This document shows positions 1 through 64,000 of a stretch of DNA of 64,000 bases, piece by piece. The notes under the pieces were generated by a model. That model was not told the origin of the DNA and ran no database searches. It worked only from the letters and a program-made list of their open reading frames with translations. Source of the DNA: Physcia stellaris. Taxonomy: Eukaryota; Ascomycota; Lecanoromycetes; Caliciales; Physciaceae. Both the position numbers and the translations under genes were made by a program. Each line of letters begins with the position of its first letter. Within the stretch, counting starts at the first letter, position 1. The DNA lies in the NCBI GenBank assembly GCA_018902385.1, contig JABSSW010000029.1, positions 310,001-374,000 of the forward strand. The letters run 5' to 3'.

Positions 1-732
1 TCTTTATTCATTCTTTGAAAGTCAACATTACAACTTAAAGCCTTTATTAGATACGAGGAGAATAAAAAAGAAAAGACATTTCGAGAATGGCTGCCAAAAC
101 ATTCGATAGCGAAGCACGACTTCGTGATCGAAGCATCAAATGCGTAGAGGATAATCTCCCGACTATGCGCTCAATCTATAGACTTTCGATTCCTACCACT
201 ACTCTCAATCAGCAGGAATCTCAAGGGTGTGAACATGTCAAAAAGGTTCAGGTTGATGGTGGATTCCGAGAGACTGCTCAATATCACACGATGTCCAACT
301 TCGATCGGGCATAAGCTATCGATACTTGGATAGCGGGATGGTCTGTTCGCGATTGCCCCGTGCTGGGTAGGAGTTTTCTGATGTACTCGGGAGAGGGTGG
401 CACTTCTTTCAAAACCCCAGAGGTAGCCCATACACAGGCGCCCAGAGGAGTCTCTAGGCTATTAAATATCTAGCAAGAAAGTGCAATATCAGTGCATGGG
501 CTAGAAAAACCCGTGGGTTAGAGCAAGGGGGACATTACACAAATTATATCATCTGTGGGACACTGCGCTTTGAAAAGCCCTTGCAAACATACATACCCAT
601 CTATAAATCAATCTTATCCAAAAGGCCTATGGTCTAAGGACAAGAGGCTTTAAGGACCTACCTTGATGTCGCTGGGTCGTCTCCACTTACTTCAATGCAA
701 GCAAGCAAGCATGCATGCACAGCCACGCCATT
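1..732. other. No recognisable gene
   Basis: The base composition is that of ordinary host DNA. Short open frames exist on both strands (for example 87-314), but none shows a familiar motif, a clear start context or plausible exon structure. The 3' end of the interrupted host gene begins at 733. Confidence 0.5.
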
Positions 733-1296
733 TCAACCAGCAGACGCACGTGCAAGCGCTCCTCCCCAGCTCCGCCCAGCTGTTTTGACCGGGGCGTCAT
801 GACCACCATCTCCGCCATCACGATCCACGAGCTCCCAGTCATCGTCCAGATCACCTCCATCCTCCTTCCACACAAGCTCCCAATCTCCCTCCGCATTCCC
901 GGCCTTCTCCTCCCCTCTCCCCCCCTCAAACGCCAGCGGCAAACAGCAAAACTCGCTCAACCACGCATCACAGCTATCATACTCAACCGTAACGCCCACA
1001 TCTCCATTCTCCAGTCGCCAGATCCCGCCCTTGCGCTCATCCGGCGCCAGGCGCGGTACCCTCCGCTCCCTCCCTTCAAGTGGGGGACAGATGGTCGTTT
1101 CCAGTCCCAGGACTTCCTGCAGTAGGTCGTTGTAGAGCGTGCGCAGGAGCCGGTTTAGGGTTGCGAGGCGGATGGGGTGCTGGAAGCAGCGGCAGGATAG
1201 GAATAGACAGGCTGCGATCGCGGTGTTGGGGGATTGATGAATGGCGGGAGAGTAGACGGCTTTGAAGAGAGTTTGAGTGTAGCTTAGCTAATGTCC
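733..1296 (-). pseudogene. C-terminal exon of a host gene split by transposon block 1
   Basis: An uninterrupted minus-strand frame runs from about 1,296 down to the stop at 733, giving about 185 residues. It has no credible start codon of its own and reads as the last exon of a gene. The first part is helix-like, with LFKAVYSPAI and HPIRLATLNRLLRTLYNDL, and the tail is acidic and Gly/Asp-rich. A possible splice acceptor (ACATTAG) lies just upstream of the frame. The only nearby candidate for the front of this gene is the frame at 16,956-17,189, now 15.5 kb away across transposon block 1. That the two belong together is inferred from strand, order and the duplicated segment at 1,286-1,745, not from a known family. 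The two parts are very unlikely to be spliced together across the block, so the gene is probably dead here. I do not recognise the protein. Confidence 0.55.
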
Positions 1297-1745
1297 CTGA
1301 AGGCTTCTGTATAGAGATTTTAATGATTGACCCGGCCAGCGAGCACCGTCTATGCAAAAACATTTTCAACAAAAATTCTGTTGAGCAATAATATCGTCGA
1401 CTAATTTTTTTATTTAACGCGATCGAATTATGAAATTAATATGTACATAAAACGATTTTTCAAAAACGAATGAACGAAAAACGAAACGTTTCGAAAAATG
1501 AAAAACAAAAAAAAAAACAATAAACGATCGTTTGCAATATAACGAACAAAAAATTCGAACAATTTTTTTGACGATTGAATTTTTATGCGTTTTTTTTGCA
1601 TCAACATTTTTGTTCAACAAATCGAATTAATGTTTTTGAAAATTTTTGTATAAAAATTTTGATGATTGATTCGATCAACGAACATCGTTTATGCAAAAAC
1701 ATTTTCAACAAAAATTTTGTTGAACAATAATATCGTCGATTAATT
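1286..1745. repeat. Duplicated host segment at the left edge of block 1
   Basis: Two stretches just inside the left border of the AT-rich block are mutated copies of nearby host DNA. Positions 1,486-1,625 align with 16,925-17,066, and 1,626-1,745 align with 1,286-1,405. The mutated copies differ almost only by C-to-T and G-to-A. The order implies a host segment of about 340 bp present twice in tandem: one copy at 1,286-1,625, and a second split by the inserted block into 1,626-1,745 and 16,925-17,066. The segment spans the end of the first exon, an intron and the start of the last exon of the interrupted gene. Host-side copies outside the block are unmutated. Confidence 0.7.
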
Positions 1746-1749
1746 TTCA

Positions 1750-3303
1750 AATTTCAAAACAACGTCGCGCAACGAAAATCGTTGCAAACAAAACGACGTG
1801 CGTTCAACGAATTCGAAAAATTTGAAAACATCGAAAAACAATTAATTTGATTGTTTTATTGACGTCAATGTATAACAAATACGAATTGAACGATTAACGA
1901 TTCAACATTTGAATTATGATTTCGATAACGTTTTGAATTTTGATTTTTGTAACGATTTTTCGACGAAAAAAATGTTTTGAATAATGTTCACGTTTTTCAA
2001 CGATGCAAAATTTTTTGCGCAACACATTCGTGATCATTTGTGCATTGAAAAATTTGTACGATTCAATTTCGAACAATGACGTATTCGTTGTCGCAAAATA
2101 TTTGATAAAAAAATGACGCAAAAAATTGACAAAACAATTCGCATCGTTCGTTGCAACAATAATAATAATAACGTCGTGACGAAAAAAATTCATTTTGAAA
2201 AAAAATAAAATCAATTTCAAAAAATCGATTTGTAAAACAACGAAAAAACGAATAACGTGTCATTGAACAAAATCGAATTCGTTTTGTTCGTTCGTTTTAT
2301 ACGTAAATTTTTTTACACGAAAAAAATTTGCGAAAATCAAACAAAAAACAACGTGCATCGTGACGTTTTATTTGATGTTAATATTGAATTTTGTTAACAA
2401 TTTCAACAAAATATCACGAATAATGAATTTACATTTTCGACGATCGTTTTTTTGATATTTTTTTTTATTTCACGTATGTGACGTTGCAACAACGACGAAT
2501 TGAAAATCGAAAAATTTGAATAATCGCGATCAATATGTGCAAATTTCAATGCATCAACGTATGTTTTGATAATTTTGAATTTCAAACGATTTATGTTTAT
2601 AAAAATCATTCAATAATGCAATATTCATTCATTGATTGATCAAAAATTCAACGCGATCAATTTCATCGAACAATATCGTTTGTAATTGTTCATCGCAATT
2701 TCGTAATTGTGACATGTATTGAAAATCAAATTTCATCAAATGTAATTCGTTGTTTTTGAACAAAAAACATTTTGCGTATCAATTTTCGAACGAGTTTCGA
2801 ATCGCATAAAAATTACGAAAAAATTTGAAATCATGAAAATGTCAAATAAATTAATTGTTCAAATTCGTTAACAATGATATCATGTTTATTTCGTGACAAC
2901 AAATCAACAAAACGATTTTTCTTGAATTCGATTCAAACGATTTGAATTTCGATGTCGTGAATCGTCAACAACATCACGATTTTGCGTAAATTTTTCATGA
3001 CAAAATTTCGCATGATGTTTGAACGTAAATTTGCGCAAATCGTTTGATTGTTACAATGAACGATAAATTTGCAATCGTTGAAATTTTTGAATTAAATACG
3101 CATGACATGCAATACGATTTGCATTTTTTTAATTTGTATGTTTCGTTTTTTTGCGATATCGAGTGTTGAAACGTTGATTGAATATTTCGTCGAAAAATCA
3201 CGTCGATAACGAAATCGATAATTATCAATGTTTTATTTTTTGAAACGTCGATTCACATCAAACATTCGAAACGTGTTTCAATTTTTCGTATCAATTTGAT
3301 TTT
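1750..3303. mobile_element. Left flank of the older block 1 element, unidentified
   Basis: This saturated AT-rich stretch lies between the mutated host duplicate and the left LTR of the gypsy element. No domain is recognisable. With 14,422-16,915 it probably forms the host element into which the gypsy element inserted, about 4 kb in total. This is inferred only from the nesting. Confidence 0.4.
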
Positions 3304-3485
3304 TGTCAAAAAGTCGTCGTATGTAATTAATTGTATTGAAATTGACAAAAATACTAATTATGCAACGATATTAATTACATGTTGAAAGATTTTCTATTTG
3401 CGATAATTATTCGATTAATCGTTTCGATGATTCGCAAACTCGTTCAATTCGAATTTGACAAAAATTCGAAATCAAAATTATCACA
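3304..3485 (-). repeat. Left LTR of gypsy element 1
   Basis: Direct repeat partner of 14,240-14,421, with long stretches of near identity (for example the shared GCAACGATATTAATTACATG). It is the 3' LTR if the element reads on the minus strand. Confidence 0.85.
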
Positions 3486-4711
3486 TTATTTTTTTTTTTT
3501 AATTTCGCGAAGTTTCGACGAATTCGTTTCGTTGTTTTTTTCGTGCATGTTGTCATAAACGATCGTTAAATGTATCAATTTAATTTCTAAATTTCTTGAA
3601 CAATGCATAATGTTCATTTGAAAACGTCAAAATACGTAAAACAATCATTTTAATACGTTTTCGTTTTTTTTTGATTTCATTAAACGATTAAAATTGATTT
3701 TCAATAATTGCGTTCGTTCGTTTTCATTAACATTGTTTAACGTTCATTGAGTTTTTTGTTATTTCATTAATTATTTGATGAGATTCAATTTTCAAATCGT
3801 ACAAAAATTGCATGTGAATTCGTTTTTTTTGAATATTTGTGATGAAAATTTGTCATCAAATGCGATATTGTTTTCAAATCGATGTATGTGTATCAATCGA
3901 ACGTTGTATTAAGATTGTTTTGATTTGATTATTTCATTCGATATTTTAAACAGTTTTTAATTTTTGTGATTGAATCATTCATTCTTTTATCAATTTTGAA
4001 ATTCAAAATTTCGTTCATTTTTCACAAATTTTCATTGACGTCGATCGCAACAAATGATAATTGCATGTTTTGTTGTTCAAACATCGAATTCTCATCATCG
4101 AAATGTAAAAATCAAAAATGAAATATTGAAAAACATTTTTTCATGATTTGCGACAATTTCAATTCGTAAACACAATTGTCAATCACTCGTATAATTTTGA
4201 AAAAATTCAAATTTTTATAATCGAAATTTTTGTTGAATCGCATGATTTTAATATATCGCGCATCGAACATGATCATGTTATTTATTTTGAATTCGAATGC
4301 AAATGTTCGATGTGCGTTAACATATTTTTTTTGTTTGATTTGAAATTATTTGAATTCGTTTTTCAAATATTGTTTTAGTTTTTTCTGTTTAACAATGAAT
4401 TTATCGACATTTTTCATTTTTCGTCGTTGTACAAATTTGTCAATTATCGAAATCGATGATTTTAAATCTGATTTAAGAATATAATTTTTAGTGATCAAAA
4501 ATGATTCAATGTCACTTGATGCGTTTTTGCTGAAATTGTTTTCGAATTTCGTTATAGAAAAATAATCGTATCAATCGTTTTGATTGAAATTGACGTAAAT
4601 TTTCAAATATTGTTTGAAATTTGCATTGACGTTTTCGATTTGATCGTTTGTTTTTGAATGTCAAACGATGAAAAATTTGAAATGAATTTTTATTTTTTCG
4701 CACAATCGTTG

Positions 4712-5062
4712 TCAAAAATAAAACACAAATTGAATGTTTCGATTTGATATTATTGAATTTGAATAATTTTTTTTTTTCATATTCATTTTATGAAAATCTG
4801 TATCACGACATTGATTTTCAAAAAGTTTAACGAAATATATTTTTTTTTTGAAAAATTTATTCATTATAATTATGATGTGTTCGTAATTTTTATCGTTACG
4901 TTTGCATATCGATAAAAATGTTATAAAATTTATCGATATGTTTTGAAAATAACGATTCGATATAAATAACGATTTCAACAGTTTTTGTTTATTTTTTCGA
5001 TATGTTTTGATTTTTTTGCATTGATGACAATTTTTGACGTATTGAATCATTGTATCAGTCAT
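4712..5062 (-). mobile_element. Integrase remnant of gypsy element 1
   Basis: The minus-strand translation contains YVKNCHQCKK followed by a stretch resembling the start of the integrase core (ISINFITFL, compare the usual DISMDFVTGLP). This matches the second half of the HHCC zinc-binding region and the catalytic core start of Ty3/gypsy integrases. It is a fossil fragment. Confidence 0.75.
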
Positions 5063-6510
5063 GCGTGATCAAAAATAATGCGTAAAATTTTTATTATAAA
5101 TTGTCGTTTTGTTGACATGTTCGTTCGATAATGATTCGTGTATTTGTTTAAATATTGCTGAAAACACGTCATCATTGTGAAAAACGTAAAGTTTGTTTTT
5201 TATTCAAAATAATTCGTTTTTTATTTCGCAATTTTCTAATTTCAAACGTATTTCGATTTTGATAATGTTTGTCGATATTCGTTTTAAATCATTGCGTTTA
5301 TTTTTCATTATTTTTTGTAAAATGATGTCATTTGAATATGTCGTTTTTATTTGTTTTATTATGTCGAATTGAAACATGAATAAATTAATCGTTGATTTTT
5401 CTTTTGATTTTTCAATTGTTGATTTTTTTTCAAAAACACGTTTTGCAAACGATTTTTCATCTGATTTTTCGATTGCAAAAAATTTTTTCGTTCAATTCGT
5501 ATAACATCGTCGCTAAAATAGTAATTTTTCTTGATTTTCATTCATTAACAACGATGTCAATTTGATAACATTGCGAATTTTCTCGTCGAAATAATGAAAT
5601 TTTAATAAAATTCGATGATTGAATTGTTGACGTTCATTTTGTTATTTTTCAAATAAATTTTGAAATCGTCGAATCAAATTGTCAAATTTGATGTTTTGTA
5701 TTTTCGATTTGTACGTTATTTTAAAGTTGAATTCGATCAAAAATTCGATTCATTTAGTTTGTCGACGATTTAATTGTTTTGACGTCATAAAATGTTTTAA
5801 GTTTTTGTGATCGATAAAAATTTTAATAAAATTTTTCATCGACGTGTTTGCGCATTTTGATTGTCATTTTTCGAATGTTTTTTTTATTGTCAACAGTTTT
5901 TTGTCGTAAATTTCGTAATTGCATTTTGTCGACGACATTTTTTAAACATGTAAACAACGAAATGAAATTTGTCGTTCGATTTCATTTGATTGAAAATTGC
6001 GACGACGACAAAATCAAAAACATCAATTTTTATTCATGTTTCATTATCAGAATTAAAATGTTGCAATATTGATGTCGTAATAAATGTTAATTTCAAAATT
6101 CGAAACGCGATTTCTTCGAAATCATTTGAATTTCATGAAAATGCGAAATTTTTTTTTATTTTTTGTCAATTTACTCAAAGATGTGATTATTTTGAAATAA
6201 TCAAAAATGAATTTTTATAAAAATTAACGAAATCGAAAAAATTTAAACGTTTTTGACGCATTTGAATGATTTTCAGTTAATTATAACATCAATTTTTTTA
6301 AAATTCATCGTGATTTCATTCGTTGTTATGATCAATTCGAAATATTTGATTGATGTCACAAAAAATTCAAATTTGTCGATGTTCAAATACAAATTCGCTT
6401 TTTTTAATTTGATTAAAATTTTAAATACGTGATTCACGTGAACTTTTTGATGTCGTTGTAAACAATGATATTATTCGCGTATTTTGAACAGAAATCGTCA
6501 AAATATTTTT

Positions 6511-6810
6511 TCAATGTGACATTGATAAATGTTTAAAAAATTTCTGAAACGTTGCACAATTCAAAAACATAATCACATATTCGAATAATTCGTAACGAAT
6601 TAAAAATATTGTTTTTTTTATTTTTTTTTTGATGCGTATTTCGTTGAATGCGATTATGATGTCGAATTTGTTATAAATTTTGATCGAACACAATTTCGTT
6701 AATGTTTTTCTAATTAACGAAAATGCGTTTTTATTTTTGATTATCAAAACATTGAAAATTTTATAATCAACGCACATTCGCAAATCATTTTCGAATTTTT
6801 TTATTATCAA
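6511..6810 (-). mobile_element. Reverse transcriptase remnant of gypsy element 1
   Basis: The minus-strand translation includes LRMCVDYKIFNVLIIKN and, further on, RYELFEYVIMFLNCATFQKF. These match the palm and finger blocks of Ty3/gypsy reverse transcriptases (LRxCVDYRxLN; RYGxFEYxVMPFGLxNAPATFQ), with the usual Pro and Gly positions altered. It is a fossil fragment. Confidence 0.8.
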
Positions 6811-8060
6811 AATCGATGTTGCGTATTCGAAAAATTTGATTTGATAAAGTTTTTGTTTAACATATCGTCGATATATTTTTTAATCATTTTGATTTGATCA
6901 CGAAATAATTCGTACGTTTTTTAATTGAAAATATCGTTTCGAATTTCAAATCAATGCGATGATTTCAATTTTTCTAAAAGAAAATTTATTCGTTTCGACA
7001 AAATTGAAAATTTTGACGTATTTGTAAAATTCGACGAAAATTTTTTTTTTCAATTGTTTTTTCGTGAACGAAATTTTGTCAATTTTGTTAAAAAAATTTT
7101 CAAAGTTTTCGACGAAAATTGTCGTTATGTTTATCGCAAAAAAATTCGTCAACATGTATTTGTTTTGTTTTTGAATTTATTCAACATTTCAAAATGTTCG
7201 AATCATATTGTTATAATTTAATTTTTGTTTTAAATTATCATTTTCATGAATGCAATAATTGTGATTTTTGTTATGTTTGCATCGACAAATGATTTTTTGT
7301 TTGACGATTTTTTGATGTCGAAATTATAAACAATCGTTAATTAATAATTGTGAATACAATTTTTTAAACAATGATTGAACGCAAAAATTATTGATTTATT
7401 TTCACACGATATATTTATTGAATATTGTTTCAATTATGACATATTCAAAATCAAATCGAATTTTTTTAAAATTGTTATCAAACATCAAATTTCATTGACA
7501 TGTTTTTTCAATTGAAATTTTATTCGAATCATGCGAATAATATTGAAAACGAATTTATTATCGATTAATCGAAATTTGATAAATTTAATGAAAATCATGA
7601 TATCGAATTTGTGTTGTTTCACGAAATTGACATTTACGAAATTCGACGTCGAAATTTTTGTATTCGTCATAATTGATGTTTTTGTTGTTTTTGATGAAAT
7701 TTGAATTTTGTTTTGAAAATTCAATTGTCGTTTATTGATAATTTTGAATTGCAAAACGTTCACAATTAATAATGATAATTTGATTGTATTGAAATGCGAA
7801 TCGATTATATGTTCGAATTGTTTGATTCGTTTGCGCATTTTTTTGAAAAATTTTCGAACACGATTTTGTTCAAAAATTTTCAATTTTTTTGTTCGTCGTC
7901 GATCGATTCGAAAAATTCATCGTTCAACAAATTGTTTTTTTCAATTTTCATTTCGTTTCATTTCATTTCGAGTTTCGCGAATTCAATTATGATTTTTTTT
8001 TTAAAATCAAATTTTTGATTTTTGCACGAAACATCTTGTTCGTTGACTCGATAATCGAGT

Positions 8061-10247
8061 TTAAAGCACTTGTAACATTTCTTTTCGACTTTGAATTTGT
8101 TGACAACATGAAAAAACAATTGAAATAAATTGTATTTTGCGTTTTTGTTTTTGATTATTCGAATCGTGAAAAAAAATGTTAACGATTTTGTTTTTAATTA
8201 CACGAAAAATTGTATTCGCAATTCGAATTTTGAAAATTTTCGAAATTTTGAATTCGAAATGACGATCAATGTTATTCAAAATTTTTTTTTGATGTGTTAT
8301 CGTTCTTATTTCTCGAACGAATTTATGATAATTTTTGCATTTCGATAAATGAATTATCGCATTAATCAAACGCTTGATAATAATTTTAAATAATTGATTG
8401 ATTTTAAATATATCAATCAAATTTAACGATATCATCAAATTATTAAAACGATTCAGATATTGTTCGAAAATCTCATTTTTGTTTTTGAATTTCATAAAAA
8501 ATTTATTTTCGAAAAATTTATTGTATGCATTATTCATTTTATCGAAATTATTGTACACGTTTTTCAAATCGTTTATTAATTTTTCAATGAATTTATACGA
8601 ATGCGCGTTATCATAATCGACACGATGTTCAATGATATTTCAAATCAATTTTTTACAATGATTTCGTGCGTAATAAATTTTATTTTTTCGTTAAAAAATT
8701 GTCATGAATTTGATTCGAATTTGATTTTCAAATGAATTTTTTATTGTTTTCATTCGTTATAATTTTTATAAAAATTGAAAATGTTTTGATATTTAATTTT
8801 ATGTTCGTGTTAAATACGAAATATCAACGAATTTTTTTGAAAATGTTGATTCATGAAAATATTCGAAAATTCGTTTTTGAAAAAATATAATTGATTTTCG
8901 CAAGAAATTTTTAAATAACAATTCGATGAAATTTTTTCACGTCGAAAATTTTGACGTTTAAATTTTTTACGAATATTTTCTTGATCGAAATTATTAATGA
9001 AATTTTTTTGACGTGTTTGTTTATTGATGAAATTTAAAATTTTTTTTTCAAAATTGTTTTATTCAATCGAAAAATTTTTATTTTTTCGATTAATTTATTT
9101 TTCGAATTCGATGTTGATTTCGACAACGTTTCATTCGAAAAATTTTCATTTTTTGATGAATTAAATTTTTGTCGACAATTTGATTGAACAACAACTGATT
9201 TTTCGTTTGAATTAATCGAAATTAAAAATCAAAAAACTTTTGAATTTGAACGATGTTTTGTCGTTTTTGTTTTTTCAATTGAATATTTGTTTCAACATAT
9301 TCTTGTTGAATTTTTTGTTTCAATTTTTTTTATCAAATTTATTTTTTCAAAAACATAAAAATATTTTGCATTCAATCAATTGATCGATCGACAACGTTTT
9401 TTTTAAATTTATCAATGTTTTTTACTACAAATGAAATTGATGACTTGACATTTTTGTCAACGAATTTAAAATATAAATTCATTGTTTTTTTTGCGATAAT
9501 AATTTCTTGATTCGAATGTTCGAATTCGATGATAAATCGTCGATAAAAATATTTGTGTCGAAATCGACGTTTAATTTTGATAATCGAAAATGTAATTTGA
9601 AAATCATTTTTTCGTGTCGACGTATGAAAATTTTCGAATGCGACTTTTTGTGAATTTTCATTTTTTTCATTTTTTTTCGATTTTGAGTCAAATATGTCGT
9701 GTTTCAACAACGAATTCGAAAAATCAAAAGTTTTCGATTTATAAAATTTTTTTTGAATGATTTGATTTTGAATGTTTAAAATTTTTTTCATACGATTCAG
9801 TCGAGTATTAAAAATTGATTTTTTAGAAAATTGATTTGATTGTTCGAAAAAAATTCTAATACTCGATAAAAAAATGTTTTTTCAACAGAAAAATTCGAAT
9901 AATGAATAGATTTTCGAATTCGATTGATACGATTTCGATTTGTTATATTAACAATGATATGTTCTGTAAATGTTTTAAATTTCGATTTTGAATGAATAAA
10001 AAAATTTAGACGAATCAATTTAGATATGAAATTTTCTGAATTTCGATTTTTTGATTATGTAATAGAATTCGAATCTTGAAAATTTTCGAAAACTAAAATA
10101 AAAAAAAATGTTTGAAAATTCGAAACGTTGTTTGAATGATAAATATGTAAAATTTGACATTTCGAAATAAATGTTTCGAAATGTTTGAATGATAAATAAA
10201 ATGTAATTTTTGATGAATTGTAAAAAATGTAACACGAATTTTAACAT
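8061..10247 (-). mobile_element. Probable Gag region of gypsy element 1
   Basis: Several minus-strand frames lie upstream of the reverse transcriptase remnant, between the inserted LTR element and pol. The stretch 8,061-8,567 has the helix-rich, Gag-like pattern (NEIFEQYLNRFNNLMISL). Assignment rests on position and this weak resemblance. It is a fossil. Confidence 0.45.
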
Positions 10248-10372
10248 TATGTTTTATCGTTCACGATGCAAAAATTGAAAATTTTTTTTTTCGTCGTTCA
10301 ATTTGTATATCGAGCACGATGTTTTCGATAAAAATTTTTTTTTCGCGTTTTGATATTAGTTTTTCAAAATGA

Positions 10373-10640
10373 ATATTACATTGATATTTTCAATCGTAAT
10401 TTTCAAATCACGATATTTTCGTCAAAATTGAATAACATTCGAAAAATTATTTATTGTGTCATAAAATCACAATTTTCAATTTACGATATTTTCGTCAAAA
10501 TCGAATAATTTCGAAAATTAAATATTACATTGATATTTTCAATCGTAATTTTCAATTCACGATATTTTTTTTTCAATTGAATAATTAACGCATGTTGTTC
10601 AAATTCACGATATTTTCGTTCGAGTCAATTAATTAATGAA
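10373..10640. repeat. Short AT-rich tandem-like repeats in gypsy element 1
   Basis: The motif CACGATATTTTCGTCAAAAT or close variants recurs about four times. A longer unit (ATTACATTGATATTTTCAAT onwards) occurs at about 10,375 and 10,525. The repeats lie just left of the C2H2 element, in what would be the leader or early Gag part of the gypsy element. Confidence 0.6.
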
Positions 10641-10650
10641 AATTTTTTTT

Positions 10651-10849
10651 TATTGAAAGAATCGTGAATGACTATTATTTTATTGTTTTGAATTTCGTTG
10701 TTTCGATAACATACATGCAAAATGAAAACACAAAAAATGTGCGAATGTCAAGATATTAATTTCAACAAAAACGCATTAATTTTGTTTTCGTCAAATTATA
10801 TCAATTGAATTCTGATTGCAACACATTTGCGAAAATTGTATTTTCAACA
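10651..10849 (-). repeat. Left (3') LTR of C2H2 element copy A
   Basis: This aligns without gaps to 13,771-13,969 over 199 bp. Differences are nearly all C-to-T or G-to-A, and by eye almost all fall at C followed by C or T (either strand). CpA and CpG are kept nearly everywhere. Confidence 0.9.
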
Positions 10850-11635
10850 TTTTTTCACAACAATCGTTTGTGTCATCTGCTTTGTATTTTAACGAGTTCA
10901 ATTTGAAATTTTCGTGCAAACTTTTTCAACGATGTAAATTCTGCTTTTTCAAAACGATGAATTTTGAAATTCTTTCAACGATGTGACTTTTTCAACGATG
11001 CGTTGTTTGAAATTTTCGAGCAAACTTTCTCAATGCGATAAATTCGATGCGAAGATTGCAAAAACGAACGAATCGAAATTCGATAATTTATTGACTTCAA
11101 ATATGACGTAAAGTCGAATTGTAAAACGTGCGATCGAACATTTGAAAAATTGCGACGTTCTGAATATGCATCTTCATGAGATGAAACATCGATGTGAAAT
11201 TTGATATCTAAAATTGAATAGACGATACATCATGAAGCAAGTATCAATTGTCTGAATAATGCGATATTGACGAGAGTGCAAATCACATCATGATCTTGAT
11301 AACATCATTGTGAATTTCAGAATTCTCAGATATTTTTTGCGACATCAATGATTCGATTTCTATGTAATTTGACTGTAGAAAGTTCATAAGATATGTCATT
11401 GAGATGTGAAAAGCTGAAAATGATCGAGAAATCGATAAAAAAGATAGTGCATCGAGTGCGAGCAGACTTCTGCGAACATACATTGATGCAAAGAGTGCAG
11501 AATCGAGCTTTTCTGATCTGACTAAGATCTGCCAGAGAATCAGGTCGATTAGTATGCGAAAAGATCAAATATTTTCAGCACTATTTGTTCTTCTTGATCG
11601 AGTTCTTGCTTTGCAAGATCGAGTATGTAATGACT

Positions 11636-11826
11636 GCATAGTACGCTTTTTCGAAGCGATACTATGTGACTCCGAGTCGTATCTGTACAATACGCTTCTT
11701 CGAAGCGATACTGATCTGACTCTTTGTCATACGAGACTGTATAGTACGCTCTCTCGAAGTTGTACTGGCTAGTCTGTTCGTCCTTCTCTAACGTACAATA
11801 CGCTTCCTCGAGCTGTACTGTCACTC
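11636..11826. repeat. Array of four hairpin-forming repeats in copy A
   Basis: Four units spaced about 50 bp apart start near 11,636, 11,684, 11,738 and 11,791. Each follows the pattern AGTACGCT-TTTTCGA-AGCGATACT, an imperfect palindrome able to form a stem-loop. The array lies downstream of the C2H2 ORF, towards the 3' LTR. The same array is recognisable in copy B at about 47,380-47,600. Confidence 0.7.
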
Positions 11827-12176
11827 TCTCTCTCTCGTATTTATCGGGCGACTAAACCTCAAGGGTAGTAGGGAAAGAGGCGATAATTAGTCGTGTTAGA
11901 TCAAGACGAAGCCACAAAGGTAAGTCCCTACAAATTCGTGAAACAATAAACAAATAAACAAAGCATACAACAACTTTTAAAGCTCCCCCAGGCCGATCAA
12001 CGGTTAACAGGGGGGGGTGGGCGGGCAAACAACAAACAAACAACATGCTCTAACTCCCCCAGAGTAGTGACTCCCCCGACGAGGGGTCAATACTCCCCCA
12101 AAGTAGGGCGGGAGCGAGCGAAACGCATCCCCATGAGTTTCCCAACGTTCCCAACTCTTGAGGCACTTGGCATGGC

Positions 12177-13373
12177 TCAACCAGTAGGCCGATAGGTGGC
12201 AGAACGCCCTTGGCAATGCCTGCAAACAGGAGCTGGGCGGGAGATCTTCGAGAAAGAGGAGCGCACCGAAGCAAATCGAGAAGGAAAAGAAGTAGGTGAG
12301 GCCGATCGTGGGGAGACCGAAAATTGGCGCGGAAGGCTTCCGCGGGCATGTGTTGGTGCAAATGCTTCGGATTTGGCCGATTTGGAAGCAGGTATGGCCA
12401 CCGCATTGAAGTATGACGTAATGCGGCTTTGTATGGGGCCACATTTGCTTGCGGGACTGCATTTGCCAGGGCCACGAGGAGAAAACGAGCGCATTTGGTG
12501 CCGCTGCAGGCCAAATGGACTCGGCTTCCCAGCGAACATGCGGACCAGGTCGTCCACGGTGAGATAGGGCCTCTGAATGCCTTGATGTTTCGGCGAATGG
12601 GTTCGAGGCGGAGTAGGCGGGCAAGCAACGCTTGCATTCTCCGAGGGTTTGCACACCGATTTGGGTGTCGCAATCGGGAGACGAGAGGGCTTCGGTGCAA
12701 TGATTGGGCGTGATGCTATTTCTGCCCAAGATATCGGTTTCTTTGGTGTTTCAACCGACGGAGTAGGTGATACGCTCTCTGAACGTTCGCGTACAATTTC
12801 TGGTGTAGGGATCGCGAGAGGTAAAAGCTTCGGTGAGGTGAGAGGTGACGAGGGAGGTGAGGAGGTCACCGATCGAGGAGGCGAGGCAGGAGGTGAGGGC
12901 ATTGACTGCTCCGAAGCAGGCTTCGGTTCTGAGGCCTGCGCAGAGGGCGAAACAACTGCCTTCGACTTCTTCGCGTGACGAGTACGGATATGCTCGTGGA
13001 GCTTGATGTTGCTGTCAAATTTGACCGAATGCTTGCAACGCCTGCACGTAAATTCTTCTGTTCGTTTCTTGGCCAGACGGGCTTCTTCCTGTTGTTTCAA
13101 TAACTTCTTCGCTTCCTGCTTGACCTTGCTCTTCACTTGCAACTCGTGCTTACGCACAAGATATCCTTCTTGTACTCTCTTGGCTTGAATGAACCAGGCG
13201 CATTTTTGACTGGTTTGGCCCTGTTGATGCTGCTCGTACAAGAATCGAAGATTCTGCGTTACTGATTCATTCGCAGGAATGCAGGTGCAAAGAAGAGGTG
13301 ACCAAGGAAGAAAATCAGATGCGGATTCGGAGGTGGACGATGCGGGACTCGCAGAGGAGGTACGAGTCGTCAT
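12177..13373 (-). CDS. C2H2 zinc-finger protein carried by LTR element copy A
   Basis: This is an open frame of 398 codons from the ATG at 13,373. The frame stays open up to 13,634, but the upstream part is low-complexity (repeated LPTY) and looks like leader. One classical finger lies near residues 120-145 (CRRCKHSVKF, then HEHIRTRH), preceded by a Lys/Gln/Arg-rich coiled-coil-like stretch (KQEAKKLLKQQEEARLAKK). A long Ser/Pro-rich linker follows, then a conserved-looking block (RPYLTVDDLVRMFAGK, GLQRHQMRSFSPR, IQSRITSYF) and a short C-terminal CRHC. I believe proteins with the YLTVDDL and SRITSYF blocks are multicopy in filamentous fungi, which fits carriage by a mobile element. The role is unknown: it may be a captured host DNA-binding protein or an element-encoded nucleic-acid-binding protein. 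It looks whole in this copy. Confidence 0.65.
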   Translation of the reverse strand: MTTRTSSASPASSTSESASDFLPWSPLLCTCIPANESVTQNLRFLYEQHQQGQTSQKCAWFIQAKRVQEGYLVRKHELQVKSKVKQEAKKLLKQQEEARLAKKRTEEFTCRRCKHSVKFDSNIKLHEHIRTRHAKKSKAVVSPSAQASEPKPASEQSMPSPPASPPRSVTSSPPSSPLTSPKLLPLAIPTPEIVRERSESVSPTPSVETPKKPISWAEIASRPIIAPKPSRLPIATPKSVCKPSENASVACPPTPPRTHSPKHQGIQRPYLTVDDLVRMFAGKPSPFGLQRHQMRSFSPRGPGKCSPASKCGPIQSRITSYFNAVAIPASKSAKSEAFAPTHARGSLPRQFSVSPRSASPTSFPSRFASVRSSFSKISRPAPVCRHCQGRSATYRPTG

Positions 13374-13440
13374 TCTGACTGAGTGATACGTAGGTAGATT
13401 TCGCGTAGAGGTCCGAGTAGGTATACGCGAGTTCGTAAGG

Positions 13441-13526
13441 TAGGTAGGTAGATCGAAAGCTGACTGTTTCGAAGGCTTCGTAGGTAGGTTTGGTAAGGGG
13501 TCTCGATAGGTAGGTAGGTAGGTGTT
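13441..13526. repeat. TAGG-type microsatellite tracts
   Basis: Short runs of GTAG/TAGG repeats occur at about 13,439-13,451, 13,480-13,493 and 13,505-13,522, in the leader upstream of the C2H2 ORF. In the minus-strand translation they give the repeated LPTY tetrapeptide. Confidence 0.7.
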
Positions 13527-13750
13527 ACTGCTGTAGTAACTGAGTGTACTGAATGTACTGATCGTGTACCAAGGTACTGGATGCTGCGATATGCAACTGA
13601 GCCGTTCTGGTCTGGCCTGACTGGATACTCCCAATGGAGTTGGTTACTGCCTGTTAGTACTGCAAACTCTGCTGTACTGCCTGACGGCTAGATACTACTG
13701 CGCTTCGTCCTCTGACATGCTGTAGCTGGTACTAGATGTAGCGAAAGCTG

Positions 13751-13770
13751 CTAACCCGGTTCTCATAACC
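13751..13770 (-). promoter_or_regulatory. Putative primer-binding site (initiator tRNA-Met half-molecule type)
   Basis: Read on the minus strand, the bases right after the 5' LTR are GGTTATGAGAACCGGGTTAG. The first nine match the complement of the initiator tRNA-Met anticodon loop (CUCAUAACC). Drosophila copia is primed by the 5' half of that tRNA at this region. The match ends after nine bases, so the call is moderate. Confidence 0.55.
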
Positions 13771-13969
13771 TATTGAAAGAATCATGGATGACTACCATTC
13801 TATTGCTCTGAATCTCGTTGTTTCGGTAACATACATGCAGGATGGGAGCACAAGAAGTGTGCGAATGCCAAGACACTAGTCCCAACAAGGACGCACTAGT
13901 CCTGCTTTCGTCAGGTTATACCAACTGGATCCTGACTGCAGCACACCTGCGGAGGCTGTATTTTCAACA
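13771..13969 (-). repeat. Right (5') LTR of C2H2 element copy A
   Basis: This is the unmutated partner of 10,651-10,849. It is GC-balanced and ends exactly where the AT-rich gypsy sequence resumes at 13,970. Confidence 0.9.
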
Positions 13970-14239
13970 TTTTTCGCGTTTTGAAATTTTATTTTTCAAA
14001 TTAAAATAAACGATTGTTACAATACGTCGAAATCGTTTTCGTCATACGCAAAAACTGAATATTTTTCATACATAAATATCAATCACGATTGTTTTTGAAA
14101 TCGTTTTCAGATAAATGATTCGCATCGACGATAAATATTGCGTATTGAAATCGTTCGAACATTATCAATACGAAATTGACGAATAATTACATTTTTTGAA
14201 TAATCGTCAAATTGTCAAATAGATGAATAATTAATATTG

Positions 14240-14421
14240 TGTCAAAAAGTCGTCGCGTGTAATTAATTGTATTGAAATTGACGAAAATATTAATTATGCA
14301 ACGATATTAATTACATGTTGAAAAATTTTCTATTTGTGATAATCATTCGATTAATCGTTTCGATAATTCGCAAACTCGTTCAATTCGAATTTAACAAAAA
14401 CTCGAAATCAAAATCATCACA
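14240..14421 (-). repeat. Right LTR of gypsy element 1
   Basis: Direct repeat partner of 3,304-3,485. It is the 5' LTR for a minus-strand element. The exact first base is ambiguous by two because of a TGTGTC/TGTC difference between the two repeats. Confidence 0.85.
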
Positions 14422-15202
14422 ATTTCGTTTTATTGCGATAAAAATTCGATTTATTAAATCAAATCGATTCGCATGTCGTCGTTGATGTGTATTAATCGTG
14501 TTTTCGAATCGAAAATTTTGTAAAACGAAATCAAAAAAATTTTTTCAAACACAATCATTTTCGCGCAAAAAAAAAAAAATCAACGAATTCATCGAATTTT
14601 TGATGATTAATCGAATTGAAAAATTCGTTGTTGACGTCATGAATCAATTTTTTAACGCGTTCGAATTTATTTGCAAATAATTTGATTTTCATGAAATTCG
14701 AATTCAATTCGATTTTTAAAAACGACATCACGATATTCGATTGTTTTTTTTTTGCGTTGATGCGAAAATTTAATTTTTTACAAATATAAATTCATATTTT
14801 TTTGTACGATTTCGTATTTGCGTCGAATGACAATACGAAAAAAAAATCATCGAAATAATGATAAATTGTCAAACATCGAAACAATTTGATGAATATGTAA
14901 TTGAAAATTTTATTGAACAAATCAAATAAAAAAAACGCAATGCGTAATTCGAAAAATAAAAACAATTTCAAATAATAAATATTCAATCAATAAAAATTAA
15001 ACAATCAACGAATTGATACGATCAACGATACGTGTTTGAAAACGTCAACAAATTTTTTTTTGAACATTTCGACATGACGATTTCGTCGCATTATTGCGAT
15101 TATAATATCGTTTACAACGATATATTCAAAAATTTCATATTTTTTTCGTATATAATGATTGATTGACGAATTTGCAAAATGCGAAAAATCGTGAATTCGT
15201 TT

Positions 15203-16387
15203 TCAATTTTCATCGTTTTTCGACATCAATTTCAACGAAAAACATATGTATGATTTTGTTTTCAATTGTGATTTCACGATCAACAATTTATTCAACGTTA
15301 ATTGTTTTTGTATATCGACGATAAAAACGTCAAAAATTTTTTCGATCGAAACGTGATTTTTGAATATGAAACATTGTGAGAAATTTTCGTAATTTATTTT
15401 CGCATCGAAACGAATTATACGCAAAAAAATTTTGACGAAAAATTTATCGAAATGTTGACGCAACGTTGTTTTTCAATCATTATAAATTAACAAATTTTCG
15501 ATTTTTAATTTTTTTCGTTTTTGATGCAATGTCGTATAAAAAGTTTTTCGAAATTTATATCAAAAAAAAAAAATATTTTCATGTCAAAAAAAAAACGATT
15601 TCGTAATTCGCGATCAATTTTTTTTTTTTTTTCGCACGAATCAAAATCGACGACGAATAAAACACGTTATTTCGTCGTGATTTGATTGTTAATATATAAA
15701 ACAAACATGAACGAATTTGCAATTCGATTTGATGCAATTTTCGATAATTTGAAAATTGTCACAATCGTCGTTGAAACGATTGTAAAAATCGTTGAAATTT
15801 TTGTCGAAAAAACGACGAATTGTTGTCGTTCGAAATCGAAAATCAAACGATATTGAACGTGTTTTTTGCGAATTAATAATTTGTTTTTTTCGTTTCGTTG
15901 ACATTGTCGATGACAAATTTGTCAATTTTCAACGCGTTTTTTCGTACGATTTCATTCAAAATTTGAAATTGTTTTGATTTATAAATATAATGCGAATCAC
16001 AAATTTCTCGTGATACAACAATACAAAAACGAATGTTTTTTGATTTATTATCGTCAATAAATTTCGCATGTATATTGATTGAATCATTGACAAATCGTAA
16101 CGCATCGCTGACGACGCGATAAAAAAAACGATTTGAAAATAAATTATCAAATAACGAAAAAAATATTTTTTAAATTTAATCATTTGAATCGTTTCGTCGA
16201 CAAACGTGATTTTATTTAACGTCGATACAAAATTTTCATCGAATTTCAACATGTTTTTGATTTTGAATTTGTCGATTCGAATATTTTCGAAATATTTGCG
16301 ATCAATGATCGAAAATATAACGAACAAAACGATTTTCACGATTTGTTGATTGAAATCAATAAAAAACGTTCGAAATTTCGCGAACAT
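15203..16387 (-). pseudogene. Possible DUF3435-like (tyrosine recombinase-type) remnant
   Basis: The minus-strand frame at 15,956-16,387 contains ASSAMRYDLSMIQSIYMRN, which resembles the MRHDP...Y...N motif near the C-terminus of fungal DUF3435 proteins. Downstream, 15,203-15,463 has CFIFKNHVSIEKIFDVF, loosely like the Cys-rich segment that follows in that family. Both lie in the flanks of the older block 1 element. All frames are heavily mutated. This is a resemblance from memory and could be wrong. Confidence 0.25.
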
Positions 16388-16955
16388 CGCAATTGCGTAA
16401 AAATTGTGAAAAAAAAAAATTGTGATACAACGAAAAAAATAAAATGCACGTTTGACATCAAAAAAAACGTATTATCGTTGATTGACGACGAAAACATTTG
16501 AAAAATCAACGAAATCGCACGATTTCGTTTCAATTGCATTTTTTTTTTATTTGTTTGTTTTGATGAATTCGTTTTTCACGAATTTTTTCACATCGACATT
16601 GAAAAAACGAAAAAAACGATTGACGAAATCGAAATCGCGACGTTAAATTTGACGTCAAATGAATAATTTTTTTGACGTCGACGAAACGTGTTTGACGAAA
16701 CGTGAAATCATCGAAAATAATATTGAATTTTTTGAAAAATTTGACATTCGATTTTTTGTTGATTTTTTGTTTGATTATGACGACGACGACGTGAATACGC
16801 GACGCGTGTATAAAGCGAAAATTCGATGATTTGATATAAAAACATCGAAAAAATGATATTTGAATTGCAACATCAAAACAGCAACAAATTGATATACAAA
16901 AAATCGATATATCACAAACAAAAACGTTTCGAAAAATGAAAAACAAAAAAAGAAA

Positions 16956-17189
16956 AACAATGAGCGGCCGTCTGCAATATAACGAGCAAAAGGTTCGAGC
17001 AATTCTTCTGACGGTTGGGTCTCCATGCGCCTTCCCTGCATCAGCATCCCTGTCCAGCAGGCCGACTATGCAGGGGCTGAGGAGGAGGAGCCGGCTGTAC
17101 TCTGTGATCGCGAGGGCGGCGAGGTGATTTCCGTTGTGGGTGAGGAGTGAGGGGGGGCGCTGGGGTATGTTTGCGCTGGGAGGCTCCAT
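16956..17189 (-). pseudogene. N-terminal exon of the host gene split by block 1
   Basis: A minus-strand frame starts at the ATG at 17,189 (MEPPSANIPQRPPSL) and reads HLAALAITEYSRLLLLSPC, then VRRIARTFCSLYCRRPLI, before it runs into the AT-rich block. GC-balanced composition ends abruptly at about 16,955, just after the last plausible coding residues. The last part of this exon is present again, mutated, at 1,486-1,625. It is the likely front of the gene whose end lies at 733-1,296. I do not recognise the family; an alternative start frame at 17,047 is possible. Confidence 0.5.
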
Positions 17190-18878
17190 TATTTAAAGTG
17201 ATGGATTTTGGGGATCGGTTTGGGATTGCGGGTCGTGGAATGGGTCGAAGAAGGACTAAGATTTCAAGTACCTGGATGTTTTGGACAAAATCTGTAAAGA
17301 GAAAGGGAGAAGCATGCGTGCGACAAGGTTCATTTATACGAGAGCTAGGAAGGACATAGAGAAATATGGATGACTGCTTCGAACTTCACCCGCCAGAAAG
17401 CCATGTGTCAGAGGATATAAATATGGGAATATGACAGCTGGGAGATCCAGGTCTTCGAAAGGCGGCGAAAGTGAATCTTAGAACCACTCTCGCCTCTGAC
17501 CTCTCGAGCGAGATTCTGAGATGATGATGCTGATGTTCACGAACATAGGCTTGGAATAGACGGGGAATTTCACGCGAGAAAAGAGATGTGATATGGGGAA
17601 TGGAGGGGATGAGTATGTAAAGAATAGTCTGAATATGCAAGTATTTGAACTAGGCGAGGAGACACAACTATTACCGGTAGCATGTGGGAGAGCATAACGT
17701 CAGGAAACGGACCAGGCGAGGAAGTTTGCTGCGACCGTTTCTGAAATGATGATGTCTCTTTACTTTTACGTCGCTTTTTCTACAGATTCTGCTCGTTTCT
17801 TTTAGAAATTTCAAACAATTATCTTGACCTTCAATGAATGAATAAAAATGTAAATCGTGAGTCATTCGGGTTTTAAATTCATCAAAGATTTCTCTGAACC
17901 TATGATGTCTGATCTGGAGTGAAATAGGCTGATCGCGTTGTTATTTTCCGTCGTAGTCTCAATCGAATAGACTCCAGCCAGCGACTCAGTCCGATTGCAG
18001 CCGTGGATGCAACCCAATACCCATTTCTTCTCGGTTCTCGGAGATCAAGTGCCAAATAATGTAGGAAAGTCCGTAGGCTTTGTCCACCATCTGTTCGCTA
18101 TAAAATGCCCGATTCTTGTCAGCCTTCTTCCATTCTGTTCGTCAATTAGAACTTGGGCTGAGCCTTTCAATTCGACAATTAAGAGCGCTTTTTCCATTGC
18201 ATTTTTGCTTCTGATATAGCATTTTGGACTTTCATGTGATTATTCACATCATGGCTTTTGGCCAGCTTGTTGTCGCTACTTTTGTGTTGTATATTTTATC
18301 CAGCTTGGCGGAATCGCCGCGTAAAACGGTAGCTCAGCTGGCTGGCTTTTAAGGCTGCGACGAGTTCATCTTTTTGATTCGAATGAGAATGAGTCAGTAT
18401 TTGTTGATCAGATGATTCATAGATGACCATAACAGCAGCAACCGACCCGAAATGGCACTGTCGCAAAACAATCAGGGTGGTAATGATGGTTTGGATTTAG
18501 ACGACGCCATACCGCGGGTTGGATCTCGGAATAAAGATTTTAGACAGAATTGCTGATTCTTGGCTGAGGGGAGGCGACGGAATAGTGCCTTACACGCGGC
18601 GAGTCATGAGACTGTGCACTGAACCTCTGGGCAATGTGTGGGTTAGTGGGCGGTGGAAGCTTTTTATCAAGCGAATGCGTTACGTGGCTAGTGTGTACTT
18701 ACATATGGTCTCATCGTCGCTGTAGACTGAACGTGTAGCTGCATGCGTTTCAGCGTGTATTGTGTTTGTTTTACAAAAGTCGTAAAAAGAACACGATATA
18801 GTCAAATCGACAAGTAGCGACTGCTTTGGGGATACTTCCCAGACTTTGCTAACTGCGAGGTATTCGAGAGCTATATTT
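17190..18878. other. Intergenic, no recognisable gene
   Basis: This is GC-balanced host DNA. Short frames (for example 17,386-17,640 minus and 17,995-18,219 plus) lack motifs and credible exon structure. It holds the promoter region of the interrupted host gene on its left side. Confidence 0.5.
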
Positions 18879-19613
18879 TTACATGTTCAAGATATGAAAT
18901 ATGGCCTTGATGCTTTCAGGTGATTCGAATTTGAGCGTCGCTCTCTTGAGTATTTCATCGCTGGCTCCGAGTGCCGCATCCACACAGCAAGGTATGCATT
19001 CCTGTCGTCTTAAGTAAAGAGTCGACGGTCCATAACGGCTGATTTGATGAAGCTGCAAACGCAGACACTGGTCAAGACCCACAGATGCGCGCTCTGATAC
19101 GCAGCAGGTGACTTTTTTTGGAAGCTCCATTGATTCATCTGGTGTGACGAGGTGTTCCGGGGTCGCTCGACATTCAATGGCTGGTGCTGGTAGGCATTTA
19201 CTGCTTCTACTACACGGTACGAGGCAGGCTCTGTCAAGCGCTGTGCGTGTGATAAAACCAGGCTGAATCCAGAATGGCGAAGGAACAATGATACCATTCG
19301 ATCTTGCTGCTCTGGCGACTAGACCATATGCAAAATTGATTTCTTGGTACCGCTCCGTTACCACTGCTTGCCAGTCTGCCTCTCCATTGGACAAGGTTGG
19401 ATACGTCGATCTTTTATTGTACTCAAAGTAATTGAGGGCCGAGCTGGATTGATCATTAGACAGTGGCCGATCGTAGACAGCGTTGTACTTCCTCTTCTTT
19501 CGTTGTATATGCCCTGGAAGTACGTGAACAATTCTCATATACTCTAGCTGGCCGCTGGGCTGTCTCAGGCTGTCGATATAAGTGCAAATACCACCCCAAG
19601 AAATCGCTGTCAA
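18879..19613 (-). CDS. Unidentified protein, 244 residues
   Basis: A single open frame starts at the ATG at 19,613 and stops at 18,879. The product is soluble, with no signal peptide or membrane segment, and fairly Cys-rich in its second half (CLVPCSRSSKCLPAPAIEC; later QECIPCCVDAALG). No domain is recognised. It lies 78 bp downstream of the AP endonuclease gene on the same strand, so it could also be partly 3' untranslated sequence of that gene. Length and composition favour a real gene, but the model could hide an intron. Confidence 0.4.
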   Translation of the reverse strand: MTAISWGGICTYIDSLRQPSGQLEYMRIVHVLPGHIQRKKRKYNAVYDRPLSNDQSSSALNYFEYNKRSTYPTLSNGEADWQAVVTERYQEINFAYGLVARAARSNGIIVPSPFWIQPGFITRTALDRACLVPCSRSSKCLPAPAIECRATPEHLVTPDESMELPKKVTCCVSERASVGLDQCLRLQLHQISRYGPSTLYLRRQECIPCCVDAALGASDEILKRATLKFESPESIKAIFHILNM

Positions 19614-19691
19614 GTCTGTGAGATCTGAATTATCTGTTACTTGGTGCCGGCCATGATGTACTGATGGAGGCCTGGTCGATGCGATTCGACC

Positions 19692-21056
19692 CTACTTCCT
19701 TGAATCTCCAGAAGACATATCAACGAAGAGAGGAACGTGGTCGCTTGGTCCTCGTTCTTCAACCGTGTCCAACATATCGGCATTGACAAGACGCCATCTT
19801 CTCCCTGATCCCGTACTGCCATCTATACCGTCTGAAGACACCATATTCTTCGAGCAAAGGATCAAATCCACCCTGTCCATCCCTGCTCCCCAAGGCTTAC
19901 TTGGCGGGTGATAGGTATATTTCTTCTTCTGCCCGTGTACGTGACGGAAACTATCCACCATCCCCAACCCCTGTTCCATGAATTTCTCCTCGAAATCGGC
20001 CCTGTTCCTTATATGCTCTGCGCCCAAGCGAAGCGACGGATAGCTATCAAGCGGCGTACGAGAAATATTAAGATCGCCCGCGACAACGACTTGGTAGTCT
20101 TGCTCTTGGTATTCTCGGACGGAAGAAGCGAGGAGAGTGTGGAAGCGTCGTTTCTGCGCGTGTCTGTCGCCGATGATAGTACCGGTGGAGGAATCCCGAT
20201 GAGGGTTTGTGGTGCCGTTGACAGCGTAGACGTTGAATACTGCGAGCCCCTTTCTCCGCAGTGGGGATACGGTTGGCGCATGTAGTGGTTGAGGGAGTAC
20301 AGTGACGAGGACGCGGCCTTCGAGATCCCAGTCTACCTCTTTCGTGGTCACCTCTCGCTCCTGTTGCTGCTGCTCTGGAGTGGCCTGAAAGACAGAGGTG
20401 ATATCTTGCCGCACAAATGTGCATACTCCGTAGACTTTTCCGTTGCCTCGTAGCCCTCTTGCATTGTGTTTATCCCTTGGGAGACTGAAGTGCACATCAT
20501 ATCTCGGCCCGTTGCCATCTGTGCCAGCCACTGCATGCTCAGAGACTTCACCATCCGACTCTTCATCATCTGAGAACTGGTTCTCGGGATGATCAGACCG
20601 GTAGGTGGGGTTCACAATTTCCCTCACTGCATCTTGCGCCCTGCGGTCTGAGCGCGCGATCTTGACTTCTTGGAGACAGACGATGTGGGGGTAGTGCCAG
20701 CGGCGAAGACAGCGCCGCAGCGAGGAATTTGTCGCCGTCTCATGACTCTGGGGTTTATGACCTCGTGAGGAAGCATTGCTGTTTTGGCCAGTAGGGAAGA
20801 AGCTTGTAATGGATTTTTGATCGCGGGGTCTGGTGGGTAGGAAGGCGTCAATGCCATTGACGTTCCAGGATAGGATGCGAAGCCTTTGTGGCTCTGGCGG
20901 GGCAAGAGGTGGGCAAGTTCTTGATGGGTCGATGTGCGAGGGAGGCGAGGTTGCAGAGTGGGATGAGGATTGCAGAGAAAGCTGGGGTGGGGAGATGCGT
21001 CGGCGTTTGAGGGGTGGCGGGCTGAGGGATGGGGCGCGAGATCTCGGAGGCGGCAT
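19692..21056 (-). CDS. Exonuclease III-family AP endonuclease (DNase I-like fold)
   Basis: A single-exon ORF of 454 residues. The catalytic set of the exonuclease III/APE1 superfamily is visible in order: LRILSWNVNGIDAF (59-72, metal-site Asn), HIVCLQEVK (124-132, catalytic Glu130), VVVAGDLNIS (323-332, Asp328 and Asn330), MDRVDLILCS (393-402) and GPSDHVPLFVD (436-446, the Asp-His pair 439-440). Such enzymes cut the backbone at abasic sites in base-excision repair and may also act as 3' phosphodiesterases. The N-terminus is Pro/Ser-rich with a basic KRRR patch at 17-20 that could be a nuclear signal. An acidic insert (FSDDEESDGEVSEH) lies at 161-174. It lacks the C-terminal GRF zinc finger typical of Apn2, so an exact apn assignment is not made. 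Confidence 0.88.
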   Translation of the reverse strand: MPPPRSRAPSLSPPPLKRRRISPPQLSLQSSSHSATSPPSHIDPSRTCPPLAPPEPQRLRILSWNVNGIDAFLPTRPRDQKSITSFFPTGQNSNASSRGHKPQSHETATNSSLRRCLRRWHYPHIVCLQEVKIARSDRRAQDAVREIVNPTYRSDHPENQFSDDEESDGEVSEHAVAGTDGNGPRYDVHFSLPRDKHNARGLRGNGKVYGVCTFVRQDITSVFQATPEQQQQEREVTTKEVDWDLEGRVLVTVLPQPLHAPTVSPLRRKGLAVFNVYAVNGTTNPHRDSSTGTIIGDRHAQKRRFHTLLASSVREYQEQDYQVVVAGDLNISRTPLDSYPSLRLGAEHIRNRADFEEKFMEQGLGMVDSFRHVHGQKKKYTYHPPSKPWGAGMDRVDLILCSKNMVSSDGIDGSTGSGRRWRLVNADMLDTVEERGPSDHVPLFVDMSSGDSRK

Positions 21057-22003
21057 CGGAATTCTGGATTGATGGAGTCAATTGATAAGGTAAGGTATCT
21101 TATGACGTGTAATTATCATTCACACGGTCTTTGATCAGAGTTTTGGTTATAGTAATTGGTCCCCATCCGCACGATAATTCCATAGCTTGACCAAATTGGC
21201 ACTTGGAATATCATCATTTATCGTGACAGACTACGTATCACAACCGTCCCCCAAATCCCTCTCCCAACATTACTTGCAAACGGTAGCATTCATAACCCAA
21301 GCGCACAACGCGGTTGCTCATATCCACGCCACATATGAAATTACATGACCTTACACTTTTCCGTATGTACCTCCGTAGAAAGCCGCGGATTTGCTGAAGT
21401 CCATCTATTCTCAAGAACCGGGAAGACAAGTCGATATATGAACCACAGGCCACAGGCACCATAGCACGGCTAACGACGTGTTGCAGGGATCAGAGTTCTT
21501 GAAATTGACCACAGTGGTTGCCGTTATGGTGCGTGATGACCTTTTTCCATGACGAGAAGGAATAGTAGAGACATTCGTGACGATGGTGCAATGCTGGTCG
21601 ATTGTTGTGCTCTGGCTGGCTTGGCTATGGTGCTGCATTTCTGAGAGTTGATCTCTATCATGTTGGCACCAGATGTTTCTGATGCTATATTCAAGCTCAT
21701 TTGCCAGCGAGAACCGTAGCTCTACCCGAGCCATGGGACCTAAACCAAGGCAGGGTTGATTGAAGGCTGAGCGCTCACGTTTTTGGATATTAATGTACCC
21801 TGTAGACCAGGTCGTTATTGATGTGACGGTTGAAGAGTCTATTGTAAAACGTCTGATCTCGATTCAACCTCCACGAAGATCATGCCTTTGTTTTTGATTA
21901 TTCCTTAAAACTGCATGTGGCGCAACGAGAACGTCCACGACTAGAGCCCATGACTTTGCAACCATTGCTGCAATGTCGCCGCCCATGGCTCATTCGCGAT
22001 ATC
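21057..22003. other. Intergenic, no recognisable gene
   Basis: The region holds the upstream side of the AP endonuclease and the 3' flank of the secreted-protein gene at 22,004. A 107-codon minus frame at 21,411-21,734 has no motif and is not called. Confidence 0.5.
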
Positions 22004-22564
22004 CTACCCAGTCTCCGGCGTCCCCATCATGAGATGGACAACCGACCGCCCCAGTTCATCAGGGAGATCAGCCACAATATCACCAACATAGAGAGCCTGC
22101 TCCCCATTGCGTACTCGGTTTAGCATCATATCGGCAAAGTTCTGAACCATGTCCCAGGTGATGATGTCTTCACTATTGAACGACAACAGAACGTCTCCAT
22201 ACCTGGCCGTGAAAGAGAACATCACTAGGCCTGGAGGCTGGTTTGCGGCTTCGGCGATCATCCTGAGATAGAGGTTCTCGAGGACAGTGTGCGCTCCGAT
22301 ATATATCGCGACGCGCAGTGCATATAGTGTTAGTCCGTTGCCTGTAGGGTATCCAAGGCGCTTGTGGAGAGCTATGTCTAGCAGATGTGCCCCCTGATGG
22401 TCGGAATCTTCAATGAATAGCTCTGAACGTGATTTTAGGGGGGACTTTTGAGATAGAGCATTCCGGGTTTGCTCGTCGAGTGCGATGGGAGGGAATGATA
22501 GAGCAGGGAAAGCGATGGAAAGGAGAACCCATAGAGATAATTTGAAAATTCCGGATGTATGCAT
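22004..22564 (-). CDS. Small secreted protein, 186 residues
   Basis: A single-exon ORF. The N-terminus is a clear signal peptide: a short polar start, the hydrophobic core FKLSLWVLLSIAFPALSF, and probable cleavage around residue 24. The mature protein is about 160 residues with no Cys pattern, amphipathic helices (LYALRVAIYIGAHTVLENLY) and a C-terminal block SFNSEDIITWDMVQNFADMM. That block is faintly similar to SKVEGVITWGFVTMFALQM in the secreted protein at 29,364-31,014, so the two may share a fold or be distant paralogues. Function is unknown. An extracellular or secretory-route location is inferred from the signal peptide. Confidence 0.7.
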   Translation of the reverse strand: MHTSGIFKLSLWVLLSIAFPALSFPPIALDEQTRNALSQKSPLKSRSELFIEDSDHQGAHLLDIALHKRLGYPTGNGLTLYALRVAIYIGAHTVLENLYLRMIAEAANQPPGLVMFSFTARYGDVLLSFNSEDIITWDMVQNFADMMLNRVRNGEQALYVGDIVADLPDELGRSVVHLMMGTPETG

Positions 22565-23415
22565 GTCTGCGGTCGTGTATTAAGGGAGAAGGCAGCGTAC
22601 AATAGGCAATACTAGAGAATTTGAAGAAATTTGAATTGCATTAGACTTTGAAGGTTGAAGGTTGATACTTACATAGTCTGCCCTGACACGGGCCATAGTC
22701 ACTACTACTACTACTGCCATGACACGGGACAGTCAAAGCTGGCATGACAACGGCTTGTTTGATGCTACGCTAGACTGAACGACTTTTAGCTCGCTGCCGT
22801 GAATTCTGCGTTAGTGCTTCAAGCATCAAGAAGGCTGTTCATCAGCCCTTTGATGATTTTGATCATAGCCAACGTGAAACCATCAAACAGAACATAAGGT
22901 AAGTTCGGGAAATTTGCCCCCACATGTTTCGATTACGAGCCAGGACTTTTGTTTTAGTGACAATGGACAGCATTCTGAGACCGGGATTTGTCGCATGTCG
23001 CGAATCCCTGGATCGCGGATATGCGATGGTGCGATGTCGCATGCGGTGCTCCTCGCGGGCCAGCTCTGGGTGTATTTAAAGATATTTCTAGGCTCTAGCT
23101 AGAAAATAGTAAAGTCCCGCAACAATATGCTGTACCTAAGACATATCCTTGGGTAGTCATATCGTTGATGAGCCGTATGGGGAAATCCAATCTTGCACAT
23201 GTGGTGAGATGTCCAAGCGAGGACTTGTATTGCCCTTTGGACATTACTATTCCCATATGTGTTTGCTGAGGCCTTACCAAATAGGGTATATGGTATGTAA
23301 TGAGCATCGCAAATCCCAAGGGTGACGGAAAAGCTGGAAAGTTGTTTAGCTTGTTAAAGAGTCCGCTGAACTCTATAGAGGTACGGCTTTTGCGGCCATA
23401 GCCATGAGGTATTTT
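22565..23415. other. Intergenic, no recognisable gene
   Basis: The region contains the promoter of the secreted-protein gene to the left and the 3' flank of the gene at 23,416. A run of ACT/TAC trinucleotides sits near 22,700. No frame in it is convincing. Confidence 0.5.
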
Positions 23416-24619
23416 CTATGTAGTCTGCTTTGCAGCCATTAGAAACGGTAGAGGTTTTTGGTATATCTGAACTACAAAATATGTATCGCGTCCCACTGAC
23501 GGACAGATTAGCCAAAAGAATATCGATAGCGCAAATCAAAAGATGCTCACTCCCAACGTATGCCTCACCGTTATCCTCCTTAGACACGCACATACCCATA
23601 ACAGCTACAGCTGCAGCCCAGAGCTCGTGCCAAGATATGTAGCCTGACTTGTATCCAGCAATGTCGAGCTTGATGGTACACTGTAAGCCAGCTAGCTGAT
23701 TGTTAGCTGGTGACTTTGCGATACCACTTTGATCAAGACGCCAGGCCGAAGCGACGACTCACGATCAAAGAAGAGCTGCGGAAGTCCAATCTCGGCTTCT
23801 GGAAGCCCGAACTTCCCAAATAATTGAGATGTCTTTAAAACGGGCATCCTGTCCAAAACAGCTTGACACATCTGTGATTGCGCAGGAAGACGAGGCCCAT
23901 ACCGTGGAGTGCACAGAACGTTGGGGGGTATGTATTGCATAACGGCGACCTGTATCCGGGAGAATTGCCCTAAGCTGGTGAATCAGAAAATCCGAGATTC
24001 GAAGTAATGACTCGACATAGCAACCAACCGAGGCCAACGACTGTGCCACCTGAATCGACAGAACTGTCAACACAGCTGGAGATTAGACCGAGTGAAGCCT
24101 CTTTCAAATCAAGATTCCTAGCATGATCGAGATATGAGTTGTCAGATATTGTTATCTCAATAACGCACAAACCGTCACCTATCGCTCATCAGCAAGGTGG
24201 TAGAAAGGATTTCCGTGCCTTTGACTGGGCAACTGACGACTGATGAACCGGAAAGGCAGAGCAACGTCCCATTTTGCGCCTTCAGTGCGACTCCCAAAGT
24301 TTAGCAACCTAGTACCAATTGGCATGTCACTCCACGCCTCTCGGCAGCTCTTGCGATTCGGACGTCCAAATCTAGATCCATCGCACCGAGTTGGCAAATT
24401 CAAATCAGCGGGGCCCCTGGTAGTTGCAGAAAATGTTTTGCCTCCTATCCACCACGATGGAAGAGTCGAAGGTAATGTGACGTTGTGGAAACCCGAACCG
24501 CGAAAGTCGGTGTCAGAGGACGAGTTCCCTGTTGGTTTAATTCTTCCCTCAGGGCTTAGTGTCAGGGCTAAGCATAAAGGAGACCCAAGGATGAGATAGA
24601 CCCAGTCCCAAGGCAGCAT
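23416..24619 (-). CDS. Secreted protein of a fungal Cys-containing family, 313 residues
   Basis: Five exons are inferred by eye: 24,619-24,238; 24,178-24,029; 23,969-23,763; 23,691-23,569; 23,495-23,416. The introns (59, 59, 71 and 73 bp) all have GT/AG ends, several with CTAAC or CTAAT before the acceptor, and the joined frame closes exactly at 314 codons. A signal peptide is evident (MLPWDWVYLILGSPLCLALT). The pattern RCDGSRFGRPNRKSC, FGSRTEGAKWDVALPFRFIS, DGLCVIEI, GGTVVGLG, YIPPNVLC, CTIKLD, SWHELWAAAVAVMGMC and GRDTYFVVQIYQK matches a widespread, uncharacterised family of secreted fungal proteins that I know by its motifs only. In this family a Cys-Gly-rich half is followed by a second related half. 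The role is unknown; secretion is the only supported inference. The gene lies in a stretch rich in secreted-protein genes. Confidence 0.8.
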
Positions 24620-25201
24620 TGCTGGTGATGAGAAACACCTGGAATTCTTTCGCCGACGGCCTCTAAAGAGGTTGTTGAGCAGGTCTGAAGATCGCGTGTG
24701 GTCGCATGAACTATCTTAACGAGAATCTTGGAAGACCAGATGAAAAGACCGGGGCCTGAACAGCTTTTGCCAGTCGATGCGCTTAAGTGAAAAGCACAGA
24801 CTCTTGATGAATGCTGCCTATCTTTTCGCACGCACAACACATACGTCTTTGGGAACGTTGAAATATCTCAACGCTATTGACTTTTGATCTGCTTTGGCCA
24901 TCAATGGTGGTTGAGATTCGCTGGTTGATTTTGTGGGATGTTGACAGAACGCTCTATCTTATCGAAGGAAAATAGGTATGGGGCTCTCTAGAGGACTCCA
25001 ATGCTACCGAACGCTTGACCACAAGAAATATGATATCTGAAATCGTGGTAAGAGAACGACGTACGCTTATGATGGGGATAATCACCGGTTTGGTACCTGT
25101 AAGCCTCAGCTGGCGCAAAACTTTGTGGTACTCATCGAATAGATTACCGTGTTCATGAAGAAATTGTCTAGGTGGGTGCTGCCCCGATGTTCCCCTGGCG
25201 G
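24620..25201. other. Intergenic, no recognisable gene
   Basis: The region lies between the upstream side of the secreted-protein gene (24,619) and the 3' end of arp9 (25,202). Small frames show no features. The upstream regulatory region of the secreted-protein gene must lie here. Confidence 0.5.
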
Positions 25202-27427
25202 TTAAAGGCAGCTTTCATGTATCCCTGGTGGGCCCATCTCATTATACTCAGTCCTTGTCATGAATCCTTTACTAATCCCCTGATCCACTACAAACACCAC
25301 CTTGGCTGCGACCTGCGCTCCCAAGAAGGTAGCCTCCTCTGTCCCGACCTCCTTCCACTCGGGGAAATATTCTGGCATTCTTTTCAAACCAATGCTTGTT
25401 GGCGTCTGTCCATGTTTCGGCTGCTCCATCATCTGCACTTGTTGAAGACGCTGCTGTTGCTGCTGGTAGACTTGTTGCATTTGAAGCTGGGAGTGCAGAG
25501 ATTGACCTGGTGGTGCAAGATTGGAAGTTGTAGCAGCCAGAAGAAGCGGGTTTACGCCCGAAGGTTGATGGTGGGTGGAGTGTTGTGTTTGTGGTAGGGG
25601 AGTGTTTGTGCCTGTGGGTCCAGGAGTGGTGAATGTGGAAGGAAGCTCGGAGGTGAACATCGTGGTTGAAGAAGGGGAAATAAGGTATTTAGCATTCAGC
25701 GTAGCGAGGAGGGCGTCTTTGAAGCCTAGCAGAATCGGTGTGTAAGAGCCTGCCTACTATGCTGATGGAGGATTATTGGCTTACCTTTGACTTTGCTTCC
25801 ATTCCCTAGTAGGATAAGCGAGTCCCACAACTCTGTGCGTTTATGGTGGTCGGGAACGGAGAGGATAGCTCTGTGTATGGAGTCCGCTATGTCGTCTAAG
25901 ATACCCCCAGAGGCGGCTTGCAACCGCTCAATGCCAACCTCTATGTCTCGTCTAACAAATGTCTCTCTGTGTCGTCTTCTCTCTTCTTTGCGCGCTGACG
26001 CCAGGCTTTCGAAGTGTTCCGGTGCAGTTGGTGCCGTTGCCGAGGTGGGAGTTGTCAGTTCAGGGGTCTTCTGACGCTTGGCCTCACCGTTCGGACCGGC
26101 TTCAACATCAGCTGCCCTTCTCCCATGGGCATTGATTTCCTCGGGCGATCTTCGTTCAGTGTATTGAAAGGAGGCTTTGGCTCGCTTTGAATTTGGCAGT
26201 TTGGCTTGTTTCGCAGCGGCGGCCATTTCTCCAGCAGCTTTCTTCGCTGCCGCTTTCTCCTGCTTTTCTTTCTCCTTACGTGCCAAAAACTCGCTCGTCT
26301 TCCCACTGGCAACAATACTTGCGACGTCCAATACCCCATCCTCTGCCTCGCCGTCCTTCATTTGCCGGTCCTGATCCTCATCACCCACGTCTGTATCAAC
26401 CCCCGGACCTCGTGGAGCATTGCCTTGCGCTTGGTTGCCATCCCTTGGACCGTCTCCTGAGCCAATTGCTCCGGTCGAGGCGGCTGCCGCGGGATTGGTA
26501 ATCTGGGCTCCGGACTGACTTTCACCTGGCAGCTCCGTTCCTGCGGGTAGTATTTCACAGATGCTGCTCTTCTTCAACTGTTCGCACATATCTTTGGAGA
26601 AACCCTTTGAACTCAGAAGTTCATGCAACCTTTGTGTCATTGTGTCTCCGCCACAACCAGTCATTCCAGTAGCCCTGCCATCCTCGGTGATTATGAAGTC
26701 GTTCACAGCGGTAACATCACACTTAGTGTATCCAACGTCAACTATCGTGGCTGTCCCTGTCGCATAAGCGTAACAAGCTGCCAGGGCTGCGTCCATGATG
26801 CAGAATGCGGGAGTTTTGAACTTCTCAAAAAAGAATTGTGTCAGAGTCTCATGGTCGCGGGGAGTCCAGGCCGGCTGTGTGACGACCAAAACCGGCGTAT
26901 GAAGCGTGGGACTTAGTGTATTGTAGACGTGTGTAAGAAGAGCAAAGAAACATGACCAGTCAGTTACCCGACCATGTTGAATTGGCCATACCGCGCCTTC
27001 TTCCGTGGTAGGATCCTCTTCATATAGTGTCTCTTCTTCCTCGTGCTGCTCCGTCTTGGATTCGACAGTTGTGTTTCCTCCATTGGCATCGCCCATTACG
27101 ACGTCACCGTCGGTCTGCCCATTTGAGCCATTAGTGGTGACTGTCTTGGTAACCTTTCGCTCTCGGACTTTTAATGGTTCCCACTCGCCCTTCTTTTCGG
27201 CTGGGAACATGCGCGTTGAGATCCGTAAGCGGGCCGGAGTGAAGGACTCTGGGAGGCCAAGTTGAGCAAGCGTCGTTTGTGATCCGGGAACAATCAGCTG
27301 GATATCGCAAGAAGAGCAGAATTAGCTGATAAGCCCGTAAACAGAAGGTGTAGCCCGTGGCAAATGCAATTGAAAAGAGTAAACATACCAGGATATGCTC
27401 CTCTTTGAAAGACGACGACGAAGGCAT
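25202..27427 (-). CDS. arp9: Actin-related protein 9, subunit of SWI/SNF and RSC chromatin remodelers
   Basis: Three exons: 27,427-27,389; 27,297-25,785; 25,725-25,202 (introns 91 and 59 bp, GT/AG), giving exactly 692 codons. The joined start reads MPSSSSFKEEHIL then LIVPGSQTTLAQLGLPESF, the typical Arp9 N-terminus. The actin-like core includes LVVTQPAWTPRDHETLTQFF, DAALAACYAYATGTATIVDVG (nucleotide-site region) and GMTGCGGDTMTQRLHELL. A long Ala/Lys-rich charged insert (about residues 290-400) interrupts the fold, as is usual for fungal Arp9. The C-terminal exon has a Gln-rich run (QQVYQQQQQRLQQV) and ends with YFPEWKEVG, GAQVAAKVVFV and EYNEMGPPGIHE. Arp9 pairs with Arp7 or Arp42 on the HSA helix of the remodeler ATPase in the nucleus. 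This is the best-conserved host gene in the window. Confidence 0.93.
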
Positions 27428-28429
27428 ATCGAACAAGGTAGGTGCCACGCGCCAAACCCGATTCCTCAATGTCAGGTATTCCTCGAGCCAACGTGGACAG
27501 ACACGAGAATCTGGCGGTTAGATGCCTCTCATTTGATGAAAGCTCTTAACAAACAGTAATATCTGCGTTCTGGCACACAACAGTCGCGTGAGAAACATCA
27601 ACCCCCACAACCCTAGAAGCCGTTGGCCGGCTCATCGGCCCGATCAATCTACTAGTGACGATTTGACTTCATCTCTCAATCTGTATCCGTACTAAGATAG
27701 TAGAACAGCAACTTTGAGTGATGGGACTTGTATTATTCGAAGAAGCAATCAATTGATCTATTAGATGATTTATATATGAGCAAATAGATTCGACGTTACT
27801 TGAATAAAATCACGCGAAAATTCATAAAATAAAATGCATTAGATCTCTAGCATTCAAATCAAGTGCTTCTTCTAGAGTTTCGGAAAGCACTTCAAGATTT
27901 GGGCGACAGCAATCGCTCACAGCGAACGCCACAATGTCACAGTATCGTCTGATCCAGATTTTCACTTAAATAAGATGCACACTGAATCAGGCACAGGGAC
28001 ACTCAATGCTATTATTCAGGGATTAGGATAGCTGTATCTCCAGAATACTTGACGTACAGAGGTTCAATGTAATGCCTCGCCAGAGTGGCCTTGTTCGATC
28101 GATGACGAGCATCGGAGATTCATGATGCCAATCTTGGGAAACTTTCGGTGTTTCCTACAATCAGCACCGCATGCTCGACGAGATTTAGTCAGGGCCGTGA
28201 CAAACGTCACAGCTAATTTCTTCACGTCGCGGATGAGAAGCTATCAGCCCATTACTGCCTAAACTAACATCCTTTCATTAGTTTTCGAGATGTTGCTCCT
28301 TATACGAGGCGAATGACCTAGACGGCAAATCAAATGCCAAAATATTGCAACGATCTTGCGCATTGGGATTGCGAATAGTAGTCAACCGAATCTGTGGAGC
28401 AATCTTTGTCAGCTCCGGATGGTGGATTA
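27428..28429. other. Intergenic, no recognisable gene
   Basis: The region upstream of arp9 presumably holds its promoter. From 27,700 it is somewhat AT-richer and free of long frames. Confidence 0.45.
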
Positions 28430-29180
28430 GATCATGGTAGCATGTTTCAAACTTCTCACAAGCTCCTTCCCTTCATTTAAGTTCTCCAGGGTTCGCAAAA
28501 GCATGTCGTACGTTTCTCGGTATCGATAGACCGATGTGAACGTATCCGTGTTGAGGCGAACCCTTCAGTACTCGCGATAGATGTTAACCTGCTCCGAGAT
28601 GCTTAGGGCGGTGATCATGAAGAGACTAGCACTGGGTATCACCTGGTGTTCGATTGTTCTCAGCACTTTGCGTACTGCCACGACAAGGCATAGATTCCAC
28701 GTTGATCGAGCAAGAGTCTTCCATCTCTTTCATGTGTTCAATCATAGACTCTGAGATTGATGCCAAGTAATCCAAATCCATCACGGGCCTCTCCTCTCAA
28801 GGTCTTGTCGAAATCTGTTGGGACAATGTTGCATTTTTCATCGAAAAAGATTTTCCTTTGATGTGCAGACGAAGTTTCATCGCCCAGTGCAAGCCTGCAT
28901 CACTTACGAACAACGTATGCTTGATCTTCCGTATTTGCCATGATCGACGTCGTCTCCCACTTAGATCCCGACCCAGCGCAAAACATCCATGACAGCAATC
29001 GACGTGCCTGTCCACCACAAGCTCGACTTTCCCGATTTTAGGATAAAATTGAACACAATTTAGAGGCAGTTCAAAAGAACTTTGACCACTGTGCGACGCA
29101 AAAGTCCCGGTCATATCAACCGCACCGCGAAGTGGTTCGCTGACTACAGGCATCTCCAATCTGAAATGCCTATGACTCAT
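28430..29180 (-). pseudogene. Possible decayed host gene, unidentified
   Basis: Two protein-like minus-strand stretches lie close together. One at 28,797-29,180 encodes 127 residues including ELVVDRHVDCCHGCFALG. The other at about 28,430-28,720 reads VRKVLRTIEHQVIPSASLF and SVYRYRETYDMLLRTLENL, with an in-frame stop between the two motifs. No start, splice structure or family is clear. It could be a decaying gene or a multi-exon gene that I failed to model. Confidence 0.25.
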
Positions 29181-29363
29181 AGTCCATCTCGTGCTGAAGG
29201 GGTACTTGGTTGTCGTCCGTCTCTGAAAGTAAGTGCTGCTGTACTATCTTTCCTGAGGAACGCTTGGGTTAGCCGAAAAGGTAGTCGCACGGTGGATAGG
29301 GTACTCAAGGCGAATGACAGCATATTCAAAATACAACAATGAACCACTTTACCGTGCAAGTCT

Positions 29364-31014
29364 CTAGATGATTCTCATCGACACCTGTACAGCTTCCGCC
29401 GTCCCCATCGTATAAACAGCCTCATAACTCGCCGCAAACCCCATCGCAGCCCACTCCGCCATCTGCAGCGCGAACATCGTCACAAACCCCCACGTAATCA
29501 CGCCCTCTACCTTCGAAAGAAACTCCAGCCGGAACCTCGACAGCGTGAAGGAGACCTGTTTCCCCGGATCCAGCAACGCGCTAATCGCGCTCTTCCCCGC
29601 TACGGAGGTGTAGAAATCTGCAAAATGGGGCGCCGCGGCAGGGACCGGGGTCACGAATTTCAGGCCCTGGAAAGTCAAGGGTGCGACTTGCGAAGAACCG
29701 CTTGCTGGGTTGGTGCTGCCTTCGAGGGGGTAGGGGCCGGGATCGAGTCTCGGCTTTTTGCGCTCGGGGCCTTCGTCGTCTGTGTCTGCGCACGAGATGT
29801 TGCCGGCCTCGTCGACGACGTCGCAGGCGAATTTGAGGTCGATGAGCTTTTTGAAATCGGAGTTGAGGCCGTAGATATGCAGAGCTAGGTTTCGATGATC
29901 CTCCGAGCCTGAGCTGAGGTCAGTTGTGGTACTGGGAACCGATGCTTTGGGAGGTCGATCGTACCGGCCTCGTGATATCCTCCAATATTACGCTGCTCAA
30001 TACAGCCATGGCGGATACTCGATGATGCATATAGGAAGTTGAGTGGTTCAAGTCCCTCGATTGCGCCCCGGAGGGCGTCACCCAGTTCGTTCCTTGTGAT
30101 GGTCATGAAACAGGTACCTGATACGCCGTCAGTCGATGATCTTGCCCGATATGCAACGATTCTCTACCAGTGAATACTGTAAAAGGCATCGCAATGAGCC
30201 TTACGGCCGGATGTCTTTGCGTCATACGTGCGTAATCAGACCGATCCACGAAATTACATTTTTCGGCAAAACGGTTACCTGAACCCTCGGGTTGATTGGG
30301 AGTGACATATTCCTCCAAAGCTTGAAACATTTTGTCGTGAGCGTCATCACAGTCTGCGGGATTTGGACTGCCGTAGAAGGGACTGCATGTCTGCATTACG
30401 CAATCATCTGGTTGAGCAGCTATGGCAGGACTCTGAGCAGGACTATCGGGCTCGGCAGTCTCATCTGGCTCGGATGCAGCCTCCGGGGCACAAGCAGGCC
30501 TTCCACCCTCCGCGATCGTTGGTATACCTGGCGCATCATCTGGACATTGACAGTTGAGACACTGATTATAAAGGTGCATATAATTTCCCACTGGGCCCCA
30601 CGGCACCGGACCATGTTGTCGTACCATAATGGCTAGCACTGAAGCGGGCATCATAAGTCCCTTACTTCCGTCTGGCCTGCAGTACATTCCGAAGCCTGCC
30701 GGGTATGAAGTACACAATGGTAATAAGGTATTAAACTGCATCCTGAAAAGATTCGATAAGTCTTGGTTTACCAGAGGCGGTCCTGGGATCACATTATTTT
30801 GGCAGGTGAACACCTGATCTCAATGTTAGAATACTTCTTCTGCATAAGACAAGCACTATTGAGGCCTACGCACTCTGGCGCGCTTCACTAGTGATCTTTC
30901 CGACTGAGTTGATCTACTTGGTAGAAAATCTGAATTTGAGTGACGTGCTAGGTATCCCCATAGCAGGAAAAGGATCATGGGGAAATGCAGCATTAGAAAG
31001 GCTCGCGAAGACAT
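29364..31014 (-). CDS. Secreted protein, four exons, 494 residues
   Basis: Exons inferred by eye: 31,014-30,874; 30,813-30,168; 30,117-29,965; 29,908-29,364. The introns (60, 50 and 56 bp) have GT/AG ends, the first with a CTAAC branch site, and the joined frame is exactly 495 codons. The first exon encodes a signal sequence (MSSRAFLMLHFPMILFLLW) and a basic run (RSLVKRAR) that could be a processing site. Next come a Cys-rich segment (CLNCQCPDDAP, CVMQTCSPF), a long Pro/Glu/Ala linker, and FTGTCFMTITRNELGDALRGAIEGL. The last exon has CDVVDEAGNISCADTDDEG, a basic patch (ERKKPRLD) and a C-terminal domain with VEGVITWGFVTMFALQMAEW. Family and function are unknown. Its upstream region abuts transposon block 2. 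Confidence 0.72.
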
Positions 31015-31533
31015 AGTATCAAAGGAGTGTTCCTCCAGTCACTTGGCGCCACCTCAACTTTCAGATTTGTGGTAGAATAGAGTCTACCAACCTCTTAAAG
31101 ACGAATCAGATATGGAGTAGTCGAAAGACATCGATACTGAGTCCCTGTTGTCGCTGCCGCGGTTCAATATTTGATGAGCGCAAGTGGCTTCCGTGATTTC
31201 GGAACAATTTTAGATGTGCAGGAAGCTTGTAATTGCCTTTCGAAGTCTCACATTCGCCCATTAAGCTGCTGATTCCGAGACAGAAAATGTCCGCGTGAAA
31301 GCAATAAAGGCTAACGTCGCTTGGCGCTTATAGACCTCCCACCCACGATCCTGGGCAACAAGGGAGGCTTCGCCAATGTACTTAAGACAGGCACACCCGC
31401 CCGCGTAGTTCCAAAATTCAGATCCCGCAATTCGTCTCTTGTCATAAAATAGATAGCAGAACTTGACAATTATCATAAAGCTCTTCTTCTCACAGTTATA
31501 AGAACAAAATTGACTTGCGAAAGCATAAAGCCA
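31015..31533. other. Intergenic flank of block 2
   Basis: The DNA is GC-balanced with no convincing gene. The right part (31,490-31,533) may still belong to the terminal inverted repeat of the element that starts at about 31,534, since weak similarity to the right end continues outward. Confidence 0.4.
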
Positions 31534-31611
31534 CGAGTCGCTTCGGGACAGTACACTTTTGATCCTCCACAATACACATTAATCATCTTCATCTGTCTTT
31601 CACGTACTAGT
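31534..31611 (+). repeat. Left terminal inverted repeat of the MULE-like element
   Basis: The reverse complement matches 50,079-50,157 over the whole 78 bp with only scattered differences. It lies just outside the saturated AT-rich sequence. Confidence 0.8.
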
Positions 31612-31746
31612 AGACGATTTTTTATCGATTTCATGATGATGTGATTCGATTCGATGATTTTGCATGAACGAAAATCACTTTGCATGAATCAAATTTCTTT
31701 TTTATTGTTTCAATAATAAAATGATTATTATGCGTTCGCATTTCGA

Positions 31747-32187
31747 TTGTATGAAATTTCGCAATTTTTTCGAAATTCAATCGTATTATTTATTCATTTT
31801 GTTATTTATTTTTTTGTTTATTTATTTCATTGTTTATTTCGTCATGAAACAATTAAATTCGATCGAAAAACGAATGCAATTCGCAATCGCGATCATTTTT
31901 TCAAATTATCGCATTGCTTTTCAAAAAAACGAAAAAATTGAAAACAAAAAAACAAATTTTCGTCGTTTGCAAAATTATGTTTTTTGCGAAAATTTTTGTT
32001 TGATCACGAATTCGAATAATTCAAAACGAACACGTTTGTTGTTGCAATGCAAACGTCACGATAAAAATATTCGCGATACAAAAAAATTGAAAAAAATCGA
32101 TATTCGAAAACGTCAAACGAATATGCATGTCACGAATTGTTTGTATAACATAATTATCGTTCAAAAACAAAAATTAACAAATAAATA
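31747..32187 (+). pseudogene. FAR1-like DNA-binding domain of a MULE transposase, remnant
   Basis: The plus-strand frame reads SKRTRLLLQCKRHDKNIRD, then RKRQTNMHVTNCLYNIIIV. The spacing C...H...C with surrounding basic residues resembles the WRKY/FAR1-type domain at the N-terminus of fungal Mutator-like transposases, whose usual ending is TGCPF. Continuation is expected on the far side of the LTR element at 32,434-36,396, where HSHILFNQIEFTLNSLR occurs at about 36,633. The whole region is hypermutated. Confidence 0.4.
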
Positions 32188-32433
32188 ATGTTTTTTTAAT
32201 ACGATCATAACAGAACACAATCTATAAAAAAATGTTTTGCGTTTTTTTTTGAAATTTTACGCTAATTCGATCAGAAAGCACAGAATTTTCAAAATTCACG
32301 TCAAGAACATCAAAATCGAACTATTGCGTTCATGCAGTATTTCGCAATTTGCACATCAATCAACAACAACATATAATTTTTAATTATATAATTCAAATTG
32401 TAAAACAAAATGAACGCAATTTAACGTTACAAC

Positions 32434-32651
32434 TGTGACGAACGTACATCGAATTCAACATCTGACAGATTTAACATCGAACTAACATCGTTATCTTATC
32501 ACATCGAATGTTAGAGTCGAAATTCGTCTTGACGCATTCAAGAAATCAAATTTTCTACATATGTTTTTGCAGATTTCATGTATTTGCTTTTTCATTTCGA
32601 TATTCTCGTGTAGTTATGTAATAATATCATATCTTTGCATAACATCTCACA
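32434..32651 (+). repeat. Left LTR of the short gypsy-like element
   Basis: 218 bp, partner of 36,180-36,396. About 13 or 14 differences are seen by eye. Apart from a small length change, all are transitions at CT or AG dinucleotides. Confidence 0.92.
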
Positions 32652-33179
32652 TTATATCGAAATCATTTTTTCATGTTCGTTTATGATACGCGAACATTCA
32701 AATAAACAAAACTTTCTGTCTCAAAACTCAAGAGCTGATAAAAGAAAGCATAATAGATTCGTATCGTTTGATCATTCAAAGAAAACAACAAAACGTAACA
32801 GACTGATTGTGAATGCGAAAAAACGAAGCATAGTAAACTCGTTTGCCGATTCAATTGAATATTCTGACAGACGAATCTCAGCGATAATCGATGTCACGAA
32901 AATAATCTTCTCGAGCGTCAATTCAGATTCGCTTCACTATTAATTGACAAAGTTTCTTTGTTTCAGAAATGACTCGATTACATCATCAAACACATATCAA
33001 ATCATTTCGAAGAAGTGACATTCATACAAAGAAACATCAAAAAGTTAATCAAAAGTTTCATTTTCAATGATATTCAACTTCTTATCACTTCGAACGACAT
33101 TACACTCAGTCGATTACTTAAGCTTCTTATATTTCGAATTCTTTTTTTTTTTTTCTTTTCAATTCAATCATCTATTATC

Positions 33180-34450
33180 TTTTATCATCATGATTTTCTC
33201 AATTCGTCTGAAAGAACGTCAACGACTCAACGAAATAAAAGAGCTGAATATTTTCGATTCTAATCAGAAAATCGATGATTTTGAACGTCTTTTCGATATC
33301 TATATGATCACAACAATGTCCGATTCTACAAGATCGAATTTCATCATGATTTTGACGTCAATTGACATATTCAGTCTTTCGAAACTAAAGAAAACGACTC
33401 TTGAACAATTTGCACGACTCTGAAAAGTTTTGAAATCTTTTCGAAAAAATAGAAACAAAAACATCAATATCATTCGTGTCTGAAACAATCGCGAAAAATA
33501 CATAGAAACAAGAAATCTAAAGCACTTTCTAGAGTTCGATGAAGTCAACGTTCAATTCGAAACAAGTCGAGTTGAAATTCATAAATATCGTACTAAAATC
33601 AACAAGCGATTCGTCGCTAATCGTAAACTAAAAGAAAAAACAAAGAAAAAGCTTTCGAATGATCAGATTGTCGACGTTTTCTCAAAAACTAATTATAACG
33701 AAAAAATTGATCTTTTCAAAACTCGCTCAAAAAGCAAAAAGTTGACTTTCAAATACATCGATTTTTCTACTTTTTATGAACACAAAAATTCAAACGTTTT
33801 CGATTACATTCGATATGATATCTGAAAAGATAAATGCGTAAATAAGTTGAAAGTCAATGCGAATTGATATTTCATTAAACAACAAGAAGTCATTGCAGTC
33901 GTTCAATGATTGAAAAACAAAATCGTCGAGCACGTTCACATTCGACGTAAAATTCAACGTCATTTCTTTTTCGACTATCAAGAAGTTTTCAAGCTGCTCG
34001 ATATTATTTACGTCGATGCAAATCATGATCGAAATATTCGACGTAAATACGACGATTTCAAAATGAAATTTTCGAATGTGTACAGCGAATTCTATTCAGA
34101 GTTTCTACTATTGATTAATCAGTTACTCAACAAGTCTGATGACGACAAAATTCATGACTTGAAAAAAAAAACTTATCGTTAAATTCAAATTGACTATGAA
34201 TAATTTGAATAATTTCATTTCGCTTGATGTTTTTCATCGAAAAATTCAGACAATCGATAATCGTCATCGACGTATTCAAAATGATGACGATAATTTCTTC
34301 AAATTTTCGAATCATAAGCAGACATTTCGAATTCGTCGAAACGAAAAGTATTTTGCGAAGCTGATCATCAATTACATCAGTTCAATCGAGAAAAAAAGTT
34401 TACAAGATTGTCATAGCTCGTTCTTTTGTGAAAAAGAAATGTCGTCGTTG
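33180..34450 (+). mobile_element. Gag-like region of the short gypsy-like element
   Basis: Plus-strand frames include a helix-rich stretch (NQKIDDFERLFDIYMITTM). They end near a CxxC...H...C zinc-knuckle pattern at about 34,440-34,500. The region is a fossil and the assignment rests on order and resemblance. Confidence 0.5.
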
Positions 34451-34728
34451 TGATAATCTAAAGCACTGATGAAAAAGTGCAAGTCAAACAAGTCGTTATC
34501 CGAATGAATAAACGATTTGATTAAGAAAAAAATATTCAATTTTCAGAATATTGCAGCGATTTTCGATTATGCTAACAGTACATTCATTGTTTTTTCATTT
34601 TTCGATGAATCGAAAAACTAATTATCTTTTCCGAAGGCGCGGAGAAGGTTATCAGAGTTTGTTCACGAAATTTTCAGCATAACATCTTTAACGAATTTTT
34701 TTGTAAATTTTTAGTTAAGAAAATAAAT

Positions 34729-34971
34729 TTGTCTTTTGACAGTCGAAAAATCATGATTCATGATTTAATTGATATCGATGCTTCTGAATATGCTTTCATT
34801 AGTGAGAAAACTGCGCAAAAAGTTTGTCATAAGTTAGAATTAACTTCAATATTTTTATCGAGACTCAAAAGAATTCTTAATTTCGAAAAAACAGAGATCA
34901 AATCTATTACTCATCAGATATTGTTCAAGATGACATGCACATTCATTCAGTTTTTCATTTCTGACTGTTGA
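34729..34971 (+). mobile_element. Retropepsin-like region of the short gypsy-like element
   Basis: The plus-strand frame contains IMIHDLIDIDASEYAFISEK, matching the active-site block of gypsy proteases (ALIDSGASGxAFI), followed by a SRLKRILNFEKTEI stretch typical of the flap region. It is a fossil. Confidence 0.65.
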
Positions 34972-35609
34972 GAAAGAATTTTAGAAATTCGCTGAAAGAA
35001 CAGCATAACGAGTCTTCAAGATCAATTATTGCAAATGAAATGTCGAAGTGAAAGCTCGATGATATATTAGAATTTCGATATCATTATCATCGATTACAAT
35101 ATCGCTGCAATTGATTCGAATGAAAATTTCACGATCGAACATGATATTACGTTGACGACGACGAATTTCAGAATGCTCAGAACATCGTCGATGTCTTTCA
35201 CGAGACTAATTCAAAAACAACAAAATTTGCTTTGCGAAATGACTAAGTCATGAACTTTACTGTTTACGATCGATCAGAAGATTGTCAGCGAATTCGTTAC
35301 AATTCATTCTCAAATTGATTTCAATAATTTTTCTTTGTCATTCGCTTCGTTATCATTTCGCGTTGCTTACAATCAGAACTTACGTCGCATGAAAAGCTGA
35401 ATCGTGTCAGAAACGTTTTCAGAGATTGTCGTCAAATTTTATTGAACAATGAATAGTAATGTAAAATGTTATGCAATGAAATGAGCGAACGCAAATTGTC
35501 AGAAAAGTTCGAACATTTACAAGTTCGTCAACAAAGTTCTCAATTGCTTACTAATGACACGCGAAACTATTTGTAAAATTCGTTCAAGATATTTGCTTTT
35601 CAGAAAATC

Positions 35610-36000
35610 TAATACGTGCATATTTCACTGAATGCAATGTACGAATCAGACGTCGTATATGCGATAGCATCAACGCGTTAGTCGTGATGATAAAAATTCT
35701 CTCGACATGATCAGACTGTTCGTCTCGTGATATCAATTTGATGTAACAAAAATTTTCAGAATTGTTGACGCGCTCAATTGTTTGCTTATTAATGTTCGTC
35801 GAAGTTATTTCTGACGAATTGTATGAATTGATCATTTTTCACGACATTCATTACATTCACGCTTTGTCGCATGCAATGTACACATCAGTTTTCGCATACG
35901 CGAAAATATCAAAATCTTAAACACTGTTACGATGATTTTATTAACATGATCAGATTGCTCATTTCATCGTAAATCGATTTGATGTTTTCACGATTTTTGA
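35610..36000 (+). repeat. Internal repeat of about 240-bp period in the short gypsy-like element
   Basis: A segment with ATGCAATGTAC, ACATGATCAGA and ATCGATTTGATGT-like landmarks occurs twice, at about 35,625-35,740 and 35,868-35,980. It lies in the interior between the protease remnant and the right LTR. The copies are diverged. Confidence 0.45.
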
Positions 36001-36179
36001 CGAATCGATCTCGCGAGCGAAATCGATTTCACAACATTTCGAATCTATTTATTCACTTCATCAATCATTCAATTCAACGTCATTCAACAGCATATCTAGG
36101 TCGCGCAGAACGCTCATCGTTAAAAACAAAAACACTCAGTTGATCGCTTCGAGACGAAACTGAAAAAAATGAAAAGTAA

Positions 36180-36396
36180 TGTGACGAGCGTACATCGAAT
36201 TCAACATTTGACAGATTTAACATCGAGTTAACATCGTTATTTTATCACATCGAATGTTAGAGTCGAGATTCGTCTTGACGCATTCAAGAGATCAAATCTT
36301 CTACATATGTTTTTGCAGATCTCATGTATTTGCTCTTCATTTCGATATTTTCGTGTAATTATGTAGTAATATCATATCTTTGCATAGCATCTCACA
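36180..36396 (+). repeat. Right LTR of the short gypsy-like element
   Basis: 217 bp, partner of 32,434-32,651. It is followed directly by the acaac target duplicate. Confidence 0.92.
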
Positions 36397-36401
36397 ACAA
36401 C

Positions 36402-38086
36402 AAAAACAAAAATCGACTCATTATCGCAATAATTGTGCGAAATCTGATTTTGATGCGAAAATTTCGCAATCTTATCAAATTTGACTCTAATTTTAAAAGT
36501 TCTCGATCAAAGTTTTTTTTAAAAACTTTCGAGTCTGTTTGTCATAAAATGAATGAAAATTCGTTCGTATTTTCAATTTACGCAAATCGAAATTCGAATC
36601 GTTAAAAAACGTTAAATGTCGCGATCGCATTGAAACATTCGCATATTTTATTCAATCAAATCGAATTCACGTTGAATTCATTGCGATTGAATATCGATCG
36701 CAATGAATATTATAATTTTCAACGAAACGATGTCATGATTTCGAAAAATCGATTGCGATATGCTTTACACAAATTAAAATTAATCGATTTTCACGTTCGA
36801 TGTCACGAATCATAAATATACGAAAACAACGTGCGTGTAAAACGAATTGTAAATTTTTTTTTTTTTGCAAATACGTGACAAATATTCATAATTAAACGAT
36901 TTATTAATCGTTTTATGTTTCAAACAAATATTACGTTCAATACGAACGAATTAAATTTATCGTTGATTGTGTTGATAAAAAAAATAATATATTCACGTTT
37001 TTCGTGACGACGTATTGTTATGTAATTTTCGAATTCAAAACGACGTTTGCATTTATTTGAACATGCATTAATGATTTGTTTTTTTGTAAAAAATGTTTCG
37101 AATCGAAAATATTAATCGATGATTTCGTATTGAAATTTTTCTCGTTGTTTTGCAAACGACGAAAAATCAATATAATCGAAAAAAATATGCAAATCAAAAA
37201 TCAAATAATGTATACACGTTTTGACGATATGAATATCGACGTTATTTTTCAATTTTGCGTTTGACATACGATGAAAATTATACAAATTCGAATTATTCGT
37301 AAAAAATATTCGAAAAAAAAAATACACGTCGTCAATTGAAATTGAATTAAAATTAATAAAATTGACGATTTATTTGTTCAACGTGACGTTTTATTGAACG
37401 AATTGTACGAAACAAAACGAATTTATTTCATTTTTTATTATCAACGTCAAAAATCGATTTTCGTTGTATGTTTTATCAAAAAATATTCGAATTTCGAATG
37501 CATATTCATTTCGACGATCGAAAATACGCATTCAAAAACGAAACAATATGTCAATAAACACACGACAATTAATCAATCGATTGTTAAATTGAAAAAAAAC
37601 GTCAATCGTCAAAAATTCAAATATCGCAAAATGTTTAACAAACAACAATCAAATGTTTCGATTTTAATGAATATTCAATCAATCACGTAAAAAGAAATTG
37701 ATTTCAAAATAATTCACGAAACGATTGATATATTAATTAAAAAATAAATCGCAATGTTGCAATGATTAAAAAGAAATTTTTTGAAAAAAATAAAAACGAC
37801 GAAAAATATGTTTATTGAATTGCACGTTGTTTAAACAATTCGAATTGTTTTGCAAATGTTTTTTTGTATCGATATTTCGAAATCAATATAATTATATTTT
37901 TTTCAATGATTGATTTTCGTTGATTATTCAAAAATTCAAACGTCGTGCGTCGTTTTAATATAATTATGAATCAAAACGAAAATAACGACGAAAATGAAAA
38001 CGACGAAATTTTTACAAAATCAAATATTCGTTTTTTATTTTCGTTTGCAATAATTATCGATGCAAATAAATATAAAAATAACGATT
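36402..38086 (+). mobile_element. Middle part of the MULE-like element, saturated
   Basis: Between the two gypsy-type insertions, plus-strand frames read HSHILFNQIEFTLNSLR and RLRYALHKLKLIDFHVR (36,630-36,815), then SIVKLKKNVNRQKFKYRK (about 37,600). These are plausible as transposase remnants continuing from 32,187. CC, GG, CT and AG are almost absent. Confidence 0.4.
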
Positions 38087-38281
38087 TGTAACGAGACGAA
38101 ATCGATTAAACAAACGCTAAAACATTGCGAATTTAATTGTCGCGTTTCGTGTTTATATATTCGAAATTTCACGAATTTTTTTTGTTTTTTAGCAATTAAT
38201 TTTATTATGTGTTTAACATTTATCATAACAATTAATATTATTATTCGCACATTTTAATCACGCAATGTTTACATTTTTACA
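38087..38281 (+). repeat. Left LTR of gypsy element 2
   Basis: Partner of 45,253-45,449, with long near-identical stretches (for example the shared TTATGTGTTTAACATTTAT). Confidence 0.88.
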
Positions 38282-40566
38282 ATTTTAATTGTTTTACATC
38301 AAAAATTGTTCGATTAAAAATGTTCAATTCAACAAATGCGTTTCGTCGTCGCGAAATTCGTTCGCAAATTCGTAATCGTGCGATCGTATCGATTATATCA
38401 CAATCAAACATCATTTTATCAAGCAATTTTTTTATGTTTTTTTTTTATCGATCGAGTTATTGAATTGTTTGATAATGTTCAATTCGAAAATTTTGATAAA
38501 AACAATGATTTTATCGATTTTGATAATGTCGACGTTTCAATTAAATATATTTTAATTTTCGAATTTTTGATTTCAAATGTTGATCAATTTTTCAATTCAA
38601 CATTTGTTACGCATTTTAATCAAAATGAAACACAACGAAAAAACAATTTTGTTTCGTTGTCGTCAAATAACGATGTCGTTGTGTTTGTTGTTGTCGATTC
38701 AAACGTAATTTTAAACAAATAAAAATGCGTATCAAAATGTTAAAAATTAAATCAAAATTCAGTAATTTTAAAACATTTTTGATCAAAACGAAAATGAAAC
38801 GTGATCGAAATCGTCGTCGTCGTCGCAACAACGATGATCAATAAAATAATTTGAAAAATTGATTGCGTGATTGCGAAAAAATATATCGTTTTCGATTTTG
38901 TTAATTTTCAAACAAAAAAATGAAAACAAATTGATCGACGTCGTTTTTGATAACGACAAAAAAATCAATGACGTAATTATGTTGATGTTCAATTTGAAAA
39001 ACAAACATGAAAACAATATAAAAATTATTTGTTAACGTTGTTTAACAATTCGATGATTCGTGTCATGAACACGATTATTGTCATTGAAAATGTCAAGCAA
39101 TTGTTTCGACAAAGCATTGTTGCGTTCAGTCAATATTTAATCAAATTGTGAAACAAATTGAAACGTCACGTTTCGAACGAAAAACGACAAAAAAAAAATT
39201 GTTGATCAAAATTCATGTTTTCATTCGTATCAAATGTGTAAAAATGCGAAATCATGAAATCGATTTTTATTTCAAATTAATCGCAAATTTGTTGATTGCG
39301 AAACAATTGTTTGTCGACGATAATACGTTAAATAAATCGTCGAACAATGTTACGAAAACAGAACAAAATAATGAAAATGATCAAAAAAAAAAAAAATGAC
39401 AATGACGACGATAAAAATAAAAACAAAAAAATTTCGCGTAACAGATTTGTTGAATTTGACAACGTTCAAAAAAAAAACAATCAAAATCAATTTTCGAAAT
39501 CGCAACAAAATCAACAAAATGAAAAAAAAAATGAAAATCGAAATCAAAATCACAATTTCGCATTTTCAAAATTCGAAAAACGCACATGTTTTTATGTTAC
39601 AAATCGAATCACATAACAAATGATTTTGTGTTCAAAAATTATGCGCAAATTCAAGAAAAACGCAATCAAAATCAAAATCAATCGTCGAAAAAAAAAAAAA
39701 CGAATTTGATGTTTGTCGTTGAAACATTGAAAATAAATTTAAAACGCAATAAATTTCGTGTTTTGATAATCACGTTATCAATTCAAACATTTGTTACGCA
39801 AACAAACAATACAACAATTATTTGTTTGATTGATTTTGATGTCGAAACGAATTTTATATTACAAATTTTTGTTAAACAAATGCAATTGTTTAAATTCAAA
39901 AAAATTGTTAAACAATATGTAAAAATTGTTAACGATCGTGTGATTCAAATGTATGAACATTATGAAAACATACATATTATGACACGAAATAACGAAAAAC
40001 ATGTAAAAAAACAAAATGTTGATTTTTGAACGATTAACATGCGTGAATACGACATGATTTTTGAATATTCATAATTGAATGTTGTCGATTTTGACATTCG
40101 TTGACATAATCGTCGTTGATTATATCGTGATAATAATTATGAAAAATTCAAACAAATTTCAATCAATTTTTGTTTTGCGAAAAAATTCGTTAATTTAATT
40201 ATAATTGTCATTGCGAATCGCAATCGTGTTTATGTCGCAATGTCATATCAAATGTTTTTTTTAACACAAAATTATCAATATCGAAAACGAAATGTTGTTC
40301 GTTGTGATACGTTACAAATAAATCGCAACGATTACATTTTTGATATTATTAAAAAAATAATCGAAATATTTTTCAAAACGTTGTCGAACAATTTGAATAC
40401 ATATAATCAAATCGAACATGTTATTGATTTGCAATCAAACAAAAAATCGCGTTTTGAATTTATATATAATATGTCACACGACGAATTTATTGTTATACGC
40501 AATTATTTTGAAAATGCGTTGACGAAAAAATGAATTCGATTTTTCAACATATTTGCGAAAATATTT

Positions 40567-40767
40567 GTGTTGTTTGTTAAAAAATCAAATAACAATTTGC
40601 GTTTATATATGAATTATCGAAAATTCAATGAAATCACGATCAAAAACAATTATTTATTGTTGTTATTGTTTGAAACGTTAAAACGTTTCGCGAATATTAA
40701 ATATTTTATCAAAATAAACATTCGAAATACGTATCATAAAATTCGTATTCGTCAAAAAAATGAATGA
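40567..40767 (+). mobile_element. Reverse transcriptase remnant of gypsy element 2
   Basis: The plus-strand frame reads LFVKKSNNNLRLYMNYRKF, then NEITIKNNYLLLLLFETL and YFIKINIRNTYHKIRIR. These align with the gypsy blocks LFVKKxDGxLRLCVDYRxLN, ITIKNRYPLPLIxETL and FTKxDLRxAYHxIRI. It is a fossil fragment. Confidence 0.8.
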
Positions 40768-43700
40768 AAAATTGTTTTCGTATTCGTTATGAACAATACG
40801 AATATTAAATTATGTTTTTCGATTTTGTTAACGTTTTTGTTATTTTTCAATTTTATGTTAATAAAACATTAAAATCATACATTGACGTTTTTTACGTGAT
40901 GTATTTAAATGATGTGTTAATTTATTTCGAAAATGAACAACAACATTGAAAACATGTTCGTTTGATGTTTAAAACGTTATTACGTTATCGTTTGTATGTC
41001 AAATTGAAAAAATGCGAATTTAATCAAAAAAAATCATTTTTTTAAATTTCGTTGTTGAACGCAATAATATTCAAATAAAACGTTCGCGTATAAACGCAAT
41101 CGTCGATTGATTTGAATTCGAAAATGCGAAAAATATCAAAATTTTTTTAAATTTTGTTGAATTTTATAAACGTTTTGTTAAAGAATTTTCGCAAATCGTA
41201 ACATTATTTACGAATTTGACGCGTGATGCGAAAAAAAAATCGTTTTTTATTTGTTATGACAAAAAATATTAAAATTGCGTTCAACGAATTCAAAATTAAA
41301 TTCACGATTGTTTTTATTTTTACGCATTATGATTGAAAAGCGAAATTACGCATGAAAATTGATGTTTTTGATCGCGAAACAAATAATGTGTTCAATCAAA
41401 AAAACAAAAACGATCAATAATATTTCATTGCGTTTTTCAATTACAAATTCAAAAAAACAAAAATTAATTGAAATACGCATGACAAAAAATTGTATACAAT
41501 AATGTTTGATTTCAAAAATTGAAAACATTATTTGCAAAATAACAAACATTTCATTCGCGTTATTTTTGATCACAACAATTTTCGATATTTTATAACAATC
41601 AAAAAATTCAATGCGAAACAAATTCGTTGAATTGAAAAATTAATTGCGTTTGATTTCAATATAAAATATCGCAAAAACAAATTGAATTTTGCGAACATGT
41701 CGTCGAAAAAATTTGATATTATGAAATCGAACGATAACGACAAAAACAACGATAAATTTTTGTTTATTTTGCGAAACAAATTTCGTAATCAAAATTATCA
41801 ATTTGATTTGCAAAACGATTAACGTGTGTTTGTTTCAATCAAATTTGCAACATCGACAACGCGATTGCGTAACATTGTTACGACAAATATTCGAAATATT
41901 GTTTCGAATGAAAAAATTCTCGATAAATGTGTTTGCAAAATTCTAAACATTGTCGCATTTCGATTTTTAATTCATCAAATTATGAAATCGAAAAAATTTT
42001 ATTTGAAATTGCGAAAATCAATGATTGCGTGATTATTCAAATTACAACAAAAAAACGTTTTTGTTGTTGAAAAACAATGACGTCAAAAATACGCAAACAA
42101 ACAAAACGAATTTTCGAAATGAAATGTTGAAAAAAATGAATTGTTTCGTCGTGATTTCGCAATTTATGTGTTTGAAAGTTTCGTTACAAAACAAAAAATT
42201 TTTCGTATGAATCATGACGATTCAAATGTTAAACATTTTGCATGAACAAAAATCGAAAATGTTGTACGACGCAAATATTTTTGATTTGACATAATTAAAA
42301 AATAACAAATTATGTACGCATTTGTTCAAATTGTTAACGAATGCGAATTTATCGACATAAATTATAACGATATAATAACAATTTCATCAAATGAAAAACA
42401 ATCATTTGATACAATTATCATGAATTTCATTACAAATATATTTTTGTTAAAAATTTTTACATTGAAAAAATTAACGATTTCATATTAATATTGATAAACA
42501 AATTGACAAAATACGCAACGTACATAACAATCACAAAAACGTTAAACGCGATAAATTTTACGAATTTGTTATAACGAAAATTCGTATATCGTTATGAAAT
42601 GATGTGTAACATTATTTCAAATCGAAAATTTTTTTTCACAAACAATTTTTGATTTATTTTGTGCTGAAATTTGAAAACGAAATGTAAATTTAATATTGTT
42701 TTTCATTTACAAACAAATGAACAAACAAAAAAATAAAATGTTATGTTCGAATATTATTTGCGAATGTATTGTAATTTCAAACAAAATAATTGATTAAAAT
42801 TGTTATTTATGACATAATTTGTTTACAATAATAACAAATATTCAAACATTGATCAAATTTTTCAAAAATTTTTATTTGAATACGTTGCGATTTTAAACAG
42901 CGATTTTGTGAACAATTTTCAAAAAAAAAAAACATTTGCAACAGATAAAACAAAAACGTTACGAAACAATCAAACGCATTTAATGAAATTGTGAAAAACG
43001 ATTTTCGAACAACAAATCAAATATTATAATGAAAATCATATAATGAAAAATTTTGAATTTGAAAAAAAAAATGTTGTTACGTGATGTAAATATACGCACA
43101 TTGCGTTTCAAAAAGAAAATTGATCATAAACAATTGAATTTTTCGAAATTGTCAAAAAAATAAATACGCAAATTTACGAATTTGATTTGTTTAAACAATA
43201 TGAATTTATACATTTTGTATTTCATGTTTTTTTATTCGAATTTTGATATAGTCGTGACGACGTAAATTCAAAATCGCAATCAATATTAATGAAAAACGAA
43301 AAAAAAAGAAAAATATCGCAAATGCTAAACAAGCGCATTAGAAAAAATCAATTTGAATATTTTATTGCATGAATAAACTCATCGTCATATGAGAATTCGT
43401 GAAAATCAATGAAATATTTCGAGAATGCGAAAAACGCAATTGTCAAGTTCGAAAATGCGCGCGAGTTACGCAAATTTGAAAAAATTGCGAAACGTCGAAA
43501 AACAAACAAATTCAAAACGAAATCGAACGAAAAACTTTCAACAAAAGAACAGACACGTCAATTTTTAAAACTGAAAAAACGTAAACGATTCAAAAAGCAA
43601 AAATAACAATAATTGCGACGCAAAAACACAAACAATAAAATGATATTATGAATCGTTTTTGATTATATGCACAATTTGTATACAACAAACAAACAACAAA

Positions 43701-45252
43701 ACAACACGTCACAACAAAAACAAAATTCAATATTCAACGAAAAAAAACACAACAACAAACAAAATCATGCGATTATTAAATCGAAAAAAACACGAAAATG
43801 TAAATCAACGCGTCAATAAATTTATCAATCAAAATTCACATTACAACAATCAAATCGATTTCGATTGCGTTATGTTAATTGTCGTCGCGTTTAACGAAAT
43901 TTTGTTTATTATTGATTACGCGATTTGATTGAATCGAAATCGACGCAAAAACAAACGCGACAACAAACGAATTTGTTTGCGATACAAACGCAACGAAATC
44001 AACAAACGAAACAAACGCAAACGAAACGAAAACGAAAAAATCAAAAAAACGACGCGAAAATCGAAAAACGAAACAAAAAAATTCGAGTTTTTTTTTCGAA
44101 CAAAAACAAAAACAAACGAAAAAAAAAATGACAAACAAAATGATGTTTTTTTCAACGAATTTTGACGTGACAATCAACGCAAACTTGCGAAAAATTTTTG
44201 ATAAAAACAACGAATTTTGTTTATGTTATTTTGTTTCATGTTAATCACGTTATGTATCAAAAATCGTATGTTATTATTTTTTCAATGTTGAAAAATCAAT
44301 TTCAAATTGTCGTTATTTTTGACAACGAGAATGCGAACGTTGTTTTGCAATTTGTAAAAAACATTGTTTTTTTCACAATAATGAAAATTTTTGTTGCAAA
44401 ATTCGCATTTGTTTCGTTTGTTTTCGTCAAAAAAACGCAAACGTGTTTTGAATCAAAACGAAATTTTCGAACGCAACGTTAACATCACATATGAATTGAT
44501 TTTGTTACGCGTCAAATTGATATGAAACAATTATATGTATTTATTTATTGAATTTGATTACAATACGATCGCGAACATCGCGATTCGAATACATATTTGT
44601 CGTATTGATTATATTCAACAATTCGAACGTAAAATTTTTTCAATTTAACACGCGTCAACAACGTCGTCGCTATTTACAATACATTTACAAAAACAGCAAA
44701 TTGCGTGTTTTTGCGAAACGTAACAAACAACGACGAAAAAAAAAATGAAATTATAATTTATTGTATCGTTAATATACGCATTGCATTGTCGACGTTCGAA
44801 AATCAATTTCGTCGTCATTGAAATATTATTGCGACAACATTATCATTTGCAAAAACGATGTGATAATTGTACAAACAACGATATATCATGTTGATATCAT
44901 TGTCGCAATAATTGTTATTATCGCAAAAACAAAAAAATCAAATGAAATATTTATCATGTTATAAAATAAAAATGTTAAAAAAAAAATTCAAAAAATGAAT
45001 TGAAAAATTGAAATAAACATTCATCAACACACGACGCGATTCATTTCGACTCGATTTCACAACACGAACGCGATATTTGAAATTGCATTGCATTGTTATT
45101 GTTATTTCTATTTATTGAATTACAATGTTTCAAAATTACACGTTGAAAACACGATATTACATACAAAACGACGTTGTTGCGACGCAATAATGATATATTA
45201 CAAAAACATTGATATTTGACACGAAAAATCGATCATTCAAAAAAAAAACAAT

Positions 45253-45449
45253 TGTAATGAAACGAAATCGATCAAACGAACGTTAAAACGTTGCGAATTT
45301 AATTGTCGCATTTCGTGTTTATATATTCGAAATTTTACGAATTTCTTTTTGTTTCTTTAACAATTAATTTTATTATGTGTTTAACATTTATTATAACAAT
45401 TAATATTATTATTCGCACATTTTAGTCACGCAATGTTTACATTTTTACA
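45253..45449 (+). repeat. Right LTR of gypsy element 2
   Basis: Partner of 38,087-38,281. Confidence 0.88.
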
Positions 45450-46413
45450 CGATCGTCATTTAATAAAAATTTCGATTTTGACGTCGTTCGAATATTATCG
45501 CAATTTGTTTTTTCATGAAATCGAAAATTACGTTAAACAAAAAACGAAATTAAAAATTGTTTTTCGAAAACAATGAATTGTAAAAAAACGTAAAAATCAA
45601 ATATTTCACACATTTTCGAATTCGATTCGAAAATTTGAAATGAAACGAAAAAAAAAAAAATCAATCGCAAAAAACGTGATTTTATCGAACAAAAAATAAT
45701 CGAAATTAAAAAAAATGATCGTTAACGTCAATATGTTGTCGTCAAAAAATCGAAACGAACGAAATTGTATAAAAAAATTATGCAAAAAAATCAATTAACG
45801 AACGTTAAATAAAAAAAAACAATAATTATCGATATCGACGAATTCAATCAAATTAATTTTTGATTCATAAAAAAAAATTTGAAAAACGTTTTCAATCATT
45901 TTCGAAAACGAAAACTTTATGAAATATAAATCGTATTCAAAACAATTTGCAAATAATTCGAAAAACGAAAAATTCAAAAAAAATGATTTCGCATTTTTTT
46001 TGTTTGAAATCAATTTCGAAATTTTTGTAATTGTGAATTTTTTTTTTCGATTTTTTTGATTTTGACAACAATTTTGATAAAAAAATTCGTTTTTATTTTC
46101 GTTTTCAAATTTTGAAATTATCGTTTCATCGAAAACGACGATTTTAACGATTTTGTTTGTTTAACAAAAATTGAATCAAATATTTCACGCGTTTAAAAAA
46201 TCGATCGAACGTGTAAAAATCAAATTCAAATATCAATTGAAATTGAAATCGCAAAAACGTGCGAATGCAACGAAAAAAAAAATCAAAATTCAAAAAAAAA
46301 CAACAAAAATAAAAAAAAAATCAAATTAATGACGTCACGAAAAAAAAAATGTATCGCAATTGAAAAAAAAATTTCGAATATTAAATTTTTCGCAATAAAA
46401 TTAACATGTAACG
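45450..46413. mobile_element. MULE-like element interior, no readable domain
   Basis: Saturated AT-rich sequence between two insertions, with long A and T tracts. No protein motif survives. Confidence 0.35.
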
Positions 46414-46418
46414 TCATG

Positions 46419-46616
46419 TATTGAAAAAATCGTAAATGATTATCATTTTATTATTCTGAATTTCGTTGTTTTTTGTAACATACATGAAACGACAACACAA
46501 AAAATGTGCGAATGTCAAAATATTAATTTCAACAAAAACGCATTAGTTTTTTTTTTCGTCAAATTATATCAATTGATTTCTTGATTATTTTTTTGCGAAA
46601 ATTGTATTTTTCAACA
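46419..46616 (-). repeat. Left LTR of C2H2 element copy B
   Basis: 198 bp. It aligns to the LTRs of copy A at 10,651-10,849 and 13,771-13,969 and to 49,553-49,747. Confidence 0.9.
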
Positions 46617-48061
46617 TTTTTTCACAACATTCGTTTGTGTTTTCTGCTCAATATTTTAACGAGTTCAATTTGAAACTTTCGTGCAAATTTTTCAACGATA
46701 AATTTTGAAACTTTTTCAACGATACGACTTTTTCAACGATGCGTTGTTTGAAATTTTCGAACAAATTTTTTCGATGACGTAAATTCTGTAAAGTTAAATC
46801 ATATATCGATGCGAAAATTGCAAAAACGAACGAATCGAAATTCGATAATTTATTGATTTCAAATATGACGTAAAATCGAATTGTAAAACGTGCGATCGAA
46901 CATTTGAAAAATTGCGACGTTTTGAATTTTCATGAAATGAAACATCGATATGAAATCTGATATTTAAAATTAAATAAACGATACATCATAAAACAAATAT
47001 CAATTATTTGAATAATACAATGTTGACGAAAATGCAAATCATATTATAATATTAATAATATTATTGTAAATTTCAAAAATTTCAAATATTTTTTGCGACA
47101 TCAATGATTCGATATTTATGCGATTTGATTGTAAAAATTTTATAAAATATGTCGATGCGATGCGAAAAGTTGAAAATGATCGAAAAATCGATAAAAAAAA
47201 TAATGCATCGAATGCGCAACATGCATTGCGAACATACATCGATACAAAAAATGCAAAATCGAATTTTTTTGATCTGACTAAAATTTGTCAGAAAATCAAA
47301 TCGATTAATATGCGAAAAAATCAGATATTTTCAGTTTCTTTTGATCGAGTTCTTGTTTTGCAAAATCGAATATGTAATGACTGCATAATACGTTTTCTCG
47401 AAACGATATTATGTAATTTTATCGAATTGTATCTGTACAATACGCTTTTTCGAAATTGTATTGTTTGATTTCATCGAGTTTCGAATGTGTAATAATTGAA
47501 TAATACGTTTTTTCGAAACGATACTATTTAATTTGTTCGTTTTCTTTTAACAATTGTGCGTACAACACGTCAATACGTTTTTTCGAAATTGCATTGACAA
47601 ATTGTATTTTCATTCTTTTTTTCTCGTATTTATCGAGCGACTAAGTTTCAAAAATAATAAAAAAAAAAACGATATCGTAAATTAGTCGTGTTAAATCAAG
47701 ACGAAATCACAACAAAAATAAATTTTTATCATATTCGTTAAACAATAAAACAAAACATACAACAATTTTTAAAGTTTTTTCAAATCACAAAACGAAAAAA
47801 GCGAAATATCGAATTCATTAAAACAACAACAATTTTTATGTTTTTTCAAATCACGATCGATCAACGATTAATTGAAAAAAAAAACGAACAAACAAACAAA
47901 CAAACAACATGTTTTAACTTTTTCAAAATAATGATTTTTTCAAAAAAAAATCAATATTTTTTCAAAATAAAACGAAAAGAAACGAAACGTCAATAACGCA
48001 TTTTCATGAATATTTCATTGTTTTCAACTTTTGAAACATTTGACATGATTCAATCGATAAA

Positions 48062-49078
48062 TCAATAAATGACGAAACGTTTTTGACAATGTTTGCAAAC
48101 AAAAAACGAACGAAAAATCATAAAAAATCGAAAAGAAAACGAGATAAATGAAATCGATCGTGAAAAAATCGAAAATTGACGCGAAAAGTTTTCGCGAACA
48201 TGTGTAAATGCAAATGTTTCGAATTTGATCGATTTGAAAACAAATATAATCATCGCATGAAAATATAACGTAATGCGATTTTGTATGAAATCATATTTGT
48301 TTGCGAAATTGCATTTGTCAAAATCGCGCGAAAAAAACGAACGCATTTGATGTCGTTGCAAATCAAATGAATTCGACTTTTCAACGAACATGCGAAACAA
48401 ATCGTTCACGATGAAATAAAATCTCGATGTAAAAATTCGAAACGAAATAGACGAACAAACAATGTTTGCATTTTTCGAAAATTTGCACATCGATTTGAAT
48501 GTCGCAATCGAAAAACGAAAAAATTTCGATGCCACGATTGATCGTGAAACGATTTTTGTTCAAAATATCGATTTTTTTGATGTTTCAATCGACAAAGATT
48601 TTGATGAAATAACTGATAATTCGATTATTGATTTCGATGATGCGTTTTCTGAACGTTCGCGTACAGTTTCTGATGTAAAAATCGCGAAAAATAAAAGTTT
48701 CGATGACGAGAAAAATGAAAAAATTATCGATCGAGATGACGAAACAGAAAATAAAAAAATTATCGATTCGAAAACAGATAAAACAATTAATTGCTGAACA
48801 AATTTCGACTTTTTCGCGTATCGAGTGCGAATATGCTCGTGAAATTTGATGTTGTTGTCGAATTTGCTTTTGCAACGTTTACAAATATACTTTTCAATTC
48901 GTTTCGTTGTTATGAGATTTTTTTTTTTTTTTTTCAACTTTTTCGCTTTTTGTTTGATTTTGTTTTTCATTTTTATTTCGTGTTTTCGCATCAAATAATT
49001 TTTTTGTGTTTTTTTGTTTGAATGAATCAAGAACATTTTTGATTTGTTTGATTTTGTTGATGTTATTCGTACAAACAT
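48062..49078 (-). mobile_element. Fossil of the C2H2 ORF in copy B
   Basis: Minus-strand frames retain CKRCKSKFDNNIKFHEHIRT (compare CRRCKHSVKFDSNIKLHEHI in copy A) and LQRHQMRSFFSRDFDKCNF (compare LQRHQMRSFSPRGPGKCSP). These are colinear with copy A. Proline and glycine positions are largely replaced. It is heavily broken. Confidence 0.85.
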
Positions 49079-49552
49079 CGAAAATTTTGCGTTATTGATT
49101 TATTGACGAATATGTCATTGACTAAAATGCAAATGCAAAGAAAAATGATCAAGAAAAAAAACGAACGACGATTCGAAAATGAAAAATGCGAAATTCGCAA
49201 AATGATACGAATCGTCATTTTGACTGAATGATAAATAAATTTCACGTTGAAATTTCGATATCGTAAAATATTCGTAAAAAAGTTCGATAAATAGACGAAT
49301 TCGCGAAAAATTCGTAAAATAAATAAAATGTTCGAAAATTAATTTGTATCAAAATATTGAATGTTGTCAATGCAATTGAGTCGATTTCGATTTGACAAAA
49401 CTGAATATTTTATTGAAATTGATTATTGTTAAAATATTGCAATTTTTGTTGTATTGTTTGACGATTATTTATTATTTGTTTTGACATGCGTTGTCATGTT
49501 GTTGTAATTGATATTAAATGTAACGAAAATTGTTAATTCGATTTTCATAATC

Positions 49553-49747
49553 TATTAAAAAATGTATGAATGATTATCATTTTATTGTTTTGAATTTCGT
49601 TGTTTCTTGTAACATACATAAAACGACAACACAAAAAATGTGCGAATGTCAAAACATTAATTTTAACAAAAACGCATTAATTCTTTTTCGTCAGATTATA
49701 TCAATTGATTTTTTGATTATTTTTTGCGAAAATTGTATTTTTCAACA
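49553..49747 (-). repeat. Right LTR of C2H2 element copy B
   Basis: 195 bp, partner of 46,419-46,616. It is followed directly by the tcatg target duplicate. Confidence 0.9.
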
Positions 49748-50078
49748 TCATGTAATAATAAAATCATTCATTTTGAATATCGTTTCGTTGATTTTATTTT
49801 TTTTATTTTTTTTATTTTAACGTTTACAAATTTTATTACGTGATAAAATTCGAACGCATATTGATTCGTGTCAAAAATATTCGTTTAAAAATCAAAATAC
49901 GATTAACAATTCAAATACGAAAAAAAAAAAAAATAAATCGTCGATGAAAATAAATCGAAAATCGAAAACGAACGACGAAATACGAATTTCGCGAAATGAT
50001 ATTTCGTTTTATTTTCAACGTCATGACGACAAAAAACGAATGAATATCGCATATATTGTTAGATAGTGAATAACGATG

Positions 50079-50157
50079 ACTAGTACGTGAAAGACAGATG
50101 AAGATGACTAATGTGTACTGTGAAAAAGCGAAATATGTACTGTTTCGAAGCGACTCG
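50079..50157 (-). repeat. Right terminal inverted repeat of the MULE-like element
   Basis: Inverted partner of 31,534-31,611. The saturated AT-rich sequence stops about 20 bp inside it. Confidence 0.8.
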
Positions 50158-51458
50158 ATAAAGTCAAATTCTTTGTCTCAAGATATTCAAAGCATTTCTT
50201 GAATGAACTGAAGCTCATCGTTCTTTTTGGCATTTGTGCTTGAAACCCTTTAACAGATCTGTGCATTTTAGAACTGAGCATAAAGGGCCTGACACAACCA
50301 TGCATGAATTCTAAACTCAGCTTGAAAAGTGCCATTTAAAACAAGAGGCAAGCACATCAATTGAAGACTAAGTTCCATTGGGCTTTTAGTGTGAATCCGT
50401 CTAACTCTCGCACGTGGTAAAGTTCCATCGCTATTTTGATGATCGCCGGTATGTAGTGTGTTCGGTATTCTGAGAACCATCTGTAGCCATGATAGAGAGG
50501 CATAGCAGTATTGGGACCTTTCATCGGTCAATCCATCTGGATTAGGGATTTATCGACTATTTAGTAGCTCATTTCCAGCTCGGAGGCCGATAGATACTTG
50601 GCGGTGTAATTGAGTTGAAGAGTTATTCGATTTAAAAAATTGATCGACCTGTGCTGTCAACGGCACCGCTTCTTCTCAACTAAGAAGATAATTCCACCCT
50701 CGTTCTTCTACTCTGGGTCCATAGTACCGTGCGGCTCACTTTGACTCCGCTGGGCTGGCCCATCTGCTTCATGGATAATGAGATGCTGCAGGAGTATCTA
50801 CAGGGTATTATTGGCTTTTCGGAGAGGCATGATGAGTATCCGAATGCGACATGTTCTCTCTATTCAGATGGTACCGGATAGGTTCGGTAAGGCGGGCAAC
50901 GCATTCTTGACGATTGAAGAATAGAGGAACGAGTCTGTTCTCCCGTATTCTGAACGTTCCAGTTCGGCTCTTTGTAAGAAGTTTCTTGAAGCTGGTATGG
51001 TGTGAGACGGGCTGGTTCCGCTAGATGTCAAAGGTAGCAGCAGCCTCGAATATAATCCATCTGGGACAATCGAGCAACTTAGCTTCAGAAATGAGTTCAC
51101 AGCGTGTTAAGCTGGACGTTTTGGTGAATACATGGAATAGGTCATAATCTGGCTGGAGGTTCGCTGAGAGGGAAGGTACTCTATCCCCCATTGGCAACGT
51201 ACTTTCCCAAATCACCTTTCAGGCGATAGTCGATGTGTCACCTACTAGTGAATGTGACAAACACTTTCTGTGGCAAGGCTAAAGAAGGTCATGATTATGA
51301 CACGCTTGATACAGTCAAAGCATGTGACACAAGTCAAGCGGGCATATTTCATAGGAAATTTGGCATCTTCCCTCCATCTTTTGCTCACTTTTCGCTTCCA
51401 GTCAACTTTCCACCGAAAAAGATCTTACCTGAAATCATTCAGTATGTACAGCCCTCTA
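50158..51458. other. Intergenic, no recognisable gene
   Basis: GC-balanced DNA with several frames of 60-90 codons on the minus strand and none with a motif. It may hold decayed host sequence near 50,740-50,880, where a short plus-strand stretch (FMDNEMLQEYLQGIIGFSER) looks protein-like but has no extended frame. Confidence 0.45.
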
Positions 51459-52492
51459 ATGGCGTTTCTTCCTATCATTATTCCCGTATTGGTTGCAACC
51501 GCGGTACTCGGTCAGAACCCCGTCGTAGGATGTCAGGGCGCCGAACACGATGCGTTCCTCCAGGCAATCAAACACCTGAATGCAACTAACTCTTACCCCG
51601 GGGGTCCACTTCCAACCGTGAACAGTACGATCCCCAATGGCATATGGAGCTACAACATCGGGGTGACAGTCAACAACACTGGCGGAATCTCGCAGCGGCT
51701 CTGGATCGACACGCCGAACCTCAAGGGTGTCAAATACAGCCAGGTCCCTTTCTCGGTTTTTGCGGTGGCTCTCCCAGGGCTATCGAGAAGCACCTACATC
51801 AAAGCACAGGGGGATATCGGCGACTGCGGAGCGACTCTGAGTCCAGAATGTGCCTCAGCTATTAGGGATGTAGGGGCCGTGGGGCAGGGCAGTTCCATTC
51901 AGCAGTGGAGTGATATTGGGAGTCAGCTTGATGCGAAGATCGCACTCCCAGAGTGTGCACCGTTCACGTTCGATCGGACGCCCGTGTCGAGTATGTAACC
52001 TCACTTCGAGAGTGTCGGTGTTTTGACTGACTACTGATCTTTCTCATAGTATTGTGGCCTCGCGATAAAGATAATAATCCTCCGAAAAATTACGAGTGCG
52101 ATGGCGGCGACAACGATACTCTTCAACCATTATTCAGCCTCAACGAAGACCAACAAACGGCGGACAAGACCAAATTCAACGAGACGCAGTATGATGAGGC
52201 AGTGTACCAAGTGGTGCCCTTTTTGTCGATTATCTTCTCAGCCGGTCAACACGCTGACGGAAGCCGCTTTTCCTCGTCAGAGACTCAGCTTGTCTGTATG
52301 CGTGCGAAGTACGTTCAGGCTGGGAGCAGGACTCCACCCGCGCCCGTGAACTCAACTACCCCTACCGCACCAGAAGCAACCCCTACCGCACCAAAAGCCA
52401 CGCCTACGAGCGCAGCTGTTCGCCGGCAAGACCAAGCTTTTTGTGGTGCTTTTGGGTTGATAGTATTGGGTGCTGTGATGTTTCTAAGCTGA
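51459..52492 (+). CDS. Secreted, probably GPI-anchored surface protein, 324 residues
   Basis: Two exons, 51,459-51,990 and 52,050-52,492, are joined across a 59-bp GT/AG intron; the sum is exactly 325 codons. An in-frame ATG 15 bp upstream (51,444) is an alternative start. The signal peptide is MAFLPIIIPVLVATAVLG, followed by QNPVVGCQG. The mature region has several N-glycosylation sequons (NATNS, NSTIP, NNTGG) and paired Cys (GDCGATLSPEC). Near the C-terminus a Pro/Thr/Ala repeat (APEATPTAPKATPT) precedes a hydrophobic tail (FCGAFGLIVLGAVMFLS), the layout of a GPI-anchored cell-wall protein. No enzymatic domain is recognised. It is the first gene right of transposon block 2. Confidence 0.8.
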
Positions 52493-53270
52493 ATAGACCT
52501 CTAGGCTTGGTGAGGGGTCCTTCGACATTGTAGTACCTCTATATGATTATGTCGATCACTTCTTGTAAAGCTATTGCTTTGCCTTGGCAGTTTTGCCCTG
52601 GCAGTATCATTAGTCATTGATAAAGTGGATGCATGCACCAATTTTATTTTCCCTTCAACTCCAGAAGCCTAACGTACAATACTAGAATGTCATTGATCGG
52701 GTCTTTTTCCACACGTATCCCAATCGATGTTGGCGGCGTAGATCGGGGCTCTCATGTCGCCTGCCTCACGGCCTGTCTCTCTGTATTCTCTGTCTTCCGT
52801 TATGATGTCTCGAAGATTTCTGGGCTAGCCACGAATGTTTCAAGAAGTCATCTTTTGACACCAAATGCAAACCAATCATCTCGTAACTTAGTCCATTTCT
52901 TGTTTCTTTAGGCTCTTATGAAGTGTGAAGGTAAGGCTTCAATGTCGCTAAGGCTTGCGCTGCGATGTTGGCGGCCGGTGTGAGTTGCCAGCGTCTGATA
53001 TAGTAACCACTCTGTTTTACCAGAGAATTTGTGGCCCTCAGATTATGCGGTGGCCAGTGCTGCAAAGGGGCACCGGTGGCGTGCTAGTATAGATCAACGT
53101 CTGAGATGCTAGGTAGTACCTACTAACCTTGAGATCTCTGCCACTTCAATCGAATCCAGCACTTTGGCTTGGTCGCTTTCCCTCGGATTCCGAGTCTCCA
53201 TATGTCTTTAACCAAGAGAACCCCAAACACATTGCGACTTACACTAACGTTGCAGGAAGCGACAGCGCCG
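52493..53270. other. Intergenic, no recognisable gene
   Basis: The 3' flanks of two convergent genes meet here (51,459-52,492 plus; 53,271-54,047 minus). A plus frame at 52,633-52,911 lacks features. Confidence 0.5.
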
Positions 53271-54047
53271 TTATTCCTTATGAACCACCAGTATTGCAAA
53301 AAACGGCATCGTCAAAAAATCCTCCCAATCCCACCCTTCTTCCCCATCCCTATCGACCCCCTCCACCTTCCTCGCCTTCACCCACTTCAACTCCCCGTCC
53401 ATCCCACCCACCTTAGCCGCGCTCTCATATACGCTCCTCCGCAAATGATAATTATCGAACTCTACCCTTGGCTCCGTCGGCGCGTACAAATGTGTCTTGA
53501 CCCCGTCTTCGACCTCCTCAACAACGGACATGACGATTCCCCCATATCGCTTCGGCTGCACCCGCAGGGCCTCATCCGTGAAGGTCTTCGGATCGTCTGT
53601 CGGATGTGGTACCACGCCCACAAACATCCCTCCAGCCTTCAGATTCGTGGCTATCGTCCGGAAAAACTGTGCCAGCTCCCCTGCATTGGACGCGTAGTTC
53701 AGCAGCCAGCCTGCGAACACGAAATCGAAGGGTGCACCCTCGTAAAGCCTGGGCTGTGCGCAGTCCCCATGTACGTAGGTGATCTTTGCCGATGATGAAG
53801 AGGATGTTAGCCTGCGCTTTGCGATGTCGAGCATGCGGTGGGATTGATCGACGCCGACGATGCGGGCGGCGCCCCATTGAGATAGCAGCTGGGTGTAGAA
53901 GCCTGTCCCGCAGGCGAGGTCGAGGACGGACGCGTTTCTAATGTAGGAGATGACTTCTTGCTCGACGATGGCCCGTTCAAGGCGATCGGGGAAGACTTGG
54001 CGCAGGGCGTCGTAGGCGGTTGCAATGGTGTCGTACTGTGAAGCCAT
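53271..54047 (-). CDS. Class I SAM-dependent methyltransferase, 258 residues
   Basis: The start is placed at MASQYDTIATAYD (ATG at 54,047). The frame is open further upstream to 54,248, but that part is unlike the family. Motif I is SVLDLACGTGFYTQLL (about 40-55), with the acidic motif II residue in GVDQSHRMLDIAKRR. Motif III/IV is FDFVFAGWLLNYAS, followed by LKAGGMFVGVVP (motif VI-like). The N-terminal YDTIATAYD block is typical of small-molecule methyltransferases of the UbiE/Methyltransf_25 type. The substrate cannot be deduced, and no biosynthetic cluster is visible around it. The enzyme should be cytosolic, as it has no signal or membrane segment. Confidence 0.85.
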   Translation of the reverse strand: MASQYDTIATAYDALRQVFPDRLERAIVEQEVISYIRNASVLDLACGTGFYTQLLSQWGAARIVGVDQSHRMLDIAKRRLTSSSSSAKITYVHGDCAQPRLYEGAPFDFVFAGWLLNYASNAGELAQFFRTIATNLKAGGMFVGVVPHPTDDPKTFTDEALRVQPKRYGGIVMSVVEEVEDGVKTHLYAPTEPRVEFDNYHLRRSVYESAAKVGGMDGELKWVKARKVEGVDRDGEEGWDWEDFLTMPFFAILVVHKE

Positions 54048-55099
54048 AGTGGAAGGAACTCCAATCGGGTAATGACATTCGAGATGTGATTTTGCGTAAT
54101 CGCTAGATGAGAAGAATCCAACGGGGTTCAGGATGATTCTGTACAAGTAATCATGGCGCCATGTTGCGTAAGTGTGCCTCCGTTTGGCGATGTGCAGAAT
54201 TCTGGCGACTCCCCCGCCCCAAGATGAGCACCAAAGTATTTCTGCCAAGCGCGTATCAAGATTTGCCGATCAAGCTTCAACTCGATGTTGTTTGACATGA
54301 AGTTCAAATAAGAACGAGTGAGCTAAATTGAGCGAAAGTCTTGAACATTGGGCCTAGTGGAAGCTACGAGTGCCAAGGAGTCGCAAGAGTTCTGCACATC
54401 AGAACTGAAAGCCACAGCTCGTGTATCAAATATCAATGCGTTGGCCAGCGGTTAGCAGACAGAATCCTTCTCGAATCTCAAAGCAGAAAAGGCTTTTTTC
54501 TCCTGCTTTCGCCCCTCAGCTTCTTTTGCTTCGCCGGCTTTGCAGGTTGCTTTTTGCCCTTCTTCTGTTCACTACTCTTACTGTCGCCTAGATGGCGGGA
54601 GTTTCAGGGGGCCATGGAGGGTTCTCAGCTGTCCTCAGCTAAGCAGGCTTTTGAGCAGACCTAGGCGCCAGACCGGCCCAAACACCCACAGATAAGTTCA
54701 AAGGAAGCAGTGAAGCCTCTTCATCCGCAGTGGCACTCTACGTCCGGTGTAGACCCATCAGTAGGTTTCTCAGTCTCATCATCTAAGCGTTTGAGCCAAG
54801 TTGGCAATTACATGCACTCTTGATCGGCTTTCCATGATGACAATGGCAAATATGCCGATAGGTATTCACGAGAGCTCATGGCTAAGCCTGTGCCGTTCTC
54901 TTGTTTACCATTCGCGCGCCCACTCGATGATTTCAGTGCGCCAGCTATTGGACTCATTTACGCTTTTCAGCCTGCGTGGCACAACTCGGCTCTGTATGTC
55001 GGGTATCATGGATCTTAATAAGTACTGTCTGCCCTTTGGACCCAACAAGCGAAAACCAGCCTCTCGACCCTTCCGTCCCTTCCCCCGCCACCTCCCTCA
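54048..55099. other. Intergenic, no recognisable gene
   Basis: The region upstream of the methyltransferase and downstream of the secreted-protein gene at 55,100. A plus frame at 54,341-54,664 contains one hydrophobic stretch but no other support. Confidence 0.45.
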
Positions 55100-55786
55100 T
55101 CAGACAGTAGCCAAAACCAGCGACGCCCCGCCCACCTTCCCCACCAGATCCGGCGCGACGACCTTGGCCCTTAACCACTGCGCGTCTTTTGTCAACGGCG
55201 CCATCCTGACATCGAAGCAGTCTCTGCACTTCTTTACATCCAGCACCCGATCCACCACTGTGTCCGCGACCTTCTCCCTCCGTAACGTCGTCAAGGATAA
55301 GCTGTCGGCTCGGAGCGCCGCGCTCGTAAAGCGCCCAACCAGCTGCGCCTGGGCCACGTGGATTAGTTCCGTTGTGCCAGGCTTCAGTCGTACGGCGAAC
55401 TCGCCATTCCGCTGCGGGACCTCGGTGAAAGCTGTGTCCGCGACGCAGTAGGCGCTCGGGAGCGCGAGGTAGGCCAGCAGATCGACGCAGATCTCGTCAT
55501 CTCCGCACAAGGCCTGCGTGGCATTGATGTTGTGCAGGGAGGGCGGGTTGGCTGGGTCTCTGTCGCCGCAGAGGATGGAATAGCTGTGCGGACTGTTAGA
55601 GGGTTTGCAATGAGAGCCGAGGAAGGCCAAGTTGGAGGGGCAGAGGTTCATGGGCTGCGCGCTCCGCGCGTGTAGGGAGCCGGGTTCGTGGTGGTAATGC
55701 AGAACGGTGAGATCTGAGGAGGTTGTGGGGTGCGCGAGGAGGAGGGTGGGAGCGAGGAGAAGAAGGGGCTTCCAAGGCGAGGGCAT
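55100..55786 (-). CDS. Secreted Cys-containing protein, 228 residues
   Basis: A single-exon frame with a signal peptide (PSPWKPLLLLAPTLLLAHP). The mature part has regularly placed cysteines (LCPSNLAFLGSHC, SILCGDRD, ALCGDDEICVDLL, AYCVAD, KKCRDCFDV), suggesting several disulphides, and one NAT sequon. The C-terminal half lacks Cys except KKCRDC and ends in a small hydrophobic tail (VGKVGGASLVLATV). No family is recognised. The Cys-rich secreted type is common among cell-wall proteins and effectors, but nothing specific points to either. Confidence 0.72.
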   Translation of the reverse strand: MPSPWKPLLLLAPTLLLAHPTTSSDLTVLHYHHEPGSLHARSAQPMNLCPSNLAFLGSHCKPSNSPHSYSILCGDRDPANPPSLHNINATQALCGDDEICVDLLAYLALPSAYCVADTAFTEVPQRNGEFAVRLKPGTTELIHVAQAQLVGRFTSAALRADSLSLTTLRREKVADTVVDRVLDVKKCRDCFDVRMAPLTKDAQWLRAKVVAPDLVGKVGGASLVLATV

Positions 55787-56853
55787 ATTGGGGTGGATTA
55801 GGCTAATTACCTATTGATGGATGTTGGTGCTGAGTCTGGCTGTTGAGACTCTTGGTTCCCTGGGATAATTGTCTGCGGCGGGAACGATGGAAGGGGAACG
55901 AGGAGAGTTGACGAAGACTTGATAATAATGCAGAAGCAGGACGCTTCTGAAAGGCGGAACCCAGTGTTTTGACGCGCGCATGAAGCGCAAAGGATGAAAC
56001 AAACCTGGATGACGTATTGGTCGACCTTGTGTAATCGCCTGTAGATACAGAACTTCAAGAAAATCAAAATACGACTCAATTAGGAAATTCTATGAATTTT
56101 ATTCTGCCTTATACTGATATTTTCCAACGATTTGGTGTGTATCGCGCTAAAATTTCGGCAGAAATCGGCATCCGGAACAGACATTTGCAACTGACGATGC
56201 TGGCATATTTCGCCCTAAAAAATATCTGGTTTAAGAACCGAAACCATCACGGAATTTATCGGTTCTTGAACGGCTTTCGCTGTACGAGGTACATGCATCC
56301 CTCAATTTACCCACAGATGCTATGCGCTCACCGTACTGAGTACACAACAGTCAATTTCGAGCTTCTAGGAACGTGATCTATGACGCGATGGATGTTCCGA
56401 GATCATGCTGAACTCACAGAATTGCCTCTAATCGGCATGGGGAAATGTGGGTCACGTCAGCTTACCCTATTCGCGATGACAAGCGCGACTAAAACCTTCG
56501 ACGCCACTCGGAATAACCACTCGGGAAGTCGTTTGACGAGGGTACTGTTGCTGTGTTGCGGCTCTGTGGAGACTCAAGCGCAGCTGCAGTATTCCGGCGC
56601 TTAAGCTCTACTCGATGCTTAAATAAAGACTGCATCACTGCTTCAAGTCTTGAGTGGCGTTAAAACGGGACGAGTAAGTCTCTCAATGCCTTGAAGGTCT
56701 CATCTCTACCCGCAGCATATTCTGCTACATGTAGACCAATGGCCCACGCCAATTTACCTTTCAGGTAGGCCTGAAGTCATATTGGTTTCATTGCGCAATA
56801 CCAGCAGCCTAGAGAACTTCAATGTATTTCATCGTTCGAACAGAGTAAAGTAA
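55787..56853. other. Intergenic, no recognisable gene
   Basis: Divergent promoters of the genes at 55,786 (minus) and 56,854 (plus) lie here. Plus frames at 56,092-56,376 and 56,380-56,604 have no motif or signal. Confidence 0.5.
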
Positions 56854-57916
56854 ATGCCATCATCTCAGACGATGATAGTCGCATGGCTCCTTTTCTTGTA
56901 TACCAGCTGTATGGTTGAGGCTGTTCCCCTTTCTGATAGTATGCAAATTCCTACAATATCAATGATTGACAGAGCTAACCGGAGACAGACATTACTGCCA
57001 ACAATACATTATCGGACCTCACCTATGACAGATATCATATCGAGAACTGCCGTTATTTCCTGCCTGGGTTGATCGACGTACTCGATGCTGCCATAGCAGC
57101 TATCCGCCCTGCTTTAGCAGATGCCAAGCTTGGTCATGAAAGCAAGCATGGCTTCAGGGCCCTGTTCAAGTACGACGGTGCTAGGGAGTATGTAGAAGAC
57201 ACACTTTTAGCCGTGGCAACAATGAGGCCGAAACGAGCGCTTGAGCCATGGCCCCAGCAGCCTACCCGTCCGCAGTTTTCTTGTGTCACCCACAATACGC
57301 AACATCTGTACCCGTTTCTTAATGTCAATCCGTGGCACCTGTGTCAATTCTCCTCAATGGCGGCATTCTACGCGCCTGAGAGCAGTTTCATCTTTTTGTG
57401 TCCTAGATTTTTCCATTATCCGGCGCAGCCCGCTGACCTCGGTGGGAGGAACTGTCCTGGGGTTGAGAACAATCAGTGGTCGCATAATGAGTGGAATCTA
57501 TACGAGTATCAGACTTATATTATCATTCACGAAATGATCCACTTTTATCTGCAGAGTCATTCCCTGTCGGGCATCTCTGTGCCACCAGAGCAGTATGGTT
57601 TGGATGGCTGTGTTGCTCTAAGTCCAATGGGTTCTTTACACAACCCAACCAATTATCAGGCCTACGTAGCTAGTATGTATAACCCAGTCGAGACCCATGC
57701 TCTGGGCCACAGCTAACAGCGACTTTCATAGTGGTGCATCAGAATTGCATTCAAGCTCCTGATCCTGATAAACCTCCATACAAGATGCCTGATGGTCAAG
57801 TCTCGTTGGTGCCAGGTCTGAACATTACCTATATGAATGAGCAGATCAAAAATAGCTCGAAAAATCTGGCGGCGAACGACGATACTACAGCAACACCGTC
57901 AGTGGCAACAGCATGA
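56854..57916 (+). CDS. Putative secreted zinc metallopeptidase (M35-like), 317 residues
   Basis: Exons inferred by eye: 56,854-56,938; 56,989-57,672; 57,732-57,916. The introns (50 and 59 bp) have GT/AG ends, the first with a CTAAC branch site, and the frame closes at exactly 318 codons. The signal peptide is MIVAWLLFLYTSCMVEAVP. The zinc motif HEMIHFY starts near residue 209, followed by YGLDGCVALSPMGS and NPTNYQAYVA. This resembles the deuterolysin/M35 layout, where a conserved Asp (third zinc ligand) in a GxxDC-like block and an N-A-D/N-x-Y motif follow HExxH. The region before it contains paired Cys (FSCVTHNTQHLYPF, WHLCQF, FLCPRFF). An extracellular peptidase is likely, but some fungal M35-like paralogues are probably inactive. 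The final Asp placement was not verified. Confidence 0.75.
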
Positions 57917-59341
57917 GTTGGTTGAGACCTGACTATCGTCACCAAGGGTTAAGCACTATCCTCTCAGAGTACCCGAAAAATCACAATAGGGAGAAGCGTT
58001 GTCTTCTCCTCATTTAGATGTTTCAGAGAAAAGAATATGTCTTGGCGGAAAACATATCAAGAAAACCCGTTCAAGGGACAGAGGACAGAGGACAGCTGAG
58101 ACTTAGTGGAGGCTTTATGTATTTCTGCCTATATTTAATCACATGTGATCGCGTCCGTGGGCCATGGTCCGTCCAGACGACGCGTCGCTCTGACGAAGAA
58201 GGAGTCAACATGTAGAGCTAATAGCAGCGACAGATGCTTGGAACCGCATTCCTAGCGGCAATAGTATTTACCTTAGTCACTGACATGACACCAAGGTCCT
58301 GACGTAACATGCAAGGGTCCTCAGCTGGCCGACAGCAACGGGGTACTTGTCCACGGACATCCTCGATGGACTGGCAGAGACCACCAATCAATCAATATTA
58401 AACTACACGGTATGGAATCGGGTTACGACTTGCGTTTGATCTCCAGTCCTATCGATCCGGTCTTCAACAGCGGATTCAGAGCTCGTCTAGGGAATCCTCA
58501 TACACCGGGGCATCGTTATCAACCGCACATGAAGAGGGCTCTGGACTAAGCTGCCTTGGCAGGGTTTTTGTGACCCTCCGGCTTCGGGCATAGCGTTGTA
58601 TAACCTCAAGACGGACTTCAGAGCAGGATGAGATGTAATCATACGTGACCCGTGCAACTGTCACAACTCCAACCAGCATATATAGGCCCTGCGGTCCGCT
58701 CTCGAGTCTCGGATACTCCACGTTGATGGGGAAAGAGCAACGACTCGGATGTGATGCTGGTGATATCAGATAAGCCTGCGCTCATCCAAACTGTAGGAAT
58801 ATGAATTAGGCTCACAAAAGCGGGGATCAAAGCTCTTGCCAAATACTCTTCCGAATCATCATCACAATACTGTCACCTCTATCTTGGAAAGAGACACCCT
58901 ACCTTGGAACGCGATTCGAGTTCTACTCAGAGCGCCTGCTACTTGTGGCAGAGGTTTTATCAATGCTCGAGCGTGCATTTCCCCGTTTCCTTAGTTGGGA
59001 GTTATTCTCTGCGATCGTACTTGATGCTCTACCAGTCTCTAAGAAGGCTGTACAATGGAGCATTTTAGGGAGAAGAGATAGATCGAAGACTCCATTCTTG
59101 CTGTCATCAAGATACTGCCCTTACTGCAATGGCTACAACCCCGCGGCAGCTTTAACATAGCTGGCCTCCGATACTTCCGGCTCAAGAAACGATCATCAGG
59201 TACCTCAAACACCCCACATACTTCCAACAGTCTCTCTCACGCAGCACTCTTCCTCAGTTACTACGATCACCACCATCGCCAGGCCATCGAGGACCATCCC
59301 ATATCAACGAGTAACCCGACAACGGATCAAGATCCCCCTAT
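57917..59341. other. Intergenic, no firm gene
   Basis: Frames at 58,476-58,721 and 58,639-58,842 (minus) include one hydrophobic stretch (GLYMLVGVVTVARVTY) and might be parts of a small membrane protein gene, but no start or splice structure could be fixed. The remainder shows nothing. Confidence 0.4.
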
Positions 59342-60153
59342 TCACCCTCTTACCCGGCTCCCCCTCCGCCCCACCCTCCTCAAAACCTCAAGCACCATCC
59401 TCCCATCCCCCTCCAACGCCTCGACCCACTTCCCCTCCTCCTCCTCCTCTCCCCCAATCTGCCCCACATGCACCGCGCACGCCCTCGCCAGCGCACCCCT
59501 CAACCCCGTATCCCCCACCGGCGTACACTCGCACACAGCGCGATACACATCCACGAAACCCGGCGGAAGAGCGCCGAGCTCGTCGATGCGCTTCGTGAAG
59601 GAGGCGCAGGCTTGGGTTTTGAGGGAGGGGATATCGTATTTATCCCCCAGGGCGTACATTTTTGCGTTTTGGAGCAGGAGGGATTTGGTGTCTGTGGTGT
59701 GTGAGGTGGGGGGGTGCAGGAGCAGTTGGCGGGTGATGCTTTCTTGATTTTGGAGGGAGGCGGGTGGGGGATGGGGGAAGGGGAAGGTGGTGCGTAGCCA
59801 GGAGAGGGCGGTGGGGGAGTCGGTGTAGAGGTTCGTGTAGAGGTGCAGGAGGAGGAGGGCGATGTCTGTTGGGTCGTCTTCGAGGAGGGAGATGGTTTTG
59901 GTTTGGGATTCCTGTTGTGGTTAGTCATTAGATTAGTTGAGTTGGAGGGGTCCTCGCATTTGTGAAAGTTGTGGGGTTTGGGGAATTTTACCTTGAAGCC
60001 TCCCTTGCAAGCTGCTCTGAAGAAGCCGGATTGTGGACAGATGATGGCGCGGTGGACGGGCCAGTTTCTGGCTTTGGTGGTGATGGTTAGGTCGGAGTAG
60101 TCGCCTGTGAACAGCAGATTGTAGTTGCGGCGTTCGAGGGTTTCTTTGTCCAT
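59342..60153 (-). CDS. BTB/POZ domain protein, 243 residues
   Basis: Two exons, 60,153-59,992 and 59,911-59,342, are joined across an 80-bp GT/AG intron (branch GACTAACC). Exon 1 is exactly 54 codons and carries the BTB core: YSDLTITTKARNWPVHRAIICPQSGFFRAAC, the SDLxI...VHxxIIC...F pattern of fungal BTB proteins. Exon 2 continues with SQTKTISLLEDDPTDIALLLLHLYT and KMYALGDKYDIPSLK, the BTB C-terminal helices. BTB domains dimerise and often serve as Cullin-3 adaptors; which applies here is unknown. A paralogue with the same intron position is at 60,807-61,781. The tail is low-complexity (GGEEEEEGK) and the GC content is higher than that of its neighbour. Confidence 0.85.
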
Positions 60154-60806
60154 GGTTTCTGAAAATCAAAGCTAACTACTTTTTGGGAAAATCAATGGTG
60201 GTACAAGATCGAGAGATTGGTCGTAAAGGTGCTATATATACCCCCTAATGAAGACTGAAGTTTTTTTTCGAGATGATATCACTGATGTGGTTAAAGGTAT
60301 TTACGACTTACGGGTCATGGGATGATACCTTCAGCAAGAGACATGACCCATCACATAACAAGATTCACCTGCATAGTGTCCAAAGCAGGTTGGGGTGACA
60401 CTTACTCAACAGTATTGATGGTGTGTTCCCTAGATTGAAGCTTTATACTGAAAGCTTGCTCTATGAGTCAGGTCACTAAATCAATCTTCAGTCATGATAA
60501 GCTCCTCGAAAGCACATAACATGGACCTGGCTGAGGCATCACAAAATGTTGTGCCTGATAAATTCGCCCAAGAGCGATCGAGTTCCGAAACCCGATGGAC
60601 ACATGGTTGATGGAGTTTGAAAACCCTTGGATCCTCAGCCACATTCATGGGCATGTCATCGTCTACAGTCCAAAGTCGAGCAACCTTTATCTCAGCAAGG
60701 ATCATCTCATTCCAACACTCAATTCAGTCGGTGGCGAGTGATTCAAGCTTGTCTATTCGCTTTCGCTTGAGCTCGAGTCCTTCATCGTCATCAGACAACT
60801 CTCGCG
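60154..60806. other. Intergenic between the two BTB genes
   Basis: Upstream region of the first BTB gene and 3' flank of the second. Short frames only. Confidence 0.5.
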
Positions 60807-61781
60807 TCAATCATGATTTGATGTCCGACTCACCGAGCGGTTCCACATAAGTTTCTTCTTCGCCTTCTGCTCCGTGACCATCTCATTCAGTTCTTCCTCC
60901 GCCTTCTGTTTTTGCTGGGCAAGACACTTCAGGATCTCTAACCCCATCTCTCCGTCTTCTTCCAAGAGTCGAGACCAGTTAACCCTTTCGCCAATTAAGC
61001 CATTAAGCGACTCGGAAGCTACCATGTCGCCTATATGTTTTGCACACATTCGCGCGAAAGAGATTCGCAGACCTTTGTCGTTTGTAGGCGTAATGTTGCA
61101 GATTACTCGATACACAGTTGCAAAATCCAGCGGAGAGTGTTCTTCATTATCCTCTTTTGTATTTTCCATGGCACTCTCAAGATATCTCTCAAGGAACGCA
61201 CATGCTCCTTTCCTCATCACGGGGATATCGTACTTGTCTCCTAAAGTGTACAGTTTCACGGCCCCAAACAATATCCGGTGTGGATCTTCATAACTACTGA
61301 GGCCCAGACTGACATGGATGTTTGAGTCTTGATCTATCGTTCTGTGATAGAGACCGCTGTAGAAGCCGACGTATACACACAGAAGCATGGCCCATATATC
61401 AATTGGCTCATCCTCGACTAATGATATCATTTTCGTTTGGGACTCCTGAAATTTTTCTAGCATACGTATCATAAGGTTTCGCTGATTCACCTTGAAACCT
61501 TCTTTACAAGCAGCCCTGAAGAAGCCTGACTGGGGACATAGAATGGCCTGGTGGACATTCCACACGCGGTCGCCGCAGGTAAGTGTAAGGTCAGCCTGAT
61601 CCTCAGATATGAGGAGCTTGTACTTGTTGCCTTTGAAGTATGGCTGGTCCTCTATTGCGGTTTCAGAGGAATCCACGATATACGGGTAGATTTGGGTAAG
61701 CTTGTTGTTAGGAATAAGATGACGGATACTATTGAGAGCTTCAAGGTCGGAAGTAGGAAGATCCATACAGGTAGCAGACAC
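60807..61781 (-). CDS. BTB/POZ domain protein with a small in-frame intron
   Basis: The open frame spans 324 codons. The BTB core lies at about 62-95 (QADLTLTCGDRVWNVHQAIL, then CPQSGFFRAACKEGFK), followed by SQTKMISLVEDEPIDIWAML and VKLYTLGDKYDIPVMRKGA. The 15 codons between EGFK and ESQTK (61,490-61,446) begin GTGAATC and end TTTCAG, and sit exactly where the neighbouring paralogue has its intron. They are most likely a 45-bp stop-free intron, making the spliced protein 309 residues. The C-terminus is Lys/Glu-rich and coiled-coil-like (QQKQKAEEELNEMVTEQK). An adaptor or transcription-related role is typical of BTB proteins; the partner is unknown. Confidence 0.85.
   Translation of the reverse strand: MSATCMDLPTSDLEALNSIRHLIPNNKLTQIYPYIVDSSETAIEDQPYFKGNKYKLLISEDQADLTLTCGDRVWNVHQAILCPQSGFFRAACKEGFKVNQRNLMIRMLEKFQESQTKMISLVEDEPIDIWAMLLCVYVGFYSGLYHRTIDQDSNIHVSLGLSSYEDPHRILFGAVKLYTLGDKYDIPVMRKGACAFLERYLESAMENTKEDNEEHSPLDFATVYRVICNITPTNDKGLRISFARMCAKHIGDMVASESLNGLIGERVNWSRLLEEDGEMGLEILKCLAQQKQKAEEELNEMVTEQKAKKKLMWNRSVSRTSNHD
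61446..61490 (-). other. Inferred 45-bp intron, a multiple of three and stop-free
   Basis: It starts GTGAAT and ends TTTCAG on the minus strand, at the same codon boundary (after GFK) as the 80-bp intron of the neighbouring BTB gene. If retained, it would add 15 residues without breaking the frame. Confidence 0.65.
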
Positions 61782-62467
61782 AAGTGAGCTTTGTGGTTTG
61801 ATATTTGATGATTTGATGAGGAGTTCTATCAGTCATGAGGGCATACCATGTTGACAAAGCGATGCGGAGAGTCTTCAGAGTAGGATCACTTAGAAAGAGT
61901 TTGTACACTAGAACTCTGAGTTAGCATTATTCTTGAAGATGAGATCGACCTCGGCCATGTATTCCGGTCAGCGTTCTCCTAGTCATCCAGCTTACTGACC
62001 CACTTGATACTAAGCCTAACTGAGCCTTGGTTAGAGCGTCTAAATTATAGTCAGGAGTTCGTCATTTGCTTCTTTTCCTTATAACCTTTGCCAGTCATAC
62101 TAACCCGTGACGTATTGCTAGGTGTGACCCATTTCAAGATGGGCTATTCCGCGTGCCAAGCCTAGTCGCGATATATATGAGTCTGCTCGAATGATCTTCT
62201 CTTCTCCCCAGAGGTTCTCTTCAGCTGTGATTGTGCTTATTGTCATAACACGAATACTGGAGACATTTCCTGAGCGCTTGGTTGTTTTCTGTCAGCGTCG
62301 CCGCTGCATGGTGCCCGGAGCTTAATCGAATTCCTACTCAGGCCTTTGTAAGATCATTCTCTCACGTCCAACGACCTCCTCCTCAGGTATCATCCACGAG
62401 AAGCGACTACACAGAGGTACCCTGGATTATCAAAAAGTCCAAGAAGCAATTCCGTAGAGTTGGAAAC
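61782..62467. other. Intergenic, divergent promoter region
   Basis: The region lies between the minus-strand BTB gene and the plus-strand F-box-like gene. The downstream frame is open from 62,282, but the extra N-terminal part reads unlike the family. Confidence 0.5.
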
Positions 62468-63313
62468 ATGGATTCAACTTTGGAGCCTGCTCCAAGTTGG
62501 CAAAACCTGCCTCGCGAAATCCGCTACTGGATATACGAAATTATCCTGAATTGTAACAACACGCCTCCCTCAAATCCAGACCAAGCGGGCGAGCGGCGAG
62601 AACACCACTACGATGCAGGCACCCAAGTCCAGCGTCGCAGCTTCTTATGTGTTTCTGGCCCTATCCAGCCAGCCAGCTCAGCACTACTCAGATGCTGTCG
62701 TCAAAGCAACATGGAGCTCAGCAATTTGATAGCGTCGAAAAAGGTCCCTGGCGCAAAGAATCCTTTCAGGTACCATTTAGATTGTATGGTTCAGGGTTTC
62801 CAAGCTTGGCCGACCTGGGTTCGCTTGCCTTGTGCCAGCAGACATGTGCCAGATCTCAAAATCGACCTACGGATTTTCGAGACTAGGGAGTTCGCCCGGC
62901 ACAGGTATATGATGCCATTCCTTACTGTGTTTCAGCTTCTCAACCATCTCTTTTATCACGGGCCGTACTTCTTCTGCGAGGGACGGGAGCGGCATTCCAT
63001 GACGGTCGGAACGCTTCAGCTCGACATCATCTTCATCGACGAGGTAGGTTCGACATCGTGGAAGGATCGTTCTGGTCAGGATCGCCTCGCCGGACAGATT
63101 GCAACACATCTGCGGAATTTGGAGTTGCATGGTGTTCTGTCTGGGTACGTTGGCAAGATTGTTTGTTGTTCGGATTCGTACGAGAATAAAAAGATCATCG
63201 AAGTCCGACAGCGGAGAACTCCTATCACCAATCTCGAGTGGAGAACTTGGCGTTCTTTCGGGTTTAGCTGGGGCCCAAATCCTGGCCTAGGAGAAGTCCA
63301 ACAAAACCGATAG
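62468..63313 (+). CDS. F-box-like fungal protein, 281 residues
   Basis: The start is chosen at the ATG at 62,468 because MDSTLEPAPSWQNLPREIR places the LPxEIRxxIY block near the N-terminus, as usual; an ATG at 62,282 in the same frame would add 62 residues. The block SWQNLPREIRYWIYEIIL is the motif seen in fungal F-box-like or 2EXR proteins. It is followed by ALLRCCRQSNMELSNLI (the usual LLxxCRQxxxE element), VPDLKIDLRIF and ELHGVLSGYVGKI. Such proteins are numerous in filamentous fungi. F-box members recruit substrates to SCF ubiquitin ligases, but the function of this subgroup is unknown. The gene is single-exon as modelled. Confidence 0.75.
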   Translation: MDSTLEPAPSWQNLPREIRYWIYEIILNCNNTPPSNPDQAGERREHHYDAGTQVQRRSFLCVSGPIQPASSALLRCCRQSNMELSNLIASKKVPGAKNPFRYHLDCMVQGFQAWPTWVRLPCASRHVPDLKIDLRIFETREFARHRYMMPFLTVFQLLNHLFYHGPYFFCEGRERHSMTVGTLQLDIIFIDEVGSTSWKDRSGQDRLAGQIATHLRNLELHGVLSGYVGKIVCCSDSYENKKIIEVRQRRTPITNLEWRTWRSFGFSWGPNPGLGEVQQNR

Positions 63314-64000
63314 CCTTGTGTAAGATGCTGGAAACGGGGTGTAGGTTACAATATGTGTAGTCCAAAGCGTGTTTGCTGAGCGAGCTGTTGACAATACTGC
63401 ATGCCACAAAACTCCTAGATTCTTTGGTAGATATTCATTACTGTTGACTAGGTCAATAGTCTTCGGAAGTTCGGCCAACGAATACAAGATCCAACAAATA
63501 TAACAAGCCCTGCAACCGCGTATAGATACTTTCAATGGCGATGTAAGTAACTATGTTATGGTGTGGTGTGGTGCTATCTTGTCTCACCACTGATACCAAT
63601 TGTGACAGAAGGCGTACCCACCTTTGGCATAATAGTTATGAATGTGATAATGAAGATGACACCATCTTCTGAGTTCGTTCCAAAGTGGGTGATTGCTGAT
63701 CTGTCGGTGTATTATGAAAATCAGCACCACTTACTATCAGACCATGGGATAGCCCTGGGTCTTATCCAACAGTCTTCTCATGCGCTAGGAAGTATAATAC
63801 AGTCACATCCTGCTCGAAGTCCAATGTCCCAGAACAGCCGCACTGTGAGGTCAAAGCTTGAGCTCACCATTCTCATGGATTAGCACCTCAAGACTAATTG
63901 ATAGAATCCAATGGGCATAGCAGAAAGCTCGAGTCTCGCCGTTTGCTGTGGAAGACCTTGACAGTGAATGCCTTATTGCGACTTGCAATCTCGAGCTTAC
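63314..64000. other. 3' flank and intergenic DNA, no recognisable gene
   Basis: A plus frame at 63,563-63,883 (106 codons) shows no motif and is not called. The window ends here. Confidence 0.45.

What the first reader, a model, noticed from the sequence alone, without database searches (positions are those of the whole stretch)
1400..50060. RIP-like hypermutation with a CpC/CpT context instead of CpA
Both transposon blocks show C-to-T and G-to-A change, but the context is unusual. Comparing the two 199-bp LTRs of C2H2 element copy A (mutated 10,651-10,849 against intact 13,771-13,969), by my count nearly every C followed by C or T has changed, on both strands. About 15 of 17 CpA, all TpG and all CpG are kept. 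In CCA the first C changes and the second stays. In saturated stretches (for example 2,221-2,460) CC, GG, CT and AG are essentially absent while CA, TG and CG abound. Classical RIP in Neurospora and most Pezizomycotina prefers CpA. A 3'-neighbour rule favouring pyrimidines suggests a differently tuned RIP-type enzyme, or another deaminase-like mutator.
Basis: partly seen in the sequence, partly recalled or inferred. Interest (0 to 1): 0.92.

Follow-up and report, generated by a model that had tools for sequence, protein, structure and literature searches.

The report
RIP hitting CpC/CpT, sparing CpA
In this fungus, repeated DNA has been crippled by changing C to T where the next base is C or T while C before A or G is almost left alone, the reverse of the usual fungal rule and missed by the standard indices used to detect it.

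Summary
In 86 AT-rich 1-kb tiles (window plus 17 sampled loci) CpC is practically gone (39 counts on both strands, against 10,374 CpA and 10,042 CpG) and CpT is depleted. Mutated copies aligned to an intact copy give the rule. In one reverse-transcriptase family, five copies: CpC 2197/2488, CpT 1443/2150, CpA 179/2257, CpG 140/2354 changed. LTRs and a tandem duplication agree. Order: CpC > CpT >> CpA, CpG. Several young tracts, not all, are strand-biased, as are most Neurospora RIP clusters. Stops inside reverse-transcriptase matches are 250 TGA, 33 TAA, 3 TAG. Classical RIP indices call none of the 86 tiles RIP. The genome has two RID/Masc1-like genes, a DIM-2 orthologue and a mating-type alpha-box gene. 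Best reading: RIP with its 3'-neighbour preference changed from A to pyrimidine, probably by a RID-family enzyme. The enzyme and the timing are inferred, homology dependence was not shown, and the species is unknown. None of the 14 papers whose passages I saw reports this context.

The parts
1350..11850 (.). mutated block 1, left part: saturated to about 11,000, then fading to unmutated by about 11,850 (edges by eye)
3301..3498 (+). left LTR of the block-1 LTR element (partner 14,237-14,434, 91% alike); window 3,000-9,000 has seven relatives longer than 4 kb at 81-94% identity in the genome
   Evidence: 40 of 333 candidates scored
14237..14434 (+). right LTR of the block-1 LTR element
10651..10849 (+). 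mutated LTR of copy A: CpC 18/18, CpT 22/26, CpA 2/36, CpG 0/12 changed against the other LTR
13771..13969 (+). unmutated LTR of copy A
13970..16950 (.). mutated block 1, right part, near saturated
1289..1415 (+). X1: a piece of a tandem duplication (spacing 339) at the left edge of block 1, largely unmutated
1501..1619 (+). Y1: mutated; against Y2 CpC 13/13, CpT 14/14, CpA 2/17, CpG 0/12 changed
1628..1754 (+). X2: mutated; against X1 (first 92 bases) CpC 8/8, CpT 10/10, CpA 0/13, CpG 0/6 changed
16941..17059 (+). Y2: largely unmutated partner of Y1 at the right edge of block 1
31618..50060 (.). mutated block 2; 37-50 kb near saturated, 32-36.8 kb CpC-depleted but only partly CpT-depleted (edges by eye)
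32434..32660 (+). repeat (LTR-like) pairing with 36,180-36,406; 14 of 17 C/T or G/A differences are at CpT
46416..49740 (+). second C2H2-type element (copy B) with LTR-like repeats at 46,416 and 49,550, near saturated
31557..31611 (+). inverted repeat flanking block 2 (partner 50,079-50,133, 87% complementary)

Best explanation
Repeat-directed C-to-T hypermutation of the RIP kind whose mutator reads a 3' pyrimidine: CpC first, CpT next, CpA and CpG hardly at all. Shown: the direction, the 3'-neighbour rule, the order CpC > CpT, the presence of the rule in every AT-rich place sampled, its presence in repeats and in a tandem duplication, and strand-biased young tracts, two of which show CpC and CpT changed on the same strand. 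Inferred: that it is driven by a RID/Masc1-family cytosine methyltransferase (one or both of the two RID-like genes) with an altered target-reading surface, that it acts in the sexual phase, that it recognises repeats by homology, and that one enzyme makes both CpC and CpT changes. Consequence: Gln codons (CAA/CAG) mostly survive and Trp (TGG) becomes TGA, so elements die mainly by TGA stops.
For: Dinucleotide counts. LTR pair. C2H2 family, eleven copies against the intact copy L025: the one saturated copy L029 has CpC 232/255, CpT 171/251, CpA 24/283, CpG 14/186, 33 of 51 alignment windows kept. Reverse-transcriptase family, five copies over 3.5 kb with no window dropped, e.g. L040: CpC 392/494, CpT 191/423, CpA 16/452, CpG 11/471, with 50 other changes in 3,485 aligned bases. 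Tandem duplication. Strand tracts, picked after viewing profiles: L027 CpC + 43/64, - 5/46 and CpT + 20/60, - 6/62; L028 2,080-3,234 CpC - 48/67, + 10/33 and CpT - 24/69, + 10/81; L040 first 350 bases CpC + 1/26, - 31/33. In N. crassa about 91.9% of RIP clusters are C>T only or G>A only (PMC7296669, passages). Stops in 140 of 150 scored reverse-transcriptase matches: 250 TGA, 33 TAA, 3 TAG. Block 1 is repetitive. RID-like genes C6 (508 aa) and C5 (934 aa), both with methyltransferase motifs I, IV, VI, VIII, IX, X (motif names recalled); DIM-2 orthologue; mating-type alpha box.
Against: No cross, knockout or expression data. A direct test of homology dependence did not support it: along the C2H2 element, CpC change in partly mutated copies did not fall with divergence between copies (Spearman +0.39, p 0.07). 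Largely unmutated repeats exist: C2H2 copies L025, L026, L031, L032, L033 and two reverse-transcriptase-family copies 95% alike. In 7 of 11 C2H2 copies neighbouring changes showed no strand clustering beyond shuffles at p < 0.05, and four of the nine partial tracts tested had no strand bias for CpC. Sparing is not absolute: in the oldest-looking copy L044 CpA 60/453 and CpG 47/470 are changed, about 13% and 10%, against about 2.6% reverse transitions at A/T sites (my arithmetic), so a weak CpA/CpG activity or ordinary decay is present. RID-like genes could not be compared with known RIDs because the protein database was off. Timing in the life cycle is unknown.
Confidence: 0.75

Rival explanations
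1. DIM-2-type heterochromatin methylation in CpC/CpT context followed by slow deamination of 5-methylcytosine in vegetative growth, with no RIP step.
For: A DIM-2 orthologue is present. A 2026 review gives Neurospora DIM-2 a preference for CpT (PMC13297926, passages). Saturated blocks look like long-standing targets.
Against: CpC goes before CpT. Some young tracts are dense, strand-biased and end inside one element, unlike scattered deamination. The same review's table lists all CpN contexts for DIM-2, yet CpG and CpA are largely spared here.
Confidence: 0.12
2. A single-strand DNA cytidine deaminase (AID/APOBEC-like or unknown) with a 3'-pyrimidine preference.
For: Strand-biased tracts. Cytidine-deaminase-fold genes exist: 8 PF00383 matches, none examined singly.
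Against: Context lies on the 3' side, whereas AID/APOBEC enzymes read the 5' side (recalled). Both strands end up saturated. A tandem duplication flanking the block is mutated; if it is host DNA, which was not tested, editing of cDNA alone cannot explain it.
Confidence: 0.08
3. Ordinary, broader RIP followed by mismatch repair that restores C at CpG and CpA.
For: Repair with a 3'-neighbour preference at CpG is known in other organisms (recalled).
Against: CpA sparing is nearly complete (2/36, 2/30, 16/452) where CpC is 79-100% changed; repair would have to be nearly perfect at CpA and absent at CpC.
Confidence: 0.04
4. Sequencing artefact: modified cytosines before C or T miscalled as T in repeats.
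For: The genome is an unnamed assembly and no raw reads are at hand.
Against: Different copies of one element range from largely untouched to saturated; changes can form one-strand tracts and stop inside an element.
Confidence: 0.01

Closest known systems
RIP in Neurospora crassa (RID-dependent, CpA)
   Same: C>T on both strands in repeats, strand-biased clusters (passages), RID-family gene, AT-rich blocks (in part recalled)
   Different: CpA, its main target, is largely spared here; CpC is hit first; classical RIP indices are negative. One alignment count in N. crassa Tad1 saw CpT changes above CpA (passages), so a CpT share is not new
CpT-sharing RIP: Magnaporthe oryzae, Botrytis, Sclerotinia, Anisogramma, RIP-capable control fungi of van Wyk 2021; passages only
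   Same: CpT to TpT changes prominent; the survey's species with CpA or CpT signatures have a RID/Masc1 gene in one or two copies
   Different: CpT goes with CpA; no CpC-led signature appears (0 occurrences of 'CpC' in the main text)
Stagonospora nodorum repeats (passages)
   Same: CpC and GpG depletion reported in repeats
   Different: there CpA, CpG and TpG are depleted too and CpA to TpA dominates
Monacrosporium haptotylum (passages)
   Same: no CpA drop in repeats; authors suggest another dinucleotide preference
   Different: TpA is high and classical indices are RIP-positive there
CpG or TpCpG mutation bias in Microbotryum and other basidiomycetes (passages)
   Same: lineage-specific target context
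   Different: CpG is kept here; those species have Masc2-type, not RID-type, genes
Zymoseptoria tritici meiotic RIP (passages)
   Same: RIP-type C>T in duplicated DNA
   Different: 240 of 242 mutations in CpA

Membership tests
RIP | C:G to T:A transitions on both strands, few other changes | tested here: met
   L040 611 C>T/G>A against 50 others; 42 of 43
RIP | acts on repeats and duplications, not single-copy DNA | tested here: met
   Searches (block 1 in many copies; families; tandem duplication), non-AT tiles ordinary; but largely unmutated repeats also exist, and copy number was tested for only part of the mutated DNA
RIP | mutation falls where copies diverge (homology dependence) | tested here: inconclusive
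   Spearman +0.39, p 0.07, opposite in direction to the expectation
RIP | one strand at a time in a single round | tested here: inconclusive
   met in some tracts (L027, L028 right end, L034 and L035 left end for CpC; L040 left end), absent in others; tracts chosen; single rounds cannot be isolated
RIP (classical) | CpA as main target, TpA rise | tested here: not met
RIP | RID/Masc1-family gene in the genome | tested here: inconclusive
   two genes with PF00145 and PPCQ; family assignment rests on motifs and layout, recalled; no known RID sequence could be compared
RIP | premeiotic timing | not testable with these tools
   only a mating-type alpha-box gene was found
RIP | minimum duplicated length and identity | not tested
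   -
APOBEC/AID-type editing | 5'-side context (recalled) | tested here: not met
   5' base has a small effect, 3' base decides

The most novel reading that the evidence does not exclude
The mutator is not a RID-type methyltransferase at all but an unrecognised, strand-processive fungal C-to-T editor that reads a 3' pyrimidine, so that RIP-like genome defence has been replaced or joined by a second enzyme in this lineage.
Probability: 0.12. Interest if true: 0.93.

Novelty: new variant of a known kind. Interest (0 to 1): 0.8.

Why it matters
CpA preference is built into how RIP is commonly detected. Here the most heavily mutated DNA scores as RIP-negative (mean TpA/ApT 0.43-0.46, mean composite index about -0.9 in the AT-rich tiles), so surveys based on those indices could miss such genomes. 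How RIP chooses its cytosines, and whether RID itself sets the context, are open questions as far as I know: a genome with two RID-like genes and a clean reversed context offers a direct test by deletion or by expression in a Neurospora rid mutant. It also changes what RIP does to proteins: mainly TGG to TGA stops, with Gln codons spared.

Tried and rejected
Homology dependence along the C2H2 element: not supported. Unmutated relative of the block-1 element: L036 and L037 turned out to be mutated themselves; in the few alignable windows (9-20 of 73-87) CpT changed 0.78-1.00, CpA 0.27-0.32, CpG 0.21-0.29, and I did not use these divergent pairs for the rule. AlphaFold model of the DIM-2 orthologue: mean pLDDT 31.8, unusable. 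RID relatives in viral contigs: none. Species: not found; the 18S family search did not complete and a 5.8S pattern gave no match. PDB searches with two window genes gave no species. Rfam on the window: no match at gathering scores. Deaminase search: 8 matches, not followed.

Literature: searches were answered and listed 28 of 28, 30 of 33, 7 of 9, 25 of 56 and 25 of 71 papers; searches failed. I saw found passages of 14 papers, none whole; the other listed papers were seen as titles and abstract starts only. Clutterbuck's 2011 survey of RIP in ascomycetes (cited in passages) was not looked up, and the DOI that I took for the OcculterCut paper is not held, so an earlier report there is possible.

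Full report
What is there. The window lies at C29:310,001-374,000 of an unnamed 44-Mb, 147-contig genome. I take it for an ascomycete from its RID-like and DIM-2 genes and a mating-type alpha-box gene. Two AT-rich transposon blocks (about 1.35-16.95 kb, with a largely unmutated island at 11.85-13.97 kb, and 31.6-50.06 kb) sit among ordinary DNA of about 45-59% GC. In 2,001-10,800 there is not one CpC on either strand, CpT is at 0.13 of expectation, CpA at 1.34 and CpG at 3.7; in 17-31 kb and 51-64 kb the four CpN ratios lie between 0.84 and 1.13.

Genome-wide check. One search fetched 20 stretches. Three around methyltransferase genes were left out of the tile count; the other 17 are two beside the window and 15 at places picked by contig number before looking, so not a random sample. 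Of 234 one-kb tiles, window included, 86 have GC below 0.32; 57 of these lie among the 170 tiles outside the window, in 8 of the 17 loci. In three GC bins their mean CpC O/E is 0.00-0.04, CpT 0.12-0.39, CpA 1.22-1.30, CpG 2.9-4.0; the lowest CpA in any of them is 0.99 and the highest CpC 0.26. By the usual lenient pair of indices 2 of 234 tiles are RIP-positive, none of them among the 86; by the strict pair none of 234 is.

Polarised counts. (a) LTRs of the nested C2H2-type element: CpC 18/18, CpT 22/26, CpA 2/36, CpG 0/12. (b) Eleven copies of that element (of the 111 matches listed) against the intact copy L025, keeping only well-aligned 60-base windows (31-38 of 49-52 per copy): the largely unmutated copies L026, L031, L032 and L033 show 2-10% change in all contexts; the saturated copy L029 shows CpC 232/255, CpT 171/251, CpA 24/283, CpG 14/186; lightly hit copies are CpC-led (L028 CpC 81/278, CpT 38/299, CpA 13/308, CpG 9/233; L030 74/241, 34/255, 12/287, 9/177). 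For the window copy itself against L025, bases before 11,000: CpC 43/46, CpT 35/47, CpA 5/54, CpG 3/24; fading part 11,000-11,850: 70/93, 38/122, 6/108, 5/99; rest: 36/266, 20/265, 14/269, 18/225. (c) A reverse-transcriptase family (LINE-like by look, type not tested) with an unmutated copy at C12 (L039) and 41 matches (40 of 235 candidates scored). Five copies chosen to span identity, aligned over 3.5 kb with no window dropped: CpC 79-95%, CpT 45-87%, CpA 3.5-13%, CpG 2.3-10%. The least mutated, L040, has 611 C>T/G>A against 22 reverse transitions and 28 transversions. (d) A tandem duplication (spacing 339) at the edge of block 1, one copy of each piece being largely unmutated: CpC 21/21, CpT 24/24, CpA 2/30, CpG 0/18 over the two pieces compared. 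The 5' neighbour and the second 3' neighbour have small effects.

Order and strandedness. CpC is exhausted before CpT: 32,001-36,800 has CpC 0.03 and CpT 0.66. In some young tracts one strand is hit: L027 CpC + 43/64 against - 5/46 (Fisher 1.8e-9) and CpT + 20/60 against - 6/62 (0.0018); L028 2,080-3,234 CpC - 48/67 against + 10/33 (1.1e-4) and CpT - 24/69 against + 10/81 (0.0015). L034 and L035 (left ends) show it for CpC (1.3e-4, 0.0022) but not for CpT (1, 0.12). L030, L028 420-800, L035 right end and the window copy show none; the saturated L029 shows it for CpT only (4.7e-6). Tracts were picked after viewing, so the p-values overstate. Against shuffles over whole copies, clustering by strand was seen in 4 of 11 copies at p < 0.05 (L027, L030, L034, L035). 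In L040 the first 350 bases have CpC + 1/26 and - 31/33, later bins are mixed. In N. crassa about 91.9% of RIP clusters are one-strand (PMC7296669, passages). That CpC and CpT change on the same strand of two tracts argues for one process.

Effect on genes. Of 527 candidate reverse-transcriptase matches 150 were scored; 140 contain stops: 250 TGA, 33 TAA, 3 TAG. Many are related copies, not independent. A CpC rule turns TGG into TGA and leaves CAA and CAG; [quoted passage not shown]

Machinery. PF00145 finds four matches in three genes. C3 matches PDB 9bap (E 4.6e-188), which I take to be Neurospora DIM-2 (recalled), and carries Pfam DUF7893. C6 (508 aa) and C5 (934 aa), spliced by eye, seem to share an intron position, share an N-terminal homology region (33.6%) and are 39.7% identical over the methyltransferase domain; both keep PPCQ and the other motifs. 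I call them RID/Masc1-like from these features and memory; no RID sequence could be compared. A survey reports RID/Masc1 in one or two copies in its five CpA species (passages). Which gene acts here is unknown.

Known contexts (passages only). A ten-genome survey found CpA, CpT and CpG signatures (PMC4352252). RIPCAL reports CpA dominance with CpC depletion in S. nodorum, CpG and CpA in A. nidulans, CpG in Microbotryum, and CpT above CpA in N. crassa Tad1. Van Wyk 2021 reports CpT to TpT as dominant in alignments of RIP-capable fungi. Z. tritici: 240/242 CpA. Anisogramma: CpA and CpT. M. haptotylum lacks the CpA drop but has RIP-positive indices. So a CpT share has precedents; a CpC lead with CpA and CpG spared does not in the 14 papers seen. 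Key subscription papers are not held.

Against my reading. Homology dependence was not shown. Largely unmutated repeats persist. Strand bias is not universal. Older copies show CpA and CpG change well above other classes (L044 about 13% and 10% against about 2.6% reverse transitions). Timing and enzyme are inferred. DIM-2 deamination, a deaminase, repair filtering and artefact are weighed as rivals.

Noticed in passing
window 31,557-31,611 and 50,079-50,133: Imperfect inverted repeats (87%) flank block 2 just outside the saturated part; perhaps termini of a DNA transposon into which other elements nested.
   Followed up: no
window 1,289-1,754 and 16,941-17,059: A tandem duplication (spacing 339) seems to have been split by the block-1 insertion, leaving X1-Y1-X2 on the left and Y2 on the right; Y2 lies within an ORF at 16,530-17,189 (- strand).
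   Followed up: partly
L038 4,900-8,900 (contig C137): A mosaic of saturated and unmutated-looking patches (CpC O/E up to 1.09 at 33-34% GC); possibly an assembly mixture of two copies or gene conversion.
   Followed up: no
C12:58,999-62,499 and C5:1,165,209-1,168,708: Two copies 95% alike of the reverse-transcriptase family, the C12 one checked and unmutated, beside 39 other matches, of which the five fetched are all mutated: some repeats have escaped so far.
   Followed up: partly
C4:738,502-738,876: Mating-type alpha-box gene, so a MAT1-1-type idiomorph seems to be present.
   Followed up: no
window 10,651-11,850 and L027 about 1-1,200: Mutated tracts in two copies of the C2H2 element end near the same place, about 1.2 kb from the left LTR; not explained.
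   Followed up: no
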